Part shown: one piece after another, positions 1 through 64,000 of the stretch
How positions within the stretch are numbered: the stretch's first letter is position 1
Layout of the letters: each line of letters opens with the position of its first letter
From: Oscillospiraceae bacterium
GTDB lineage: Bacteria > Bacillota > Clostridia > Oscillospirales > Ruminococcaceae
Direction: 5' to 3'
Length of the DNA stretch: 64,000 nucleotides
Assembly (NCBI GenBank): GCA_017828975.1
Contig: JAGAJN010000034.1
Span: forward strand, 45,033 to 109,032
Notes under the pieces: model-generated
Database searches by the model: none
What the model saw: only the letters and a program-made list of their open reading frames with translations
What the model was told of the DNA's origin: nothing
Translations under genes and position numbers: made by a program

Positions 1-1778
1 ATACGTCTGGACTCGTGTCTTTCCGTGCCAAGGATAAACAGACCGCCTGCTGCTCTTACCTCGTCAGCCTTTTCCTTTATTTCCTCGCTGTGCTTCTTGT
101 ACAGCTCTCTGTAATGCTCTCTTGCGGCGATGATCTGCGGGTCTTCGGTTTCGGCATAGCTTATTGCCTCGTTGATGAGGTCCTCGTCCATGCCCTCCTT
201 TCGCATATCCGCCTTTGCCATAAACTCAGCGTTACCGCCCAGAAGAATGTCGGTACCGCGTCCTGCCATGTTGGTAGCAATGGTAACAGCGCCGAACTTA
301 CCTGCCTGAGCAACTATCTCAGCTTCCTTTGCATGCTGCTTAGCGTTCAGTACCTCGTGCTTGATGCCCCTCTTTTTCAGCATAGAGGACAGCAGCTCGG
401 ATTTTTCGATGGAGATAGTACCTACCAGCACGGGCTGACCCTTTTCGTGACATTCGATAATCTGCTCGATAGCGGCGTTGAACTTGCCCTTTTCGGTCTT
501 GTAAACAACGTCGGGGTGGTCAATTCTCTGAACGGGACGGTTTGTGGGTACCTCCACAACGTCCAGCTTGTAAATCTCTCTGAACTCGTCCTCCTCGGTC
601 ATAGCGGTACCTGTCATACCGGAAAGCTTTGTGTAAAGACGGAAGAAGTTCTGGAATGTTACGGTAGCCAGCGTCTTGGACTCGTTTGCTATCTTAACGC
701 CTTCCTTTGCTTCGATAGCCTGATGCAGACCGTCATTGAAGCGTCGTCCTATCATAAGACGTCCCGTAAACTCGTCAACGATAATAACTTCGCCCTCGTC
801 GTTAACAACGTAGTCGATGTCTGCCTTCATAACGCCGTTTGCTTTCAGCGCCTGATTTATGTGGTGGAGCAGGGTCATATTTTCTGCGTCCATCAGGTTG
901 ATGACGTTAAAGTGCTTTTCAGCCTTTCTTACGCCGTTTCGTGTGATGGTAGCGGTCTTTGCCTTTTCGTCAACGATGTAGTCGCAGTCCTCGGCAAGCT
1001 CCTCCTGATCCTCCTTGTCGTCCATTTCGACAACATAGTGGGGCTTCAGGGTCTTAACGAATTTGTCAACGGTAGTGTAAAGCTCGGTGGACTTATCGCC
1101 CTGACCGGAAATGATAAGGGGAGTTCTTGCTTCATCTATGAGGATAGAGTCCACCTCGTCCACGATAGCAAAGTTATGTCCTCTCTGGACCATATCCTTC
1201 TTATAGATGACCATGTTATCACGGAGATAGTCAAAGCCGAACTCGTTGTTTGTACCATAGGTAATGTCCGCAGCATAAGCGGCACGTCTTTCGTCGTTGG
1301 TCAGACCGTGGAGGATACAGCCGATGCTCTGTCCCAGATAGCGGAAAACCTTGCCCATTTCCTCCGACTGAGATTTAGCAAGATAGTCATTTACGGTAAC
1401 AACGTGAACGCCCTTGCCGTCCAGCGAATTAAGGTAAGCGGCACAGCAGGCAACGAGAGTTTTACCTTCACCTGTTCTCATTTCGGCGATACGTCCCTGA
1501 TGAAGAACGATAGCACCGATTATCTGAACGGGGAAGGGCTTCTTTCCGAGAACTCTCCATGCAGCCTCTCTTACCGTAGCAAGAGCTTCGGGGAGAATGT
1601 CGTCAAGAGTTTCGCCGTTTGCAAGTCTTTCCTTCAGCACCTTTGTCTGTCCCTTAAGAGTTTCCTCAGACATTGCCTGATATTCCTCGTCAAGGGCAAG
1701 AACCTTGTTTTTTATAGGCTCTATCTTTGCGAGTTCTCTTTTGCTGTAAGAACCGAACAATCCATCAAAAAGTCCCAT
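1..1778 (-). CDS. secA: Preprotein translocase subunit SecA (N-terminal part; gene runs off the left edge)
   Basis: Motor ATPase that pushes secretory proteins through the SecYEG channel. The minus strand is open from an ATG at 1778 (AAAGGTGG just upstream) to the window edge, giving about 592 of the usual 800-950 residues. Visible motifs are the N-terminal GLFDGLFGS, the Walker A box MRTGEGKTL, the Walker B stretch [15 protein letters not shown], the second nucleotide-binding domain motif [10 protein letters not shown], and [15 protein letters not shown] near the cut. The C-terminal scaffold, wing and any zinc tail lie outside. A plus-strand reading of the same bases is also open for about 600 codons but resembles nothing, so it is taken as a shadow. 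Identification is secure. Confidence 0.97.
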
Positions 1779-1842
1779 TTATCAAATCCACCTTTATTAG
1801 TTTTAAGCCGATAGTTCGGCTGTAATGTCTACATACTATCTT

Positions 1843-1871
1843 ATTATAACTCTTTTTCATTCAATTGTCAA
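1843..1871 (-). promoter_or_regulatory. Promoter of secA
   Basis: On the minus strand TTGACA (1871-1866), a 17-base spacer and TATAAT (1848-1843) lie about 65 bases before the secA start, a perfect vegetative sigma-A type promoter. Confidence 0.85.
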
Positions 1872-1964
1872 ATATTTTTTTCAAATAAAATCGCAATTTT
1901 GGGCATAAAATTCGTCAAAACGAAAGATAATAATACAAATCATTCAAAAAGGAGAATGCTTTAA

Positions 1965-2585
1965 ATGGAATTTTCATCAAGTATCACAAAGGAAAATCTT
2001 ATGCGGGCGTTTGCGGGAGAAAGTCAGGCTAGAAACCGCTACACCTTTGCGGCAGATGCGGCCAAGCGTCAGAATTACGAGTTTCTCAGCCGTGTATTCA
2101 AGCTGACCGCCGACCAGGAGAAGGCTCACGCCGAAATATTCTATAATTTTCTCAGACAGTCAAACGGCGAAAATATTGCCATAGAGGGAGCGTATCCCGT
2201 GGACAATTACGACGATATTGTGAAGCTTCTCACCTCTGCCCGCCATAACGAGTATGAGGAGTTTGAAACGGTCTATCCCGCATTTGCGAAGACCGCCAAG
2301 GACGAGGGCTTTTTGCAGATAGCGGCGGCATTTGAGAATATCGCCGCCATTGAAAAGGTCCACGGCGACCGCTTCGGCACATTTGCTTCCCTTATCGAAC
2401 GGGGACTGTTGTTCAAGGCGGAAAACACAAGCGAACAGACCGAGTGGATATGCCTGAACTGCGGTCATATCCACAAAGGTCCCATGGCACCTCAGAATTG
2501 CCCCGTCTGTCATTCCGACAAGGGATTTTTTGTGCCGTTCAAGTATTACGACTTCAAGGAAAACGGCTATGCTTCAATAGGATAA
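1965..2585 (+). CDS. rbr: Rubrerythrin
   Basis: Non-haem diiron peroxidase of anaerobes that reduces hydrogen peroxide in the cytoplasm with electrons from rubredoxin or NADH-linked partners. The 206-residue protein has the four-helix diiron domain first (GES at 18-20, EKAH at 52-55, and the second EKVH at 130-133) and a rubredoxin-like iron site at the C-terminus with cysteines at 163, 166, 179 and 182. Length and domain order are those of classical rubrerythrin. The ATG follows AAAGGAG at a good distance. It stands alone, divergent from secA, with its own terminator. It points to an anaerobe that meets oxygen stress. Confidence 0.96.
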   Translation: MEFSSSITKENLMRAFAGESQARNRYTFAADAAKRQNYEFLSRVFKLTADQEKAHAEIFYNFLRQSNGENIAIEGAYPVDNYDDIVKLLTSARHNEYEEFETVYPAFAKTAKDEGFLQIAAAFENIAAIEKVHGDRFGTFASLIERGLLFKAENTSEQTEWICLNCGHIHKGPMAPQNCPVCHSDKGFFVPFKYYDFKENGYASIG

Positions 2586-2590
2586 AAAAA

Positions 2591-2630
2591 GGGTATGCTG
2601 CACTAAGCTGTGTGGCATACCCGTATTTTT
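2591..2630 (+). terminator. Intrinsic terminator of rbr
   Basis: Stem GGGTATGC (2591-2598) with GCATACCC (2615-2622), extended inward by five more pairs including two G-U pairs, followed by GTATTTTT. Confidence 0.85.
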
Positions 2631-2738
2631 AGGAAATTTAGGAAAATTTTCTTAGCGAAAAAGAATTGTTCCATTTTGCTGTATCAGAAATGCCTAATTT
2701 GTACAATCTGACGAAAAATATTTATTTGCGAAAAATGC

Positions 2739-2767
2739 TTGACAAAAAATTATCCGTATGGTAAAAT
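2739..2767 (+). promoter_or_regulatory. Promoter of the serine tRNA pair
   Basis: TTGACA (2739-2744), 17-base spacer, TAAAAT (2762-2767), about 60 bases before the first tRNA. It probably transcribes both tRNAs to the terminator at 3045. Confidence 0.75.
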
Positions 2768-2827
2768 AAATAAGTCGTTAAAGCGTTGTGCAGGTAGTAT
2801 AACCGCATTTTCCGTTAAACGAAATAC

Positions 2828-2915
2828 GGAGAGGTATCGAAGCGGTCATAACGAGGCGGTCTTGAAAACCGTTTGCCCACAAGGCACAAGGGTTCGAATC
2901 CCTTCCTCTCCGCCA
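2828..2915 (+). tRNA. tRNA-Ser (anticodon UGA)
   Basis: Acceptor GGAGAGG (2828-2834) pairs with CCTCTCC (2905-2911), then G and an encoded CCA. The anticodon loop CTTGAAA gives TGA. The long variable arm is the class II form expected for serine, and the T arm GGGTTCGAATCCC is standard. 88 bases including CCA. Confidence 0.97.
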
Positions 2916-2950
2916 ACTTTTCCTTAATATGTGTTTTGAGTTCACCATTC

Positions 2951-3040
2951 GCAGAAATACCCAAGTGGTGAAGGGGCTCCCCTGCTAAGGGAGTAGGTCG
3001 GGAAACCGGCGCGAGGGTTCAAATCCCTCTTTCTGCGCCA
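2951..3040 (+). tRNA. tRNA-Ser (anticodon GCU)
   Basis: Acceptor GCAGAAA (2951-2957) pairs with TTTCTGC (3030-3036), followed by G and encoded CCA. The anticodon loop CTGCTAA gives GCT, which reads AGC/AGU serine codons. Long variable arm with stem GTCGGGAAACCGGC. Lies 35 bases after the UGA tRNA and is probably cotranscribed with it. Confidence 0.97.
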
Positions 3041-3044
3041 AATC

Positions 3045-3076
3045 AAGCCGCTTCTTTACGGAGCGGCTTTTTCTTT
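3045..3076 (+). terminator. Terminator of the tRNA-Ser pair
   Basis: Stem AAGCCGCT (3045-3052) with AGCGGCTT (3062-3069), followed by TTTTCTTTT. Confidence 0.9.
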
Positions 3077-3165
3077 TACGATATGTTAGGACGGCTATAT
3101 CCCCACATTTCGGGAGAGAAGCAGAAAATATTTTGCAGATACGGTTTTGAAAAGAGGTCTTTAAC

Positions 3166-3579
3166 GTGTGGCTGTTATATGCAGCATTGTCCGCATTATT
3201 TGCGGCGCTTACCACAATATTTGCAAAGTTAGGCGTTGACAAGGTGGATTCCACACTTGCCACCGCCATACGAACTGTTGTCGTTCTTGCGGCGGCATGG
3301 GGAATGGTCTTTATAGCCGGAAAACAGCGGGGAATTGTCGACATTGACCGAAAAAGCTGGATATTCCTCGTTCTTTCTGGACTTGCCACGGGAATTTCTT
3401 GGCTCTGCTACTACAAAGCACTGCAAAACGCTCCCGCTTCAAAGGTCGCTCCCGTGGACAAATTCAGCCTTGTAATCACCATGATACTGTCCTTTATCGT
3501 GCTGAAGGAGCAGCTTTCCGCCAAGGACATAATAGGTGCTTTGCTGATAACTGCGGGCACTCTGGTCATCATACTGTAA
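3166..3579 (+). CDS. EamA-family transporter, single-domain (half-size)
   Basis: Small membrane protein of 137 residues made of one EamA domain, against two tandem domains in most drug/metabolite transporters. Four hydrophobic stretches at about 1-20, 32-52, 65-82 and 95-137 fit four or five membrane helices. The motif ISWLCYYKALQNAPASKVAPVDK is characteristic of this family (as far as that stretch shows), and PVDK precedes the next helix. Such short forms are expected to dimerise. Start is GTG at 3166 after AGAGG. Substrate cannot be told from sequence. No operon partner; it sits between the tRNA terminator and an unknown gene with its own promoter. Confidence 0.85.
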   Translation: MWLLYAALSALFAALTTIFAKLGVDKVDSTLATAIRTVVVLAAAWGMVFIAGKQRGIVDIDRKSWIFLVLSGLATGISWLCYYKALQNAPASKVAPVDKFSLVITMILSFIVLKEQLSAKDIIGALLITAGTLVIIL

Positions 3580-3629
3580 GTCAAATTATAAGCAATTTCC
3601 GAAGATAACAAAAAAAATTGAAAAATGTG

Positions 3630-3658
3630 TTGCTTTTCTTCAATTTATATGGTATAAT
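3630..3658 (+). promoter_or_regulatory. Promoter of the 329-residue unknown gene
   Basis: TTGCTT (3630-3635), 17-base spacer, TATAAT (3653-3658), 85 bases before the ATG at 3744. Confidence 0.65.
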
Positions 3659-3743
3659 AATATTGTTTATAGGTTTCTGCGGACGATTATGCGTTTTTTC
3701 GCAGTTAACCATATTTAATATGAAATTTTCTGGAGGAATTTAA

Positions 3744-4733
3744 ATGTCATATCCACTGATAGCACCCGATTTCTATAAAGAATATACCGAAAGCTGGGAC
3801 AGGGAAAAGAACGGCGATATTCCCTGCGAGATAATCTTCACCCCCGCAGCAGCCGAGTATGTTTTCACCCTCAATAACGTTGATACCGTTATGAGATTGA
3901 TGGCTCATAAGGAAAAGCTTAATTTCCAGATGTACAACCTTAAGCCCGACGCAGAGCGTGATGCCGCTTACGAAAAGCAGAACAAGGAAAAGCTTGCGCT
4001 GTTCCCGCTTCTCCAGTATTACTGGCCCCTCAAGACGCTGATGATGAACATTCTCCAGCGCCGTGAAGCTAACTTTGAAAAGAGAATGTTGGTGCTCAAC
4101 TACGCTATCAAGGCAGTTCAGGAGATAATCGACAGAAATCAGGCTGAGGCTATCCCTGCGTTCGTTTCTCAGTTTATCGCAAGAGAGGATTACAGCGATG
4201 TTCTGGCATATTTTGCCGAGCTTCGTCCCGCACTTGATTACAGCATGAACGACGGTCTGTCCCTGCTGGATATTTTCAACACCAATCCTCAGTTCGGCGA
4301 GATAATGAACACCATCTACGGTAACCTCGGCATTGACAGGTCCAAGGAGGCCACCAAGGAGGATATTGAAAGACACGTCAAGAACTATTTCGAGCTGAAA
4401 AAGTCCTTCTATACGGGCTTCTTGAAGGGCAGAGAGCATTATATCGAGAATATTATGGTCAACTACCTCTGGGCGCTGTCCATGCCCTTTGCGGATCCTT
4501 CCATCTCCGTATGGGACAACTATGTGTTCTTCTGTGCGCTTTACAATGCGATCAAGGTAATGCTGACCTGCTATATGAAGGACAAGGACGATTCCGACTT
4601 TGCTTATGCAGTTGCTATGTTCTCCTATCAGTTCCACAATACTCCCAGAGATATTGTCAGGGAAGTTGTTAAGGTCATCAAAGATGCGGGCGAGGGCAAC
4701 AACGGCGATATGGCTATGCTGGTTCTCGGCTGA
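3744..4733 (+). CDS. Hypothetical protein, 329 residues
   Basis: I do not recognise a family. The product is soluble, rich in charged and aromatic residues, predicted mostly helical, without signal peptide, membrane helix or cysteine-metal motif. Leucine and tyrosine-rich segments such as LLQYYWPLKTLMMNIL and FFCALYNAIKVMLTCY suggest a packed helical core. The ATG follows GGAGG. It has its own promoter and terminator, so it is a single-gene unit. Codon use looks like that of the neighbours. The minus strand of the same bases is also open but has no start signal and is a shadow. Real gene is nearly certain; function unknown. Confidence 0.85.
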   Translation: MSYPLIAPDFYKEYTESWDREKNGDIPCEIIFTPAAAEYVFTLNNVDTVMRLMAHKEKLNFQMYNLKPDAERDAAYEKQNKEKLALFPLLQYYWPLKTLMMNILQRREANFEKRMLVLNYAIKAVQEIIDRNQAEAIPAFVSQFIAREDYSDVLAYFAELRPALDYSMNDGLSLLDIFNTNPQFGEIMNTIYGNLGIDRSKEATKEDIERHVKNYFELKKSFYTGFLKGREHYIENIMVNYLWALSMPFADPSISVWDNYVFFCALYNAIKVMLTCYMKDKDDSDFAYAVAMFSYQFHNTPRDIVREVVKVIKDAGEGNNGDMAMLVLG

Positions 4734-4756
4734 TCTCCGCATTTCGTAAATAACAC

Positions 4757-4795
4757 AAAGTGCCGTTCCTGATGGGGGACGGCACTTTTTTATTT
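4757..4795. terminator. Terminator between the unknown gene and malic enzyme
   Basis: Stem AAAGTGCCGT (4757-4766) with ACGGCACTTT (4779-4788) followed by TTTTATTTAT on the plus strand. The malic enzyme stop lies at 4794-4796 on the other strand, so the hairpin may serve both converging genes, although its minus-side U run is weak. Confidence 0.88.
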
Positions 4796-5948
4796 ATCGC
4801 TTGTATGCTTCTGTAACCGCTTTTGCGACTGCCTTTGCAACGCCTTTGTCAAGGGGATCGGGGATAATTCGGTCGGGGGACAACTCCTTTTCGGGGATAT
4901 ACGACGCAATTGCATAGGCAGCGGCGGACTTCATCTGCTCGGTGATCTCCTTCGCACGGACGTCCAGCGCACCTCGGAATATTCCCGGAAAGGCTAAGAG
5001 ATTGTTTATCTGATTGGGACAATCGCTCCGTCCGGTGCCCACAATTGCAGCACCCGCAGCCTTGGCAGCATCGGGCATTATCTCGGGACGGGGATTTGCC
5101 AGCGCAAAAATTATGGGCTTTTCCGCCATGGAACGCACCATTTCTTCGGTAACGCAGTCGGGGGAGGAAACGCCGATAAACAGGTCGGCACCCGTCAGAA
5201 CGTCCTCCAATGTTCCGCTTTTTCTGTGAAGATTTGTCACCTCGGCGATGTCGGCTTTTTGGCTGTTCAGACCGTTTCTGCCCTTGTAGATCGCACCTGT
5301 TCGGTCGCAGATGATAATATCCTTCAGTCCCGCAGACATCAGCAGACGGGCTATGGCAAGTCCCGCAGCACCTGCGCCGTTGATGACAGCCTTTGTTTCG
5401 CCTATGGTTCGATTCGTCAGCTTTAACGCATTTATCAGGGCGGCAAGAACGACTATTGCCGTGCCGTGCTGGTCGTCGTGGAAAACGGGAATATCGCAGC
5501 ATTCCTTTAGCTTTTCCTCAATTTCAAAGCAGCGGGGAGCGGAAATGTCCTCCAGATTTATGCCGCCGAAGCTGCCTGAAATAAGCCTTACTGTGTTCAC
5601 TATCTCGTTCACGTTCTGCGATTTAATGCAGATAGGGAAAGCGTCCACATCGGCAAAATGCTTGAACAGGGCGCATTTTCCCTCCATTACGGGCATGGCG
5701 GCTTCCGCACCGATGTCACCCAGACCGAGGACAGCAGTCCCGTCGGTGACAACGGCAACAAGGTTGGAACGGGCGGTCAGCTCAAAGCTTTTCTCGGGAT
5801 TTCTGTTTATTTCAAGGCATGGCTCGGCAACTCCGGGAGTGTAGGCAAGAGCGAGGTCGTCACGGGTTTCAAGGGGAATTTTGCATTCTATCCCGATTTT
5901 GCCCCGCCAATCATGGTGCTTTTTCAGAGATTCTTCGGAATAATTCAT
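4794..5948 (-). CDS. NAD(P)-dependent malic enzyme
   Basis: Oxidative decarboxylation of malate to pyruvate and CO2 with reduction of NAD(P), in the cytoplasm. The 384-residue length is the short bacterial form without the phosphotransacetylase-like tail. Seen in order: catalytic tyrosine region AYTPGVAEPC, the lysine and acid region GKCALFKHFADVDAFPICI, the metal-binding EDISAPRCFEIE and FHDDQHGTAIV, then a Rossmann fold with INGAGAAGLAI. The ATG at 5948 follows GAAAGG. It stands alone between two converging or separate units. NAD against NADP preference cannot be read reliably. Confidence 0.95.
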   Translation of the reverse strand: MNYSEESLKKHHDWRGKIGIECKIPLETRDDLALAYTPGVAEPCLEINRNPEKSFELTARSNLVAVVTDGTAVLGLGDIGAEAAMPVMEGKCALFKHFADVDAFPICIKSQNVNEIVNTVRLISGSFGGINLEDISAPRCFEIEEKLKECCDIPVFHDDQHGTAIVVLAALINALKLTNRTIGETKAVINGAGAAGLAIARLLMSAGLKDIIICDRTGAIYKGRNGLNSQKADIAEVTNLHRKSGTLEDVLTGADLFIGVSSPDCVTEEMVRSMAEKPIIFALANPRPEIMPDAAKAAGAAIVGTGRSDCPNQINNLLAFPGIFRGALDVRAKEITEQMKSAAAYAIASYIPEKELSPDRIIPDPLDKGVAKAVAKAVTEAYKR

Positions 5949-6062
5949 AGACGGTTTCCTTTCGTTTTTTCTTATTTTGTTCCGAAAACTCTGTAATATT
6001 CCGCAAAAAATCCTCAGACAATTTTACGAAAAACTGTCTGAGGACAAATATTTTATAGTTTA

Positions 6063-7358
6063 TCAGATAGCCTTAAAAGCTTCCTCCAGATCGAAGATAA
6101 TATCGTCGATATGCTCCGTACCGATGGAAAGTCTGATGGTGTTTGGCTTGATTCCCTGTTCCTCCAGCTCTGCGCCGTTCAACTGAGAATGTGTTGTGGA
6201 AGCGGGGTGGATAGCCAGAGATTTAACGTCGGCAACATTAGCCAGCAGAGAGAAAATTTGCAGGTTGTCGATGAACTTCTTTGCTTCTTCCTCACCGCCC
6301 TTTATCTCAAAGGTGAAGATGGAACCGCCGCCGTTCGGGAAATACTTGTCGTAAAGCTCCTTCTGTCTGCCGGTTGCAAGAGAGGGGTGATTTACCTTTT
6401 CTACCTTGGGGTGATTATTCAGGAAATTAACCACCTTGATTGCATTTTCAACGTGTCTTTCCACTCTCAAGGACAGAGTTTCCAGACCCTGCAGGAAGAT
6501 GAATGCGTGGAAGGGGGACAGTGTTGCGCCCGTATCTCTCAGCAGGATAGCCCTTATTTTTGTAACAAATGCTGCGGGACCGACTGCCTTTGTGAAGCTT
6601 ACGCCGTGATAGCTGGGGTTGGGTTCGGTGAGAGCGGGGAACTTTCCGCTTGCCTCCCAGTCAAACTTGCCGCTGTCCACGATAACGCCGCCGATAGCTG
6701 TGCCGTGTCCGCCGATAAACTTGGTTGCGGAATGAACAACGATGTCTGCGCCGTACTCGATAGGTCTGATAAGGTAGGGTGTGCCGAAGGTGTTGTCAAC
6801 TACAAGAGGTATCTTGTGCTTGTGGGCAATATTTGCAAGCTTCTCAATGTCGATAACGTTGGAGTTGGGATTGCCCAGAGTTTCGATGTAAAGAGCCTTT
6901 GTGTTCTCCTGAATGGCATTCTCATAAGCGGCTTCATCGTCAGGTTCAACGAAGGTGGTGGTGATGCCGTAATCGGGAAGGGTGTGTTCCAGAAGATTGT
7001 ATGTACCGCCGTAAATGGTCTTTGCGGCAACGATATGCTCGCCTGCCTTTGCCAGATTCTGGATAGTATAGGCAATAGCCGCAGCGCCCGAAGCAGTCGC
7101 CAGAGCAGCAACGCCGCCCTCCAGAGCAGCAATTCTCTGTTCAAATATGTCCTGTGTGGGGTTTGTAAGTCTGCCGTAGATGTTTCCTGCGTCCTTCAGA
7201 GCAAATCTGTCAGCTGCGTGCTGAGAGTTGTGGAAAACAAATGAAGTGCTGGCGTAGATGGGGACAGCCCTTGCATCGGTAACGGGGTCTGCGGTTTCCT
7301 GTCCTATGTGAAGCTGCTTGGTTTCAAATTTAAGGTTTCTTCCTGTAAAATCGCTCAT
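6063..7358 (-). CDS. O-acetylhomoserine aminocarboxypropyltransferase (sulfhydrylase)
   Basis: PLP enzyme that makes homocysteine (or methionine) from O-acetylhomoserine and sulfide, entering methionine synthesis by direct sulfhydrylation. The 431 residues carry the Cys/Met-metabolism fold: N-terminal TKQLHIGQETADP, the PLP-binding ATASGAAAI and the lysine Schiff-base site VHSATKFIGGHGT, then NPSYHGV and the C-terminal HPASTTHSQL. The chosen ATG at 7358 has AAAGGGAG upstream; an in-frame upstream start at 7391 would lie in the promoter region and has no ribosome site. An Rrf2-like operator region precedes it. Confidence 0.95.
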   Translation of the reverse strand: MSDFTGRNLKFETKQLHIGQETADPVTDARAVPIYASTSFVFHNSQHAADRFALKDAGNIYGRLTNPTQDIFEQRIAALEGGVAALATASGAAAIAYTIQNLAKAGEHIVAAKTIYGGTYNLLEHTLPDYGITTTFVEPDDEAAYENAIQENTKALYIETLGNPNSNVIDIEKLANIAHKHKIPLVVDNTFGTPYLIRPIEYGADIVVHSATKFIGGHGTAIGGVIVDSGKFDWEASGKFPALTEPNPSYHGVSFTKAVGPAAFVTKIRAILLRDTGATLSPFHAFIFLQGLETLSLRVERHVENAIKVVNFLNNHPKVEKVNHPSLATGRQKELYDKYFPNGGGSIFTFEIKGGEEEAKKFIDNLQIFSLLANVADVKSLAIHPASTTHSQLNGAELEEQGIKPNTIRLSIGTEHIDDIIFDLEEAFKAI

Positions 7359-7388
7359 ATTATTACTCCCTTTCGGTATTAGTATAAT

Positions 7389-7458
7389 CAACCTATTTGG
7401 TTGGTAGGAATTAGCTTGTTATTATAATAACCTATAAATACTAGTTTGTCAATAGGTT
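7389..7458 (-). promoter_or_regulatory. Promoter and probable operator of the sulfhydrylase gene
   Basis: Minus-strand TTGACA (7452-7447), 17-base spacer, TATTAT (7429-7424). Two related inverted repeats overlie it: AACCTAT (7429-7435) with ATAGGTT (7452-7458) across the -35 and spacer, and CAACC (7389-7393) with GGTTG (7399-7403) beside CCTA/TAGG (7392-7395, 7405-7408) after the -10. The shared ACCTA core suggests one regulator, plausibly of the Rrf2/CymR class that controls sulfur genes in Firmicutes; that identity is inference. The leader is only about 60 bases, too short for a SAM riboswitch. Confidence 0.6.
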
Positions 7459-7514
7459 TTATCTGGTTTTGGATATTTTTCTAAATAATACTTGGAAACT
7501 AAACCGATATTGAG

Positions 7515-7552
7515 CGATATAAACAAAAATCCGCAGAATAATCTGCGGATTT
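7515..7552 (-). terminator. Terminator of the ABC exporter operon (minus strand)
   Basis: Perfect 11-base stem AAATCCGCAGA (7527-7537) with TCTGCGGATTT (7542-7552); on the minus strand it is followed by a U-rich run (TTTTTGTTT). It lies about 150 bases after the permease stop at 7705. The rest of the 346-base gap 7359-7704 holds the sulfhydrylase promoter and an orphan plus-strand promoter, and no convincing gene. Confidence 0.8.
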
Positions 7553-7579
7553 GACTATTATTTAGTTTGGTGATATAAT
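7551..7579 (+). promoter_or_regulatory. Orphan plus-strand promoter
   Basis: TTGACT (7551-7556), 17-base spacer, TATAAT (7574-7579). No recognised gene follows: only an 18-codon reading frame from the ATG at 7587 without a ribosome site, then the antisense side of the permease gene. It could drive a small or antisense RNA, or be chance. Confidence 0.4.
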
Positions 7580-7704
7580 GTTTTTATGAGATTTACTTTT
7601 GTTTGGTATGATAAAAAGCGGGTCATTGTCCCATTTGCATAAAACGAAAATTTCAGTCGCCGCTAAACACTTTATTGAGTTTCAGGTTCTTTTGCCGTCG
7701 CCTG

Positions 7705-8430
7705 TCAGCGATTGACATCATTTGCGCAAAAGGCAAAGCTTCTCTTTCGATGTGCAATAAATCCCACAAACGCCAGAAGCAGCCACGTCACCAGCGAAAC
7801 TGCCGAGGACGAGAAAACAGTCCTGTGAATGGGGATAAGTATGTCGGAGGCGGTGTTTATCAAACCGTTTGCGGCGTTCACAAATGGCGTGATACCAAGA
7901 AGCATTCCGCCGAAAATAATTGCCGCAAGTCCCGCAGCTATGTACACGACGGACACGTTTTTCATTCTTGATGAAGCTGCGCCGTCGGCATATCCGAACA
8001 TATATACAGCCGCTGTAAGCGTTCCCGACCACAATATATTGATAAGTATCAGTATGGGCAGAGCGGGCGGCTTTATCTGGTAATATCCCGAAATGATAAG
8101 CAGGGCAGGGGGCTTTTTCATTGCCGCAGACAGAACGCCGTACAAAACGCCGTTTACCGCCGCCATGGAAAAAGCTGTCACTATGGAGTGGAGCGCAAAC
8201 GCCTTTATTTGTAACATTCGCTGACAGGACGCCGCAGCCGAAAGCCGTGTGTGGAGCGGGTAAACTATCCGCCCGATGACGTAAGCACCTGCGACAGCGG
8301 CAGCGTCAAAGCCCACAGGTACGAGCTTCCCAAGGAAGATAAGCAGTATCTCCACGGCGAGGACTATCCCCCAAAGCGGAAGTGCAAGCTGTGTGCAGAC
8401 CGCTGCCGAGCCTTTCAGACGTGTATCCAT
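7705..8430 (-). CDS. ABC exporter membrane subunit (ABC-2-like), 241 residues
   Basis: Polytopic membrane protein with about six hydrophobic segments and no enzyme motif. Its ATG overlaps the stop of the ATPase gene upstream (ATGA at 8428-8432), so the two are translationally coupled and should form one transporter. It resembles in size and layout the permeases next to YtrB-type ATPases, but I do not recognise a named family. The substrate is unknown. The last 15 residues are polar and end close to the downstream terminator region. Confidence 0.75.
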   Translation of the reverse strand: MDTRLKGSAAVCTQLALPLWGIVLAVEILLIFLGKLVPVGFDAAAVAGAYVIGRIVYPLHTRLSAAASCQRMLQIKAFALHSIVTAFSMAAVNGVLYGVLSAAMKKPPALLIISGYYQIKPPALPILILINILWSGTLTAAVYMFGYADGAASSRMKNVSVVYIAAGLAAIIFGGMLLGITPFVNAANGLINTASDILIPIHRTVFSSSAVSLVTWLLLAFVGFIAHRKRSFAFCANDVNR

Positions 8431-9299
8431 CAGTTCTCCTCCTCGCTTTCGGCAGTGCCCGTCATTTCGGCGAAGACTACTTCAAGATTCAGCTTTGAAA
8501 AGCTGAGATGATTATCGGAGCTTATGGGACGGACACCCAGCACAAAGGCTGTTTTTGTATCTCCGTTCATCACCGAGCCGAACACCTTTTTGCCGATGGT
8601 GTAGTCGTCCACAATGCCCCGCTTGCCTTTGACGGAGTAGCCGTTTTTGGTGAAAAACTCCACGGGACAGCAGCATATGAGCCGTCCGTCGTTTATCATG
8701 GCAACATGGGTGATGAAGCCCGCTGTTTCCGCAACAAGATGTGTCGCAAGGCAGACAGTCTTTCCGTCCGACTCAAACTTTTTTGCGGCGGCGGCGTAAA
8801 ACTTGCGGCGTGTCAGGTCGTCAAGCTGCTTTACGGGTTCGTCCAAAAAGGTAAATTCCGCTCCCGAGGACAGCGCAAGTATGGCGTTAAGCAGCGGCTG
8901 TTGCTTGTCGGAAATCGATTTTATGCGGTCGTCGGGGGATATTTTGAAATCCGCCAGCAGCTGATAGGCGTATTTTTCCGAGAAATTCGGGTAAAGCCGC
9001 TTCATTGCCTTGACCGCCGAGGACACCTTTAAAAGCTTCGGGTACATTCTTGCTTCTGCGGAGCAGCATATCTGCGACATAAGCGAATCGTCTGTAAGGA
9101 TAGACTGACCGTCTGCCAGAACTGTCCCGCTGTCGGGCATTATCCGTCCGCCCGCAAGGGACACTAAGGTGGTCTTGCCCGAATTTTCTCTGCCGTATAT
9201 GCCGTAAAAGCAGCCTTGGTCAAACTGAGCTGTCAGTCCCGAAAGGGCGGTGTATTCCTTGAAATCCTTTTTAACGTTCATAAAATTTATGGCTTTCAT
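8430..9299 (-). CDS. ABC transporter ATP-binding protein with degenerate signature
   Basis: 289 residues, ATPase of a two-gene ABC exporter. Walker A is intact (GRENSGKTTL, about 35-44), as are Walker B (FLDEP) and the switch histidine (LATHL). The ABC signature LSGGQ is replaced by a sequence around SDKQQPLLN, unlike the recognisable EMSKGTK of the ATPase at 60010. A C-terminal extension of about 90 residues follows the nucleotide-binding domain. ATG at 9299 follows GGAGG. Unlike the similar operon at 59.6 kb, there is no GntR regulator beside it. Reduced or asymmetric ATP hydrolysis is possible. Confidence 0.85.
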   Translation of the reverse strand: MKAINFMNVKKDFKEYTALSGLTAQFDQGCFYGIYGRENSGKTTLVSLAGGRIMPDSGTVLADGQSILTDDSLMSQICCSAEARMYPKLLKVSSAVKAMKRLYPNFSEKYAYQLLADFKISPDDRIKSISDKQQPLLNAILALSSGAEFTFLDEPVKQLDDLTRRKFYAAAAKKFESDGKTVCLATHLVAETAGFITHVAMINDGRLICCCPVEFFTKNGYSVKGKRGIVDDYTIGKKVFGSVMNGDTKTAFVLGVRPISSDNHLSFSKLNLEVVFAEMTGTAESEEEN

Positions 9300-9342
9300 G
9301 TCGGGACCTCCATTCTTAAATTATTCGATAGAAAGGGCATTT

Positions 9343-10227
9343 ATGAAGAAAATAATAGTATTGATACTGTCAGCGGCTCTCCTTTGCTCTTGTTGGAATG
9401 AAAAGTGTCAGCCGGAATCCCCCGCAGAAACTTTAGTATCTACGGAAGCCGCCGTAAGCGAACAAACTAACCTATCCGACGAAAGTAAAATCTCCCAAAA
9501 AGAGGAATTTACATACCCGCCTGTGGAATACACTTTGGAAGATCAGACGGTATTTTACGGCACATTCCCACCCATCAAGAAAATTTTCGAGAATAACGCC
9601 GAAAAGCTTGCAGACGTTCCTCTTTGCGGACAAGCCGTGCTGGACGAGTACATTTCCCCCCGCTCCTATGCTGCCGACCGTGCCGAAGTTCTCCAACAGG
9701 TAAAGGAGCTGTCCGACGAGATATGTGCGGGCTGCGAAACCGATGCAGAGCGTCTTTACGCCATCTGCGACTGGGTCAGCAGGAATATTTACTATGATTT
9801 TGATGCCCGAAACAGCGAGGTCACTGCCGAGGTGATCTGCCTGAAAAATGTTCTGGAAACCAAACGTACCACCTGTGCGGGCTATTCCACCTTTACGGCG
9901 GCTTTGTGCGGTGCGCAGGGGATTGTCTGCGTCGATCTTCGGGGCGGCAGCTCGTCGGAGGGCTGGAAGCGTTCCGAGCTGCCTGACGCACCTATGAACC
10001 ACGAATGGAACGGTGCGGTCATTGACGGGAAATGGGTTTTCTGCGACACCACCTGGGCTTCGCAGAACACTTACGAGAACGGTGCATTTTTCCAAAACGA
10101 ACCGCTGACGCCCTTTTATTACAGTGCGGATTTCGGTCAAATGAGCATCGAGCATCGCATCGACATTGCGGAGTTCAGGGATTTTTACGGTATTTTTGAA
10201 AATAATTCTCCGCAAAATCAAGGATAA
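9343..10227 (+). CDS. Lipoprotein with transglutaminase-like (cysteine protease fold) domain
   Basis: 294-residue exported lipoprotein. The N-terminus is a short type II signal ending in the lipobox LCSC with Cys17 as the lipidated residue, followed by a low-complexity acidic linker. The transglutaminase-like core has the expected triad: Cys178 in TTCAGYS, His220 in NHEWN and Asp235 in FCDTTW. Such domains act as peptidases or on the cell wall; the substrate is unknown. Start chosen at the ATG 9343 with GAAAGG, since this gives the signal peptide; an in-frame ATG at 9250 lies inside the neighbouring gene region. Its 3-prime end overlaps the converging HAD gene by 53 bases. Confidence 0.88.
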   Translation: MKKIIVLILSAALLCSCWNEKCQPESPAETLVSTEAAVSEQTNLSDESKISQKEEFTYPPVEYTLEDQTVFYGTFPPIKKIFENNAEKLADVPLCGQAVLDEYISPRSYAADRAEVLQQVKELSDEICAGCETDAERLYAICDWVSRNIYYDFDARNSEVTAEVICLKNVLETKRTTCAGYSTFTAALCGAQGIVCVDLRGGSSSEGWKRSELPDAPMNHEWNGAVIDGKWVFCDTTWASQNTYENGAFFQNEPLTPFYYSADFGQMSIEHRIDIAEFRDFYGIFENNSPQNQG

Positions 10228-10963
10228 ATTCCGCAAATTTTCCCGTTTCGGCATTTTCACAGACCATTGCGGGAATGTCACTGAGGGCGGCGTTCAGTCC
10301 GTTGTCGGGGACAAGTGCAATGTCCGCCGAAAGGAGCATTGGAATATCAAACTCGCTGTCCCCTGCGGCTATGGTCGTTTCGGGGGACAGCCTTTTTTTC
10401 AGCCGTTCAAGGGCATTTCCCTTGTTAAGTCCCTTTGGAAGAATGTAGACCTTTGAACCGTTTGTCAGTATGTCAACGGTTTGTGCGTCAAGCTGTGAAC
10501 CGAGCAGAGAAACGGTTTCATCGGGCTTATCGGACTTTGTAAAGATAAAGGAATCGTCCACAAATCTGACCTCAAAGGAGCGGTTTTTGTCCGTTTCAAG
10601 GAGATTTTTACCCCGTTCAAGCTCACTTATGGCGGTGTTTATCAGCTGTTCCGATTCCGCTCGCCAAGCCTTGTCGGGGACGCCGTTTATCAGCAGCGTT
10701 CCGCCGTTTGAGGTGACAGCCATGGGCGGTTCATCTCCGAATATGGATATGCGCCGAAACTGCTCCACCGAGCGGGTGGTTATGGGTATGGGAAGTATCC
10801 CCGAGGACAGTCCATTCAGCTTTTCGACCGCTTCGGGTGTCATATAGGACAGTTTTTTCCAAATGCCGTGTATGTTTCCCTCTTCCACGCAGATATGGGA
10901 GCCTTCGGCTTTTTTGTAGCTGTGTATAAGCGTGTTGTCAAGGTCGAGAGCCAGAAGTATCAT
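10175..10963 (-). CDS. HAD-family phosphatase of the Ter-associated pathway
   Basis: 262 residues, Cof/sucrose-phosphatase-like HAD hydrolase. Motif I is DLDNTLIHS (nucleophile and acid aspartates), motif II the TTRS region, motif III the lysine in LPKGLNKG, and motif IV AAGDSEFDIPML. A C2-type cap lies between II and III. It is the last gene of the operon that also encodes an aldolase, an ATP-grasp ligase and phosphoribosyltransferases; in Ter clusters a HAD of this kind is predicted to remove a phosphate from the nucleotide-like product. ATG at 10963 follows AAAGGAG. Confidence 0.88.
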   Translation of the reverse strand: MILLALDLDNTLIHSYKKAEGSHICVEEGNIHGIWKKLSYMTPEAVEKLNGLSSGILPIPITTRSVEQFRRISIFGDEPPMAVTSNGGTLLINGVPDKAWRAESEQLINTAISELERGKNLLETDKNRSFEVRFVDDSFIFTKSDKPDETVSLLGSQLDAQTVDILTNGSKVYILPKGLNKGNALERLKKRLSPETTIAAGDSEFDIPMLLSADIALVPDNGLNAALSDIPAMVCENAETGKFAEFILDFAENYFQKYRKNP

Positions 10964-10976
10964 GGTTAAACTCCTT

Positions 10977-11168
10977 TCATCTGAGAAAATCGGGCAGCAG
11001 GGCAATTATCATTGTCAGCGATATGACAAATATCATCAGAAAAGCATTTGCGGCATATTTGTAACGCTCCTTGCCGCTCTTATTATATGTCCTCCGCAGA
11101 CGGACAGACAGTATCAGGGAAATAAAGCATACGGGTGCGGCGATGATGAAAAACATTCCGTCCTTCAT
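10977..11168 (-). CDS. Small two-helix membrane protein in the Ter biosynthetic operon
   Basis: 63 residues, with hydrophobic segments at about 5-21 and 42-60 joined by a basic loop (RLRRTYNKSGKERYKYAA). The ATG overlaps the stop of the phosphoribosyltransferase gene (TAATG at 11166-11170), which argues for a real, coupled gene. I do not recognise a family. It may anchor or regulate the pathway at the membrane, which is inference from position only. Confidence 0.65.
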   Translation of the reverse strand: MKDGMFFIIAAPVCFISLILSVRLRRTYNKSGKERYKYAANAFLMIFVISLTMIIALLPDFLR

Positions 11169-13378
11169 TACACATCACCGTGGCTTTTTTTACCCAATGT
11201 TCGGATAATTCCGCATGCCTTGTATCGGGTGAGAGGATAGCGCTTTACGGGGACGTTCTTTTCCTCCGCCAGCCTCAGCAGATGGCTGACACAGCTTTCG
11301 TCCTCCAAATTGTCCGCAATGAGCAGACAGTAGGGGACACGCCGCAGCAGAACTCGTGTGGCTTCCCCAAGCCCCGGCTTAACAAGATTGATGTCGTCAA
11401 TGCCAAAGTCGGCGGCGATACGCTTTACCTCGTCAATGCCCGTTGTGTCGGGACGTGCTTCAAGGGGCAGATCGGCGGGAGCAAGCCGCATAGCTGTTTC
11501 TATCTTACTGATATATTCACCGGACAAATCTTCATCTTCCAAATCGGAATGGTAAGCCGCACCGTGGAAGTCCTCATCGCCGATAATGTCGCTGCGGAGA
11601 AATGTTCTGCTCATCAGCCCCGAAACGGTGGAATTCAGAATGGAGCTGGGGATAAGAATGTCCTTGTAGGTGCCGCAAAGCTCCGTGATATTTGCGGGGT
11701 CGGCAAGCACGGCAAGGCTGCATGACACGCCCTTATAATCGGCAAGGGCTTCGGTGAGAGTGCCGAGAATAGCGCCCTTTCCCGTCCAGCCGTCCACGAA
11801 GCATATCTCCTCGGGGCGGTGCTGCGACAGAATGTAGGACATAGCGTTTTTGTCAATGCCAATTCCCCTGATTATGGAAATGGTGTAATGCGCCGCATTC
11901 ACGCCAAAACGGGCTTTCAGGCAGCGTTTCATCAAAATTCCCACAGGTGTTCCCGCACGGGCAAGGGACACAAGGGCGATCTTTCCGTCCGGGTGCGTCT
12001 TACAGAGCCTGTTGCAGACGGAAACTACCGCTTGGGCGGTTTCAAAAGCGCACCGCTCCAGAGCGTCCTTGTATTCCTTCAGATATTTCTCCGAGGGACG
12101 GTATTCCAGCGGGAGCATCTCCGAATAGTGTGCGCCCTGTTCGATACGCCGCTGACGTTCCTCGGCGGGCAGCGGTTCAATAAGTCCCGTTATGTCCTTC
12201 AAAAGAACGGTAACGTCCGACGGGGAATAGGAGCAGGGCATTGCCGCTTTCCAGCTGACGAAAAAGAAGCTGTCCGTTTCGGGAAAAGCGTGAGTCAGCT
12301 GCGCAAAGCCGTCCCTTTTCGGGCTGTCGGTCACGGCGATAACAAGGTCGTATCTATCGGTATTATAAAGGTAGGTAGTTCGGTCTTTATCGTAAAAGCT
12401 TTCAAGGGTCATTCTTGAAAACAGGGGGTAATTCTCTTTGAAATGGGGTTCGATGGGGCTTCTGGTGGTGGAATGGGTGTACACCTCCGCACCATGTTCA
12501 CGCAGCTTATCGGCGGCGTTTATGGCGGGGTACATACATTCCTCCGTGCCTATAACGGCAATCTTTTTCCCCGAAAGCTGAATGTTCTTGCGGCTGATTA
12601 TCCTCAGAAGCTGTTCGGCAAGGCTGTCGCAGGCTTCCGAATATTCGTCCGAAGAAACGCCGCTTCTAGGGTCAAGCATGCCCTTTATTCGGAGATATTC
12701 GCAGTTCGGAGAGGTTTTCCGCTTCGGTATTTCCTTTGGCGGTTCGGGTATCAAACTGTCCCTATGATCGGACATATCTATTTTCATAAGCCAATAGAAA
12801 TCATATCCCGGCTCGGCAAGCTCATTCGTCCGCTCCTCGGACATTCCGTTTAGAATCGAGCAGGCGGAATATGTTATCCTGTTCGGTATCTTCGGGTTGG
12901 CTTTCAGGGCATTTATGAAATTTACAATAGTTTTGCCGGTGGTTATTTCGTCCTCAACGAAGATAACTCTTGTTACGCCGTCAAACAGCCTTGCGGTGCT
13001 TTTGCATTGCAGAGTCTGCTCGGTGGCATGGGAATGTTCCTCGGAAAATTCGGCGGCGTATTCGCAGTTTGTGAGCTGCTCTCTTGTGGTGTGGATATAG
13101 CGTGAGCCGTGAAACGCCCTTGCAACGGCAGCACCCACAGCGGTCGCCGTTTCCGCAAATCCGATAAAGAGGATATTTTCCGCTGCTTCACGGACATTTT
13201 TCCTCACCTCGTCCGCCAGCTCGGAAAACAGCCGCAGGGGAACATCGGGGGAGATGGGAAAATGCTTTCCCTGACACTTATCCACAAGGATAAAGCTCCT
13301 TTTGGCGTTGTTTTCCCGACGTGAAACGCAGGCAAGCTGTTCGGCGGGGAAGGTCGATTTGTTACAGAGAAGCTTCAA
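11168..13378 (-). CDS. Double phosphoribosyltransferase fusion (PRTase-TRSP + PRTase-PELOTA) of the Ter pathway
   Basis: 736-residue protein that joins two enzymes usually separate in Ter clusters. The N-terminal half has the PRPP-binding loop VIFVEDEITTGKT at 138-150, then a TRSP-like domain at about 265-395. A short linker (about 396-430) leads to the second half with the phosphoribosyltransferase motif ICFVDGWTGKGAI at 525-537, the conserved ILNSTVSGLMSRTFL at 580-594, and a PELOTA/L7Ae-like RNA-binding fold at about 650-732. Predicted role: transfer of phosphoribosyl groups in synthesis of a nucleoside-like metabolite. Start is TTG at 13378 with GAGGTG, overlapping the ATP-grasp gene by 17 bases. 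The second-half family is sometimes labelled StiP cysteine protease; the PRTase reading fits the motifs better. Confidence 0.85.
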   Translation of the reverse strand: MKLLCNKSTFPAEQLACVSRRENNAKRSFILVDKCQGKHFPISPDVPLRLFSELADEVRKNVREAAENILFIGFAETATAVGAAVARAFHGSRYIHTTREQLTNCEYAAEFSEEHSHATEQTLQCKSTARLFDGVTRVIFVEDEITTGKTIVNFINALKANPKIPNRITYSACSILNGMSEERTNELAEPGYDFYWLMKIDMSDHRDSLIPEPPKEIPKRKTSPNCEYLRIKGMLDPRSGVSSDEYSEACDSLAEQLLRIISRKNIQLSGKKIAVIGTEECMYPAINAADKLREHGAEVYTHSTTRSPIEPHFKENYPLFSRMTLESFYDKDRTTYLYNTDRYDLVIAVTDSPKRDGFAQLTHAFPETDSFFFVSWKAAMPCSYSPSDVTVLLKDITGLIEPLPAEERQRRIEQGAHYSEMLPLEYRPSEKYLKEYKDALERCAFETAQAVVSVCNRLCKTHPDGKIALVSLARAGTPVGILMKRCLKARFGVNAAHYTISIIRGIGIDKNAMSYILSQHRPEEICFVDGWTGKGAILGTLTEALADYKGVSCSLAVLADPANITELCGTYKDILIPSSILNSTVSGLMSRTFLRSDIIGDEDFHGAAYHSDLEDEDLSGEYISKIETAMRLAPADLPLEARPDTTGIDEVKRIAADFGIDDINLVKPGLGEATRVLLRRVPYCLLIADNLEDESCVSHLLRLAEEKNVPVKRYPLTRYKACGIIRTLGKKSHGDV

Positions 13379-14414
13379 AGCTTGTCACCTCGCTGTCCTC
13401 AGGAAGCTCCAACGGTGTTTCCACATAAGTGACCCTTGACGGAACACGTTTGAGCATCCACTTTTTATCAATGCCAAGCAGCTGATTTACCGCAAGATTT
13501 GGGATATTCACCCCCGCGCCCGTGCAGGAAAGCTGTATTCCACCCGACATTCTGGTGTTCACCTCCAGAAGATAGGGGCTGCCGTTGTGATATTTAAACT
13601 GAATATTGCAGGGAGTTTTCAGTCCCGTATATTCAAAAAATCGTTCGCAAAGGGAGATAATTGAGTGGTCATAGCGAATTTCGGCAATTCGTGAACCCGT
13701 CTTAAACCTCGGAATGATAATGTTTCCGTCGGCGGTCATCAGACAGTCAACACTGACCTCACAGCCGTCCAGATAGGGCATTACGATGAAATTCGGCAGA
13801 CTTTCCCGCTCGGAAAGGGCTTCAACAGCCTGTTTATAGGAAATTTTCATTCCCGGCTGGACAAAAAGCCCGTTGTAACCCGCCATTCTGTCGTCAATAA
13901 CACGAAAGCTGACAGCACCCTCATCGTGGGCAAGCTTTATGCAGGCACGGCAATTGTTGGCGGTTATCTTTTCGTAAGAGTCCTTGAATTCGGCAACATT
14001 TCGGATAACGTATCTTTCGGGAATGACCTCGGGGGCAAACTCGTTGAAAAGTCGGTATGTACAGTCCTTGTCGGACAGATTCATCAGCTTGTTGTAATCA
14101 TAATCCGCCAGCACGGAAACGCCTATCTCCTCAAATTCCGTCACACGTCTGATAATTGCGGTCATTTTTCTTCGGGGGATAAACAGCCTTATTTTATGCT
14201 CCTTGCAGAAGCTCAGGCAGTAGTTTACATATTCGTCGTCATCGGGAATGGACGGTTCCTTGTACCATTCGTCACATGCCAGCTTGATAACGGAATCAAC
14301 ATTCTCGTTGCTGCCAATGACGTAAAAATCTATGGTCGTGTCCAGCTTTATAAGATTGATGATGTGGTATGCGGTGGAGAACCAGTGGTTGAGCCAGATC
14401 CTTACAGTTTTCAT
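13362..14414 (-). CDS. ATP-grasp ligase of the Ter pathway
   Basis: 350 residues. Preserved are the N-terminal pre-ATP-grasp Rossmann-like domain (KTVRIWLNHWFSTAYH), the ATP-grasp strands with MPYLDGCEVSVDCLM, and the metal- and phosphate-binding end LLEVNTRMSGGIQL, in which E and N ligate magnesium. Such enzymes join a carboxylate to an amine through an acyl phosphate. The specific substrate is not known. Neighbours on both sides are other members of the predicted Ter nucleoside-like pathway; the stop overlaps the next gene by 17 bases. ATG at 14414 follows AGAGG. Confidence 0.88.
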   Translation of the reverse strand: MKTVRIWLNHWFSTAYHIINLIKLDTTIDFYVIGSNENVDSVIKLACDEWYKEPSIPDDDEYVNYCLSFCKEHKIRLFIPRRKMTAIIRRVTEFEEIGVSVLADYDYNKLMNLSDKDCTYRLFNEFAPEVIPERYVIRNVAEFKDSYEKITANNCRACIKLAHDEGAVSFRVIDDRMAGYNGLFVQPGMKISYKQAVEALSERESLPNFIVMPYLDGCEVSVDCLMTADGNIIIPRFKTGSRIAEIRYDHSIISLCERFFEYTGLKTPCNIQFKYHNGSPYLLEVNTRMSGGIQLSCTGAGVNIPNLAVNQLLGIDKKWMLKRVPSRVTYVETPLELPEDSEVTSFEASL

Positions 14415-14450
14415 TTTGTACCTCTTTATATAAATCTTGCGGGAATTTTC

Positions 14451-15491
14451 TTATTTTACGCCGTAAATCGATGCCAGAGTAACGGTCTTTCTCGCCCAAT
14501 TTTCGTGGACCTTGACCTCGTTCATACGTCCTCCCGACGGGCTTTTTGCTACTGCAAAGCCTTCGCCGTCGTTCCAGTTGAGTATGCTGAGGGCGTCCTT
14601 GTAATCCTCCTCGGAAACGGTGAGGGATTCGTTGATAACGGGCAGCTGTGTCGGGTGGATAGCGGTTTTTCCGATGAAGCCGTTTAATCTGTCAAGCTCC
14701 AGCTCGGCACGAAGTCCCTTTGCCCACTGTCCGTCGGGGTCGTTTCCGAAATATTCCCAGACAGGCGCAGATACCACATAATCCCGCCCAAAAACATTGA
14801 AAATATCCGCAAGTGTATTTCTCACAACGGTAATATCGTAAATGGTGCGGTCGGCAGGTCTGCGGAAACCGAAGCGGCTGCAAAAATCATTTCCGCCCAC
14901 ACGGATATTCAGCACCAGCTTGGAGATGGTGTCCACGGCGGATTTTATTTCGGTAATTGCCTGCAAACGGCTTTTCAGGTCGATGACCTCGGTGGATTCG
15001 AGGATAGGCATACAGTAAATATTCTGCTTGCCGCTGTTTATCTCCGTCATTACTTCAATGTAAGAAGCGGCGTTGCGGCGGTCGAATTTTGGCAGGATAA
15101 AGCCTGTGAGCAGCTCGTAATCGCATATTTTTTCGTAGATACGCAGCAGTTGTTCGGCGGAACGCACCCTTACAAACATCAGCGGCAGTTCGCTTTTGCG
15201 GATATTTTCGAGGATAAGCTCCCGATAGATGCTTTCAAAGGTGTTATAAAGGCAGTTTTCCGCTTCCTCCACGAAATTGTCCCCGACGCTGTCCTCTAAA
15301 CAGAGGGACACGGAGCGCAGTCCCGCATACTTTTTCGATGTGATAAAGCCCGCAGCCTTGGGGTTCAGGGCAGGGCAGTAGAGCAGTCCGCCGAGGGCAT
15401 ATTGGAGAACGAATTTATCGTTATGCGCCTTGTCGGAACGCTTGGTAAAGCTTGATGATGAGGATATTCTTGCTGTATTTACAGAGTCCAT
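14451..15491 (-). CDS. HpcH/HpaI aldolase / citrate lyase beta-like protein of the Ter pathway
   Basis: 346 residues, a TIM-barrel C-C lyase fold. Seen: RSVSLCLEDSVGDN (metal-binding Glu/Asp region), FVRVRS, the conserved RVGGNDFCSRFGFRRP, and FIGKTAIHPTQLPVIN, the C-terminal signature of the citrate lyase beta family. This family member is the usual companion of ATP-grasp and phosphoribosyltransferase genes in Ter clusters, where it is predicted to make or cleave a carbon unit of the metabolite. No other citrate lyase subunits are nearby, which argues against a citrate fermentation role. ATG follows AAAGGAC. Confidence 0.9.
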   Translation of the reverse strand: MDSVNTARISSSSSFTKRSDKAHNDKFVLQYALGGLLYCPALNPKAAGFITSKKYAGLRSVSLCLEDSVGDNFVEEAENCLYNTFESIYRELILENIRKSELPLMFVRVRSAEQLLRIYEKICDYELLTGFILPKFDRRNAASYIEVMTEINSGKQNIYCMPILESTEVIDLKSRLQAITEIKSAVDTISKLVLNIRVGGNDFCSRFGFRRPADRTIYDITVVRNTLADIFNVFGRDYVVSAPVWEYFGNDPDGQWAKGLRAELELDRLNGFIGKTAIHPTQLPVINESLTVSEEDYKDALSILNWNDGEGFAVAKSPSGGRMNEVKVHENWARKTVTLASIYGVK

Positions 15492-15508
15492 TATTTTGTC
15501 CTTTCAAA

Positions 15509-16771
15509 TCACACAATTTGCAAGCCTGTGCTTTCGCAGAGCCTTTTCAGACCGTCACGGTAGCCTGCGCCGACGCAGCAGAGCTTCCAGCTGTTCTTGT
15601 ATCGGTAGAATTCCACGGCAACTATGGTCGTTTCCATCAGCAGATTATCGGGGGAGAAAACAAGCGTATTCTTGCCCTTTAGGGTGAATGTCAGCCCCTT
15701 GACCTTTGAGAAATTCCGTCGGGGGTCGTCCCCGTAAACCGAATAGGCAAGGGAGATCCTTTCGATATGCTCGGGAATTTTCGTGAGATCGACGGTGACC
15801 GTTCTGTACGGGCTTTTGTCGTCATAGCTGACACTTCCGCACTTTGAGCGGGTGTTTCCGAAGAACACAAGGCAGTCGTCCTCGGTGGCTTTTGCGTTTT
15901 TGTCAAGCATAAAGGTGTAGGCATCTATTTCCATATCCGAGGGGAAATTTGCCGAAAAGCTTATCTCGACCTTGTTTCCCAGATAATCCTCCGCAGAGAT
16001 GCGCTGACCTCTTGTGAGGGGGACGGTCGCACCCGTAGGTGCAGTCCTTTCCGACGGACGGGACACCTTGTTGTAGCCGGAAAGCTGATCTCTCGTCAGC
16101 ACAACGGAGCGTCCCTCGCTTGGTATCGGTGTCATATTGGGTGCAGCCTTGAATACGGCAGCTCCGTCTGTGAAGGAGCTTGCATCGCCGTCAGCCGTTC
16201 CGAAAATATACGCACGCCTGTTCAGCTCCGATTTGAAGATAACATCGCCGTAAAGATATGTACCCCGCCGCAGCGGCTCGGAGGTTATGGTGACCGTTGA
16301 AGCGCCTGCGGGTATCCTTGCGGGGGAGAAGCTGACGTCCTTGGCGGTGGAGATTATCTCCGTTTCCGACGGGACGCAAAGCTCCATTTTGAAGGTGTTT
16401 TTCTGTCCGTCGGGGAATTTTCCCAGCTTGATGTTTACGGGAACGCCCCAATAGCCGTCCTCGCTGCCCATTCCTCGGACAGCGCCGATTATCTCCACAT
16501 TTTCCGCAGTAACTCCGGGTGCGGTACAGACGATAGCGAAGGAGGCATTGTCACGGGGCAGCCCCGTCAGCTCAATGCGCAGATTTTTCAGGCGGACATT
16601 TGGTGCGGAAACTGTCAGCACTGTGCCGCTTTTCACCCAGAGAGTGGTATTGTTTCCCATGACCGTGCATTGCTTTGTGATGACAAAGGGTCCTTCAAAT
16701 TCGCCGCAGGGAAGTGAAGCCGTGCCGCCTGTGGTGACGTTATTCAATATCTCGCTGACCGTATCTGCCAT
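15509..16771 (-). CDS. Beta-helix / TerD-domain fusion protein
   Basis: 420 residues from the ATG at 16771 (GGGGAG upstream; the in-frame ATG at 16822 has none). About residues 1-100 look like short right-handed beta-helix rungs (repeating N-x-x-hydrophobic turns such as NVRLKNLRIELTG and GVTAENVEIIGA). A beta-rich middle follows to about 210, and a TerD-like domain occupies roughly 240-420, ending in VEFYRYKNSWKLCCVGAGYRDGL. The acidic calcium-loop motif GDNLTGxGDGDDE found in the three stand-alone TerD proteins is absent here (SYDDKSPYRT stands in its place), so calcium binding is probably lost or changed. First gene of the biosynthetic operon. Confidence 0.8.
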   Translation of the reverse strand: MADTVSEILNNVTTGGTASLPCGEFEGPFVITKQCTVMGNNTTLWVKSGTVLTVSAPNVRLKNLRIELTGLPRDNASFAIVCTAPGVTAENVEIIGAVRGMGSEDGYWGVPVNIKLGKFPDGQKNTFKMELCVPSETEIISTAKDVSFSPARIPAGASTVTITSEPLRRGTYLYGDVIFKSELNRRAYIFGTADGDASSFTDGAAVFKAAPNMTPIPSEGRSVVLTRDQLSGYNKVSRPSERTAPTGATVPLTRGQRISAEDYLGNKVEISFSANFPSDMEIDAYTFMLDKNAKATEDDCLVFFGNTRSKCGSVSYDDKSPYRTVTVDLTKIPEHIERISLAYSVYGDDPRRNFSKVKGLTFTLKGKNTLVFSPDNLLMETTIVAVEFYRYKNSWKLCCVGAGYRDGLKRLCESTGLQIV

Positions 16772-16830
16772 ATTATCTCCCCCTTTCCCGCTATTTTTGA
16801 TACTTTTCACTCGGTATCGCATACATTAAC

Positions 16831-16859
16831 ATTATACCATTTTGTAAAATGAAAATCAA
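16831..16859 (-). promoter_or_regulatory. Promoter of the Ter biosynthetic operon
   Basis: Minus-strand TTGATT (16859-16854), 17-base spacer, TATAAT (16836-16831), about 60 bases before the beta-helix/TerD start. It makes genes 16771 to 10175 a separate unit from the TerD operon upstream. Confidence 0.75.
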
Positions 16860-16881
16860 GGGCATTTTTGGAAATTCTCAC

Positions 16882-16916
16882 AAAAAAGCTCCCCCGATTC
16901 AAAGAAACGGGAGAGC
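16882..16916 (-). terminator. Terminator of the ATPase-TerD operon
   Basis: Minus-strand stem GCTCTCCCG with CGGGGGAGC (one U-G pair), then TTTTTTG; lies 16 bases after the last TerD stop. The stem is broken on the plus strand (C-A mismatch), so it works on the minus strand only. Confidence 0.85.
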
Positions 16917-16931
16917 CGAAAAAAACACGTA

Positions 16932-17516
16932 TTAAACGTTTACGCCGTAAGCCCTGCAAAGAGCCTCCAGACCGCCGCTGTAACCTGCGCCCACGGCGTT
17001 GAACTTCCACTCGCCGTTGTAGCGGTAAAGCTCGCAGACAACCAGAGCGGTTTCAATGGAGAATTCTTCCATAAGGTCATATCTGAGCATTTCCTCGCCG
17101 CTCATATCGTCATCGCTGTTACGCTTGCAGACTCTTACGAAAGCGTTGGAAACCTGTCCGAAATTCTGATGACGTGCAGCTGCTTCGTGGATAGTTACGG
17201 TAATAGCTATCTTTGCGATGTTCTGAGGAAGCTTGTTGAAGTCAATAAGGATAACCTCGTCATCGCCTTCGCCCTCGCCCGTGAGATTATCGCCCGTGTG
17301 AACGACTGCTCCGTCATATCCCGAAAGATTGTTGTAGAAGATGAAGTCCTCGTCCTTTAACACCTTGCCGTTTTCGCCCAGCAGGAATGCACAGGCGTCC
17401 AGGTCGAAATCGTAGCCGCCGTCATAGCTGTTTGTATCCCAGCCAAGACCGATAAGAGCTTTTGTCATTGATTTGTCAAGACTTACTCTCTGTCCCTTTG
17501 AAAGATTTACACCCAT
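16932..17516 (-). CDS. terD: TerD family protein (copy 3 of the operon)
   Basis: 194 residues, a complete calcium-binding TerD/stress domain. N-terminal [12 protein letters not shown], then [27 protein letters not shown], and the calcium loop [15 protein letters not shown], ending [15 protein letters not shown]. TerD proteins bind Ca2+ and support resistance to tellurite, phage and other stress through a membrane-associated complex. Last gene of its operon, 18 bases after the preceding TerD gene and just before a terminator. Confidence 0.95.
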
Positions 17517-17534
17517 TTTAATTCCACCCCTTCA

Positions 17535-18125
17535 TTACATATAGCGCTTAGCAACATCTGAGATGCCGTTGGCGTCGATGCCTTCGCCTACTGCGCTGAA
17601 CTTCCATTCGCCGTTGTATCTGTAAACCTCGCCGAATATCATGGCGGTTTTTCCGCTGTAATTGTCGGTGAGATTGTACTTGCAAAGCTCCTTGTTGGTA
17701 TCTGCGTCAACAATTCTGATAAATGCGTTCTGTATCATTCCGAAATGCTGTGCTCTTTCTCTTGCCTGATAGATCGTTACCGCAACAACGATCTTTTCGC
17801 AGTACTGAGGAACGTCACGCAGATCTATCATGATCTGCTCATCATCGCCGTCGCCTGCGCCTGTCAGGTTGTCGCCCATATGCTGTACGGAACCGCTCTT
17901 GTGCTTCAAATTGTTGTAGAAAACATAGTCGTCCTTGTTTGCAAGCTTGCCGCCTGCGGAAAGGAGAAGTGCGGAAGCGTCACAGTCAATATCCTGGGGC
18001 TTGGGTGCGAAAAGCCCTCTCTTCTGAGCGACTTCGTCCCAGCCAAGACCTACTATAACTCTTTTCAGAGATGAATTTCCTTTTGTAAGGTCAACCTTCT
18101 GACCTTTTTGAAGATTAACAGACAT
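17535..18125 (-). CDS. terD: TerD family protein (copy 2, TerE-like)
   Basis: 196 residues with the same fold: NLQKGQKVDLTKG, a calcium loop [36 protein letters not shown], and EWKFSAVGEGIDANG. It differs from its neighbours by an insert RGLFAPKPQDIDCDASAL after the GWDE motif and a slightly divergent C-terminus. Follows the AIM24-like gene by about 30 bases and has AAAGGAC before the ATG. The three TerD copies probably form mixed complexes; that is inference from their co-occurrence. Confidence 0.94.
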   Translation of the reverse strand: MSVNLQKGQKVDLTKGNSSLKRVIVGLGWDEVAQKRGLFAPKPQDIDCDASALLLSAGGKLANKDDYVFYNNLKHKSGSVQHMGDNLTGAGDGDDEQIMIDLRDVPQYCEKIVVAVTIYQARERAQHFGMIQNAFIRIVDADTNKELCKYNLTDNYSGKTAMIFGEVYRYNGEWKFSAVGEGIDANGISDVAKRYM

Positions 18126-18155
18126 ATTTTACAGTCCTTTCTTTATGGTTATGTA

Positions 18156-18971
18156 TTATGAAACGGTGGAAGTTACGCTGACCGAGCTGATCATGGAATT
18201 ATACACCTTGATGGTGGGAGCAAGCCAGACCTGTCCCGTTCCTCGGTAAACATTCACAAGTCCCTCGCCGCTGGCAGCAGAGCCGATAAGCGTCTTTGCG
18301 GAACGTTCAACGGAGAAGTCAATGCCGCCTGTTCGCAAAACGGCAAAGTTTCCGTCCACCTTTAGCACATCATTGTTCAGCTCGATTATGTCAATTTCCG
18401 ACATGGGAACGGCACATTCGAGAACGGCAAGTCCGGGACCTCTCAGGGAAGTCTGGAAGATACCCTCGCCGCCCAACGCCGCCGAGGAAAGATTTTTCTG
18501 CATAAAGGCACTGACATTTACGCTGCCCTGCGCCGCAAAAAACATTCCCTTGTCAACGATTATCTCTTCTCCCGCCTGAAGCTCAAGGGTGAGAAGGTGC
18601 TTGAAGGTGGGTTCGAGAACGACCATTCCCGTGCCTCTGTATTCGGGCTGTGCAGCAGCTTCGCCCGTTACTGCGCCTGTGAACATTCTGCCGAGGAGAT
18701 TTCCCGGAGTAACGCCCGAAACCATTTCAAGATTTCCTTGGAAATAGCTCATAGCGCCCGGTTCTACCTTAACAGCATCGTTTTCGAGATATATTGCCGC
18801 CTGACGCACACGCATATTCTGCTTTTCCATAAAGTACATTCTCTCCGCAGAATAGGGGTCAATGCCGCCTAACAGCTTCTGATATTCGAGAATGTCAATT
18901 TTCATATTCTTATTGGAGCTGGTGTCTATTATCTTGATATTTTCACGGGTACCCACTGCGTTGTAATTCAT
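18156..18971 (-). CDS. AIM24-family protein
   Basis: 271 residues of the AIM24/TIGR00266-type double beta fold, with the typical KVEPGAMSYFQGNLEM, an EIIVDKGMFFAAQGSVNV segment and a repeated glycine-rich GTGQVWLAPT end. Bacterial members are of unknown biochemical role; several lie beside TerD genes, which suggests a structural or membrane-binding part in the same complex. The ATG at 18971 is preferred: GGGAGG stands nine bases before it. A longer frame opens at 19046 but has no ribosome site and nearly touches the preceding gene. Confidence 0.85.
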   Translation of the reverse strand: MNYNAVGTRENIKIIDTSSNKNMKIDILEYQKLLGGIDPYSAERMYFMEKQNMRVRQAAIYLENDAVKVEPGAMSYFQGNLEMVSGVTPGNLLGRMFTGAVTGEAAAQPEYRGTGMVVLEPTFKHLLTLELQAGEEIIVDKGMFFAAQGSVNVSAFMQKNLSSAALGGEGIFQTSLRGPGLAVLECAVPMSEIDIIELNNDVLKVDGNFAVLRTGGIDFSVERSAKTLIGSAASGEGLVNVYRGTGQVWLAPTIKVYNSMISSVSVTSTVS

Positions 18972-19064
18972 TTGGTGCGTTCCTCCCATCATATTTGCTA
19001 AGGAAACGCCGAACAATATGCCGTTCTCCCTTACGGCGAAAGACATCTTGTCCGGCAGATATTA

Positions 19065-19646
19065 TCAGCCTGCGTTTACGCCGAAGTTCTGGCAGAGTGC
19101 AGCCAGGCCGCCGCTGAATCCGCTGCCGATAGCGTTGAACTTCCACTCGCCGTTATTGCGGTAAAGCTCTGCAACGACAACAGCGGTTTCGATGGAGAAG
19201 TCCTCGCCCAGGTCAAAGCGGAGAAGCTCTTCGCCCGTAGCCTCGTTTACGATTCTGATGAATGCGTTGGAAACCTGACCGAAGTTCTGGCGTCTTGCAT
19301 CTGCGTCGTAAATAGTTACGGTAAAGTCTATCTTAGAGATGTTTGCGGGAACAGCTGCAAGGTCTACCTTGATCTGCTCGTCATCGCCGTCGCCTGCGCC
19401 TGTCAGGTTGTCGCCCAGATGCTCAACAGAGCCGCTTACGTGCTTGAGGTTGCCGTAGAAAACGAAGTCTGCGTCGGAGTTTACCTTGCCCGAATCGCCC
19501 AGCAGGAATGCTGCAGAGTCAAGGTCGAAATCTGCTCCGCCGTCATACTTGTTTGTGTCCCAGCCAAGACCTACGAGTACCTTTGTTAAACCGGGGTTTG
19601 TCTTTGTGAGGTCGATCTTCTGACCCTTCTGTAAACTGATTGCCAT
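19065..19646 (-). CDS. terD: TerD family protein (copy 1)
   Basis: 193 residues, the most canonical of the three: [35 protein letters not shown], calcium loop [53 protein letters not shown]. Directly follows the P-type ATPase gene (about 50 bases) and precedes the AIM24-like gene. AGGAG before the ATG. Confidence 0.96.
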
Positions 19647-19699
19647 AATAAATCTCTCCTATTCATAAATTTTATTTTCAGGACGTTTTCGTCCAACGG

Positions 19700-22411
19700 T
19701 TACTTTTTAACTATGAGCTTTCTGATGAGGTCAACGGGGATAATGGTTATTGCCATTACAATGATAACTGCCCACTGTTTGAGATCAAGAGCTACGCAGT
19801 TCATTACCTTTCCGCCAACGTAGATCATCAGCACCTGAACAACGGTGATAATGCCCAGTATCTTCAAAAATCCAGTGTTTCTGCCGATATTGTCGAAAAG
19901 ATTGAGCTTTTCCGTTCTTGCGTTAAAGGCGTTGAACACGGCTATGAAGATGAACAGTGCGAAATATCCCGAGAAAAGTGCGTCATAGATATGGTCCATT
20001 TCGGGGTGGGGGATATTGATAAGGGTATCGGTGGAAACCTCGGCAAAGAAGTGCTGGAGAGGAGTTGCAAGCAGGAATGCCATACTGAGCAGCAGTGCCC
20101 AAGCAGCACCTGTGAATATCTCCGACCACATATAGCCCGAAACAATCTTTTCGTTTCTCGACTTGGGCTTTTCCTGCATAAATCTGGAAAGAGCAGGCTC
20201 TCCGCCGAATGCCAGAGCAGCAAGTGTGTCCATTACGAGATTTACCCAGAGTATCTGAGTGATGGAAAGCGGGTTATCCATACCGAGGAGCGGGCAGATA
20301 AAGGAAACCGCAACCGCTGCCACGTTAATGGTAAGCTGGAAGATGATGAACTTTCTGATTGAGTTGAAAATTGTACGTCCGTACAGGATAGCCTTGTCGA
20401 TGGAGTTGAAGTTGTCGTCCAGAATAACGATGTCGGACGCTTCCTTTGCGACCTCGGTGCCGCCGCCCATTGCGAAGCCAACGTCTGCCTTTTTCAGAGC
20501 GGGGGAGTCGTTTACGCCGTCGCCTGTCATACCCGCAACGAGGTCAAGCTCCTGTGCGATGCGGACAAGCCTTGACTTGTCGGAGGGAAGTGCTCGGGAA
20601 ATAACTCTCAGGCGGGGGAGAATGCCCTTGATCTCGTCGTCGGACAGTCCCGCAAGCTCGTCGGAGGTAAGCGTAACTGCATCGGGAATGTCGATGATGC
20701 CCGCTTCCTTAGCAATAGCACAAGCAGTGTCCTTTCTGTCGCCCGTTATCATAACGACCTGAACGCCTGCGCTGTGAACCTCCTTGATAGCGGTAACGGA
20801 TTCGGGACGGACTTCATCTCTGATACCGAGAATTCCGACCAAAGTCCAGTCGCCCTCGGGAAGCTTATCGCTTTCGGGGTCTATCTCCTTATCGGAAACA
20901 GCCAGCGCAAGAACACGGATTGCACGTTCCGCCAGCTCGGTCATTTTGCTGTCGATGACCCAGTTGCCGCTAACGGATTCCTTTTCGCCCTTGGAGTTGT
21001 AGAAGCTTGTGCAGCGGGCGGTGATACGCTCGGGTGCGCCCTTGATAAGGGTGAACTTTTTGCCCTGATAGCTTACTGTTGTTGCGGAATATTTGTTGTC
21101 GCTGTTGAAGGGGATATTTGCCACCTTTTCAACGCCCTCGGGGGACTTGCTGCCTATTGCAAAGCTGAGAACGGCACGCTCGGTAGCGTTTCCGCCGATA
21201 GCCCTGCCCTCGTTGATAACGGAGGTGGAGTTGTCGATAATGGACATTGCAAGCATTTCCTGCAGCTTGCCCTCTGTTTCATTTACGGACTTGTATTCTG
21301 TGCCGAAGCCGTCAACAAAGGTAACGACTTCCAGCTGACCTTTTGTAATAGTACCTGTTTTATCCGAGAAGAGGATATTCAGAGAACCTGCTGTTTCGAT
21401 ACCGTTTATCTTGCGGACAAGAACGTTGTCCTTGAGCATCTTGCCCATATTCTGAGCGGAAACGATAGCTATCATCAGCGGCAGACCCTCGGGAACTGCC
21501 ATTACGATGATGATTACCGCAAGGATAACAGCGTCCAGAATGTTTGTGATAAGTGCGGGGAGCAGTACATTTCCCGGCTGACCGAAGAATGCGCCCGCAC
21601 CGCCGGGATATTCGATGAAAATTCTCGAAATAAGCAGAGCAACTGCGATTGCAATACCGCCGATGTAACCGAATTTGGAGATGCCGTTTGCCAGGTCGGA
21701 GAGCTTTACCTTCAGGGGTGAATCTCTCTCGTCGTCCTGCTGAAGCTCAGCGGCGATCTTACCGTATTCGGACTTGTCGCCCACGGTAGTTGCCTTCATT
21801 ACGGCATTTCCGGAACAGACGATAGTTCCTCTGAACACCTTGTATTCGTTGAGAGTGTCCAGAGCCTTGCCCTCTTCCTCAACGTAATCTGCGGGCATAA
21901 CTCGCTTGGTAGCTTCCTTGGATTCGCCGTTCAGAACAGACTGATCGACCTTGATAGTACCGTCTGCAAGCACGCCGTCAGCGGGAATTTTATCGCCCGA
22001 CTGGAGCAGAATGTAGTCGCCACTTACGATGTCGTCAATGGGGATCTCCACGATAGCACCGTCACGGTAGACCTTGCAGAGTATTTTTGAAGCTTCTTCC
22101 TGGAGCTTCTGGAAAGCGTTTTCGTTGTTATACTCGGAGATGGTGGAAACGAAGGTCGCAAGAATTACCGCAAGGGCAATTCCCAGAGGTTCGTACCATT
22201 CAACATCGGTGCTGATAACACCTGTTGCGCCGAGTATGAAAATGACTACATTGATAAGCAGGGCAACCAGCAGGATCTTTATCATCGGGTCCTCAAAATT
22301 GCCTTTCAGCTTATCCCAGAAGGATTCGCCCTTAGTTTCCGAAAGCTTGTTGCTTCCGTTTTTCGCTCGGGACTCCTCGACTTCTGCGGCGGTAAGTCCT
22401 TTAAAATCCAT
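19700..22411 (-). CDS. P-type Ca2+-transporting ATPase (P2-type)
   Basis: 903-residue membrane pump, probably expelling Ca2+ (or Mn2+) from the cytoplasm. Order: N-terminal cytosolic segment, two membrane helices, the actuator domain (VLNGESKEATK, with TGES in the form NGES), helix 4 with VPEGLPLM, the phosphorylation site FSDKTGTITKG, nucleotide-binding domain, MTGDGVNDSPAL hinge, and a C-terminal six-helix bundle with NLVMDTLAALAFGGEPA. The PEGL motif and the helix 6 N-x-x-x-D fit a plasma-membrane-type calcium pump. First gene of the TerD operon; calcium pumps beside calcium-binding TerD proteins are known from Ter clusters. A structured leader precedes it. Confidence 0.94.
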   Translation of the reverse strand: MDFKGLTAAEVEESRAKNGSNKLSETKGESFWDKLKGNFEDPMIKILLVALLINVVIFILGATGVISTDVEWYEPLGIALAVILATFVSTISEYNNENAFQKLQEEASKILCKVYRDGAIVEIPIDDIVSGDYILLQSGDKIPADGVLADGTIKVDQSVLNGESKEATKRVMPADYVEEEGKALDTLNEYKVFRGTIVCSGNAVMKATTVGDKSEYGKIAAELQQDDERDSPLKVKLSDLANGISKFGYIGGIAIAVALLISRIFIEYPGGAGAFFGQPGNVLLPALITNILDAVILAVIIIVMAVPEGLPLMIAIVSAQNMGKMLKDNVLVRKINGIETAGSLNILFSDKTGTITKGQLEVVTFVDGFGTEYKSVNETEGKLQEMLAMSIIDNSTSVINEGRAIGGNATERAVLSFAIGSKSPEGVEKVANIPFNSDNKYSATTVSYQGKKFTLIKGAPERITARCTSFYNSKGEKESVSGNWVIDSKMTELAERAIRVLALAVSDKEIDPESDKLPEGDWTLVGILGIRDEVRPESVTAIKEVHSAGVQVVMITGDRKDTACAIAKEAGIIDIPDAVTLTSDELAGLSDDEIKGILPRLRVISRALPSDKSRLVRIAQELDLVAGMTGDGVNDSPALKKADVGFAMGGGTEVAKEASDIVILDDNFNSIDKAILYGRTIFNSIRKFIIFQLTINVAAVAVSFICPLLGMDNPLSITQILWVNLVMDTLAALAFGGEPALSRFMQEKPKSRNEKIVSGYMWSEIFTGAAWALLLSMAFLLATPLQHFFAEVSTDTLINIPHPEMDHIYDALFSGYFALFIFIAVFNAFNARTEKLNLFDNIGRNTGFLKILGIITVVQVLMIYVGGKVMNCVALDLKQWAVIIVMAITIIPVDLIRKLIVKK

Positions 22412-22432
22412 TTAACAATTCCTCCAATACAG

Positions 22433-22495
22433 CAGATTTGTTTCTTTCGGTATTTTACCGTTAAATATGTAAAAATATTCCGAAAATCAAATCTG
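22433..22495 (-). promoter_or_regulatory. Structured 5-prime leader of the P-type ATPase gene
   Basis: Long stem built of CAGATTTG (22433-22440) with CAAATCTG (22488-22495), TTTCGG (22445-22450) with CCGAAA (22480-22485), and TATTTT (22451-22456) with AAAATA (22472-22477). It lies in the transcribed leader between promoter and ribosome site. Conserved manganese-riboswitch (yybP-ykoY) bases were not seen, so it is either a novel element or a simple stabilising hairpin. Confidence 0.5.
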
Positions 22496-22533
22496 TCTTT
22501 TTAAATCAAGCGTTTTCATTAAGCTTTGACAAT

Positions 22534-22562
22534 ATTATACATCATATAATGCTCAATGTAAA
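22534..22562 (-). promoter_or_regulatory. Promoter of the ATPase-TerD operon
   Basis: Minus-strand TTTACA (22562-22557), 17-base spacer, TATAAT (22539-22534), about 120 bases before the ATPase start. Confidence 0.75.
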
Positions 22563-22617
22563 GCAAAAAGTAAAACTTTCATCAGATTTTCACAATGCTT
22601 TAGAAAGTATAAAGACA

Positions 22618-24102
22618 TTATCTGACCTTCGTTATGGAGATCTCTGCCAGCAGCCCTCTTTCGCCCCGATACATACGAAAAACCGCTCCATCATACAGCT
22701 TTATCGCCTGTCCCGACGGCACGGAATTTCCCTCGGGGGACATAAGCCCGTCGGCGTTTCGGTTGATAAGGAACCATTCTCCGTTGTGGCGGCAGATGTA
22801 TGCTTGGAGCGTCTTGTCCGCTTTTTCATCGGGGAAAACGCTGCTCTGGAAATGCCATTTGAACAGGGGAGTGTTGTTCACAACGTCCACCTCGGCGTAA
22901 TCCCGCCATTGTCCCTCGTGACCTCGTATCTCCTGTTTCAGCTTTAGTCGGACTATTTCCTTTTCGGCAATTCTGTGACCGCAGTATGGACATTTTGTCA
23001 CGGAGCTGTCATAGAGAACGAACCATTTCTGTTCGCAGGACGGGTTTGAGCAATGGTGCAGCAAGTCCCACGTTTTGACAAGACCTCGTTCCCATTCCAT
23101 AGCCGTGGGACGGTACTCGGGATTGTGCAGACCGTCCACAAATGTACGCAGAAACAGCTTTTCCAGAATCGGCCCCAAGTCCTTGATGGTAACGTACAGA
23201 TCTTTTGGACGGTTTGACGTATCATCGGGATTTTCGATAAAAGTCGCCTTAGATCCCAGAGCAAGATAATCGTCATTTTCCGCAGAATCCATATCGTAGA
23301 TCTTCGGTCCTATCAGCGGGTGACGGAGAAAGAGATATTCATAAATCAGCACGCCCAGCGCATGAAGGTCGGTGTAGCTGGAGGGTGAGATTCGGTTGGG
23401 GTCGTTCATATCAAGATTCAGCGACTCCAGAACCTCGGGTGCTATATAGCCTCTCGTTCCCGCAACCTCGGGGGGATAAAGCCCCGGCACCACCAGCGAG
23501 TCGATGTCGATAACAACGCAGTTCCCCGTTTTCGGGTCGATAAGCACGTTATTGTTTGACAGGTCGGAATGTGCCAGCCCCGCCTGATGAAGCCGCCTTA
23601 TGGAACGGGCAAGCAGCAGGGACATCTGCATCATGGACCGCAGATCGCCCAGCTCGTGGGGTGCGAGATAACGCCTGTTTTTCGAGGTGAACCAGTTGCT
23701 TTTCTTGTCCTTGCCCTTTAGATTTATGACGGGTGAGGAGGATTCATCGAAAAAGAAGCTTTTCGGGTATGTGGGGCAGACGATGCCGAATTCGGGGTCC
23801 ACCACAATGCCCGTTGGCCAGCAGAACCGTCCCGCAAAATAGGCGGCGATTCGCTCGTCATTGCCCTTTGCACCGCCCTTTGATTCGGGGAGAGTGGGGT
23901 TATATCGGGAGATTATGGCTTCGATACGGGATTGGATATTGGGGTCGGCGGCGTCCTCGGGGTCGTTGAAAAACTGCACCACATAGGACTTATCGGGGGC
24001 GAAATAGGTGTATTTCATACCGCCCCTCGGTGGATTGTCGGTGATGACGTAAGGTATCCTTTTGCCGCTTGCAAGGGTGGCTTCGGCAAGCTTGTCAGCC
24101 AT
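22618..24102 (-). CDS. Ser/Thr protein kinase of the TerY-P triad, with zinc ribbon and C-terminal FHA-like segment
   Basis: About 494 residues. The eukaryotic-type kinase core shows the catalytic loop HSDLSNNNV, the metal-binding VIDIDS in place of DFG, and GTRGYIAPEVL. A glycine-loop lysine region lies near the N-terminus (GGMKYTYFAPDKSYVVQFF). After the kinase come a four-cysteine zinc ribbon (CSNPSCEQKW, CPYCGH) and a C-terminal part with DGAVFRMYRGERG that may be an FHA or SHS2-like fold. It overlaps the PP2C gene, and kinase, PP2C and vWA together form the TerY-P triad known from Ter systems. ATG 24102 chosen over GTG 24111, whose ribosome site is too close. Confidence 0.9.
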   Translation of the reverse strand: MADKLAEATLASGKRIPYVITDNPPRGGMKYTYFAPDKSYVVQFFNDPEDAADPNIQSRIEAIISRYNPTLPESKGGAKGNDERIAAYFAGRFCWPTGIVVDPEFGIVCPTYPKSFFFDESSSPVINLKGKDKKSNWFTSKNRRYLAPHELGDLRSMMQMSLLLARSIRRLHQAGLAHSDLSNNNVLIDPKTGNCVVIDIDSLVVPGLYPPEVAGTRGYIAPEVLESLNLDMNDPNRISPSSYTDLHALGVLIYEYLFLRHPLIGPKIYDMDSAENDDYLALGSKATFIENPDDTSNRPKDLYVTIKDLGPILEKLFLRTFVDGLHNPEYRPTAMEWERGLVKTWDLLHHCSNPSCEQKWFVLYDSSVTKCPYCGHRIAEKEIVRLKLKQEIRGHEGQWRDYAEVDVVNNTPLFKWHFQSSVFPDEKADKTLQAYICRHNGEWFLINRNADGLMSPEGNSVPSGQAIKLYDGAVFRMYRGERGLLAEISITKVR

Positions 24103-25309
24103 TTGCGTCACCCGCCTTTTCGGGTAATATCACCATAAGAGTCCTGTCGTCAAAGGAACCTCTTTTCAGGTAAACGTCCAGCCAGCGGCAGAGCTTTTCG
24201 GCGGGATTTCCCGAAAGTCCCGACAGGCTTCCTTCGCTTTCGGGCGGGTCGGGGAGATAAGCTTTCATATCCCACAATTTTTCCATTGAAATGCCCGATT
24301 TTTCCGCCGTGCCCTCGGAATATGCAATAGCGTAGGACACGTCCTTGTCGTTGACCCAGCTGTTCGGCTGAATGTCGGGGATTATTTCGGTGGACGGTTT
24401 TCCCGAAGGCTTGGGGATAATGCCGTTCATCATCAGGTCAAGATAGAGATTCAGCATTTTCGGGGAATTGGGGAAATAGTCGTCCGCAACGCCGTCGGAC
24501 ATAAGCATTACCGCCGAACGTTTTGAGCGTCTGAGCTTTGTCCTTGACTGTACGGCGGCGGGGGTGTGCATTTTCGCAGATGTGAGAAACTCCGTTTCCC
24601 CCGAAAAATCGCCGCTGTCGGGAATACCCAGAAGGGTCAGGGCACTGCCGTACGGTTCATCGGTGCTGACGGAGCAAACCATTCCGTCCCCCGCCTGAAT
24701 TGCGATGGACAGCTGCTCGCCGTTGTCCAGCGGTATCACCGAGCAGGTCACCAGAGTGCAGGCAAAATCGGACAGCTTCATTTCGCCGTCTGAGGTAAAT
24801 TCGGGGTTACCCTTACGGTTCTCAAACTCCCGTTCAACGGCTTCGGAAGCGTGTATAAACGCAGTCTGCATGATCTCCGTAAGCTTGGTGCAGGCGGAGA
24901 TGAAGTCGGGGCTGTCGAGGGAAAGGGAGAGCTTTTCGGAAAGTCCGTCGGTCTGTCCCGCAGCGAGAAAATTGTCCCTGACTTCGTTTACAAATGAAGT
25001 GCAGGCTGCCTTTGCGCCTATTCTCGAAAAACGCTTTGAGCCTGCTCCGTCGGAAACTGCCGCAACTATCCAGCCGCCTATTTCGGCAGCTTCAAACCAG
25101 TCGTCGCAGTTGGAACCGTCGTGCTTGTGTTTTTTTCCTCGGACACGGGCGGCGGTAACGGAATAATCACTGTATTTTTCGCATAATTCCTTATATTCGG
25201 GAAACGGCTCGGGTGCTTCGGGGACGGGTGTGTATCTCCACATGGAAGCGGTGTGGGCAGTGACCTCCCCATCGGTAAGGGGGACGTTATTTTCGGTATT
25301 ATCCGACAA
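24095..25309 (-). CDS. PP2C-type Ser/Thr phosphatase of the TerY-P triad
   Basis: About 404 residues. PP2C metal-binding motifs are visible: DDWFEAAEIGGWIVAAVSDG (first aspartate pair), SDGAGSKRFSRIGAKAA, LMSDGVADDYF and the final SFDDRTLMVIL. It should remove phosphates placed by the adjacent kinase, probably on TerY or TerD partners. An internal acidic/proline stretch after residue 290 is outside the core. Start probably TTG at 25309, eight bases after AAGGAG; the GTG at 25318 overlaps that site. Ends within the kinase start. Confidence 0.9.
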   Translation of the reverse strand: MSDNTENNVPLTDGEVTAHTASMWRYTPVPEAPEPFPEYKELCEKYSDYSVTAARVRGKKHKHDGSNCDDWFEAAEIGGWIVAAVSDGAGSKRFSRIGAKAACTSFVNEVRDNFLAAGQTDGLSEKLSLSLDSPDFISACTKLTEIMQTAFIHASEAVEREFENRKGNPEFTSDGEMKLSDFACTLVTCSVIPLDNGEQLSIAIQAGDGMVCSVSTDEPYGSALTLLGIPDSGDFSGETEFLTSAKMHTPAAVQSRTKLRRSKRSAVMLMSDGVADDYFPNSPKMLNLYLDLMMNGIIPKPSGKPSTEIIPDIQPNSWVNDKDVSYAIAYSEGTAEKSGISMEKLWDMKAYLPDPPESEGSLSGLSGNPAEKLCRWLDVYLKRGSFDDRTLMVILPEKAGDANG

Positions 25310-25336
25310 GAATATCACTCCTTATAATAGTATATG

Positions 25337-25978
25337 TTACGGAACGATAACAAAGCCCTGGGGAGGAGGCGGCAGCTCGATATTTGCGCCGGGCTTTGCG
25401 TCCAGGCTCTTGGAGGACATCTTGATGGAGCTGGAAACCCATGTAAAGAACTGCGCCAGATCGCCCGCAGACAGGTTATTCATCATAAGTACGCACTCGG
25501 TCAGCTCCTTTAAAACGGTGGTGTCCGCATATGCGCCCGCTGCACAGGCGATGATGTTTGCGGGGTGGGTCGCCTTCAATTCCTCGGCAGCGGAACGCCA
25601 GTCATCGGTGGGTGCGCCGTCGGTGAGAATGAATACCAGCGGTTTCCAGTCGCCCTTCTGTGTTTCGGTGGACTTTCTGACTTCGTTTCTGATGCAGTCG
25701 GCAAGGAGGGAAAGTGCCGCACCGAAGGCAGTTGCGCCGCCTGCGGAGATCTGCGGCTCTTTAAACAGCATAAGCTCGGTCAGGGGAGTGACCTGCCTTG
25801 CCTGAGAGTTAAAGGTAATTACGGAAAGATATGCTGTTTCCAGCGCCTGAGGGTCGCCCCGAAGCTCGGAAATAAGGGCTTTCACGCCCTGCTTGACCGC
25901 TTCAATGGGGTCGCCCGACATGGAGCCTGAGGTATCGAGAAGCAGATATACGGGAAGTCGTCTTGTAAAATCTGACAT
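25337..25978 (-). CDS. terY: TerY-like vWA domain protein
   Basis: 213 residues, a single von Willebrand A domain with a full MIDAS: LLLDTSGSMSG, the threonine in GGATAFG, and FILTDGAPTDD. It ends in a proline-rich tail (PPPPQGF). In Ter systems TerY binds metal through the MIDAS and acts as scaffold or switch for the kinase and phosphatase encoded downstream. First gene of the triad operon with its own perfect promoter. ATG 25978 chosen, ten bases after AAAGGA; an upstream TTG in frame is too close to it. Confidence 0.93.
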   Translation of the reverse strand: MSDFTRRLPVYLLLDTSGSMSGDPIEAVKQGVKALISELRGDPQALETAYLSVITFNSQARQVTPLTELMLFKEPQISAGGATAFGAALSLLADCIRNEVRKSTETQKGDWKPLVFILTDGAPTDDWRSAAEELKATHPANIIACAAGAYADTTVLKELTECVLMMNNLSAGDLAQFFTWVSSSIKMSSKSLDAKPGANIELPPPPQGFVIVP

Positions 25979-26045
25979 AATCAATCATTCCTTTCAACGC
26001 ACAGCAGTTTATTTTGCTGATAATATACGTTCTATAATATTTAAA

Positions 26046-26074
26046 ATTATACACCAAATTAACGGATTTGTCAA
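26046..26074 (-). promoter_or_regulatory. Promoter of the TerY-P triad operon
   Basis: Minus-strand TTGACA (26074-26069), 17-base spacer, TATAAT (26051-26046). A small hairpin (CAGCA/TGCTG near 26003-26020) lies in the leader. Confidence 0.85.
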
Positions 26075-26207
26075 GATTATTTTTAGATTTCTTTCGTAAT
26101 TTTTACAGAATTGAAGGAAAATTTTTCTATGAAAAAATCGGGCGGAAATTGTCGGCATATTCCCCAAAAACAGCTTATGAAAAGCAGCGGATTTATCTTA
26201 TTTGTCA

Positions 26208-26236
26208 TTGCGAAAAATATCGGAAAATGCTATAAT
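26208..26236 (+). promoter_or_regulatory. Promoter of the DUF815 ATPase gene
   Basis: TTGCGA (26208-26213), 17-base spacer, TATAAT (26231-26236), divergent from the triad promoter about 135 bases away. Confidence 0.6.
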
Positions 26237-26269
26237 TAACGGTAGAAACTATTTTGCGAGGTAATTGAA

Positions 26270-27469
26270 ATGAATAAAAAATACGGCGAGGAGCTTTCTT
26301 CACTTACGGTATTTCGGGGAATCCTCAGCGACCCGGTTATGATAAAGCTGAAAAAACTGCTGTACTTTTCGGGCGATGAAACGGAGTTTATATCTGTTTA
26401 TTCGGACTTTGTCAGCGAGCTTTTCAAGACAACGGACAACCTTACGGAATATCTGCTGAGTCTTGTTCTCGAAGATGAAAATCCGTATATGCTGAAAATG
26501 GCGGAGGAGGGCGCTTCAAGCGAGATACTCCGCCGATGTGCCGAAAAAGAGCTGCTCATTTTGCAGGAGCTTTCACGTCTGACAAGTGCCGATGTCTGCG
26601 AGGGTATCGGCTATGACGGCTATCTGTCCGAGTGGGCGGTTTCCGAGCGGGATTTTACGGAGATATATAATGAGCGTATCGCAAATGTTGCCGTAAAGGG
26701 ATATGGTATCTATGCGAAATATCATACATTTATGCTTCGGGACGACAAGATAGTTCCCGTGAAAAACCCCGACACACAGCGGCTTTCACAGCTCAGCGGC
26801 TATGAGTTCGAGCGGAAAAAGGTCATTGACAACACCATTGCGCTGCTGAACGGCAAGCCTGCGGCAAACGTCCTTCTGTACGGCGATGCGGGAACGGGCA
26901 AGTCCTCCACGGTCAAGGCGATCGTCAACGAATTCAGGGACAGGGGACTTCGCCTTATTGAGATAAAGAAGTCCCAGCTGCACAGTATGCCCATTATCCT
27001 TGAAAATATTTCCAAAAATCCGCTGAAATTTATCCTGTTTATCGACGACCTTTCCTTTGCCGCCGATGATGACGATTTCGGCGCATTAAAGGCGATACTT
27101 GAAGGTTCTATTTCCCACAAAACGCCCAATCTTGCTATTTACGCAACCAGCAACCGCCGTCATCTGGTAAAGGAAAAGTTCTCCGACCGTGACGGGGACG
27201 ACATTCACAAGAATGACAGTATGGCGGAGCTTATCTCCCTTTCCGACCGCTTCGGTCTGACTGTCACATTCCTGAAGCCAGACAAAAAGCAGTATTTCGA
27301 GATAGTAAAAAATCTTGCGGAGGAATACGAGATCGGTCTTGCGGAGGAGGAGCTTCAGCTTAAGGCGGAGGAGTTTGCTATCAGGCGAAGCGGACGTTCC
27401 GCACGTGCGGCAAAGCAGTTTATCGAGCAATTGAAGGCTCAGCAGTCTGGTTCGTATATTTCTAAATAA
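26270..27469 (+). CDS. DUF815-family AAA+ ATPase
   Basis: 399 residues. A helical N-terminal half (about 1-180) is followed by the ATPase: Walker A LLYGDAGTGKSSTV near 202-214, Walker B LFIDDLSF, sensor YATSNRRHLV, and a C-terminal helical lid. This matches DUF815 proteins, whose function is unknown. ATG follows GAGG. Read divergently from the Ter triad across about 290 bases and followed by a small alarmone synthetase 78 bases on. No nuclease, protease or transport motif is attached. Confidence 0.88.
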   Translation: MNKKYGEELSSLTVFRGILSDPVMIKLKKLLYFSGDETEFISVYSDFVSELFKTTDNLTEYLLSLVLEDENPYMLKMAEEGASSEILRRCAEKELLILQELSRLTSADVCEGIGYDGYLSEWAVSERDFTEIYNERIANVAVKGYGIYAKYHTFMLRDDKIVPVKNPDTQRLSQLSGYEFERKKVIDNTIALLNGKPAANVLLYGDAGTGKSSTVKAIVNEFRDRGLRLIEIKKSQLHSMPIILENISKNPLKFILFIDDLSFAADDDDFGALKAILEGSISHKTPNLAIYATSNRRHLVKEKFSDRDGDDIHKNDSMAELISLSDRFGLTVTFLKPDKKQYFEIVKNLAEEYEIGLAEEELQLKAEEFAIRRSGRSARAAKQFIEQLKAQQSGSYISK

Positions 27470-27501
27470 TTCATATAAATATCACATTATCATCACATTG
27501 G

Positions 27502-27520
27502 TTTAGTAAAATATACTAAA
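27502..27520 (+). promoter_or_regulatory. Inverted repeat before the alarmone synthetase gene
   Basis: Perfect repeat TTTAGTA (27502-27508), five bases, TACTAAA (27514-27520), including a TATACT that could serve as a -10 box. Possible operator; no clear -35 partner was seen. Confidence 0.45.
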
Positions 27521-27546
27521 GAATTATCCGAAAGGGTGACGTTCAA

Positions 27547-28296
27547 GTGGCAATTGCCAATGTGAAAAGTGAAGTTTATCTTGATTTAGATACGGAAAAG
27601 CGACATTCGGCAGATGTGACCTGTCAGCCGGAAACCGACAGCACGGACGTTTACGGGCTGATGACCGCCGACGGAAATCCCGCTATTTTACAGACCGCTA
27701 TGCAGTTTCAGCAGATAATGCTGCTGTATGAGGGTGCCGTTCAGCAGGTGAAGAACAAGCTGGACATTCTCAGCAAGGAATTTCATATCACCAATAACCG
27801 AAATCCCATAGATTCCATACGCTACCGCATTAAAGAGCCTATGAGCATTGCCGAAAAGCTCAGCCGCAAGGGTATGGACGTGACGCTGGAAAATATGGTC
27901 ACGAAGCTGAACGACATTGCGGGAATTCGTGTGGTTTGTCCGTTTATTTCCGACGTTTACGCCGTTGCGGATATGATGACCATGCAGGACGATATCCGCT
28001 TAGTGGAGAAAAAGGATTACGTTGAAAATCCCAAGGAAAACGGCTACCGCAGCCTTCATCTGGTGCTGGAGGTAATGGTTTTCCTGTCCGACCGAAAGCA
28101 GCCTGTCCGTGTGGAGGTGCAGATAAGGACAATTGCAATGAATTTCTGGGCAAGTCTGGAGCATCAGCTTAGATACAAGTCCAGCTCGGAAATTTCAGAG
28201 AGCATTTCCGAGGATCTAAAGGAATGTGCCGAGATAATCGCTCTCACCGACAAGCGTATGCAGCGTATCAAGGAACAGATAGACGAAGTTGACTAA
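27547..28296 (+). CDS. Small alarmone synthetase (GTP pyrophosphokinase, RelA/SpoT domain)
   Basis: 249 residues: a (p)ppGpp synthetase domain without hydrolase or TGS/ACT regions, as in RelP/YjbM-type proteins. Motifs seen are DSIRYRIKEPMSIAEKL, NDIAGIRVVC, KENGYRSLHLVLEV and VEVQIRTIAMNFWASLEHQ. It transfers pyrophosphate from ATP to GTP or GDP. An N-terminal extension of about 35 residues precedes the usual start of the fold. GTG start after AAAGGG. Its neighbours are the DUF815 ATPase and ychF, converging at a shared terminator. Confidence 0.92.
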   Translation: MAIANVKSEVYLDLDTEKRHSADVTCQPETDSTDVYGLMTADGNPAILQTAMQFQQIMLLYEGAVQQVKNKLDILSKEFHITNNRNPIDSIRYRIKEPMSIAEKLSRKGMDVTLENMVTKLNDIAGIRVVCPFISDVYAVADMMTMQDDIRLVEKKDYVENPKENGYRSLHLVLEVMVFLSDRKQPVRVEVQIRTIAMNFWASLEHQLRYKSSSEISESISEDLKECAEIIALTDKRMQRIKEQIDEVD

Positions 28297-28338
28297 AAAA
28301 CCGCCGAAGCGTGATGAAAACGCTTCGGCGGTCGTTTT
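28295..28338. terminator. Bidirectional terminator between alarmone synthetase and ychF
   Basis: Perfect 11-base stem CCGCCGAAGCG (28301-28311) with CGCTTCGGCGG (28321-28331), flanked by AAAAAA and TCGTTTTG. Confidence 0.92.
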
Positions 28339-28351
28339 GTGTATTTGGATA

Positions 28352-29446
28352 TCAAACGTTGAAACGGAAGGTAACAATATCTCCGTCCTGCATAACGTAG
28401 TCCTTTCCTTCAAGGCGGACAAGTCCCTTTTCCTTTGCTTCGGTCATAGTGCCGCACTTCATCAGGTCGTCGAAGGACACTATTTCGGCACGGATAAAGC
28501 CCTTTTCAAAGTCGGTGTGAATTTTGCCGGCTGCCTGGGGTGCTTTTGTGCCCTTGGTGATGGTCCAGGCTCTTACCTCGGGCTGTCCGGCGGTAAGGAA
28601 GGAGATAAGTCCCAGGAGAGAATAGCCCTCCTTGATGATACGGTCAAGTCCCGAAACCTCCAGACCGAGGTCGGAGAGGAACATCTGCTTGTCCTCGTCG
28701 GACATATCGGAAATTTCAGCTTCAATCTGCGCACAGATAGGGAGAACGGCTGCCTTTTCGTTTTTGGCTATCTCGCAGACGGTCTTGTAATGCTCGCTGG
28801 TGTCTATGTTATTGCGGAAATCGTCCTCGCAGAGATTTGCCGCATAAATTACGGGCTTTGCGGACAGCAGGGGCATATCCTTGATGGTTTCCAGCTGCTC
28901 CTCGGTGAAGTCGAAGGAACGTGCGGAGCGTCCCTCCTCCATATGTGCCTTTAAGGCTTCGAGGAAATCTACTTCCGCCTGATATTTCTTGTCGCCTTTA
29001 ACAAGCTTCTTTGTGCGGTCGATACGTCTTTCGACTATTTCAATATCCGCAAATATCAGTTCCAGGTCGATGGTTTCAATATCTCTTCTCGGGTCAACGC
29101 TGCCGTCAACGTGGATAATGTCCGGGTCCTCAAAGCAGCGGACAACGTGAACGATAGCGTCCACCTCACGGATATTGGAGAGGAACTTGTTGCCCAGACC
29201 CTCTCCCTTTGATGCGCCCTTTACAAGACCTGCAATGTCAACAAATTCCAGCCTTGCGGGGGTGAATTTTACGGGGTTATACATTTCTGCCAGCTTGTCA
29301 AGCCGCTCATCGGGGACGGAAACAACGCCCACGTTAGGCTCTATCGTGCAGAAGGGATAGTTTGCGGATTCTGCGCCGGCATTTGTCAGCGCATTGAAAA
29401 GGGTGCTTTTTCCCACGTTGGGAAGTCCTACCATACCAAGCTTCAT
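28352..29446 (-). CDS. ychF: YchF (Obg-family redox-regulated ATPase)
   Basis: 364 residues, universally conserved ribosome-associated NTPase that prefers ATP. G1 is [16 protein letters not shown]3 is [16 protein letters not shown], the G4 region is NLCEDD in place of NKxD, and the C-terminal TGS domain has [13 protein letters not shown] and the closing [18 protein letters not shown]. Length and order are standard. ATG at 29446. Not in an obvious operon. Confidence 0.97.
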
Positions 29447-29495
29447 AATTCTAAAGTCCTTTACTTAACATATTTATGCCTTTTGGCACAATGAT

Positions 29496-29532
29496 AAAGC
29501 CGCTTTGCATCTGCTCTGCGGCTTTTTCTTTT
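29496..29532. terminator. Hairpin after the 73-residue membrane protein gene
   Basis: AAAGCCGC (29496-29503) with GCGGCTTT (29518-29525). The U run is strong on the plus strand (TTTTTCTTTTT) and weak on the minus strand, where the upstream gene ends at 29547; orientation is therefore unclear. Confidence 0.6.
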
Positions 29533-29546
29533 TGATTTACAGAGGG

Positions 29547-29768
29547 TCAGTCCTCGTCGTTATCGTCAAGATGCAGACTGCGGACATATTCTGCGCTGTC
29601 GAACTCCTCTTCCTCATTGCAGCCCTCGCAGTGCTTTTTAGCACAGCCTGCCGCCGATAATGCGCCAACGACAAGACCTAGGACAAATGCGATCAATGCG
29701 GTGAAAACGAGAATTCCGTTTGATGTGGAGCTGTCAGACTCGCAGCAGTTATTGCAGTATTCGCGCAT
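29547..29768 (-). CDS. Small single-helix membrane protein with cysteines
   Basis: 73 residues: an N-terminal cysteine-rich end (MREYCNNCCES), one membrane helix at about 18-41, then a CAKKHCEGC motif and an acidic tail (EEEEFDSAEY, DDNDED). I do not recognise a family. The cysteines on both sides could bind metal or form disulfides. AAAGGAAG before the ATG and a good promoter support it as a gene. Confidence 0.65.
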   Translation of the reverse strand: MREYCNNCCESDSSTSNGILVFTALIAFVLGLVVGALSAAGCAKKHCEGCNEEEEFDSAEYVRSLHLDDNDED

Positions 29769-29818
29769 AATTATAACTTCCTTTCGACTGTCGGTTGGTG
29801 TCCGACCTAGATAGCATC

Positions 29819-29847
29819 ATTATACACCAAATCCCGATAAAAATCAA
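29819..29847 (-). promoter_or_regulatory. Promoter of the 73-residue membrane protein
   Basis: Minus-strand TTGATT (29847-29842), 17-base spacer, TATAAT (29824-29819); a short hairpin GTCGG/CCGAC (29790-29806) lies in the leader. Confidence 0.7.
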
Positions 29848-29876
29848 GCTGTTTTTATAAAAAATGTAAAAAGCCG

Positions 29877-31061
29877 TTATTCTGCGGTATTTTCCGTGAT
29901 ATTTTCGGGAGATCCGGCGTGATTTTCCTCGGAATGAGGGGGTTCTGCGGGAGTGCGGGAGGCGATAAATTCGCTTGCTGCGGTGCATATCACCGATGTC
30001 AGGGGGACAGCTATCAGCATACCGCCGATGCCGCCTATACCGCCGCCGACGGTTATTGCTATCAGCGTAAACAGGGGAGAAAGTCCCACGCTGCTGCCCA
30101 CCACCTTTGGATAGATAAGATTTCCCTCTATCTGCTGGATAACAACTATGAAGATGACGAACCAGAGCGCCTGAACGGGCTTAACAAGCAGAAGTATCAG
30201 CACTCCGGGGACTGTCCCCACGAATGCCCCCACAATGGGGATAAGGGAGGTAACGCCCACCAGCACGCTGATAAGCAGGGGATATTCCAGACCGAGTATG
30301 GACATTCCGATAAAGCAGAGAATGCCCAAAATAAACGCTTCGGTCAGCTGTCCCGAAACGAAGTTTGAGAATGCTTCGGCAGTCATACATTTGAGCTTGT
30401 GCAGCTTTTCATAGACCTTTTCGGGGAAAATTGCCCTGAACAGCTTGCCCGAGCCGTCAAGGAGAGCGTCCTTGTCCAGCAGGATGTACACGGAGATGAT
30501 GAAGCCGATGATCGTGTTTACCGCACCCGTAACCACGTTGTAGGTGAAGCCGAACATTCCGCCGAGAAGCTGCGGGATATGTTCTGCTATCTCACCGACC
30601 TTTTCTTTGATGGTTGCGAGCAGGTCGGCGTCGTTAAGGAGGTTATTCAGCCATTCAAAGTCGTTTTCGGCAATAGTCTTGTTGTAGAAATTGATGAAGT
30701 TTGCGTAATAGGTATCGAAATTGCCGGCGAACAGGCGCACGCTGTCCGAGAACTGCGGCACGACAAATCCCACCAGAGCGCAGACTATCAGCAGAAACAG
30801 GACGTACACCGCCGCTACCGACAGATTGTGAAGCCCCTTTTCGCCCAGCCTTACGAAATGCCTGCGGAAAAAATCCTTTATTCTGAGCATAGGCTTGTTC
30901 AGGATAAAAGCCATCGCTATTCCGATAAATACGGGGGCAAAAACGCTGATGACCGTCGAGATAAAGCCGCCGATGCTGTCTATTTTTACAAGTATCATTG
31001 CTTCTATCAGTAAAATTGCAGAGCATATCGCCGCAAGCCTGATTATTTTTTTATCGGGCAT
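29877..31061 (-). CDS. AI-2E family transporter
   Basis: 394-residue polytopic membrane protein of the PerM/AI-2E family: helices near the N-terminus (LAAICSAILLIEAMILV, VFAPVFIGIAMAFIL), a long amphipathic middle, and the conserved C-terminal GVTSLIPIVGAFVGTVPGVL with VIQQIEGNLIYPKVVG. Family members move ions or signals; the substrate is unknown. The C-terminus carries a charged tail (EEPPHSEENHAGSPEN-like). GGAGG before the ATG, and a terminator-like hairpin upstream. Confidence 0.93.
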   Translation of the reverse strand: MPDKKIIRLAAICSAILLIEAMILVKIDSIGGFISTVISVFAPVFIGIAMAFILNKPMLRIKDFFRRHFVRLGEKGLHNLSVAAVYVLFLLIVCALVGFVVPQFSDSVRLFAGNFDTYYANFINFYNKTIAENDFEWLNNLLNDADLLATIKEKVGEIAEHIPQLLGGMFGFTYNVVTGAVNTIIGFIISVYILLDKDALLDGSGKLFRAIFPEKVYEKLHKLKCMTAEAFSNFVSGQLTEAFILGILCFIGMSILGLEYPLLISVLVGVTSLIPIVGAFVGTVPGVLILLLVKPVQALWFVIFIVVIQQIEGNLIYPKVVGSSVGLSPLFTLIAITVGGGIGGIGGMLIAVPLTSVICTAASEFIASRTPAEPPHSEENHAGSPENITENTAE

Positions 31062-31078
31062 AAAAATACCTCCGTTTT

Positions 31079-31110
31079 CTAAAAAAGGGCATATTTCCTT
31101 CGATATGCCC
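31079..31110 (-). terminator. Terminator-like hairpin in the leader of the AI-2E transporter gene
   Basis: GGGCATAT (31087-31094) with ATATGCCC (31103-31110); on the minus strand it is followed by TTTTTT and lies 25 bases before the start. No gene lies upstream on this strand, so it looks like a leader attenuator rather than an operon end. Confidence 0.6.
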
Positions 31111-31196
31111 CACGATTATTCTATTATATTTATCGGTAAATATCAATAGTATTACCTGTAATTTATTGTAACTTTGTACATATTTAACAAAAACGC

Positions 31197-31225
31197 TTGC
31201 AATTTTTACAGTCTTGTGGTATAAT
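31197..31225 (+). promoter_or_regulatory. Promoter of the amylase gene, with a cre-like sequence
   Basis: TTGCAA (31197-31202), 17-base spacer, TATAAT (31220-31225). Read on the minus strand, TTGCAAGCGTTTTTG (about 31188-31202) matches most of the catabolite-response consensus and covers the -35 box; CcpA control is inference. Confidence 0.7.
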
Positions 31226-31231
31226 GTGATT

Positions 31232-31284
31232 GCTGTCTGATGAAAAAAGCTATGTTTCCCGAAAAATGGGGGCTTTCGGACGGC
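31232..31284 (+). promoter_or_regulatory. Structured leader of the amylase mRNA
   Basis: GCTGTCTGA (31232-31240) pairs with TCGGACGGC (31276-31284), AAGC (31247-31250) with GCTT (31272-31275), CCC (31258-31260) with GGG. The hairpin begins right after the expected transcription start; its role is unknown. Confidence 0.5.
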
Positions 31285-31324
31285 AGATATACAATACCAA
31301 ATTTAAAAGGAGCTGCACTATACC

Positions 31325-33019
31325 TTGAATAACTGGATACAAAAATCAAACTTCTACCACATTTACCCTTTGGGCTTCTGCGGGGCGGAAACCTATCGCC
31401 ATGAGTCCGCCGAAACTCCCGTGAACCGTATCAAAAAGGTCAGTGAGTGGATACCCCATCTCAAGAAAATGAACATAAACGCCGTTTATCTGGGACCTCT
31501 TTTCGAGTCCACAAAGCACGGCTATGATACCATTGATTACAAGACCGTTGACCGCCGTCTGGGTACAAATGAGGATTTCAAAAAGGTTTGCGCCGACCTT
31601 CACGCAAACGGCATCAGAATCGTTCTGGACGGTGTTTTCAACCATGTGGGACGTGATTTCATCGGCTTCAAGGACGTTCAGCAGAACAGGGAACGTTCCC
31701 GCTACTGCGGCTGGTTCTGCGGACTGAACTTCGGCGGAAATTCCTCCTATAACGACGGCTTCTGGTATGAGGGCTGGAACAACTGCTATGACCTTGTTAA
31801 GCTGAATCTCCGAAATCCTGAGGTCACCGATTATCTTATCGGGGCAATTGACTTCTGGATAAATGAGTTTGACATTGACGGAATCCGCTTTGACGCTGCG
31901 GACTGCCTTGACAACGACTTTATCAAGCGTATCCACTCCTTCACACGCTCAAAGAAGTCGGATTTCTGGCTGATGGGCGAGATAATCCACGGCGATTACC
32001 GCAGATGGGCAAATCCCGAAATGTTCGACTGCGTTACCAATTATCAGTGCTACAAGGGCATCTATTCCTCCCACAACGACCGCAACTACTTCGAGATAGC
32101 ACATTCCATCGAATATCAGCTGGGTCAGTACGGCAATATTTATATGTATAATTTCGTGGATAATCACGATGTTGCAAGGCTTGCAAGCCAGCTCCGTGAA
32201 TATGACCGCATTTACTGCTGCTACACGCTTATGTACACCATGTACGGCGTTCCCTCGGTATATTACGGAAGTGAATTCGGCATAAAGGGCGAAAAGGGCA
32301 GAGGTGCAGATGCGGACAATGCTATCCGTCCCTGCCTTGACCTTGACAATATCCCCGACCGTGACGATAAGCTTGTTAACCATATTGCTGCGCTGGGTGC
32401 TGTAAGATGTGCGCTCCCCGCCGTTCAGTCGGGTTCCTACAAGAAGATAGACCTGAAAAATCAGACCTTCCTCTATGAGCGTGAAAAGGACGGTCAGACG
32501 GTTTATGTCGCTCTGAATATCAGCGACGGCGATTACACCTTCAATATCCGCACAAATTATCCCAAGCTTAAGGATATGCTTTCCGGCAAATGCTTTGACG
32601 TGAACGGCGGTTCTGCTAATGTTACCGTTCCGAAAAACGGTTCAATGGTTCTTTCGGACGCAAGCCTGAATGTTGACGTTCCCGTATGCGAGGCTATCGA
32701 GCCTGCACCCGCACCCCAGCCCGCTCCCGTTCAGCCCGCACCCGCTCCGCAGCCTGCTCCCGCACCTGTTCAGACGGGAACACCCTCCGCAGGTGACAGC
32801 GGCAGAAAGATAGTTATCGGCGGACATTACAAGCATTTCAAGGGCGGAGATTACGTTGTTCTGAACGTTGCAAAGGACAGCGAAACTTTTGAAGATATGG
32901 TCGTTTATATGCAGATCTACGACAAGCCCAGAGTTTGGGTCCGTCCTCTGAAAATGTTTATGGAAAATGTCAACGACCACGGAAATATCAAGCCGAGATT
33001 TGATTTTGTTGAGGATTGA
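31325..33019 (+). CDS. GH13 alpha-amylase family enzyme fused to a C-terminal DUF1653 domain
   Basis: 564 residues, no signal peptide, so cytosolic. GH13 regions are complete: I in LDGVFNHVG, II in DGIRFDAAD (nucleophile Asp), III in LMGEIIHGD (acid Glu), IV in NFVDNHDVAR. It should act on maltodextrins or glycogen-type oligosaccharides. A C-terminal beta domain follows, then a proline/alanine linker at about 458-485, then a DUF1653 domain at about 495-563 (YKHFKGGDYVVLNVA, VVYMQIYDKPRVWVRPL), normally a free-standing protein. TTG start chosen because the conserved N-terminus NWIQKSNFYHIYPLGFCG begins there; AAAAGGAG stands upstream. Confidence 0.92.
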   Translation: MNNWIQKSNFYHIYPLGFCGAETYRHESAETPVNRIKKVSEWIPHLKKMNINAVYLGPLFESTKHGYDTIDYKTVDRRLGTNEDFKKVCADLHANGIRIVLDGVFNHVGRDFIGFKDVQQNRERSRYCGWFCGLNFGGNSSYNDGFWYEGWNNCYDLVKLNLRNPEVTDYLIGAIDFWINEFDIDGIRFDAADCLDNDFIKRIHSFTRSKKSDFWLMGEIIHGDYRRWANPEMFDCVTNYQCYKGIYSSHNDRNYFEIAHSIEYQLGQYGNIYMYNFVDNHDVARLASQLREYDRIYCCYTLMYTMYGVPSVYYGSEFGIKGEKGRGADADNAIRPCLDLDNIPDRDDKLVNHIAALGAVRCALPAVQSGSYKKIDLKNQTFLYEREKDGQTVYVALNISDGDYTFNIRTNYPKLKDMLSGKCFDVNGGSANVTVPKNGSMVLSDASLNVDVPVCEAIEPAPAPQPAPVQPAPAPQPAPAPVQTGTPSAGDSGRKIVIGGHYKHFKGGDYVVLNVAKDSETFEDMVVYMQIYDKPRVWVRPLKMFMENVNDHGNIKPRFDFVED

Positions 33020-33042
33020 TTTTTCAGATTTACCATAAAAAC

Positions 33043-33085
33043 AAGCGGCTTGACCGATGAAGCTTCGGTCAAGCCGCTTTTTGTT
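33043..33085. terminator. Bidirectional terminator between amylase and ABC exporter
   Basis: 15-base stem AAGCGGCTTGACCGA (33043-33057) with TCGGTCAAGCCGCTT (33065-33079), then TTTTGTTG; the converging ABC gene ends at 33099. Confidence 0.92.
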
Positions 33086-33098
33086 GTGAGGTTAAAGG

Positions 33099-36000
33099 TT
33101 ATTCGGTTCTCAGCGCTATAACAGGATCCTTCTTAGCTGCACTTCTTGAGGGAATGATTCCCGAAATAAGTGTAAGGCAAACGCTGATAATAACGAGTAT
33201 CACCGCTGCGGGTATGGGGAGGACAGCTTTTAGTCCCGCAATTTCCGTCAGCTTGTAGACGATGATATTTATGGGAATACACAGCAGATATGTGACCAGC
33301 ACTCCCAGAAGTCCCGAGGTGAAGCCGATTATCATGGTTTCCGCATTGAACATACTTGAAACGTCCTTCTTTGACGCACCTATGGCACGGAGGATACCGA
33401 TCTCCTTTGTACGCTCCTGAACGGAAATAAGCGTGATCACGCCTATCATAATGGACGAAACGATAAGTGAGATCGCCACAAATGCGATAAGAACGTAGGT
33501 GATAGCGTTGATGATAGATGTTACCGAGGACATCATCAGACCGACGTAATCGGTGTATTTTATCTGCTTGATCTCCTCAACGTCCTCATTATACTTTGCA
33601 ATAGCGTCTGTGATAATGTCCTTGTTTTCAAAGGAGGACGCATAGATATTTACCGTCTTGGGGGCAGTCATGTCGATACCGCCCAGCTTTTTCAGATTAT
33701 CCTCATAGGTGGAATCGGAAAATTCCATAATGTCGTCATAGAAGCCTGTGCAGTCGGCTGTTGAGTAGCTGTCCATAGCCATATCCAGGGCTGCGGCAAG
33801 CTGTTCGGTAGTCATAGCTGCCATCTGCGCCGATACCTGCTCGGCGTACTGCATTTTTACCTGCTCAGCCATCATTTTCGTGAACAGCTCGTTCATTTCT
33901 TCATCGGTCATTGATGCCAGATATTCGGTGATCTCCTCGGCGGAAATGCTCATCTGCTCGGAAATGCCCTGTGTCATTGCAGCTTCCATATCTGCTCTTG
34001 TCATTCGGGAAAGAGCTGCTTCTGTCTGCTGCTTAACAAGCGCATCATCGGGAATACTCATTATTCTGACATAGACCGATGCCTTATCGGTGTCGCTCAT
34101 TTCGGAAATATAGCTTCTGAATGCAGCTTCCTTCTCCTCGTCGGAAAGCTTGCCTGTGTTTGACTCAAAGGGAAGTCCCGTGAAAATATCGGTGCCTTCT
34201 TTTTCCTGCTGTGCCTTGATAACGTCGGAGGAGTTTGCCTTGTCGATAACATACTTTGTCAGGTCCTTTGTATAGCAGATAGTTCCCGAAAGCATATTTA
34301 CATCGGAGTCCTCCTTAGGACGGATAATTCCCGTTACCTTCAGATCCAGTCCGTTGTCGTAAAGATAGCGCAGACCCGCATCGGTTTCCCGCTTGTCGGT
34401 GTATCTGCCTGTTGCTTCGTCGTAGGTGTAGCAGTCGGAATTGAGAATGGTACGGAAGGTCATTCCGCAGATCTCTTCATATGACCATTTTTGATCGTTT
34501 CTGTCAACGTCCTCGCCGTTCATAGCGGCTTCAAGGATACTGTCTATCTGTTCTCTGGAAATAAGTCCCAGAGCATAAAGGGTCATATCGTCCAGCTCGT
34601 TGTTCTCGTCAAGGACCAGAAGGACTTCATCATAGCTGTTTGGCCAGGAGCCGTAGATCATATCATACTGCTTGGTGATAAGGTCGTTTATGGGCGAACC
34701 GTCGGTCCCGGGAAGAAGCTCCTGCCAGAGGGTCATGGACATAGGTCCCGAAGAGGGGAGAGAACCGCCGTTCATCTGTGCAGCGGGGTTGATGGAAATA
34801 AGGCTTTCGACGGAGGAGGTGTCCATTTTCATAAAATCGGCGATCATTTCGTTCAGCAGAGAGGTCGTGTCGGAACGCATTATTGTGCCGTCCACATTCT
34901 GAGTATAAATGAGCAGGTCAAGGTCATAGGAATACTGTATGCCGTTTACCGCCATGCCAAGCTCGGTGCTTTCGTCCGTTGCATGAACGTCAAGATATTC
35001 CTTGAAGGAACGAAGGTCGTTTTCCGAAGCCTCAATATCGTTTAACGCATTCATCATATCATAAACTGCGGATTTAACATAAACAGCATCCTTATCGTGA
35101 TTTATCTCGGAATTGTGCCCCGTCATAAAGGTCTGCATAAGCGTTGTTACATCGACGGTGGTTTCCTGTATGGTCAGAGGATAGGAGGAAAGCGCAGTTT
35201 CCTGAACGGCGTCAATATACGCTGTCGTTCCCTGAGAAATAGCCAGGATAAGCGCAATGCCGATTATGCCGATGCTGCCTGCAAAGGAGGTAAGCATTGT
35301 CCTGCCCTTTTTTGTAACAAGGTTGTTAAGGGACAGCTTGAAGGAAGTCCCGAAGGACATAGACGGTCTTTTTTTGCCCTTGAGTTCCTCACGGCGTTTA
35401 TTGTCCGCTTCGGTCTCCTGCTTTATTTCGGCTTCGGTGAGAGGCTTTGAGTCGCCGACGATCTCGCCGTCCAACATTCGGATTATTCTCGACGAATATT
35501 TCTCCGCAAGCTCGGGGTTATGTGTGACCATAACGATAAGCCTGTCCTTGGAAATTCTTTTCAGAATTTCCATTACCTGAACGCTGGTTTCGGTGTCAAG
35601 TGCGCCTGTGGGTTCATCGGCAAGGATAATATCGGGGTCATTGACCAATGCTCTTGCAATAGCGACACGCTGCATCTGTCCGCCCGACATCTGATTGGGC
35701 TTTTTGGAAAGCTGATCTCCCAGACCTACCTCTTCAAGCGCTTTTATTGCCCTATCCTTTCTTTCGGCTTTGGAAACGCCCGAAAGTGTCAGCGCAATTT
35801 CGACATTCTGCAAGACCGTCTGATGGGGGATAAGGTTGTAGCTCTGGAAAACGAAGCCTACCGAATGGTTTCGGTAGCTGTCCCAGTCCCTGTCCTTATA
35901 ATCCTTTGTGGAAACACCGTTGATGATAAGGTCACCGCTGGTGTACTGGTCGAGTCCGCCGATAATGTTCAGCGTTGTGGTCTTGCCGCAGCCCGACTGA

Positions 36001-36113
36001 CCTAAGATGGACACGAATTCGGAATGTCTGAATTTGATATTTATTCCTTTCAGCGCAATGACCTTGTCCTCTCCTGCCGGATATTCCTTTACAATATCAC
36101 GCAGTTCAAGCAT
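33099..36113 (-). CDS. MacB-type ABC exporter, ATPase and permease fused
   Basis: 1004 residues. ATPase first: Walker [11 protein letters not shown], signature [14 protein letters not shown], Walker [13 protein letters not shown]-loop VTHNPELA. Then a membrane segment at about 270, a large extracytoplasmic region of roughly 500 residues rich in Asp, Met and Gln (with a run of [18 protein letters not shown]-like helices), and three C-terminal helices of the FtsX fold ([19 protein letters not shown]). Typical of Firmicute peptide or antibiotic exporters. Its start overlaps the MarR gene by eight bases, so the two form an operon. Substrate unknown. Confidence 0.93.
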
Positions 36114-36564
36114 TTTCTTTTCCTCCCTTGAGCTTTGTTTTGATTATTTCTGCATTCTTGGATATTTTTAATAAGCAGTTATCAAATCGTTGTTTTTCTT
36201 CTTCCGAGATGCCGTCTGTCAGCATTGTAAAGCATTTGTCCCTGACCTCCTTGCAGGCATTGGCGACTGCCGCTGCCTTTTCGGTGCAGATAAGCTTTAC
36301 CTTTCGTCTGTCACCGTTTACCGCTTCTCTGACAAGATAGCCGTTTTTTACCAGCTTTTCGACGTGAAGGGAAACAAGACTTGGCTTTATCATTTTGATG
36401 GAGCATATGTCTTTTGCAGTAAAATGCTCGGGATATTCCGACAGAAAGCTAAGTATTTCCAGGGAAATAAGGGGAATGTTATTTTCTTTGATGATGGGTT
36501 CGCAGTTTTCCTCGTAAATTTCCGCCATATTTCGGAACATTATGAAAATCTCTTCCTGTGTCAC
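36106..36564 (-). CDS. MarR-family transcriptional regulator
   Basis: 152 residues. The winged-helix core is visible (LEILSFLSEYPEHFTAKDI, KPSLVSLHVEKLVKNGYL, DGDRRKVKLICTEK-like wing with NGDRRKVKL). It likely represses itself and the fused ABC exporter gene that follows and overlaps it. Start taken as GTG at 36564, eight bases after AAGGAG; the upstream ATG at 36621 lies inside the promoter and operator region. The effector is unknown. Confidence 0.92.
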   Translation of the reverse strand: MTQEEIFIMFRNMAEIYEENCEPIIKENNIPLISLEILSFLSEYPEHFTAKDICSIKMIKPSLVSLHVEKLVKNGYLVREAVNGDRRKVKLICTEKAAAVANACKEVRDKCFTMLTDGISEEEKQRFDNCLLKISKNAEIIKTKLKGGKENA

Positions 36565-36591
36565 GCTATCATCTCCTTCAAAATAAAATAG

Positions 36592-36640
36592 TTCAATTTT
36601 GAATATTTCAAAGTGTAACATATCAATCGAAATTTGTCAA
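36592..36640 (-). promoter_or_regulatory. Promoter and palindromic operator of the MarR-ABC operon
   Basis: Minus-strand TTGACA (36640-36635), 17-base spacer, TACACT (36617-36612). Palindromes TTTGAATATTTCAAA (36598-36612) and TTCAATTTTGAA (36592-36603) overlap the -10 and start site, fitting MarR autorepression. Confidence 0.75.
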
Positions 36641-36731
36641 TAGTCAGAATAACCGTTTTTATTCTGATAAGACGGTAAACGATTAGTTATTTTGATTTGT
36701 TATTTGTCGGTAATTTCCCCGAAAAATCATC

Positions 36732-36760
36732 TTGCATTACATACAAATATGATGTATAAT
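36732..36760 (+). promoter_or_regulatory. Promoter of the decarboxylase-darA-holB block
   Basis: TTGCAT (36732-36737), 17-base spacer, TATAAT (36755-36760), 52 bases before the ATG. Confidence 0.7.
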
Positions 36761-36811
36761 TATAGTTGACGTGGAACCCAAACTATTTCCCGTTATCGAA
36801 AGGACGATAAA

Positions 36812-38140
36812 ATGACGACCCCTATCTGCGATTTTATAAAAAAATATATCTCCGAAAACCCCCTTCGCCTGCATATGCCCGGGCATAAGGGAAAGGACAT
36901 TTTCCAAAACCCCGTTTCTGCCGCTTATCCATACGATATTACCGAAATAAAGGGTGCGGACAGCCTTTTTGAAGCTTCGGGGATAATTGCCGAAAGCGAG
37001 AAAAACGCCGCTTCTCTTTTTCACACCGCCGAAACGGTCTATTCTGCGGGCGGGTCTACCTTATGTATTCAGACAATGCTTGATATGGTCTGCGGACCGG
37101 GCGGCAGGGCTGTGGCTGTTCGGAACTGTCACCGTGCTTTCGTAAATGCGGCGGCGCTGCTTGACCTGGACGTGACCTGGGTATATCCCGAGTATGATGG
37201 GGGCAGCCTGCTTTCGGGGCGGGTCACGGCGGAAATGGCTGAAAAAGCTATACTTTCGGGGGAAAAGCCCGACTGCTTTTATATGACCTCGCCCGATTAT
37301 CTCGGGAAAATCTACGACGTTCGGGGAATAGCCGAGGTCTGTCACAGGCACGGTGTTCCGCTGATAGTTGACAATGCTCACGGGGCGCATCTGGCGTTTT
37401 TATCGGAAAATATTCACCCCATCGCACTGGGAGCGGATATGTGCTGCGATTCGGGACACAAAATGCTGCCCGTTCTGACAGGCGGGGCATATCTCCATAT
37501 CGGAAACCCGAAATATGTCGGAATGGCAAAGGCGGCAATGAGCAGGTACGGTTCAACAAGCCCGTCCTACCTTATTTTACAGTCGCTGGATATGTGCAAC
37601 AAGTATCTTTCAGAGGGCGGCATTCAGGCTATACGTTCGGCGGCGGATAAGCTGGAATGTCTTAAAAAGGAGCTTTCTGCAGTCTATCGGATAGAGGACA
37701 CCGAGCCTATGCGAATGACCGTTTCACCGCTCAGCTGCGGGCTTTACGGTCATCAGCTGGCGGATATTCTCCGTGAAAGCTGCATTGAATGTGAATATGC
37801 GGACGAAACTCACGCTGTTATGCTGTTTTCGCCCGTTTACGGAGATGAGGAGGCAGCCCGTCTGAAATCGGCAATGGAAAGCGTCCGTATGCCGAGAATA
37901 CTTTTGCAATCTCCCGAATACGAGGGCTATTCTCCGAAAAAAGCTATGAGCATCAGACAGGCGGCATTTGCCCCATCTGAAAGTATTTCCGTTGACAAGG
38001 CGGATGGGAGAATATGCTCGGGAGTGCGCACTGCCTGTCCTCCCGGAGTGGCTGTTATTGTCAGCGGAGAGGTCATTGATAAAGAAACTATAAAAATTTT
38101 AAAAAGGTATAGCATTTTTGATATAAATGTGGTAAAATAG
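36812..38140 (+). CDS. Orn/Lys/Arg decarboxylase family protein (YaaO/SpeA type)
   Basis: 442-residue PLP enzyme of the fold type I arginine/lysine/ornithine decarboxylase family. Seen: N-terminal LHMPGHKGKD, DSLFEASGII, AGGSTLCIQTML, PDYLGKIYDV, LIVDNAHGAHL, and the PLP lysine in CCDSGHKMLPVLTGGAYLH. The C-terminal small domain is short, as in YaaO. In Bacillus this gene heads the same block (yaaO-tmk-yaaQ-holB-yaaT). Product is likely agmatine or cadaverine. ATG follows AAAGGA. Confidence 0.92.
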   Translation: MTTPICDFIKKYISENPLRLHMPGHKGKDIFQNPVSAAYPYDITEIKGADSLFEASGIIAESEKNAASLFHTAETVYSAGGSTLCIQTMLDMVCGPGGRAVAVRNCHRAFVNAAALLDLDVTWVYPEYDGGSLLSGRVTAEMAEKAILSGEKPDCFYMTSPDYLGKIYDVRGIAEVCHRHGVPLIVDNAHGAHLAFLSENIHPIALGADMCCDSGHKMLPVLTGGAYLHIGNPKYVGMAKAAMSRYGSTSPSYLILQSLDMCNKYLSEGGIQAIRSAADKLECLKKELSAVYRIEDTEPMRMTVSPLSCGLYGHQLADILRESCIECEYADETHAVMLFSPVYGDEEAARLKSAMESVRMPRILLQSPEYEGYSPKKAMSIRQAAFAPSESISVDKADGRICSGVRTACPPGVAVIVSGEVIDKETIKILKRYSIFDINVVK

Positions 38141-38179
38141 AATTACGGATAATTCCGACCAAACACGGAGGACTTTTTT

Positions 38180-38503
38180 ATGAAGCTTATTTATGCCATA
38201 GTCAACAACGATGACAGCCAGACCGTTTCGGGAAATCTCACCAAGGAGGGCTTTTTTGCAACAAAGCTTGCTTCTACGGGCGGATTCCTTATGTCGGGGA
38301 ACACTACGTTCCTTATCTGCACCGAAAACGAAAATGTTGACAAGGTAATTGATATTATATCTCACGCTTCCCGCAAAAGGAAGCAGTTTGTTCCGTCTGC
38401 CACAACTATGGGCGTCGGTACATACCAGTCGTTCCCTGTTGAGGTAACAGTGGGCGGCGCAACTATTTTCGTGACCGACATTGAGCGGTTTGAAAAGGTC
38501 TGA
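38180..38503 (+). CDS. darA: Cyclic-di-AMP receptor DarA/PstA (YaaQ)
   Basis: 107-residue PII-like trimer-forming protein that binds c-di-AMP. The start KLIYAIVNNDDSQ, the glycine loop LASTGGFLMSGNTTFL and the end VTVGGATIFVTDIERFEKV match the family along its full length. GGAGG before the ATG. It lies between the decarboxylase and holB, as in other Firmicutes, although tmk, usually just before it, is missing. Confidence 0.96.
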   Translation: MKLIYAIVNNDDSQTVSGNLTKEGFFATKLASTGGFLMSGNTTFLICTENENVDKVIDIISHASRKRKQFVPSATTMGVGTYQSFPVEVTVGGATIFVTDIERFEKV

Positions 38504-38505
38504 AT

Positions 38506-39498
38506 ATGAAGCTGTATGCAAAGGAAAATATTTCCGAAGCAGTTTCGGGAATGCTCAAAAAGGACTGTTTGTCCCACGGCTTTCTGCTGACGGGCAGCGT
38601 CGGGTCGGGGAGGAAAACTGCGGCAAAGCTTATTGCGTCGCACATTCTCTGCGAGCATAAGGAAAAGCCTTGTCTTTCGGGAGATGAGTTTGATGAAAAC
38701 CGTCTTTGCAGGCATTGCAAAAGGATAATCAGCGGGACGCACCCCGATGTTATCTATCCCGAAAGAAGCGGAAAATCCATGCTCTACTCAAAGGAAACGC
38801 TGCAAAATGTCGCCGCTGACGCCTATGTCATGCCCAACGACTGCGACAAGAAGCTGTACATTTTTTCGGACAGTGAGAAGATAGCAAAGGAAAATCAGGG
38901 CGTTCTTCTGAAAATTATCGAGGAACCGCCCGAGCATTGCTGTTTCATTTTTACGGCGCAGTCAAGAGAGGCGCTGCTGCCGACCATGATATCAAGGCTT
39001 ATCTGTATGTCCGTGGCGTGTCCGTCCGAGGAGGAATGCTTTGCGGAGCTGACAGCGAGCGGATTTGCGGAAAATGACGTGATGGCGGCTGTTGACGCAT
39101 TTCATGGGAATATCGGAATGTGCAGAAGCTTTATAGAAACTGCCGAGATTCGGGAAAATGCGGCGGCGGCTTCGGATTTTTCGATGTCGCTGACGGGTTC
39201 CGATGAGTACGGCATGCTGAAAGCCCTTGCTTCGGTGGGGGAGAACAGGGAGCGTCTGAGGAGCGTTATCCTGCTTTGCGTTGACATTCTCAGGGACGGT
39301 CTTGCCCTTCGGACGGGGGGCGGCTGTCTGTCGGGCTGCTGCAAACAGGCTTCGGAGAAGATAGCCTCGCTGTTTTCCTATCAGAAGATAACGGCGGCGC
39401 ATGACTGTTTCCGCAGTACCCTTGAATATCTTGACGCAAACGCCAATGTTCCCGCAGCTGCGGCGGCACTTACGGCGGAGCTTATATCTGTGAAATAA
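38506..39498 (+). CDS. holB: DNA polymerase III subunit delta-prime
   Basis: 330 residues of the clamp-loader family. Seen: SHGFLLTGSVGSGRKTAAK (a P-loop-like segment), a zinc-binding CLSGDEFDENRLCRHCKRI motif, GTHPDVIYPE, the SRC-region equivalent, PNDCDKKLYIFSDSEKIAKENQGVLLKIIEEPPEHC... and then the helical collar domain. Two bases after darA, so cotranscribed. Member of the conserved darA-holB-ricT string. Confidence 0.94.
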   Translation: MKLYAKENISEAVSGMLKKDCLSHGFLLTGSVGSGRKTAAKLIASHILCEHKEKPCLSGDEFDENRLCRHCKRIISGTHPDVIYPERSGKSMLYSKETLQNVAADAYVMPNDCDKKLYIFSDSEKIAKENQGVLLKIIEEPPEHCCFIFTAQSREALLPTMISRLICMSVACPSEEECFAELTASGFAENDVMAAVDAFHGNIGMCRSFIETAEIRENAAAASDFSMSLTGSDEYGMLKALASVGENRERLRSVILLCVDILRDGLALRTGGGCLSGCCKQASEKIASLFSYQKITAAHDCFRSTLEYLDANANVPAAAAALTAELISVK

Positions 39499-39582
39499 TT
39501 AGTAATGTGCGGGACGGGATGCGTCCCATACAAATTATGTATTGTTGAAGTATGTTTCATTTACGAAAGGAAATAAAAAAAT

Positions 39583-40449
39583 ATGACCGAAATTATTGGA
39601 GTCAGATTTAAAAGCGTGGGGAAGATGTACTATTTTTCTCCCGGAAATCTGAAGGTGGACGCAGGAGCGATGGTTATCGTGGAAACGTCCAGAGGTGTCG
39701 AGTGCGGAGAGGTGGTAATGTCCAACCGCATGGTTGAGGACGACAAGGTCACAGCACCTCTGAAAACCGTTATCCGCATCGCCAACGAAAACGATATGAA
39801 GATCATAGCTCAGAACAAGAAAAAGGAACAGGACGCTATGAAAATTTGTCAGGACAAGATCCTTGCCCACAAGCTGGATATGAAGCTGGTGGACGTGGAA
39901 TGTACCTTCGACAACAACAAGCTGCTGTTCTATTTCACGGCGGAAACACGTGTGGATTTCCGTGAGCTGGTAAAGGACTTAGCTTCGGTGTTCCGCACGA
40001 GAATTGAGCTTCGTCAGATAGGTGTCAGGGACGAGGCGAAGATGCTGGGCGGTCTGGGCATATGCGGACGGCCGTTCTGCTGCGCCACATATATCGGAGA
40101 GTTCCAGCCTGTTTCCATAAAAATGGCAAAGGAGCAGGGGCTTTCACTCAATCCCACAAAAATTTCCGGTACCTGCGGCAGGCTGATGTGCTGCCTGAAA
40201 TATGAGCAGGACACCTATGAGGACCTTCTCAGGCATATGCCCAAGGTCGGCGCTTATGTCAAGACGCCGCAGTTCAAGGGCTATGTGGAGGAGATAAATC
40301 TTCTGACGGGCAAGCTGAAGGTCAAGCCCGAAAAGTCGCAGGACCCGCCCGTGGTTTTCGACAAGAACGATGTTGTTACCATTAAGGACGCTGAGATACG
40401 CCTTGACAAGGACGAGATAAGAGCACTTAAAGGTCTTGAAGGAAAGTAA
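39583..40449 (+). CDS. ricT: RicT (YaaT), PSP1-domain protein of the RicTAFY complex
   Basis: 288 residues. The PSP1 core carries the cysteine motifs GICGRPFCCATY and GTCGRLMCCLKYEQ, matching the iron-sulfur-binding partner of RicA and RicF that works with RNase Y in mRNA maturation. The N-terminal VRFKSVGKMYYF and central KLVDVECTFDNNKLLFYFTAE segments are family-typical. GAAAGGA before the ATG. A small hairpin (GGGACG/CGTCCC near 39513-39529) lies between holB and it. Confidence 0.95.
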   Translation: MTEIIGVRFKSVGKMYYFSPGNLKVDAGAMVIVETSRGVECGEVVMSNRMVEDDKVTAPLKTVIRIANENDMKIIAQNKKKEQDAMKICQDKILAHKLDMKLVDVECTFDNNKLLFYFTAETRVDFRELVKDLASVFRTRIELRQIGVRDEAKMLGGLGICGRPFCCATYIGEFQPVSIKMAKEQGLSLNPTKISGTCGRLMCCLKYEQDTYEDLLRHMPKVGAYVKTPQFKGYVEEINLLTGKLKVKPEKSQDPPVVFDKNDVVTIKDAEIRLDKDEIRALKGLEGK

Positions 40450-40466
40450 TTTTTGGAGGTAATTTT

Positions 40467-40667
40467 ATGAAAAAGAATGAAGTCAGCACAATGAGTATTG
40501 TTACAATGATAATGCTTGTTATTTCGATAGCGCTTACTATCATAAATGTTATCGTAATGCTGAAAAACAGCCGCCGTCCCGAGCCTGAGCTGGAGGTTGA
40601 CGATGACTGGGATTTTTCCATTGATGACGACGATTCCGACGCTTACGACGATATTCTGTCCATCTGA
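40467..40667 (+). CDS. Small single-helix membrane protein
   Basis: 66 residues, one membrane helix at about 12-32 and an acidic C-terminus (DDDWDFSIDDDDSDAYDD). No family recognised. GGAGG before the ATG, 17 bases after ricT, and directly followed by the acetyltransferase gene, so it belongs to the operon. Confidence 0.65.
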   Translation: MKKNEVSTMSIVTMIMLVISIALTIINVIVMLKNSRRPEPELEVDDDWDFSIDDDDSDAYDDILSI

Positions 40668-40670
40668 CGC

Positions 40671-41117
40671 ATGGAAACGGCTGTTATCCGTGAACTGACA
40701 AGCAGCGACCTTTGGGGGCTTATGGAGCTTTACACTCAGCTGCATAACAATCCCGTCCCCGAGGACAGCGAGCAGCTTCACAAGCTTTGGGACACCGTTA
40801 TGTCGGATAGAAATCACCATATTATCGGTGCGGAGGTTGACGGGAGGATTGTGTCCTCCTGCGTCTGCATTATTGTGCCGAATCTTACCCACGGGCAGCG
40901 TCCCTATGCGCTTATCGAAAATGTGGTCACTCACGAGGATCACCGAGGGAGAGGGCTTGCGACTGCCTGCCTTGACTATGCAAAAAAGCTTGCCGCCTGC
41001 GAAAACTGCTACAAAATGATGCTGATGACAGGCTCAAAGCAGGAAAGCACTCTTAATTTTTACCGCCGTGCCGGATATAATTCCGAGGATAAGACGGCGT
41101 TTATACAATGGCTTTGA
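40671..41117 (+). CDS. GNAT-family N-acetyltransferase
   Basis: 148 residues. The acetyl-CoA loop is clear (RGRGLATACLDYA), with the strand IVSSCVCIIVPNL before it and FYRRAGYN at the end, the usual GNAT close. No ribosome site was seen; the ATG lies three bases after the preceding stop, so translation is probably coupled. Substrate unknown. Confidence 0.93.
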   Translation: METAVIRELTSSDLWGLMELYTQLHNNPVPEDSEQLHKLWDTVMSDRNHHIIGAEVDGRIVSSCVCIIVPNLTHGQRPYALIENVVTHEDHRGRGLATACLDYAKKLAACENCYKMMLMTGSKQESTLNFYRRAGYNSEDKTAFIQWL

Positions 41118-41129
41118 ATATCTGATATT

Positions 41130-41164
41130 TTCCTCCGCATAACCGTATGCGGGGGATTTTTTTT
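41130..41164 (+). terminator. Terminator of the darA-holB-ricT operon
   Basis: TCCTCCGCAT (41131-41140) with ATGCGGGGGA (41147-41156), then TTTTTTTT. Confidence 0.88.
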
Positions 41165-41193
41165 GGACGGAAAATATTTTTCTGAAAAAAAGA

Positions 41194-41254
41194 TTGAAAT
41201 CCGACGGAAAATGTGGTATAATACATTAGTATGCACAATTGTGTCCGATCGGAC
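41194..41254 (+). promoter_or_regulatory. Promoter followed by two adjoining palindromes
   Basis: TTGAAA (41194-41199), 17-base spacer, TATAAT (41217-41222), then CACAATTGTG (41234-41243) overlapping GTCCGATCGGAC (41243-41254), both perfect. They sit just after the start point and may be an operator or a leader hairpin. Confidence 0.7.
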
Positions 41255-41304
41255 GTTTATATAAATAAATGTATCACCGAAAAATGAAAGGAATGGTAGC
41301 CGTA

Positions 41305-43281
41305 ATGAACAGCGTATGGTTTGTTATAAAGGGCAGCAACAATTTCCATAAGCTGGAGCTTTCAAAAACGCTTCTGCATTTTATTGAATTTGACTTTACA
41401 TATTTCTGGGAGCAATGTATCGAAGCGGGCAAAAACGCAAGAAAATTCGGCAGTCTGCCCGAAAGTCAGCTTTCTATGGCAAAGAATTCCATCTTCAAAT
41501 GCCACCCGTATATTGAGGCAAAGCTCCCCGCAGAGTTCGAGATGATAGCCCTTGACTGCATTATCGAGTTCATTTGTCATTCCGAGAAGATTGGGCTGGA
41601 GGAGCTTTGGAACCGCTGCATTTCTCCGAAAAATTCCTATGAACGGCAGATATTCCGCAGAATTTCCGAATATAAAACCAACAGGGCGATCAATCAGTGG
41701 GTGAACATTGTCCGAATTCAGGAGTATGCCAAGAAGAAAATGGATTTCATTTTCGGAGGCGAGGACAGTTCGCGGCTCAGACCCGAGGATTTCAGAGTCA
41801 GGAAGGATTATTTTGACCTCTGCCTGTCGGTGGCGTCCAACGAGTTTGGTATGACAGCAGAGGAGCTGCCGTATACCAGAGTATGCAATCCTGCGTGTAT
41901 CCCCGATGCGCCCTTTATGCTCAGCAAGGTAGCAAAGGGCATCTACAAGCGGTTTTCGGGAATATTGTCCGAGGCGGAAACGGGATTTTACACACACGCT
42001 ACCGACCCTATGCGTGACCAGATGGCGCTGGACGCTTTTTCGGGGATAAAGAATATGACACGTCCCGCCGAGTTTGAGATGAAGGCGGCGGTGGAAGCGC
42101 TGGAGGATATCCCCGATGAGATATATATCCCAAACAGCTTTAAGGCAGTCATTGACCTGGAATTCGACCTGATGATCGCTAACGGCATTTATATGCAGAA
42201 ATGCGAAAAATGCGAGAGATTTTTCACCAAAACTCCCGATTACAACAAGCCCTACTGCAACAGAGTTTCCCCCAACGGAAAGACCTGCCGTGAGCTTATG
42301 GGCTATGATCCAATGGCTGCAAGGGCGGCAATGTCTGCGCCCAAGGCTGCCGTTCCCGTGCAGGCGGTTTCTCCTTCACCTGCACCCGCCGTGCCGACCG
42401 CACCCGCAGCAGAGGAAAGCTTTTCAGTTATCGGGGACGACGTTAAGAGAAACGATGTTGTACCGGAAAATATACCCGCTCCCGAGCAGCGATACCCTGC
42501 TGCCAGCGCAAGCAAATGGGAGATCTTCGACAAGCCTATCCCAACTATCGACCACCCCGAGCCGGGCAGCACGGAGTTCGCAATGGACGACATTCTCAGC
42601 CAGGCGGAAAGCTTCCTGAATGAGGAAAGCGAAAAGGAACAGGCACCCAGCTTTGACAAGGCGGCAGATGAGCTTACAAGCCGTCTTTCTTCCGAAAGCA
42701 AGCCTGTTTCCGTGCCAGTTCCCGAACCCGAGCCCGAACCCGTTCCCGAGCCTGTTAAGATAATAAGGCAGTCGGAGGTCATGGGGACACCCGATGAACC
42801 GAAGCCGTTCAAGCCGCCTGTTCTGAATGAGGAGGGCGAAGTTATCGTTCCCGCCGAGCTTCCCGAAAAGAAGCCCGAGCCGGAGATAAAGCCTTTCACA
42901 CCGCCTGTTCTGAGCAGGGAGGATATTGAGCCGGAAATGCTGTACAGTGCCGAAAAGCCCACCGTGCCTAAGCCTCAGATGCCTGAACCGAAGCCATTTG
43001 TGCCGCCTGTTATCGGCAGGGAGGAGGCTGCTCCCGTTCCGACGACTATTAGTCCCGAGCTGGAAAAGCGCTGTCAGAAGATGTACAATGCGCTGTACAA
43101 GAAGGTGGGCAAGTCCATGGCTGAGGAGGATTTCAGAGAGTGGTCGCAGTACCTTTCAAATATGAAGCGAAACGTCAAGAACGGTGAAGCTCCCGAAAGC
43201 GACCTTCTCGGATTTATCGAATATTCCGAAAAGACCTACGGTTCCGTTAAGCAGGTCGGCAGACCGAAGAAAAATGCGTAA
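41305..43281 (+). CDS. Unknown protein with zinc-like cysteine motif and proline-rich repeats
   Basis: About 658 residues. A helical N-terminal 290 residues is followed by a four-cysteine cluster (KCEKCERFF, YCNR, GKTC) at about 299-328. The rest is low-complexity: Ala/Pro linker, then acidic and proline-rich parts with three KPFxPPVL/I copies at about 497, 527 and 558, and a short basic C-terminal helical domain (VRPKKNA end). This resembles clostridial DUF6076-type proteins; function unknown. Of several close ATGs, 41305 is used: AAAGGA is 12 bases before it, 41269 has no site. Confidence 0.8.
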   Translation: MNSVWFVIKGSNNFHKLELSKTLLHFIEFDFTYFWEQCIEAGKNARKFGSLPESQLSMAKNSIFKCHPYIEAKLPAEFEMIALDCIIEFICHSEKIGLEELWNRCISPKNSYERQIFRRISEYKTNRAINQWVNIVRIQEYAKKKMDFIFGGEDSSRLRPEDFRVRKDYFDLCLSVASNEFGMTAEELPYTRVCNPACIPDAPFMLSKVAKGIYKRFSGILSEAETGFYTHATDPMRDQMALDAFSGIKNMTRPAEFEMKAAVEALEDIPDEIYIPNSFKAVIDLEFDLMIANGIYMQKCEKCERFFTKTPDYNKPYCNRVSPNGKTCRELMGYDPMAARAAMSAPKAAVPVQAVSPSPAPAVPTAPAAEESFSVIGDDVKRNDVVPENIPAPEQRYPAASASKWEIFDKPIPTIDHPEPGSTEFAMDDILSQAESFLNEESEKEQAPSFDKAADELTSRLSSESKPVSVPVPEPEPEPVPEPVKIIRQSEVMGTPDEPKPFKPPVLNEEGEVIVPAELPEKKPEPEIKPFTPPVLSREDIEPEMLYSAEKPTVPKPQMPEPKPFVPPVIGREEAAPVPTTISPELEKRCQKMYNALYKKVGKSMAEEDFREWSQYLSNMKRNVKNGEAPESDLLGFIEYSEKTYGSVKQVGRPKKNA

Positions 43282-43294
43282 GGAGGCGGTTTGA

Positions 43295-43930
43295 ATGAGA
43301 TTTATCAACGAAAAGACCGCCATCAACGGTCTTGCGGACACTATTATAAAATCGGGCGTCAGCCTTTACAATGCGGTAAAATACATTTATTCCCTCACCG
43401 AGGAGGATTTTTACAATATAAGCATCAAGGACTGTTTGAAGGTCGTATTGAACAATATCACCGACGGGGACAGCTTGCAGACGCTGGGGCTTCGCATCAA
43501 CGAAAAGACCTGTGCTGCAATGTCGGGTCCCGAATACAACAGGATATTGTCCCTGATGGTTTTCAGCTTTGCCGTAAGAGTGCCCATGCTGAAAATTGTC
43601 AAGATAAACGGCGACAGCATGACCGACGACCAGATTTATCAGCTGTACTCCGCCATTATCGCAAAGGGTGCGGCGAATTACAATGATTTCATTAAGGAAA
43701 CATTTCTTGAAACGAAATATCTTGTGAAAAAAGGCAAGCCCGTGCCGCCTTACAGCGCAGAGTGGTACAAGTCATATGTTATGACGAATGTGCCTGCGCT
43801 GGCGGAGATAAATAACAGAAATATGTTTATTCTGGGTGCGGTGGATATGCTGTTTGCCATGTTCTACTCCTGTATGGAGGAGGAGCTGAAAAACAAGCTG
43901 TCCGAGTACATCAACGATACTCCCGTTTAA
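43295..43930 (+). CDS. Hypothetical protein, 211 residues
   Basis: Soluble, mostly helical, without motif or signal that I recognise. AAGGAGG before the ATG and a 13-base gap to the preceding gene put it in an operon with the 658-residue protein and, ten bases on, with shikimate kinase. The C-terminal part (FILGAVDMLFAMFYSCMEEEL) is hydrophobic but not a clear membrane helix. Confidence 0.85.
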   Translation: MRFINEKTAINGLADTIIKSGVSLYNAVKYIYSLTEEDFYNISIKDCLKVVLNNITDGDSLQTLGLRINEKTCAAMSGPEYNRILSLMVFSFAVRVPMLKIVKINGDSMTDDQIYQLYSAIIAKGAANYNDFIKETFLETKYLVKKGKPVPPYSAEWYKSYVMTNVPALAEINNRNMFILGAVDMLFAMFYSCMEEELKNKLSEYINDTPV

Positions 43931-43940
43931 GGAGGACTTT

Positions 43941-44447
43941 ATGAGAACTGTTTATTTGTGCGGCTTTATGGGCTGCGGAAAATCCACGGTCGGAAAGACG
44001 CTTGCCGCTTTGCTGAATATGCCCTTTGTGGATATGGACAGCTATATTGTGGAAAAGGCTGGAATGACTATCCCCGAAATATTTGCGGAAAAGGGCGAGA
44101 AGCATTTTCGTGAGCTGGAAAGCGAGGCAATGCGTGAGCTTGGTCAGGCGGGCGGTGTTATCGCCTGCGGGGGCGGTGCGCTGCTACGTCCGAAAAATGC
44201 GGATATTGCGTCGGAATACGGCATTGCGGTGTATCTTTCGCTGCCCTTTGAGATATGCTACCAACGCATTTCGGGGGACAAAAACCGTCCTATCGCCGCT
44301 TCAAGCACTAAAGAGGAGCTGGAAGCCATTTACAGCGAGAGAGTGCCTGTTTACAGGGAACATTCCGCCGCCGAGATCTCCGCAGAGGGTACGCCCACGG
44401 AAATTGCAATGCGAATTGCGGATATGCTTATGCTGATAGGGGAATGA
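43941..44447 (+). CDS. aroK: Shikimate kinase
   Basis: 168 residues. Phosphorylates shikimate at the 3-hydroxyl in the chorismate pathway. Walker A GFMGCGKSTVGKTLA, shikimate-binding DMDSYI and the FRELESEAM arginine region, ACGGGAL for phosphate, and the lid KNRPIA with R are all present. AAGGAGG before the ATG. The rest of the aro genes are not in view. Confidence 0.96.
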   Translation: MRTVYLCGFMGCGKSTVGKTLAALLNMPFVDMDSYIVEKAGMTIPEIFAEKGEKHFRELESEAMRELGQAGGVIACGGGALLRPKNADIASEYGIAVYLSLPFEICYQRISGDKNRPIAASSTKEELEAIYSERVPVYREHSAAEISAEGTPTEIAMRIADMLMLIGE

Positions 44448-44481
44448 CATTCAGGGGAATAATTAAAAAGGAAAATGTAAA

Positions 44482-47421
44482 ATGAGTAAAATATATTCAC
44501 TTGGCATAGACGTTGGCTCTACCACCGTCAAGACCGTTATCTCCGACGAAAACGGGGAGATCATCTATTCAAAATATCAGCGTCATTTCTCTAAGGTAAA
44601 GGAAACCGCCGAGGAGCAGGTCAGGGCTATCGCCGCAGAATATCCCGATGCGGTCTTTAAGACTGCTGTTACGGGTTCTGCGGGACTTGGTCTTGCAAAT
44701 GCAGGCGGACTGCCCTTTGTTCAGGAGGTCTATGCGGCATTTGTCGCTATAAACAAGTGCTATCCCGACGCAGATGCGGCTATCGAGCTGGGCGGTGAGG
44801 ACGCAAAAATTATCTTCATAACAGGCGGCGTTGAGCAGAGAATGAACGGCTCCTGTGCAGGCGGTACGGGCGCATTCATCGACCAGATGGCAACACTTCT
44901 GGGCATTACCGCAGATGATATGGACGAGCTTTCTCTGAAATCGGAAAAGCTCTATCCCATTGCGTCCAGATGCGGAGTTTTCGCAAAATCGGACATTCAG
45001 CCGCTGCTTAATCAGGGTGCAAGACGTGAGGATATTGCCGCCTCCGTATTTCAGGCGGTGGTTGACCAGACCGTTTCGGGACTTGCTCAGGGACGTACCA
45101 TTGAGGGAAAGGTGCTTTTCCTTGGCGGACCTTTGTCATTCCTGAAGGGACTGAGAAAGGCATTTAAGGAGACTTTGAAGCTTGATGACGAGCATGCAAT
45201 ATTCCCCGAAAATGCACCTTGCTTCATGGCTTACGGCTCTGCACTTCACGCTATGGAAAACGGCGACAAGACCTATTCTGCGGAGGAAATTGCAAATCTT
45301 ATCAAAAATGCGGTCATGAGCGATTCCACCGTAACGGGCAGACGGCTCTTTGAAAGCCGTGAGGAATATGAAGCCTTCGTTGAACGTCACAAGAAATGCG
45401 ACCTTGCTTACGAGAGCATCGAAACCTATTCGGGAGATGCCTATCTCGGCGTTGACGCAGGCTCTACCACCACCAAAATGGTGCTTATCACCCCCGACGG
45501 AAAGCTGCTGTTCAAGCATTACGTTTCCAACAAGGGGCAGCCGTTGGACGTTGTTACAAAGCAGCTTCGGAGAATTTACGAGCTTATAGGCGACAGGGTA
45601 AACATTGTTGCGGGCGCAGTTACGGGCTACGGCGAGGAGCTTATCAAGGCGGCTGCGGGCGTTGATTACGGCGTTGTGGAAACAGTTGCTCATTATCGGG
45701 CGGCGTCATTTTTCCAGCCTGATGTTGACTTTATCATTGACATAGGCGGACAGGACATTAAGTGCTTTAAGATAAAAAATCACGCTATCGACAGCATTAT
45801 GCTCAACGAAGCGTGTTCCTCGGGCTGCGGCTCGTTTATACAGACCTTTGCCCTTGCTATGGGATATGACATTGCGGAATTCTCCCAGCTGGGACTGTTT
45901 GCGGAAAAGCCCGTTGACCTTGGCTCACGCTGCACGGTGTTTATGAACTCCAGCGTTAAGCAGGCTCAGAAGGACGGTGCTACCGTTGAGGATATTTCTG
46001 CGGGACTGTCCTCGTCCATCATCAAGAACGCTGTTTACAAGGTAATCAGAGCAAATTCCGCAGACGAGCTGGGAGAGAATATCGTCGTTCAGGGCGGTAC
46101 CTTCTTAAATGATGCGGTGCTGCGTTCCTTTGAGCTGGAGATGGGCAAAAACGTTGTCCGTCCCGCAATTGCAGGGCTGATGGGCGCATTCGGTGCGGCT
46201 CTTTACGCAAAGGAAAAGGCAGAGCAGGAGAAGCGCACAAGGTCGGGACTCATTTCTCAGAGCGACCTTGAAACATTTGCATACACCACCCGTCAGGCAA
46301 ACTGCAAGGGCTGTACCGCACATTGCAGTCTGACCATACTTACATTCTCCGACGGACACAAGTTCATCAGCGGAAACCGCTGCGAAAAGGGAGCGGGTCT
46401 GGCAGCAAAGAGCAATGTTCCGTCACTTTATGAATATAAATATAACAGGCTGCTTTCCTGTGTGGAGGAGAAGCCGTCCTCTGCAAAGGCTAAGGTGGGA
46501 CTGCCGCTTTGTCTGGGATTTTACGAGCAGCTGCCCTTCTGGCACAGAATGTTCACCGACTTAGGCTTTGAGGTGATAATCTCCGAGGAAAGCTCCCGAA
46601 AGACCTATTATAAGGGACAGCACACTATTCCGTCGGATACGGTCTGCTATCCCGCAAAGCTGGCTCACGGACATATCGAAAGCCTTCTGGAGCGCGGTGC
46701 GGACGTTATCTTCTATCCCTGCGAAAGCTATAATGTTGACGAGGGCGGCAGCGATAATCACTATAACTGTCCCGTTGTTGCGTACTATCCCGAGCTTTTG
46801 AAGGCGAATGTTGCGTCCCTTAATGAGGAGAATTTTATCTGTCCGCATATTGACATAAATCTGAAAAAGCACGCTGTTTCCGTAATCGAAAAGGCTTTTG
46901 AAAAATATGGTCTGACAAAATCCGCCATTTCCGATGCTTATGACAATGCTTGGAATGCCCTGAAAACCTATCAGAGCGATGTTGAAAGCAAGGGCAAGGA
47001 GATAATCGACTATGCCCGTCTTAACAATATGCCTATTATTGTGCTTTCGGGACGTCCCTATCACATTGACCCTGAGATAAATCACGGTATCTGCAAGCTG
47101 ATAACTTCCCTGGGAATGGCGGTTATCACCGAGGACGCTGTGTTCAGAAACGTGTCCACGCCGAAGCTTGATGTTCTCAATCAGTGGACATATCACGCAA
47201 GGCTTTACCGTGCGGCGGAGTATGTGACCACTCAGGCGGATATGCAGCTGGTACAGCTTGTGTCCTTCGGCTGCGGAATCGACGCCATTACCACCGATGA
47301 GGTAAGGCATATTCTGGAAAGCAAGGGCAAGCTTTACACTCAGCTGAAAATCGACGAGATAAACAATCTGGGTGCGGCAAAAATACGTCTTAGAAGCCTT
47401 GTGGCAGCTATGGGACGTTAA
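44482..47421 (+). CDS. 2-hydroxyacyl-CoA dehydratase activase (double ASKHA domain, DUF2229)
   Basis: 979 residues. Two BadF/BadG-type ATPase domains in tandem: GIDVGSTTVKTVI with NGSCAGGTGAFIDQMA, then GVDAGSTTTKMVL with EACSSGCGSFIQTFA; each cysteine belongs to the 4Fe-4S site bridging the activase dimer. A C-terminal DUF2229 region follows (CKGCTAHCSLT, LCLGFYEQLPFWHRMF). These proteins inject an electron, driven by ATP, into 2-hydroxyacyl-CoA dehydratase or benzoyl-CoA reductase type enzymes. The next gene, ten bases on, is the matching subunit. The physiological substrate is not known. Confidence 0.93.
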   Translation: MSKIYSLGIDVGSTTVKTVISDENGEIIYSKYQRHFSKVKETAEEQVRAIAAEYPDAVFKTAVTGSAGLGLANAGGLPFVQEVYAAFVAINKCYPDADAAIELGGEDAKIIFITGGVEQRMNGSCAGGTGAFIDQMATLLGITADDMDELSLKSEKLYPIASRCGVFAKSDIQPLLNQGARREDIAASVFQAVVDQTVSGLAQGRTIEGKVLFLGGPLSFLKGLRKAFKETLKLDDEHAIFPENAPCFMAYGSALHAMENGDKTYSAEEIANLIKNAVMSDSTVTGRRLFESREEYEAFVERHKKCDLAYESIETYSGDAYLGVDAGSTTTKMVLITPDGKLLFKHYVSNKGQPLDVVTKQLRRIYELIGDRVNIVAGAVTGYGEELIKAAAGVDYGVVETVAHYRAASFFQPDVDFIIDIGGQDIKCFKIKNHAIDSIMLNEACSSGCGSFIQTFALAMGYDIAEFSQLGLFAEKPVDLGSRCTVFMNSSVKQAQKDGATVEDISAGLSSSIIKNAVYKVIRANSADELGENIVVQGGTFLNDAVLRSFELEMGKNVVRPAIAGLMGAFGAALYAKEKAEQEKRTRSGLISQSDLETFAYTTRQANCKGCTAHCSLTILTFSDGHKFISGNRCEKGAGLAAKSNVPSLYEYKYNRLLSCVEEKPSSAKAKVGLPLCLGFYEQLPFWHRMFTDLGFEVIISEESSRKTYYKGQHTIPSDTVCYPAKLAHGHIESLLERGADVIFYPCESYNVDEGGSDNHYNCPVVAYYPELLKANVASLNEENFICPHIDINLKKHAVSVIEKAFEKYGLTKSAISDAYDNAWNALKTYQSDVESKGKEIIDYARLNNMPIIVLSGRPYHIDPEINHGICKLITSLGMAVITEDAVFRNVSTPKLDVLNQWTYHARLYRAAEYVTTQADMQLVQLVSFGCGIDAITTDEVRHILESKGKLYTQLKIDEINNLGAAKIRLRSLVAAMGR

Positions 47422-47431
47422 GGAGGACAAA

Positions 47432-48649
47432 ATGTCTAACGCCGTTTTTACCCCCGAAATGAAGGATACCCACACTATACTTATCCCCGATATGCTGCCC
47501 GTGCATTTTCGGCTGATAGCGTCCATACTCGATCAGTACGGCTATAAGACTGAGTTGCTTCGTAATGACGGACGGAGTGTTGTTGACGAGGGACTAAAGC
47601 ATGTCCACAACGACACCTGTTATCCCGCACTGCTTGTTATCGGGCAGTTTATGGATGCACTGAAAAGCGGGAAATATGACCCGAACAAGGTGGCGCTGCT
47701 CATATCTCAGACGGGCGGCGGGTGCAGAGCGTCCAACTATATCCATCTGCTGCGGAAGGCGCTTGACAAGGAATATCCGCAGATACCCGTGCTTTCGTTG
47801 AATTTCAGCGGTCTGGAAAAGGGAAGCGGATTTCAGATAACACCGCAGATGTTGTTCAAAATGCTGTTTGCCGTCCTTTACGGGGACATTCTCATGCTGA
47901 CATACAACGAGTCGAGGGCTTACGAGCTTAACAAGGGTGATTCCCAAAAAGTCCTTGACAAATGGATAAATATCATCACGAAGCGCCTTGAAAAGGGCGG
48001 TTACACCAAAACAAAGCAGACCTATCGGGCGATTCTGGACGATTTTGCCGCTGTTTCCCGTTCAAAGGAAAAGAAGCCGAGAGTGGGGATAGTGGGCGAG
48101 ATATATGTAAAATATTCTCCGCTGGCAAATAATCATCTGGAGGAATTTCTGCTGTCCGAGGGGTGCGAGCCTGTGGTGCCGTCTTTTCTGGATTTCTGCC
48201 TTTACTGTGCCGTGAACAACGTCAATGACGGGGAGATTTACGGTTTCAAAAACAAGACCACATTCACCTTTGGCGTCGGATACAAGCTTATTTACGCAAA
48301 GCAGCGTGAGATGATAAAGGTGTATAAGGAGCATGGCGAGTTCACCCCACCTCATGATTTCGAGGAGCTTCGTCATTACGCCGACAAGTATTTCCATCAG
48401 GGCGTGAAGATGGGCGAGGGCTGGCTTATCCCCGCAGAAATGGCGGCTTTGGAGGAGGGCGGTGTGCGGAACATTATCTGCACTCAGCCTTTCGGTTGTC
48501 TGCCCAATCATATTGTGGCAAAGGGCGTTTCCCGTGTTATCAAGGAGGCTTATCCGCAGGCGAATATTGTTGCCGTTGATTATGACCCCGGAGCCACAAA
48601 GGTCAATCAGGAAAACAGGATAAAGCTGATGCTTGCCAATGCAAGGTGA
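47432..48649 (+). CDS. 2-hydroxyacyl-CoA dehydratase subunit-like protein
   Basis: 405 residues, HgdB/HgdC-like fold: NDTCYPALLVIGQFMDAL, ISQTGGGCRASNYIHLLRKAL, LSLNFSGLEKGSGFQI and VGIVGEIYVKYSPLANNHLEEFL. Cysteines at the cluster-binding positions are preserved in part. ATG 47432 follows AAGGAGGAC; a longer frame from 47372 overlaps the preceding gene. It is the usual partner of the tandem activase, forming a system of unknown substrate. Confidence 0.92.
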   Translation: MSNAVFTPEMKDTHTILIPDMLPVHFRLIASILDQYGYKTELLRNDGRSVVDEGLKHVHNDTCYPALLVIGQFMDALKSGKYDPNKVALLISQTGGGCRASNYIHLLRKALDKEYPQIPVLSLNFSGLEKGSGFQITPQMLFKMLFAVLYGDILMLTYNESRAYELNKGDSQKVLDKWINIITKRLEKGGYTKTKQTYRAILDDFAAVSRSKEKKPRVGIVGEIYVKYSPLANNHLEEFLLSEGCEPVVPSFLDFCLYCAVNNVNDGEIYGFKNKTTFTFGVGYKLIYAKQREMIKVYKEHGEFTPPHDFEELRHYADKYFHQGVKMGEGWLIPAEMAALEEGGVRNIICTQPFGCLPNHIVAKGVSRVIKEAYPQANIVAVDYDPGATKVNQENRIKLMLANAR

Positions 48650-48674
48650 AATTTTTCCGTTGAGGTGACTTTAT

Positions 48675-49106
48675 ATGTATTATTTATGCAGTGCGTGCAA
48701 TTCCGACGGTGTAGTTGAATATCTGTTTTTTGACCCCGATGCAAAGGCTGTTTTCGCAAAGGACTATAACTCTGCCGTTGAGCTGATAACGCAGCATAAG
48801 GTGGAAAATGCCAAGCTGGAAAATTCGGTCATAAAGGCTGCCGACCGTGTGAATAAGGTAAGGCTGACTGCCGAAAACCGCAGCAAAAGCGTGGCTTTCT
48901 ATATCTATTCCGAAGATGACGAACTTATTTACGCCGTTGACAACAGGGGCGAGATATTTGTTATGTCCATAAACGTTGCGGTGGAATTTTTCAAGGGCAA
49001 AACGCTTTTGAATGCCACTCTTCATAAGGACGGCGTTGAAGTTTGCGGCGCAAAAAGGTTCACCAATGCCCTTAACCGTGATTATAGGCATGCTGTTACA
49101 AAGTAA
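48675..49106 (+). CDS. Hypothetical protein, 143 residues
   Basis: Not recognised. Soluble, with an N-terminal CSACNSDG pair of cysteines and an alternating strand/helix pattern (VAFYIYSEDDELIYAVDN). GAGGTG before the ATG, 25 bases after the dehydratase-like gene, and followed by a terminator, so it is the last gene of the operon. Confidence 0.85.
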   Translation: MYYLCSACNSDGVVEYLFFDPDAKAVFAKDYNSAVELITQHKVENAKLENSVIKAADRVNKVRLTAENRSKSVAFYIYSEDDELIYAVDNRGEIFVMSINVAVEFFKGKTLLNATLHKDGVEVCGAKRFTNALNRDYRHAVTK

Positions 49107-49142
49107 AAAAAACCTCTTCGGCAATAGTCGGAGAGGTTTTGG
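49105..49142 (+). terminator. Terminator of the activase operon
   Basis: AACCTCT (49111-49117) with AGAGGTT (49132-49138) and inner C-G pairs, then TTTTGG. Confidence 0.8.
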
Positions 49143-49154
49143 TGTATGTCTATC

Positions 49155-49190
49155 ATAAAAACAAAAACTCCGCAGCAAAACTGCGGAGTT
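49155..49190 (-). terminator. Terminator of tRNA-Ser(GGA)
   Basis: Perfect 10-base stem AACTCCGCAG (49166-49175) with CTGCGGAGTT (49181-49190); on the minus strand followed by TTTGTTTTT. Confidence 0.85.
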
Positions 49191-49192
49191 AG

Positions 49193-49285
49193 TGGCGGAG
49201 AAGGAGGGATTCGAACCCTCGATGTGCTATTAACACATACACGAGTTCCAGTCGTGCGCCATAAACCGGGCTAGGCGACTTCTCC
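49193..49285 (-). tRNA. tRNA-Ser (anticodon GGA)
   Basis: Minus strand: acceptor GGAGAAG with CTTCTCC, encoded CCA end (complement of TGG at 49193-49195). The anticodon loop ACTGGAACT gives GGA. Long variable arm ATGTGTTAATAGCACAT and a standard GGGTTCGAATCCC T arm. Confidence 0.97.
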
Positions 49286-49427
49286 ATAGCTTGTATATCT
49301 TCAAGCGACTATTATATTATATCAGAAATTACGGCAAATGTCAAGGATTTTCGATATGTCAAAATAAACAATTTTAGACGATGATTTGTCAATACAGATG
49401 TGCATATTTCTGCAAAAACAAATTCTG

Positions 49428-49456
49428 TTGACTATTGCCCGAAAATGTGATATAAT
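49428..49456 (+). promoter_or_regulatory. Promoter of pyrE
   Basis: TTGACT (49428-49433), 17-base spacer, TATAAT (49451-49456), 45 bases before the ATG. A palindrome AACCGGTT is in the short leader (about 49478-49485). Confidence 0.8.
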
Positions 49457-49500
49457 GAAAAAAACTGCGGAATCGTAACCGGTTCGGAAAGGATAGAAAA

Positions 49501-50154
49501 ATGAGCTACAAGGACGAATTTATCAAGTTTATGGTGGAAAGCGGAGTGCTGACCTTTGGAGATTTTACCCTGAAAAGCGGCAGAAAAGCACCCTATTTCA
49601 TCAACACGGGAAACTATAAAACAGGTGCTCAGCTGGCAAAGCTGGGCGAGTTTTACGCTGAGTGTATCAAGGAGAACGGCATTGAAGCAGACACGCTGTT
49701 CGGTCCCGCTTACAAGGGTATCCCGCTGTCCGTTTCTGCCTGCACTGCGCTGTTCAACAAGTTCGGCATTGACGTGAACTACTGCTTCGACCGCAAGGAA
49801 GCCAAGGATCACGGCGAGGGCGGAATGTTCGTGGGCAAGCAGCTGACCGACGGCGAAAAGGTAGTTATCATCGAGGACGTTATGACCTCGGGCAAGGCTC
49901 TGCGTGAGGTAATGCCCAAGCTGACCGCTGCCGCAAAGGTGAACGTTACGGGTATGGTCATTACCGTTGACAGAATGGAAAAGGGTCAGGGCGAGATGAG
50001 TGCCGTTCAGGAGGCTTACAGGGATTTCGGCGTTAAGGTGTATTCCATAGTTACCATTAACGACATTATTGACGCTATTGAAAGAGGAGTTATCGGCTTC
50101 TCTGAATATCTTGACAAGATGAAGGAATATCGTTCGGTTTACGGTGTGAACTGA
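49501..50154 (+). CDS. pyrE: Orotate phosphoribosyltransferase
   Basis: 217 residues. Transfers the phosphoribosyl group of PRPP to orotate in UMP synthesis. The PRPP loop is KVVIIEDVMTSGKALRE; the flexible loop CFDRKEAKDHGEGG and the substrate-binding FTLKSGRKAPYFIN are all there. GGAAAGG before the ATG. Separate from other pyr genes here; a strong terminator follows. Confidence 0.97.
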   Translation: MSYKDEFIKFMVESGVLTFGDFTLKSGRKAPYFINTGNYKTGAQLAKLGEFYAECIKENGIEADTLFGPAYKGIPLSVSACTALFNKFGIDVNYCFDRKEAKDHGEGGMFVGKQLTDGEKVVIIEDVMTSGKALREVMPKLTAAAKVNVTGMVITVDRMEKGQGEMSAVQEAYRDFGVKVYSIVTINDIIDAIERGVIGFSEYLDKMKEYRSVYGVN

Positions 50155-50174
50155 TTTTTTTACAAGGACGTGTG

Positions 50175-50212
50175 AAAGCCGCTCCCGAGGAGTTTCGGGG
50201 GCGGCTTTTTAT
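50175..50212 (+). terminator. Terminator of pyrE
   Basis: AAAGCCGC (50175-50182) with GCGGCTTT (50201-50208) and a TCCCGAGG/CGGGGG inner stem, then TTTATAG. Confidence 0.85.
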
Positions 50213-50454
50213 AGTTATGCAGATAGAAATCAGAGCTTCCATCTTTCAATCAATTCGGGGGTATGTGAAAAATGAACGATCCAATGAAAAAATCCATATC
50301 CATATTCCAAAAGCTCCAATCTTCACTTGGCTTTTCATAAATAATATTTATTACCTCTTTGTTGTCAGCCTTAAATGTAAATCTACATAGTTTATTGCCT
50401 TTTAATATTTCGTGATGAAACTCGAAATTTATAAACAAATAAATTCAGCCCAAC

Positions 50455-50495
50455 CAAAAAAGAACGCCAAAGTCATCATCACGACCTTGGCGTTC
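50455..50495 (-). terminator. Terminator of the zinc-ribbon membrane protein gene (first repeat copy)
   Basis: GAACGCCAA (50462-50470) with TTGGCGTTC (50487-50495); on the minus strand followed by TTTTTT. It lies within the 59-base repeat also found at 51461. In the rest of the 50155-50581 gap I see nothing but the pyrE terminator and AT-rich sequence with a short remnant. Confidence 0.75.
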
Positions 50496-50520
50496 AGCGT
50501 TTTCATACAATTATTCGGCA
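50462..50520 (-). repeat. 59-base direct repeat, copy 1 (gene end plus terminator)
   Basis: Identical to 51461-51519 save one base. Copy 2 spans the stop of the NTF2-like gene and its terminator stem; copy 1 stands alone, and beyond it 50521-50560 keeps diverged similarity to the coding end (GCCCCC and neighbouring bases), so it looks like the remnant of a duplicated gene. Confidence 0.85.
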
Positions 50521-50581
50521 TTTCAGTTTATGCCCCCATAGATTGTCTATATTTATATTCCATGCGGCAACAGCAGCATAC

Positions 50582-51268
50582 TCACAAAGCAGGCTCTGCT
50601 CTCTCTTTTCTGACTTGAGCTTTTGCGATCATTTCATTTTCAATCGTTATAATATCAATTTCCTTGCAACAGTCAGTGTCGGGAGTTTTCCCCATAATTT
50701 TGAAAAAGAGAGTGATATCATTTTCCTTGATCTCATAATCGGCTAAAATGGCATAATACCTATGTTCATTAGATAATAAATACATATCATAGATATGCAA
50801 CGCTTCGATGTTTGAGCTTATCGGTATCGTCAAAATAATATTCGCTTTCGGGAGCAGAATTAATGCGTTTTTTATTACTGAGTTATCCGAAACAACTTTA
50901 TTATTTCGTGTCTTATAATACAACTCTTCGTCTATATAATCAATAGCTTTTTTATAATTGCTGTTATTTTCTACCGGCAAATAGCCATTTCGGGATCTAT
51001 TAATTGTTCGTTTGAAGTTAAGATCGTTTATAACAAGCGAAATAATTGCTGCAATACAAAGTATTAATGCCAAAACAAGCAGAATGCCCTGAAAAATAGT
51101 ATAGTTCAAATTATTTATATCATTGTTTTTGCTATTAAATATTGAAATTATGTTTAAAATTATTATTAGTGTCACCAGCATACTGACCGATATTTTATGC
51201 AGTTTTATGAAAAAACTGCTGCTGTTTGGAATTTTCGTAAGCTTACCATTACACTCCGGACAAATCAT
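50582..51268 (-). CDS. Zinc-ribbon two-helix membrane protein, probably frameshifted at its start
   Basis: 228 residues from an ATG at 51268: a zinc knuckle (MICPECNGKL), two membrane helices (about 27-46 and 60-82) and a soluble AT-rich C-terminal domain of about 145 residues not recognised. The frame immediately upstream encodes VSDYIICPNCGKK, the first half of the same zinc ribbon, but ends in TGA; one extra A in the run at 51316-51321 would join them. So the gene is either shifted by one base, a sequencing slip, or read only from 51268. Base composition is lower in GC than the neighbours. Confidence 0.6.
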   Translation of the reverse strand: MICPECNGKLTKIPNSSSFFIKLHKISVSMLVTLIIILNIISIFNSKNNDINNLNYTIFQGILLVLALILCIAAIISLVINDLNFKRTINRSRNGYLPVENNSNYKKAIDYIDEELYYKTRNNKVVSDNSVIKNALILLPKANIILTIPISSNIEALHIYDMYLLSNEHRYYAILADYEIKENDITLFFKIMGKTPDTDCCKEIDIITIENEMIAKAQVRKERAEPAL

Positions 51269-51354
51269 ATATCTAAAATACTCTGCGGTGACAGCCTTTG
51301 CCGTGTTAATATTAATTTTTTGCCGCAGTTAGGGCAGATAATATAATCAGACAC
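51265..51354 (-). pseudogene. Out-of-frame 5-prime end of the zinc-ribbon protein gene
   Basis: 29 codons from GTG 51354 encoding VSDYIICPNCGKK and then drifting to TGA. Its CPNC pair would complete the CPEC pair of the downstream frame as a four-cysteine zinc ribbon. Joining by adding one A in the six-A run (51316-51321) gives INTAKAVTAEYFRYMICPEC. Confidence 0.65.
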
Positions 51355-51460
51355 TTTATTAACCCCCGATTCCATAAATACAGGTCGGCTTAGTGAAGAG
51401 TGCGGAAAGAAAAATTAATCTGCTGCTAAAATCGCAAATTTCACTTTCCACATTTTTAAT

Positions 51461-51519
51461 GAACGCCAAAGTCATCATCACGACCTTGGCGTTCAGCGTT
51501 TTCATATAATTATTCGGCA
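51461..51519 (-). repeat. 59-base direct repeat, copy 2
   Basis: Second copy of the repeat at 50462-50520. Here it contains the TAA stop of the NTF2-like gene and the GAACGCC stem after it, but no U run follows, so terminator strength is doubtful. Confidence 0.85.
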
Positions 51520-51959
51520 ATAACAAAATCCGTCTGTGCCCCCGCAATTTTCCACTTGCCGTTTTCACGGACCAGGATAAAGCTGTAAAAATTCTCCGTT
51601 GCATCGTTATCCCCGCCGTATGCGGTAACGGTGCAGTTGTAGATAAATTCGTCATTTGACAGAATATCTCTGGACTCAAAATCATATTTTACGGACAAAT
51701 CATCACCGTAGAGGGCGAGAAGCTGCGCTCTGGACTTTTCAAGGTCAGCCAGAAATGCCGCCTTGTCCAGCTCTGCGGAAAGCAGCGGTTCTATTTTGTC
51801 AATGCTACCGCTTTTGTATAGCGTAAGCGTTTTTGAGATAAGCTTGCCCTGTCCCGAAAGATAAACAGAAAGGGCAAGCACGGCGGCAAGAATAATCAGC
51901 GAAAGCCCGAAAAACAGCTTTCCTACGACCTTTCCCGCCTTATTGTTTGTTTCGGACAT
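51510..51959 (-). CDS. Membrane-anchored NTF2-like/DUF4878-type hypothetical protein
   Basis: 149 residues: a basic N-terminus, one helix at about 16-33 and an exterior domain ending in RENGKWKIAGAQTDFVIAE, the common end of NTF2-like lumazine-type domains. No catalytic residues. Follows glucokinase by 18 bases on the same strand, so probably the third gene of the manA-glcK operon. Confidence 0.7.
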   Translation of the reverse strand: MSETNNKAGKVVGKLFFGLSLIILAAVLALSVYLSGQGKLISKTLTLYKSGSIDKIEPLLSAELDKAAFLADLEKSRAQLLALYGDDLSVKYDFESRDILSNDEFIYNCTVTAYGGDNDATENFYSFILVRENGKWKIAGAQTDFVIAE

Positions 51960-51977
51960 CTTTATATTTCTCCCGAA

Positions 51978-52928
51978 TTATGAGTTGCCCAGGAATGCAG
52001 CACCGATAATGCCTGCGTCATTTCCGAGAGCGGCGACCTCAATTCTTGTGTTTTTGTCCAACATTCTGGTGTAAACTTCCTTTTTAACAAGCTCTCTCAT
52101 AGGCACCATAAGGGGATCGCCCTCGTTGCAGACACCGCCGCCGATGCAGAGAACATCGGGCTGGAAAATGTTGATAGCGTTGGTGATACCCGCTGCCAGA
52201 TACTTGATATACTTGTCAACGACTTCCTTTGCGGACTTATCGCCTGCACGCATAGCGTTAAATGCCAGTCTTGCGGACACCTTTCCGTCCTCGGCTGCCA
52301 TTTTGTGCATAACGCTTGCGGGGTCGGCTTCCATTGCTTCCTTGGTCATACGGATAAGACCCGTTGCAGAGGAGAACACCTCAAAGCAGCCCTTTCTTCC
52401 GCAGGTACACTGAGGGCCGTCCACCTCGATAACAATGTGTCCCAGCTCTGCGCCTGCAAGGTTTGAGCCTGTGAGAATTTTTCCGTCAACGATAATTCCT
52501 GCGCCTACGCCTGTTCCCAGAGTGATGCAGACAGCGTCCTTTGCGCCCTTTGCAGCACCTGCAACGAACTCGCCGTAAGCCGCAGCATTTGCATCATTTG
52601 CAACGTAAACGGGCTTATTGATATGCTCCTGAATATACTTTCTTACGGGGACATCGTGGAAATCAAGGTTGTTGGAGTAGGGGATCGTTCCGTTAACATT
52701 GTCGGCAATACCGGGAGTTCCGATGCCTATCCATTCAACGTCATCAATGGAAATACCCGCCTTTTGTGCAGCCTCAATGGACACCTTTGCCATGTCGTCG
52801 CAAATTTCCTTTGCGGGACGGGGGCAGAGAGTCTTGGTGGTAGCCTTTGCGATTATCTCAAAATTCTCGTTTACAACGCCTGCCTTGATGTTTGTTCCGC
52901 CCAGGTCAATACCGATATAATACTTCAT
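51978..52928 (-). CDS. glcK: ROK-family glucokinase
   Basis: 316 residues. Phosphorylates glucose with ATP. N-terminal phosphate motif GIDLGGTNIKAGVV, DANAAAYGEF, ITLGTGVGAGIIVDGKIL, and the ROK zinc motif CTCGRKGCFE are present. GAGGAAA before the ATG, 15 bases after manA stop, so cotranscribed with it: sugar-6-phosphate entry into glycolysis. Confidence 0.95.
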   Translation of the reverse strand: MKYYIGIDLGGTNIKAGVVNENFEIIAKATTKTLCPRPAKEICDDMAKVSIEAAQKAGISIDDVEWIGIGTPGIADNVNGTIPYSNNLDFHDVPVRKYIQEHINKPVYVANDANAAAYGEFVAGAAKGAKDAVCITLGTGVGAGIIVDGKILTGSNLAGAELGHIVIEVDGPQCTCGRKGCFEVFSSATGLIRMTKEAMEADPASVMHKMAAEDGKVSARLAFNAMRAGDKSAKEVVDKYIKYLAAGITNAINIFQPDVLCIGGGVCNEGDPLMVPMRELVKKEVYTRMLDKNTRIEVAALGNDAGIIGAAFLGNS

Positions 52929-52943
52929 AATTTTTCCTCCAAA

Positions 52944-53888
52944 TCAAACTTTTGTAAGTATAAGCTCGCAGTTGCCCTTAACAGTGAAGCTGCCCGTGTT
53001 TGCATCAACGAAAATACTGTCGCCCTTAACTGCCTTAACGCCGTTTATGTCAGCTTCGCCGTCCAGCAGAAGCAGGCTTGCAAAAGATTTTTCATCTGCA
53101 TTCAGAACAGCTTCTCCGTCCACCTTTATCGAATATGTGGTAAAATATTCGCAGCTTGAAAGGAGCTTTCTTGTGTAACCGTCAAGCTTTTCAACGGGCG
53201 TTTCGGGATATGCCTTTGCGGGACCCAGAACGGTAACGTCCTTTGCCTTTTCAACGTGAAGCTCTCTCGGCTTGCCGTCCTTGCCAACACGGCCGTAGTC
53301 GTAGATACGGTATGTAGTGTTGGAATTCTGCTGGATTTCCGCAATCAGAATTCCCTTTCCGATAGCGTGGAGAGTTCCCGCTTCGATGAAGAAAACATCG
53401 CCCTTTTTAACGGGGACGGAGTTTGTGACTTCAAGCAGAGTGTTATCCGCAATGCGCTTTGCAAATTCGTCCTTGCTTATCTCCTTCTTGAAGCCGTAGA
53501 GCAGCTCTGCTCCCTCGTCGCAGTCAACGATATACCACATTTCCGTTTTGCCGTATTCGCCCTCAACACGCTGAGCGTACTCGTTGTTGGGGTGGACCTG
53601 AACGGAAAGGTTGTCCTTTGCGTCGATAAGCTTGATGAGGATAGGGAAGTTCTCAAACTTTTCGCAGTCGCTTCCCAGAACGGCTTTGCCCTTCTTTTCG
53701 ATATATTCCGCAAGGGTCAGACCGTCATATTCGCCGCCGCTGATAACGCTTGCACCGTCCTTATGACAGGACAGCTCCCAGCTTTCGGCGACCTTGTCGA
53801 AGTCGCATTTTTTTCCGAAATCGGTGCGCAGACGAGTTCCGCCCCAGATATAGTCCTTGAATGCGGGGGATAGTTTTTGAATTGACAT
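52944..53888 (-). CDS. manA: Mannose-6-phosphate isomerase, class I
   Basis: 314 residues, cupin enzyme interconverting mannose-6-P and fructose-6-P. Zinc ligands lie in VQVHPNNEYA and EMWYIVDCDEGAEL, then AGTLHAIGKGILIAEIQQNSNTTYRIYDYGR (in part) with the catalytic Arg region. ATG 53888 follows GAAAGGAAG; the longer frame from 53912 lacks a site. First of an operon with glucokinase. Confidence 0.95.
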   Translation of the reverse strand: MSIQKLSPAFKDYIWGGTRLRTDFGKKCDFDKVAESWELSCHKDGASVISGGEYDGLTLAEYIEKKGKAVLGSDCEKFENFPILIKLIDAKDNLSVQVHPNNEYAQRVEGEYGKTEMWYIVDCDEGAELLYGFKKEISKDEFAKRIADNTLLEVTNSVPVKKGDVFFIEAGTLHAIGKGILIAEIQQNSNTTYRIYDYGRVGKDGKPRELHVEKAKDVTVLGPAKAYPETPVEKLDGYTRKLLSSCEYFTTYSIKVDGEAVLNADEKSFASLLLLDGEADINGVKAVKGDSIFVDANTGSFTVKGNCELILTKV

Positions 53889-53924
53889 TTTAATACTTCC
53901 TTTCGGGCGCATAATTCTTTTTTT

Positions 53925-53953
53925 ATTTTATCACAGTGATGGGATAATGTCAA
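53925..53953 (-). promoter_or_regulatory. Promoter of the manA-glcK operon
   Basis: Minus-strand TTGACA (53953-53948), 17-base spacer, TAAAAT (53930-53925). Confidence 0.8.
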
Positions 53954-54307
53954 CTGTTTTGCTTATATTTCAGCTGTTGAAGGCTTGTCCATTGTTTCAT
54001 TTTCATTTCAGTTGATTATCACATTTTTTACACAATGGGCTGTTATCATATACTTGTACCAAAGAAATGGTACACCCCCAAACTCATTTATCCGTCCTGT
54101 TTACCCCGACAGGCGGGTAATCAACGGCGTTGCATACACACCCCGGTATCTTCGCCGAAACCCTAATCCTATATCATATTTTTCGCCCCTGCCGGATACC
54201 CCTCGGCGGGGGACTTTTTTTGGAAAATGCCAATCAAATCGGTTATTCCTTAGCTATTCAAAAATGAGCATAAAGCAAACATCTGCTTGCCTTATGCTCA
54301 TTACAGC
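53954..54307. other. Intergenic stretch with orphan plus-strand terminator
   Basis: No gene was recognised. Contains GTACCA/TGGTAC (about 54056-54074), TTACCC (54101-54106) with GGGTAA (54115-54120), and a strong terminator CCCCTGCCG (54186-54194) with CGGCGGGGG (54204-54212) before TTTTTTT on the plus strand. A plus-strand reading frame crosses it but has no ribosome site. Confidence 0.55.
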
Positions 54308-54604
54308 TTATGCGGGCTTATCTTTTAGCAGCTCCTTTACCTCGTCAAGAGAGAGCTTAGTTATGTTTGCAATCTGCTGCATATCCTTAAAAAATCCGAT
54401 GTTCCAAATATTAACGGCAATTTCTTTTGCGGTTTCCTTTGCAACTTCCTTTGCATATTCTTCCACATATTCTTTTATATAATTTTCCATTAATTCACAC
54501 TTATTACCATAACCCTCCTCAGTTTCCTTGAATTGTTTTACCTTATCGGATAATGTCTTGTTGTGCATTTTATTCGGATCAATGCAGAAAAGATCCTGCA
54601 TCAA
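54308..54604 (-). pseudogene. Remnant of a PD-(D/E)XK-nuclease (Rpn-type) transposase
   Basis: 98 residues that correspond only to the C-terminal third of this transposase family: LFCIDPNKMHNKTLSDKVKQF, a CELMENY end and a lysine/glutamate-rich helical tail (EYAKEVAKETAKEIA) closing with SLDEVKELL. The N-terminal nuclease part with its catalytic motif is missing, so this is a decayed fragment. Confidence 0.75.
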
Positions 54605-54687
54605 TCTGCCAGCTCTGTTTCGCCACGAATTTCTCCGTTTACATATATATTGATTATATCATATTACCCCCGAAAAATCAAGGTATA

Positions 54688-55479
54688 TCAGATATAATTC
54701 ACCGGGTCAACATCAGCCTCCGCCTGAGTTATCTTTATCTCGGGGAACATTTCCGACAGCTTTTCCGTGATATATGGGATAACAATGTCCTCCGTGTGGA
54801 AATGTCCGCAGTCGAAAACGGATATGCCCATATTATTTGCGGAAACAAACTGGTCGTGCTTGAAATCTCCCGAAACATAGGCTTCACAGCCCATATGAAA
54901 GGCTTCGGAAAACAGCTTTCCGCCGCCGCCCGAACAGAATGCTATCCGCTTCACGGGCGCACCTGCGTCGGTATATCTCACAACTGTACATTTGAAAACC
55001 CTTTTCAGAACAGCCGCCAATTCCTCGGGATACAGTTCCTTTGAACAGCTGCATATCATTCCGTAGCCCCGTCCGTCGGGGTGGACAGGCTCAAGCACCT
55101 TTAGCCGCTCGGACAGTCCCAGAGGTTCCTTCAGCATATCACGGATAATGTCGTTGATGCCGCCGTCTGCCATATCCAGCGGGGAATGTGAGCATATGCA
55201 GGCAATGCCGTTAGCCAGCGCATATCCCGCAGGGTCGGACGTGCTGAGAGTGTACAGCGGGTTGAAAATGACGGGGTGGTGGGAGATTATCAGGCTGCAT
55301 TTTTTGCGTACAGCCTCCGCCACGACCTCCATTGTAATGTCAAGCGAAGTAAGCACCCGTGTGACCTTATCATCGGGGTCACCGACAATAATTCCCGAAT
55401 TATCGCCTTTATGGAGATTGGAAAATGGGGCAATTTCGTCCAGCCCCGCAAAAATATCCTTTACAGTATATCCGCTCAT
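54688..55479 (-). CDS. Nif3-like dinuclear metal centre protein
   Basis: 263 residues of the NIF3/YqfO family. Metal ligands are visible: ISHHPVIF, ICSHSPLDMADGGIND, and the final FDCGHFHTED. Biochemical role unsettled (GTP cyclohydrolase-I-like in some). ATG 55479 follows GGAGG; its ATGA overlaps the trmK stop, and this pairing with trmK is common in Firmicutes. Confidence 0.93.
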   Translation of the reverse strand: MSGYTVKDIFAGLDEIAPFSNLHKGDNSGIIVGDPDDKVTRVLTSLDITMEVVAEAVRKKCSLIISHHPVIFNPLYTLSTSDPAGYALANGIACICSHSPLDMADGGINDIIRDMLKEPLGLSERLKVLEPVHPDGRGYGMICSCSKELYPEELAAVLKRVFKCTVVRYTDAGAPVKRIAFCSGGGGKLFSEAFHMGCEAYVSGDFKHDQFVSANNMGISVFDCGHFHTEDIVIPYITEKLSEMFPEIKITQAEADVDPVNYI

Positions 55480-56138
55480 TTCAGTATATCCTCCGCAATT
55501 TTTTTCAGCCGATTTCCTTCCTCCGACATGGGGTCGGATTTTAACATTCCCTTCGCCGCTTTGAGAATTCGTTCTGCACTTTTGGTTATGTATGCACGAT
55601 AGTCGGACTCGCTTTCGGAGCAAAATCCGAAAAGCCGCTCGTTCTCGGAAATATTTCTTTTCACTCCGTCATAAACGGCGGAAATTACCGTGTAGATATG
55701 CTTTCCGTCGTCAACGGGAATTTCCTTTTGTATATGAAAACCATTTTCGCAAAGAAAGCTTCTGAGATATGCCGCCTGTGTCATAGGCTGTAAGATAAGC
55801 TGTGCTTTTTTTGCAATATCCGACAGACCGATTATCTTTGCAATAAGCTCGCCGCCCATTCCCGCACAGATGACGTCGGTAATATCGGAAATGCCCATAT
55901 TGTCGGGGACGGTCAGACCGTCGGACAGAATACATTTCCATTTTTCGTCCATATTAAGACGGGAGAGTGTTCTTTCGGCGGCATTCAGGGGCTGTTCGTT
56001 TACGTCACAGGCATAGCAGAAGCGGCATTTTCCCGTTTTCAGAAGCTCCGCCGCAAGGTAGCCGTGGTCCGTGCCCACATCGCAGGCAACATCTCCCGAA
56101 ACAAGGTCCCGGCAGGCGGACAGTCGCTTGTCAAGCAT
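55476..56138 (-). CDS. trmK: tRNA (adenine(22)-N1)-methyltransferase TrmK
   Basis: 220 residues. SAM-binding GDVACDVGTDHGYLAAEL, the second-strand DVNEQPLNAAE, and AGMGGELIAKII with the catalytic IVL-type LILQPMTQ all match TrmK/YqfN. Methylates A22 of serine and some other tRNAs, which is apt beside three serine tRNAs in the window. Overlaps the downstream Nif3-like gene by four bases. Confidence 0.94.
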   Translation of the reverse strand: MLDKRLSACRDLVSGDVACDVGTDHGYLAAELLKTGKCRFCYACDVNEQPLNAAERTLSRLNMDEKWKCILSDGLTVPDNMGISDITDVICAGMGGELIAKIIGLSDIAKKAQLILQPMTQAAYLRSFLCENGFHIQKEIPVDDGKHIYTVISAVYDGVKRNISENERLFGFCSESESDYRAYITKSAERILKAAKGMLKSDPMSEEGNRLKKIAEDILK

Positions 56139-56157
56139 AAGATCATTCCTTTACAAA

Positions 56158-56209
56158 TATTCCCCTCCAAAAGGGCGAAGCATATTGCTGCCTGTTTCGG
56201 AAGGGAATA
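56158..56209 (-). promoter_or_regulatory. Long hairpin between the DUF1858 gene and trmK
   Basis: TATTCCCCTCC (56158-56168) pairs over eleven bases (one U-G pair) with GGAAGGGAATA (56199-56209), with an inner AGCA/TGCT stem. No U run on the minus strand; possibly an RNA processing or leader element before trmK. Confidence 0.5.
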
Positions 56210-56232
56210 CCACAAGTTTTTTGAAGCTGTTT

Positions 56233-56430
56233 TTATGCGAGAGCAGCGTTCAGCTTTTCAATAAATTCCTTAGCGTCAACGCCGTGAACTGCGCAAGCAT
56301 CTGCAACAGATTCGCCCCTTGCGGAAGGACAGCCCAGACAGTGCATACCGATCTCCATGAAAAGGGGAGCAAGCTGAGGAGCCATATCAAGGACTTCGCC
56401 GATAATCATATCTTCTGTGATCTTAGCCAT
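56233..56430 (-). CDS. DUF1858-domain protein
   Basis: 65 residues. Matches the short DUF1858 domain: EVLDMAPQLAPLFMEIGMHCLGCPSARGESV. Similar domains bind a metal or a cluster near the CLGC motif and occur beside hybrid cluster and sulfur proteins. Has its own promoter. Function unknown. Confidence 0.9.
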   Translation of the reverse strand: MAKITEDMIIGEVLDMAPQLAPLFMEIGMHCLGCPSARGESVADACAVHGVDAKEFIEKLNAALA

Positions 56431-56484
56431 AATTTTAACCTCCGTTAATTTTGCATATCAATGCGTATAATACCGCATAAGTAT

Positions 56485-56513
56485 ATTATACCTCAAATAA
56501 AATAAAATTGCAA
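56485..56513 (-). promoter_or_regulatory. Promoter of the DUF1858 gene
   Basis: Minus-strand TTGCAA (56513-56508), 17-base spacer, TATAAT (56490-56485). Confidence 0.7.
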
Positions 56514-56519
56514 TATGTA

Positions 56520-56548
56520 TTGAAAAATTTTATTATTTGTGCTATACT
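56520..56548 (+). promoter_or_regulatory. Promoter of the rhomboid-like gene
   Basis: TTGAAA (56520-56525), 17-base spacer, TATACT (56543-56548); back-to-back with the DUF1858 promoter. Confidence 0.65.
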
Positions 56549-56593
56549 ATAAAAATAAAGTGCAACCCCACCCGCATGAAAGGAGTCTTTTGA

Positions 56594-57268
56594 TTGAACA
56601 AGCTTTTAGACAGACTGGAATATAAATACCGCCGCTTCGGAATCGACAATCTTATTTTGTATATTGTCGGGGCAATGGTAATGGTTTTCGTTGCCGCACT
56701 GTTTTATCCCGATATACTCACAATGCTGAACTTCGACAGGGAGCTGATACTTCAGGGTCAGGTCTGGAGAGTGCTGACATTTCTTATTATGCCAACATCA
56801 ACGAGCATAATAAGTATGATATTCAGCACGCTTCTGATATACGCCTTCGGTTCATCTTTGGAAAGGACTTGGGGTCCATTCCGCTTTACCGTTTACTACT
56901 TTATGGGCGCAATATTCAACATTGCGGCGGGCTTTGTTATGGGATATACCGACAACTATTATCTGATGCTGTCCATATTCCTTGCATATGCCGTGCTGTT
57001 TCCCAACGAGCAAATATACTTCTATTTCCTTATCCCCATAAAGATGAAATGGCTTGGCATGGTTGCGGGAATTTTTATGCTTATAAGCTTCCTTTTCACG
57101 GGGCTTGTGGGGAAGATAACCATCGTTGCGGTAATACTGAATTTTATCCTCTTTTTCGGCGGGGACTTTATTACAAAGGTCGTAAACTATTTCAAATACA
57201 AGCCCGCAAGGGACAAATTCAAGAAGAATATGCGTGAGGTGGAGCGCCGCAGAAACGACGGGGAATGA
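56594..57268 (+). CDS. Rhomboid-like membrane protein lacking the catalytic serine and histidine
   Basis: 224 residues, six hydrophobic segments of the rhomboid fold. The conserved QVWRVLTF and the LERTWGPFRF loop are present, but no GxSG serine motif or catalytic histidine was found (that helix reads NYYLMLSIFLAYAVLF). It should be an inactive rhomboid relative, binding rather than cutting membrane proteins. Basic C-terminus (KYKPARDKFKKNMREVERRR). TTG start eight bases after AGGAG. Confidence 0.8.
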   Translation: MNKLLDRLEYKYRRFGIDNLILYIVGAMVMVFVAALFYPDILTMLNFDRELILQGQVWRVLTFLIMPTSTSIISMIFSTLLIYAFGSSLERTWGPFRFTVYYFMGAIFNIAAGFVMGYTDNYYLMLSIFLAYAVLFPNEQIYFYFLIPIKMKWLGMVAGIFMLISFLFTGLVGKITIVAVILNFILFFGGDFITKVVNYFKYKPARDKFKKNMREVERRRNDGE

Positions 57269-57270
57269 TA

Positions 57271-57813
57271 CTATTCCGCCGTTTCAACAGGCGGCAGTTC
57301 TATCGGCTGAAAATCCTCGATAACGGCTTCAAGCTCGCTGTCGGGGATTTTTATTCCGCAGAGTTCCATAGTATCGGCGGTGAAAAGAAGCTCGTAATCG
57401 CCGTTTTGGTTATGACCCTTTCCGATAAGCAGATTTTCGTCGGCGATACAATCTCCCGTGTCATTTGCACCGCTGTCAAGTGCGCCGCATACTAAATCAA
57501 ACAGCGAACCGTCGGGGATATTTTCTCCCGCAATGTCCGCAGAAACGCCGTTCATTTCGCAGTGCGCCGTGCCGTCCCGAAAGGAAACGGTCAGCCCCGA
57601 AAGAGTGTCGGGACCCGTGAAATTAATGTCCCAGTCGCCGTTTCCCAGACGCTTAAACTCCGCTTCCGCCTCCGTTTCGCCCCAGAGAATGTCCGCTTTG
57701 CAAGTGTAGAGCAGGTTCAGGTCGGGTCGTTTTTGCTTTTCGGACGGTTTGCAGGCGGTGAAAAATACAGCTGAAATCAGGATAGCTGTCGGAATCGTCA
57801 AATATTTTCGCAT
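57271..57813 (-). CDS. Lipoprotein, function unknown
   Basis: 180 residues. Signal peptide with a lipobox FFTAC, then a soluble beta-rich domain not recognised; an internal DTLSGLTVSFRDGTAHCEM and LFTADTMELCGIKIPD are visible. ATG 57813 is used: the GGAGGG ribosome site that precedes it forms one arm of a terminator hairpin. Converges on the rhomboid-like gene with a two-base gap. Confidence 0.75.
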   Translation of the reverse strand: MRKYLTIPTAILISAVFFTACKPSEKQKRPDLNLLYTCKADILWGETEAEAEFKRLGNGDWDINFTGPDTLSGLTVSFRDGTAHCEMNGVSADIAGENIPDGSLFDLVCGALDSGANDTGDCIADENLLIGKGHNQNGDYELLFTADTMELCGIKIPDSELEAVIEDFQPIELPPVETAE

Positions 57814-57814
57814 A

Positions 57815-57845
57815 AAAAAATCCCTCCGCTTGTGAGGGATTTTTT
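57815..57845 (-). terminator. Terminator of nnrD, overlapping the ribosome site of the next gene
   Basis: Stem AATCCCTC (57819-57826) with GAGGGATT (57834-57841), minus strand then TTTTTT. The GGAGGG used by the lipoprotein start at 57813 lies in the stem. Confidence 0.75.
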
Positions 57846-57879
57846 TCATTTAAATTGAAATTTTCCCTCTTAGTGTTCA

Positions 57880-59424
57880 TTAAAAATGTGATAAGCTATT
57901 GAACACTAAGGGAATCCTGCTTATAACGTCCGTGGGCAGCATACCGTATTCCGAAAGCTCCTCGGCGGTTATGTCGGCGGCTTTTCCGTGGATATAAACG
58001 CCCGCCGCAGCCGCATCCGTAAGGGGAATTCCCTGAACGGCAAGTCCCGAAATAATGCCCGTGAGCAGGTCGCCGCTGCCGCCTCTGCTAAGCCCCGGAT
58101 TTCCGCCGAAGCTGACAAAAGCCTTGCCGTCCCCCGCAATGTACGTAGGACAGCCCTTTGCCACCACCGTAATGTCGTACAGCGAGGAAAGCTTCACGGC
58201 GGCGCTGAAACGGTCTGCGAGAATTTCTTCCGTCGAAACGCCCAGAAGCCGTGCAAGCTCCGCAGGGTGGGGCGTGCAGATAAGCCTGTTTCCCGTGTTC
58301 TTTAACATATCTATGCGGGTGGCTGCACAGTTTATGCCGTCAGCGTCAAGAATTATGGGACAGCTTGTGTTTTCGAGGACAAATTCCACCAGCCGAGCGG
58401 TATTTTCGGTAACGCCAAGTCCGCAGCCGATGGAAACAGCATTGCATTTTGTAAGCCTTTCCTTCAATTCATCAAAATTATTTTCGGGATATATAAAACC
58501 CTTTTCATCGCAGTCAAGCTTCATATACATAGGCTCCGAAAGCTGTGCGGAAACCGTGTCTATGACCTTTCCAACCGATGCCAAAGTGACCAGCCCCGCA
58601 CCCGAACGCAGTGCGCCCGCCGTGGAAAGTGTGGCAGCACCCCGCATACTTTCCGAGCCTGCAATGTTCAGCAGTCTGCCGTAATCGCCCTTGTGGGAAT
58701 TCCTTTTCCGAACGGGTATAATATCCGCAAAAAGCCGTTCGTCGATTATCTTCGGGAGATATTTCACGCCCTCCATACACACTTCCGGAATTCCGATCTC
58801 CGAGGTCAGTATCTCGCCGCAGTATTCCGAGAGGGGAGAGAGTGCCTCGCCTATCTTTTCGCAGCCGAATGTTACCGTGTAATCGCATTTTAAGGTGTTT
58901 TCCGAAACCTCGCCCGTCAGCGCATTTCCCCCCGAGGGGACGTCCACAGCCACCTTGACAGCCGAAGTTCTTGCCGTGTACGAGAAGCACGCCTTGACAG
59001 CGGGGGGCAGTTCATCATGAAAGCCCGTGCCGAAAACAGCGTCGATTATCAGCCCACATTCCGCAAAAAGGGTAAACACCTTGTCGATGTTGTCATTTAA
59101 TGTAAGCACCTCTGCGCTTGTTCCGCCCAGAGCAAAATATTTTTCGGCGGCAGTCTCCGTTTCGGGTTCGCCGCAGGTAAGAACGACCGTGACTTTAAGT
59201 CCCATTTCGCTGAGAAGACGTGCGCAGACAAAGCCGTCCCCGCCGTTGTTTCCGCTGCCGCAGAGGATAACGGCACCTTTGGCGTAGTCGATGCCAACGC
59301 AGTATTCGGTGACGGCTTCTACCACCGCTGTTCCTGCGTTTTCCATCATTTGGGAATAAGGAACGCCCGCTTCGGCGGCATTTTTTTCTATTTCTTTCAT
59401 TTGCCTTGGGGTGCAGAGATACAT
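57880..59424 (-). CDS. nnrD: Bifunctional ADP-dependent NAD(P)H-hydrate dehydratase / epimerase
   Basis: 514 residues joining NnrE (about 1-210; GSGNNGGDGFVCARLL, VDAVFGTG) and NnrD (about 225-510; HKGDYGRLLNIAGSE, GCGLG, IICTPHPAE-like RLICTPHPAELARLL, GSGDLLTGIISGLAVQG). Repairs hydrated NADH and NADPH: the epimerase interconverts the forms and the dehydratase restores NAD(P)H with ADP. AAGGAC before the ATG. Confidence 0.96.
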   Translation of the reverse strand: MYLCTPRQMKEIEKNAAEAGVPYSQMMENAGTAVVEAVTEYCVGIDYAKGAVILCGSGNNGGDGFVCARLLSEMGLKVTVVLTCGEPETETAAEKYFALGGTSAEVLTLNDNIDKVFTLFAECGLIIDAVFGTGFHDELPPAVKACFSYTARTSAVKVAVDVPSGGNALTGEVSENTLKCDYTVTFGCEKIGEALSPLSEYCGEILTSEIGIPEVCMEGVKYLPKIIDERLFADIIPVRKRNSHKGDYGRLLNIAGSESMRGAATLSTAGALRSGAGLVTLASVGKVIDTVSAQLSEPMYMKLDCDEKGFIYPENNFDELKERLTKCNAVSIGCGLGVTENTARLVEFVLENTSCPIILDADGINCAATRIDMLKNTGNRLICTPHPAELARLLGVSTEEILADRFSAAVKLSSLYDITVVAKGCPTYIAGDGKAFVSFGGNPGLSRGGSGDLLTGIISGLAVQGIPLTDAAAAGVYIHGKAADITAEELSEYGMLPTDVISRIPLVFNSLSHF

Positions 59425-59456
59425 TTTTATCAGTCCTTATATAGAATAATATGGTC

Positions 59457-59485
59457 ATTATAGCATATTTAAACGTTTAATTCAA
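59457..59485 (-). promoter_or_regulatory. Promoter of nnrD
   Basis: Minus-strand TTGAAT (59485-59480), 17-base spacer, TATAAT (59462-59457). Confidence 0.65.
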
Positions 59486-59568
59486 GCAAAATTTGTGTAT
59501 ATTTGTCGATAATCTTCAAAAATTTTCAGCGGAAAATCTAAAGAAATCTTAAAGTTTGAAAAAACCTA

Positions 59569-59619
59569 TTGACAAACCGTGTATATGCTGGTATACTGTG
59601 TATAGTGAGTATACACAGT
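59569..59619 (+). promoter_or_regulatory. Promoter and palindromic operator of the GntR-ABC operon
   Basis: TTGACA (59569-59574), 17-base spacer, TATACT (59592-59597). A perfect 10-base inverted repeat, ACTGTGTATA (59595-59604) with TATACACAGT (59610-59619), begins in the -10 and covers the start site: very probably the site of autorepression by the GntR protein encoded next. Confidence 0.88.
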
Positions 59620-59635
59620 AAAGGAGGTAAGGCGT

Positions 59636-59998
59636 ATAAAGATCATACTCAGCCCGTCAAGCGAAAAGCCCATGTATGAGCAGATAATGGACGGTATACG
59701 TCAGGCGGCGTTAAACGGCGAGATCCCCGAAAACGGGCAGCTTCCCAGCGTCCGTCAGCTGTCGGCGGACCTGAACGTCAGTGCGATCACCACAAAGCGG
59801 GCGTATATGGACCTGGAACGGGAAGGTCTGATATACACAGTCCCCGGAAAGGGTACGTTTATACGGCTAAACGACGTTTCCAAGGTGCGCAGCGACTATC
59901 ACCGAAAACAGCTTGACGAGTTTTCCGAAAATTGCAGACAGCTGCTTGAAAAGGGCATTTCCAAAGATGAATTGATAGATACCATTAACAAACTTTAG
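59636..59998 (+). CDS. GntR-family regulator, YtrA type
   Basis: About 120 residues: a GntR winged helix (EIPENGQLPSVRQLSADLNVS, TTKRAYMDLEREGLIYTVPGKGTFI) with the short C-terminal helical tail typical of the YtrA class. The family N-terminus (IKIILSPSSEKPMYEQI) reaches back to 59636, where the codon is ATA, placed eight bases after AAGGAGG. The first ATG (59672) has no ribosome site and loses the conserved strand. So either ATA is the start or the start codon has mutated. It probably represses the ABC genes downstream through the operator before it. Confidence 0.85.
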   Translation: MKIILSPSSEKPMYEQIMDGIRQAALNGEIPENGQLPSVRQLSADLNVSAITTKRAYMDLEREGLIYTVPGKGTFIRLNDVSKVRSDYHRKQLDEFSENCRQLLEKGISKDELIDTINKL

Positions 59999-60009
59999 GA
60001 GTGAACATT

Positions 60010-60888
60010 ATGAATGAAAATATGCTTGAAATAAAAAATCTCACAAAAAAATTTGACGGCTTTACGCTGGATAACGTGAATTTTTCTCTGCCGAAGGGCG
60101 CAATTACGGGACTTATCGGCGAAAACGGTGCGGGAAAGACCACGCTTATCAAGCTGATAATGAATATGTACGGCAGGGAAAGCGGCGAAATAAAAGGCGT
60201 CGGGGGACTTGACAATGTGTCCGACGAGCCCGAATTCAAGGAGCGTGTGGGCTATGTTGCCGACGAGGATTATCTTTATTACAACAGCAAAATGAGCGAT
60301 ATTGCGGCGGCGTTTTCCGTGGCATTTGAGCGGTGGGACGAGAGAATTTTCGAGAATTACGTTGACCTCTGGAAGCTGCCCCTTGACAAAAAGGCGGGGG
60401 AAATGTCCAAGGGAACGAAAACGAAAATGATGCTTGCCCTTGCCCTTGCCCACAAGCCCGAACTGCTTATTCTTGACGAACCCACAGCGGGACTTGACCC
60501 CGCCGCAAGGATAGAGGTGCTGGATATTCTCAGAGATTTTGTTTCCGACGGGGAACATTCGGTGCTGTTTTCGACCCATCTCACAAGCGACCTTGACAAG
60601 GTTGCGGACTACATTGTTATGGTCATTGACGGGAAGATCGCCTGTGATATGCGGGCTGACGAGATTGAGGAAAAATTCGCCGTTGTGACCTGTGACAACA
60701 GCGAGCTTGAAGCCGCAAAAGATATTCTCATCGGCGTTCGCAAGGGAACAGGAAGCTTTGAAGCTTTGGTTGAACGGAAAAACCTTTCTCGTCTGAAAAA
60801 TCCCGGAGTGCGTACTCCCAATTTTGAAAATCTGCTGACATTTTTCATCTGGCAGCACAGAAAGGAGGTTGTTGACAATGACCGATAA
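60010..60888 (+). CDS. ABC transporter ATP-binding protein (YtrB-like)
   Basis: 292 residues. Walker A GENGAGKTTLIK, signature EMSKGTKTK, Walker B LLILDEPTAGLDP and H-loop STHL all intact. Overlaps the first permease gene by 11 bases. ATG 60010 follows AGGAG; a GTG at 60001 is inside that site. With the two permeases it forms an exporter under the GntR regulator, the usual arrangement of envelope-stress-induced Ytr systems. Confidence 0.93.
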   Translation: MNENMLEIKNLTKKFDGFTLDNVNFSLPKGAITGLIGENGAGKTTLIKLIMNMYGRESGEIKGVGGLDNVSDEPEFKERVGYVADEDYLYYNSKMSDIAAAFSVAFERWDERIFENYVDLWKLPLDKKAGEMSKGTKTKMMLALALAHKPELLILDEPTAGLDPAARIEVLDILRDFVSDGEHSVLFSTHLTSDLDKVADYIVMVIDGKIACDMRADEIEEKFAVVTCDNSELEAAKDILIGVRKGTGSFEALVERKNLSRLKNPGVRTPNFENLLTFFIWQHRKEVVDNDR

Positions 60889-61681
60889 GGAAATGATAAA
60901 GCGTCACAAGGCGGCAATGAAGGCTATTTTGGGAAAGAAATATTTTGTTATCATTTACATCTATATCGGAATGACACTGCTGTTTCCCATTGCGGGCTGT
61001 GTTTTGATGACTGTTCTGTCGGTGAAGGAAAATGCGGATATGTTATTTGTGACCTGCTGTCTGCCTTTGCTGACGGGTTTGTATAATGTTACATGTATGT
61101 CATTTGCTATGTCAATTTTTCCCTCTGATTTTACGGCTGCAAATGCAAAATCCGCCAAAACCGCAGAGATGATGCGAAAGGCATACAACGGCAGCTCGTC
61201 AACATCGGATATATGTGCTTGTTTCCCCATAAACAGAACCATACTTGTAAAGGGACTGTGCGGAATTATTGCCCCGATGATTGCGGTGACCTGCTTGAAT
61301 ACGCTGTTTCTGTCGGTGCTGAGCTTTATTTCCGATAACAATTCCGTGAAAATTTATTCGCTGATAATAGTTACTTCCATAATGATCTCAATGATTTACG
61401 GCGAAGAGCTTATTATGCATCGGAACAATACACTCAGCACTATATTGTCCGCTTTATATTGTCTGGTGATAATATCATGTACGGTGCTGGTGCTCGGCTC
61501 ATTGATTATGGACGAAAATCTGGTGGAAAAGTTTACTTTTCTTCAAATTGCTTCGGGTCTGCCCCTGATAATCCTGTCGGTGGTTTTCAGCGTTTCACAG
61601 ATTTATCTGCTGAAAATAAAACTCCCGAGGGACGCCGTTGGCACAGCAAGAAACGGCGAAAGAGCGGAGGTGCTTGGCTGA
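60878..61681 (+). CDS. ABC-2 type permease, subunit 1
   Basis: 267 residues, six hydrophobic segments; no other motif. ATG 60878 lies nine bases after GGAGG inside the ATPase coding end. No named family is certain. Confidence 0.8.
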   Translation: MTDKEMIKRHKAAMKAILGKKYFVIIYIYIGMTLLFPIAGCVLMTVLSVKENADMLFVTCCLPLLTGLYNVTCMSFAMSIFPSDFTAANAKSAKTAEMMRKAYNGSSSTSDICACFPINRTILVKGLCGIIAPMIAVTCLNTLFLSVLSFISDNNSVKIYSLIIVTSIMISMIYGEELIMHRNNTLSTILSALYCLVIISCTVLVLGSLIMDENLVEKFTFLQIASGLPLIILSVVFSVSQIYLLKIKLPRDAVGTARNGERAEVLG

Positions 61682-62353
61682 ATGAATAACTCCATAGTAC
61701 GAAAGACACTCCGTCAGCTTCGGGCTGATTGGTATGACCTGCTTATTGCCGGGGTAAGCTTTGTTTTGCAGCTGGCAATGTTTCGGCTTATCAAGAGAAA
61801 TGAGGACATTTCGGCAGTGCTTATTCCGCTGCTGCGGGGGTGGATAACGGCGTTCTGGATATTGGCGGCGTCAAGCGGCTTCGGCAGACAGGTAAAGCTT
61901 TTGCAGACCATGCCCATACGCCGAAACGAGCTTGCCGGCTATACGGTTTTCATTGGCGAAAAGCTTATTTATCTGCAATTGACAGGAGCATTTATCGCCC
62001 ACATTTTCTGCGATAAAAATGACCTCGGCTGGGCATTTTCGGCGGAGCTTGTTTCCTTTGCCGTGATGCTTGGGATATATTATCTGTCGGTGGGCGGGAT
62101 AGCGAAATTTGTCGTTCGTCCCGACAGCGGAACGGTCATCACCGAACTGGCTTTGGGGAAAGCGGTTATTCCGATGTTCCTTGTTTACGGCGTTGTCGGC
62201 GTTTTATGCTATATATTCGCACCGCTGTTTTATGATATGTATGATAAAGAATTTATGTATGCTTCGGTAATTCCCGCCGTTCTCATATGGATAGTTATGG
62301 TCTTTTTCAGGAAAAAGATAGTTGCGAGAGTGGAGAAAGCTATGACATTATAA
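61682..62353 (+). CDS. ABC-2 type permease, subunit 2
   Basis: 223 residues, about six membrane segments. The ATG lies directly after the stop of subunit 1, so the two are coupled. Likely forms a heterodimer with it around the YtrB-like ATPase. Confidence 0.8.
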   Translation: MNNSIVRKTLRQLRADWYDLLIAGVSFVLQLAMFRLIKRNEDISAVLIPLLRGWITAFWILAASSGFGRQVKLLQTMPIRRNELAGYTVFIGEKLIYLQLTGAFIAHIFCDKNDLGWAFSAELVSFAVMLGIYYLSVGGIAKFVVRPDSGTVITELALGKAVIPMFLVYGVVGVLCYIFAPLFYDMYDKEFMYASVIPAVLIWIVMVFFRKKIVARVEKAMTL

Positions 62354-62388
62354 AAAATCGGCTGCCGTATATTCTGCGGCAGCCGAAA
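62353..62388 (-). terminator. Terminator of the HD-GYP gene
   Basis: TCGGCTGCCG (62358-62367) with CGGCAGCCGA (62377-62386); U run only on the minus strand (TTTTTT). The permease gene ends just before it on the other strand. Confidence 0.8.
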
Positions 62389-62393
62389 ATGTA

Positions 62394-63701
62394 TCAGCGG
62401 TTTCTTAATCTTACCGAAGCAAAGGAAATAATTTCGGGAACGTCCTCTACCTCAAGCTTTGGCTTGGGTGCTTCCTTGAGGACAAGGTTTTTGTTCCTTT
62501 CTTCGATTATCCTGTCACGAATGTTCAGGAATGCGGCGGCAATATCCGGGTCGAAATCGGTGCCGCTGCCGTTTTCTATGATACGGAAGCATTCGTCTAT
62601 GGGCATAGCGTCACGGTAACAGCGCTTTTCGGAAACTGCATCGAAAACGTCCGCAACCGCCATTATCCTTGCGGGAAGAGGGATATTTTCTCCCGAGATC
62701 CCCTCGGGATAGCCCTTGCCGTTCCATTTTTCGTGATGATAGCGGGCGACCTCGTAAGCCATGGTCTTGTAGCGTTCGTCGGCGATATGGGAAAAGGTTT
62801 CACGAACCATCTGTCCGCCCTTTTCGGCGTGGGTTTTCATCACGGCAAATTCCGCTTCGGTGAGTCTGCCCGGCTTGCATAAGATACTGTCGGGTATGGA
62901 TATTTTTCCTATGTCGTGAAGCGGTGCTACCATTGCTATACAGCCGATAAATTCATCGTCGATAATGCCTTTGTATCTCTCGGTGGTGCTGAGCTGTTCT
63001 GCCAGCATTTCGGCGTAGATGCTGGTTCTTTTAATGTGTCCGCCTGTGCTTTCGTCACGGCTTTCTACCAGAGTTGCGAAGCCGTAGATCATATCCTGAT
63101 TGTACAAAATGAGCTGTTCGTAATTGTCCGCATCTTCGCTGAGAAGCTTTGATGTTCTGACGGTAAGCAGCCTTAACAGTGCGGCAAGGCATATAAGCGT
63201 CAGAGTTCTCGGAAGAATTCCGTAAACCACAAGCCTGTGCAGAGTGGTAAAGTTATGGTCCGTGCGAAGGTCAAGGAAAAATCCCAGCAGCTGACCTGAT
63301 ATGGTGACTGCCAGTGTGCATACCGTTGAAATGTTCGTTAGTCTTTTGGAAAAATACAGTCCCGCAAGAACTATCGGATAGGCATACACGACCACCACAT
63401 GATAGGACAGCACTGTGGTTATCACCAGCAGAAAAAGCTCCGAAAGCGTTATGTACAGATATTTCAGCCATTTGGCGGAGAGTGGGACAAACCTGTTCAG
63501 CAGCTTCGGCAGCAGCAGAAAAACCGCACTCAGGCAGTATGCAATAGTCATATCGGGTTCATCAATGACAAAAACGCCGACACGGTTAAGAATATACACG
63601 GCTGTGAATATTACAAAGGTTATCAGCATAACGTTGGCAGCGGCTTTGTTTGCGTCCTCTTCGTTTTTGTTGATTATCCTGCTGAGCGTTGCATTGCTCA
63701 A
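62394..63701 (-). CDS. Membrane HD-GYP domain protein
   Basis: 435 residues. About six N-terminal membrane helices (to about residue 190), a short linker helix, then an HD-GYP phosphodiesterase domain (HDIGKI, HHEKWNGKGYP, ARIMAVADVFDA) with the GYP motif and metal-binding histidines complete. Likely degrades cyclic-di-GMP or a related dinucleotide in response to a membrane signal. TTG start after GGGGGAC. Own promoter and terminator. Confidence 0.92.
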   Translation of the reverse strand: MSNATLSRIINKNEEDANKAAANVMLITFVIFTAVYILNRVGVFVIDEPDMTIAYCLSAVFLLLPKLLNRFVPLSAKWLKYLYITLSELFLLVITTVLSYHVVVVYAYPIVLAGLYFSKRLTNISTVCTLAVTISGQLLGFFLDLRTDHNFTTLHRLVVYGILPRTLTLICLAALLRLLTVRTSKLLSEDADNYEQLILYNQDMIYGFATLVESRDESTGGHIKRTSIYAEMLAEQLSTTERYKGIIDDEFIGCIAMVAPLHDIGKISIPDSILCKPGRLTEAEFAVMKTHAEKGGQMVRETFSHIADERYKTMAYEVARYHHEKWNGKGYPEGISGENIPLPARIMAVADVFDAVSEKRCYRDAMPIDECFRIIENGSGTDFDPDIAAAFLNIRDRIIEERNKNLVLKEAPKPKLEVEDVPEIISFASVRLRNR

Positions 63702-63734
63702 TTAAAGTCCCCCTTTTTATGTATTCATAACAGC

Positions 63735-63763
63735 AGTATAGCATACTTTCCATATTAAGTCAA
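63735..63763 (-). promoter_or_regulatory. Promoter of the HD-GYP gene
   Basis: Minus-strand TTGACT (63763-63758), 17-base spacer, TATACT (63740-63735). Confidence 0.7.
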
Positions 63764-63793
63764 CGGCTGTTCCCATTTTATTTGCAGATACGA

Positions 63794-63822
63794 TTGCAAT
63801 TTGCTTTATAATATGATATAAT
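63794..63822 (+). promoter_or_regulatory. Promoter of the final gene
   Basis: TTGCAA (63794-63799), 17-base spacer, TATAAT (63817-63822). Confidence 0.7.
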
Positions 63823-63870
63823 TGATGTAACAAACGATCATAAACGGTCGGAAATCATGAGGTGAATATT

Positions 63871-64000
63871 ATGGAAATCAAAGGCTATACATACGGCTGG
63901 GACAGTCACAAGGGAATGCTCGGCACGGAAAAATCGGCAGAATCCATAAAGGCAATGGCGGCAATGGGCGGAAACTGGGCGTGTCTTGCCTTTGCGGTGA
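63871..64000 (+). CDS. Start of a probable glycoside hydrolase (GH113-like)
   Basis: Only 43 codons are in view. ATG follows GAGGTG. The start KGYTYGWDSHKG and SIKAMAAMGGNWACLAFAV resemble the first strand of GH113 mannanase-like TIM barrels. No signal peptide, so intracellular if complete. Identity is tentative because the catalytic part lies outside. Confidence 0.5.
   Translation, partial: MEIKGYTYGWDSHKGMLGTEKSAESIKAMAAMGGNWACLAFAV

Follow-up and report, generated by a model that had tools for sequence, protein, structure and literature searches.

In the window analysed here, a 64,000-nucleotide stretch of an Oscillospiraceae genome, a run of minus-strand genes places a TerY-P-type kinase-phosphatase module beside a calcium P-type ATPase, several TerD proteins and a set of biosynthetic enzymes. 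We tentatively propose, with a little less than even confidence, that the locus has at its core a TerY-P phosphorylation switch, coupled to a unit that handles calcium (the pump, TerD and a BH-TerD adaptor), with biosynthesis as an optional output. It also seems possible, at a slightly lower level of confidence, that the P-type ATPase acts as a signalling partner of the triad in addition to pumping, and that in one Oscillospiraceae lineage it has become a pseudoenzyme receptor working through BH-TerD and without calcium-binding TerD.

The function of Ter genes is a long-standing question. Ter and TerY-P systems are themselves known; what is surprising here is BH-TerD and a lineage whose pump appears dead. 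The modules separate naturally: triad, pump and BH-TerD form a common core, to which TerD arrays and metabolite genes come as further layers; in one lineage the catalytic parts of the pump are gone and the triad and BH-TerD remain. Since related species exist with and without each module, signalling, transport and biosynthesis are separable for testing; Anaerobacterium chartisolvens DSM 27016 (locus L078) carries the triad, an intact pump, TerDs, AIM24, BH-TerD and metabolite genes.

Results

Layout of the locus

The genes listed in an earlier note on this DNA are contiguous from 25978 to 10175, all on the minus strand, and each matches a Pfam family above its cut-off (Table 1). The three promoters that it had placed at 26074, 22562 and 16859 coincide with the three best minus-strand matches (12/12, 11/12 and 10/12, respectively), and the box pairs of all three are identical in a genus mate; the site count on both strands (27 vs. 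19.3 ± 4.6 in shuffles) is uninformative by itself. A 71-nt unchanged run around 22562 was rejected as a sign of exceptional conservation and would be weak promoter evidence, because the pump start region has an unchanged run of 88 nt. The predicted terminator is present and conserved, with both sides of the stem altered in the genus mate and pairing preserved, although it lies at 16908-16888 and not at 16916 as first given. No Rfam match at the gathering score, and hence no riboswitch in the pump leader, was found within 9000-29000. A predicted division into three operons would hold only locally: the kinase-pump gap, 206 nt in the window, has a median of 49.5 nt across 74 pairs, the window's among them, and reaches at least 150 nt in 10 of them.

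Table 1. Features of the locus in window coordinates, with the basis of each assignment
Feature	Coordinates	Strand	Basis
Promoter-like site, triad, TTGACA-17-TATAAT	26046..26074	-	motif match; genus-mate comparison
TerY-like VWA protein	25337..25978	-	Pfam VWA 7e-15; MIDAS DTSGS and TDGAP present
PP2C-type protein phosphatase	24095..25318	-	Pfam PP2C_2 1.4e-28; DGAG, SDG, DDRT present
Ser/Thr-type kinase, zinc ribbon, beta-rich C-terminus	22618..24111	-	Pfam Pkinase 3.9e-11
Promoter-like site, pump unit, TTTACA-17-TATAAT	22534..22562	-	motif match; genus-mate comparison
PMCA-type Ca2+ P-type ATPase	19700..22411	-	TIGR01517 604 bits; checked catalytic motifs intact
TerD, calcium loop [13 protein letters not shown]	19065..19646	-	Pfam TerD 1.3e-87; PDB 2kxt 2.2e-73
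AIM24 protein	18156..19046	-	Pfam AIM24 8.1e-41
TerD	17535..18125	-	Pfam TerD 5.3e-78
TerD	16932..17516	-	Pfam TerD 4.2e-77
Intrinsic terminator-like stem and T run	16888..16908	-	stem pairing; genus-mate comparison
Promoter-like site, third unit, TTGATT-17-TATAAT	16831..16859	-	motif match; genus-mate comparison
BH-TerD	15509..16771	-	Pfam TerD 2e-27; heads third unit
C-C bond lyase, TIM barrel	14451..15491	-	Pfam 5.5e-102; RipC 9.5e-9, weak, under cut-off
ATPgrasp_Ter	13362..14414	-	Pfam 1.4e-35
PRTase_2 + TRSP + StiP + PELOTA, one 736-aa polypeptide	11168..13378	-	Pfam
63-aa ORF, apparently two-helix membrane protein	10977..11168	-	helices judged by eye; before HAD
HAD phosphatase, Hydrolase_3/S6PP-like	10175..10963	-	Pfam Hydrolase_3 1.4e-10

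The description of a complete Ter system does not hold: TelA matches fall on contigs C29 and C39 of this genome and not on the locus contig (C24), so that TelA is not linked to the locus here; in order-level relatives it adjoins TerD genes. Linkage to TelA is not known to be required for membership in TerD-centred Ter systems, and the locus encodes three TerD proteins with a calcium loop. DUF815/alarmone synthetase was rejected as a system member; in the genus mate (locus L056) it lies 2.7 kb from TerY. DUF815 also adjoins TerY in locus L072. The host is a gut-type bacterium with a run of stress genes.

A constant triad with an atypical kinase

The triad described as TerY-like VWA, PP2C and kinase genes in a passage of PMC11090510 is recognizable at the locus from a VWA protein with its MIDAS motif, an adjacent PP2C and a kinase with a C-terminal zinc ribbon, whose four cysteines (C354/C359/C374/C377) are invariant in the alignment. 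Of the 80 named loci that the kinase led to, 75 have TerY and 78 have PP2C, the absences occurring only where the locus begins at a contig end. The order TerY-PP2C-kinase-pump recurs across dozens of species, which bears out the pairing of the triad with calcium pump and TerD and the match to predicted Ter systems that had been noticed from the window alone. Exceptions are three loci with the triad in which no pump or BH-TerD was found (L079, L082 and L126), a locus with triad, BH-TerD, YceG and TelA in which no pump or stand-alone TerD was found (L115), and a genome whose kinase stands without detected TerY, PP2C or pump alongside (G527).

The kinase carries Gln46 at the position of the beta3 lysine and a lysine at position 33, both invariant in 55 aligned sequences, and its AF2 model (pLDDT 91.7) retrieves kinases in Foldseek; with the usual beta3 lysine missing, its catalytic activity is putative and unproven. 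Its C-terminus is weakly suggested to be FHA-like, as FHA appears in 2 of the 29 rows, with E 0.024 at best, and there is a single PDB match (E 0.41).

BH-TerD, a TerD fusion lacking the calcium loop

The three stand-alone TerD proteins that had been reported are present, but a fourth TerD protein, BH-TerD (16771-15509), had been overlooked. It comprises a short beta-helix (residues ~1-112), an Ig/PapD-like domain (~113-210) and a TerD domain without the calcium loop (~249-420). The beta-helix assignment draws on a NosD family match far under the cut-off (2.7e-7) and on the NosD structure 7o0y (2.5e-4, profile A3); the AF2 model of the protein (pLDDT 89.9, pTM 0.55) matches 3ibz in Foldseek with a TMt of 0.73. 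Translation from 16771, which has a ribosome site, gives 420 aa; the first ATG of the ORF (16822-15509) was rejected as a start because it follows the -10 box by 8 nt. The GDN positions of the calcium loop are kept in stand-alone TerDs (G 99%, D 99%, N 90%; n=110) and in 0% of BH-TerDs (n=62). BH-TerD is present in 57 of 66 readable triad loci. Among the literature matches listed, whose scope did not include Anantharaman 2012, no paper concerns TerD fused to a beta-helix, or Ter loci with a degenerate P-type ATPase.

Intact and degenerate pumps

The window's pump scores well above the TIGR01517 cut-off of 507 bits, and its checked catalytic motifs are intact; 49 intact pumps retain the Glu of TGES, the first Asp of GDGVND and the phosphorylated Asp. 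In 21 loci of a sister lineage the homologue is degenerate: the TGES Glu and the first GDGVND Asp are absent from all 21 and the phosphorylated Asp from 12, M7-M10 are missing, and four to six hydrophobic segments are seen in a simple scan. The protein looks catalytically dead by these motifs; it is nevertheless under maintenance, as judged from dN/dS of 0.09-0.34 (14 pairs) vs. 0.02-0.08 for intact pumps (5 pairs). A maintained dead P-type ATPase next to a kinase-phosphatase pair would be unusual by itself.

Gene content differs between the two groups. All 21 degenerate-pump loci, 18 of them readable at least 1,000 nt further, have BH-TerD and none has stand-alone TerD or metabolite genes, and stand-alone TerD is absent genome-wide from one such genome (G474). 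Among 41 readable intact-pump loci, stand-alone TerD is found in 40, BH-TerD in 35 (absent in 6) and metabolite genes in 17; locus L077 combines an intact pump with no TerD, and its genome (G492) lacks TerD altogether. The association of dead pump and TerD loss concerns one lineage, a single clade for the degenerate pumps not being rejected (p-AU 0.262); a quick tree shows a single change for TerD and two or more for the pump, and an independent-pairs test, with one or two pairs, gives no signal. Fisher's test was therefore discarded as proof of repeated coupling, because the degenerate pumps stem from one lineage. Because in that lineage the pump looks dead and TerD is gone yet the triad and BH-TerD are kept, the ATPase-derived protein is probably also a receptor or scaffold of the switch; a membrane receptor of this kind would have arisen, in bacteria, from an ion pump.

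Metabolite genes as a probably optional module

The lyase, ATP-grasp, PRTase, StiP, PELOTA and HAD families occur together in the window. What had been read as two phosphoribosyltransferases are domains of a single 736-aa ORF, the second of which is StiP, a “cysteine protease” in Pfam; the PRTase_2-TRSP/StiP-PELOTA fusion recurs in the genus mate, and separate genes encode the two halves in each of the 15 triad loci, out of 80, where both are present. A 63-aa membrane ORF (11168-10977), 86% identical in the genus mate, had also escaped notice.

Metabolite genes are found in 17 of the 80 triad loci, always downstream of BH-TerD, and a quick kinase tree gives five or more changes in their state; none was found in 37 BH-TerD loci that can be read for 1,000 nt or more past the last annotated gene. 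The lyase is present in 15 of the 17 and ATP-grasp, possibly under-called, in 2. The lyase overlaps or abuts BH-TerD, its start lying at a median of -7.5 nt in the 14 loci with both adjacent. In other families of the order, metabolite genes accompany TerD and pump with TelA and YceG nearby (Pfam-tested in L024), and no relatives of TerY, PP2C or the kinase were found in the fetched stretches of those loci. The proposed tie between biosynthesis and the switch through gene layout hence stands insofar as BH-TerD lies upstream in 17/17 metabolite loci, but not as a general rule, given the 17/80 occurrence and the loci elsewhere without a triad. Because of this invariable upstream position and the -7.5-nt median, BH-TerD is, on genomic grounds, the predicted bridge between the core and the metabolite genes, and the distribution of these small-molecule genes points to an optional addition.

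Discussion

From the gene content, order, co-occurrence, motif presence or loss and selection observed here, we infer a mechanism in which the ion would be Ca2+. The ATPase would sit at the membrane while stand-alone TerD proteins bind Ca2+, and BH-TerD, its calcium loop lost, would act as an adaptor in a complex. TerD proteins and the VWA domain may sense rising cytosolic Ca2+ or a related stress involving divalent cations or the envelope; kinase and phosphatase would then set the phosphorylation of a complex partner, most likely BH-TerD or the pump, adjusting export and also the downstream enzymes in loci that have them. Encoded directly behind BH-TerD, the PRTase/StiP/PELOTA/HAD proteins with lyase and ATP-grasp would form an optional output.

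The intact PMCA motifs and the near-constant presence of stand-alone TerD at intact-pump loci (40/41) would also be expected of plain cation detoxification, with the pump exporting Ca2+, Mn2+ or another ion, TerD buffering it and the triad merely regulating expression or pump activity without a signalling complex. We consider this somewhat unlikely, as 21 loci keep the kinase, BH-TerD and an ATPase that should be unable to pump, and all seven genomes tested (7/7) encode one or more additional Cation_ATPase_C proteins away from the locus. Clearly less probable is an anti-phage role, in which a TerY-P-like module senses infection, possibly via cation flux, and the metabolite enzymes are the effector: PADLOC 2.0.0 gave no hit named TerY-P (its library may not include such a model), matched neither TerY nor PP2C and matched the kinase only to weak generic kinase models, the Pfam matches in the gene run include no nuclease, and of 200 pattern matches none was confirmed as a viral-contig relative of the kinase. 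Such a role is nonetheless in keeping with passages of PMC11090510, in which TerY-P triads occur alongside defence systems and variants with an OB fold act against phages, and of PMC12363816, in which huge phages of the gut encode TerD and Ca2+ P-type ATPases.

The earlier note had put the metabolite first, with a nucleoside-like compound as the main product and the other units controlling its synthesis. Pfam does tie the lyase, ATP-grasp and PRTase families to Ter operons, a HAD protein is present besides, and the lyase is tightly placed against BH-TerD; the rarity of metabolite genes among triad loci, their absence from the 37 readable BH-TerD loci and the uneven lyase and ATP-grasp counts make this reading improbable, slightly more so than the anti-phage one. 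That unrelated genes merely lie side by side is scarcely credible: Ter genes do have a patchy distribution (10 of the 147 genomes in the order draw carry TerD), but the order is identical in dozens of species.

Relation to known systems

TelA-YceG-TerD loci of the order, which presumably resemble Bacillus yce genes, share with the window a TerD array, Ca2+-ATPase, HAD, lyase, PRTase_2 and StiP close together. In these Firmicute loci TelA and YceG stand beside TerD (by Pfam in L024; by eye in L019, L025 and L029), and, unlike at the window locus, no TerY triad or BH N-terminus was found. All domains of the Ter operon biosynthetic module (Pfam ATPgrasp_Ter, C-C_Bond_Lyase, PRTase_2, TRSP, StiP, PELOTA_1) are contiguous here; the window and its genus mate differ in fusing PRTase_2-TRSP with StiP-PELOTA, and few metabolite loci (2/17) have ATP-grasp. 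As far as the TerY-P triad of Anantharaman et al. 2012 is related in part of PMC11090510, it shares the consecutive VWA, PP2C and zinc-ribbon kinase genes, whereas the kinase here extends into a beta-rich C-terminus and has Gln where the beta3 lysine is usual, and the triad regularly stands with a Ca2+ P-type ATPase and BH-TerD, not with restriction or DNA-processing genes. Compared with PMCA-type Ca2+ P-type ATPases, the window's pump is intact, whereas its sister-lineage homologues are truncated and without catalytic residues. Finally, the TerD fold of Klebsiella (2kxt/2kxv) and Streptomyces (3ibz) is common to the BH-TerD C-terminus; the calcium loop is kept in the stand-alone TerDs and absent from BH-TerD, which adds to the fold its beta-helix and Ig-like domains.

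Gene Content and Regulatory Sites

The gene run from TerY to HAD described in the earlier note is present on the minus strand, each gene with a Pfam match above cut-off, but that list overlooked a fourth TerD protein, here named BH-TerD (Table). Its C terminus matches Pfam TerD, and its N terminus weakly matches the β-helix protein NosD (NCBIfam, 2.7e-7, far under cut-off; PDB 7o0y, E 2.5e-4). The predicted structure comprises a short β-helix, an Ig/PapD-like domain and a TerD domain (TMt 0.73 against 3ibz), with good local confidence (pLDDT 89.9) and a pTM of 0.55, so that the relative domain placement is not fixed by the model. The GDN calcium loop of stand-alone TerDs (G 99%, D 99%, N 90%; n = 110) is absent from BH-TerDs, where each residue scores 0% (n = 62). 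The supposed two phosphoribosyltransferases are instead one 736-aa ORF carrying PRTase_2, TRSP, StiP and PELOTA, fused in the genus mate as well; PRTase_2 and StiP are unfused in genome G478 and in all 15 triad loci holding both among the best 80 of 135, seven of these StiP genes being cut by the locus end. A 63-aa ORF, with two helices apparent by eye and 86% identity in the genus mate, separates the 736-aa ORF from HAD.

Features of the window and of related loci
Feature	Location	Strand	Description
Gene run	25978-10175	-	TerY, PP2C, kinase, Ca2+-ATPase, TerD, AIM24, TerD, TerD, lyase, ATP-grasp, PRTase/StiP, HAD
BH-TerD	16771-15509	-	fourth TerD protein
Identical run	22493-22563		71 nt at and behind the pump promoter
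DUF815	26270-27469	+	AAA protein
Alarmone synthetase	27547-28296	+	small, RelA/SpoT-type
TerF-type protein	L025:5409-6749		TerD + vWA-TerF-like, ends order-level Ter locus; Pfam confirmed for this locus only
TerF-type protein	L026:5024-6364		as in L025
Triad locus	L115:12734-16093		TerY-PP2C-kinase-BH-TerD, then YceG + TelA
583-aa ORF	L044:14178-15929		between PP2C and kinase; secreted glycosidase-like by eye

The three promoters proposed earlier (26074, 22562 and 16859) are promoter-like sites at those positions, the best of the minus strand, in a window with a modest overall excess of such sites (27 vs. 19.3 ± 4.6 in shuffles), and all three -35/-10 pairs are kept in the genus mate (L056; G532 as L051/L052). 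The terminator holds up too, both stem sides being altered in the genus mate with pairing preserved. Genes are tightly spaced across triad loci (median 49.5 nt from kinase to pump, 74 pairs with the window included; -7.5 nt from BH-TerD to lyase, 14 pairs), and three units with their own promoters are thus a local arrangement. The 71-nt run identical between genus mates lacks an Rfam match; a reading of it as exceptionally conserved was rejected and it may have little meaning, since an 88-nt run at the pump start is likewise identical between them. The DUF815 and alarmone synthetase genes run divergently from the triad promoter and are 2.7 kb distant in L056; the synthetase is YjbM-like (2.1e-52, short of the model's own threshold).

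The kinase features HSDLSNNN, IDID and APE motifs and a four-Cys zinc ribbon; Lys33, Gln46, His181, Asp183, Asn188, Asp202 and the four Cys are invariant in 55 aligned sequences. With β3 modeled at residues 43-48, Gln46 occupies the usual lysine position of most kinases. In WNK kinases a lysine at the start of β2 replaces the usual one, and by analogy Lys33, at the start of β2, may substitute for the missing β3 lysine in this putative kinase. Two distant family kinases adjoining TerY-like genes keep the usual ALKW.

Modularity of Triad Loci

Named genomes were scanned with the kinase alignment and the best 80 of 135 confirmed loci taken, a selection blind to BH-TerD or pump loci without the kinase. 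Nearly all are from uncultured Oscillospiraceae, Ruminococcus, Oscillibacter or Clostridia assemblies, and the titles of many point to animal guts; Anaerobacterium chartisolvens is also included. Within these 80, TerY is found in 75 and PP2C in 78, the gaps being contig ends, and the pump is intact in 48, degenerate in 21, cut in five and missing from six, two of which (L080, L106) stop within 410 nt of the kinase. BH-TerD is present in 57 and absent from nine of the 66 loci readable downstream. The 41 readable intact-pump loci carry stand-alone TerD in 40 cases, BH-TerD in 35 and metabolite genes in 17; all 21 degenerate-pump loci have BH-TerD and none has TerD or metabolite genes. In the 17 metabolite loci we counted PRTase_2 (17), lyase (15), StiP (15), AIM24 (14), HAD (6) and ATP-grasp (2), where many loci stop before StiP or HAD is readable and ATP-grasp is possibly under-called by the profile used. 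No pump, TerD or BH-TerD was found in roughly 10 kb read downstream of the triad in L079 and L082. Neither pump nor stand-alone TerD was found in L115, a bridge to TelA-YceG loci. L044 has an additional ORF inside its triad (Table).

Among 147 genomes of the order, TerD occurs in 10, lyase in nine (one weak) and StiP in seven; G012 and G138 are among the genomes with TerD but neither of the other two. The loci fetched from six genomes (G085, G139, G110, G124, G092 and G023) combine three TerDs, Ca2+-ATPase, HAD, lyase, PRTase_2 and StiP, and G084 has a like set over two contigs, StiP not being seen. At E 1e-3, nothing in the fetched stretches of these loci matched TerY, PP2C, the kinase or the BH N terminus, and the metabolite module is therefore also found under another controller. 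Further genes there resemble TelA and YceG (Pfam confirmation for L024 only). Two order-level Ter loci end in a TerF-type protein (Table). In the family, 6 of 61 genomes have a strong kinase match (E < 1e-100) and 11 have one at E 1e-3; of 398 phylum genomes, 6 have a strong match and 28 a match at E 1e-3. The window's genome is the only one of 341 in the class in which the BH N terminus was detected; profile matches covering the β-helix part occur in 5 of 61 family genomes, one a fragment at a contig end, all among the family's six strong-kinase genomes. In the sixth, G527, no TerY, PP2C or pump was detected beside the kinase.

Degenerate Pumps

The 21 short ATPases in the best 80 of 135 loci (675-715 aa) lack M7-M10, and neither the Glu of TGES nor the first Asp of GDGVND survives in any of them; the phosphorylated Asp is lost in 12 (eight Glu, four Gly) and kept in nine. 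All three residues are kept in 49 intact pumps. A 231-aa fragment in L072 is missing TGES as well. Pfam E1-E2_ATPase still matches all five short ATPases tested, three above cut-off. Their dN/dS of 0.09-0.34 (14 pairs; several dS values exceed 1, and low-dS pairs agree at 0.13-0.18), against 0.02-0.08 for intact pumps (5 pairs) and 0.02-0.09 for the kinase (19 pairs), points to rapid evolution yet under constraint. At least one further Cation_ATPase_C protein lies off the locus in each of seven genomes tested.

In the kinase tree the dead-pump loci fall in one 25-row group, just outside which the window's genus branches. L077, which has an intact pump but no TerD, also belongs to the group, as do L079, where no pump was found, and the cut loci L072 and L106; a single dead-pump clade is not rejected (p-AU 0.262). 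State changes on a quick kinase tree number one for TerD, two for the pump, and five each for metabolite genes and BH-TerD. With a single group and one TerD change, the joint occurrence of dead pumps and missing TerD reflects a single lineage rather than repeated coupling. The case of L077 suggests that TerD may have been lost before pump decay; no stand-alone TerD was found genome-wide in its genome (G492) or in G474, which has a dead pump.

Discussion

We tentatively propose, as a reading with a little under an even chance of being right, that the locus couples calcium handling to a phosphorylation switch, in which the triad would act on the calcium-handling unit via BH-TerD as adaptor; complex formation and a phosphorylated partner would be parts of this switch. 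The pump's family and the TerD homology suggest calcium as the ion. Plain detoxification is rather unlikely, and a role in defence is improbable. A metabolite-first system is more doubtful still: metabolite genes were not found in 37 BH-TerD loci (of the best 80 of 135) whose sequence can be read for another 1,000 nt or more, 18 of them having a degenerate pump and 18 an intact one.

The BH-TerD fusion is new only relative to the literature searched. The triad fits the TerY-P description given in PMC11090510, and the metabolite set fits Ter-associated Pfam families. Unlike known TerY-P and Ter systems, the window combines a putative BH-TerD adaptor, a Ca2+ pump as standing partner, an atypical kinase and a PRTase/StiP fusion in one protein, and some of its relatives feature a dead pump.
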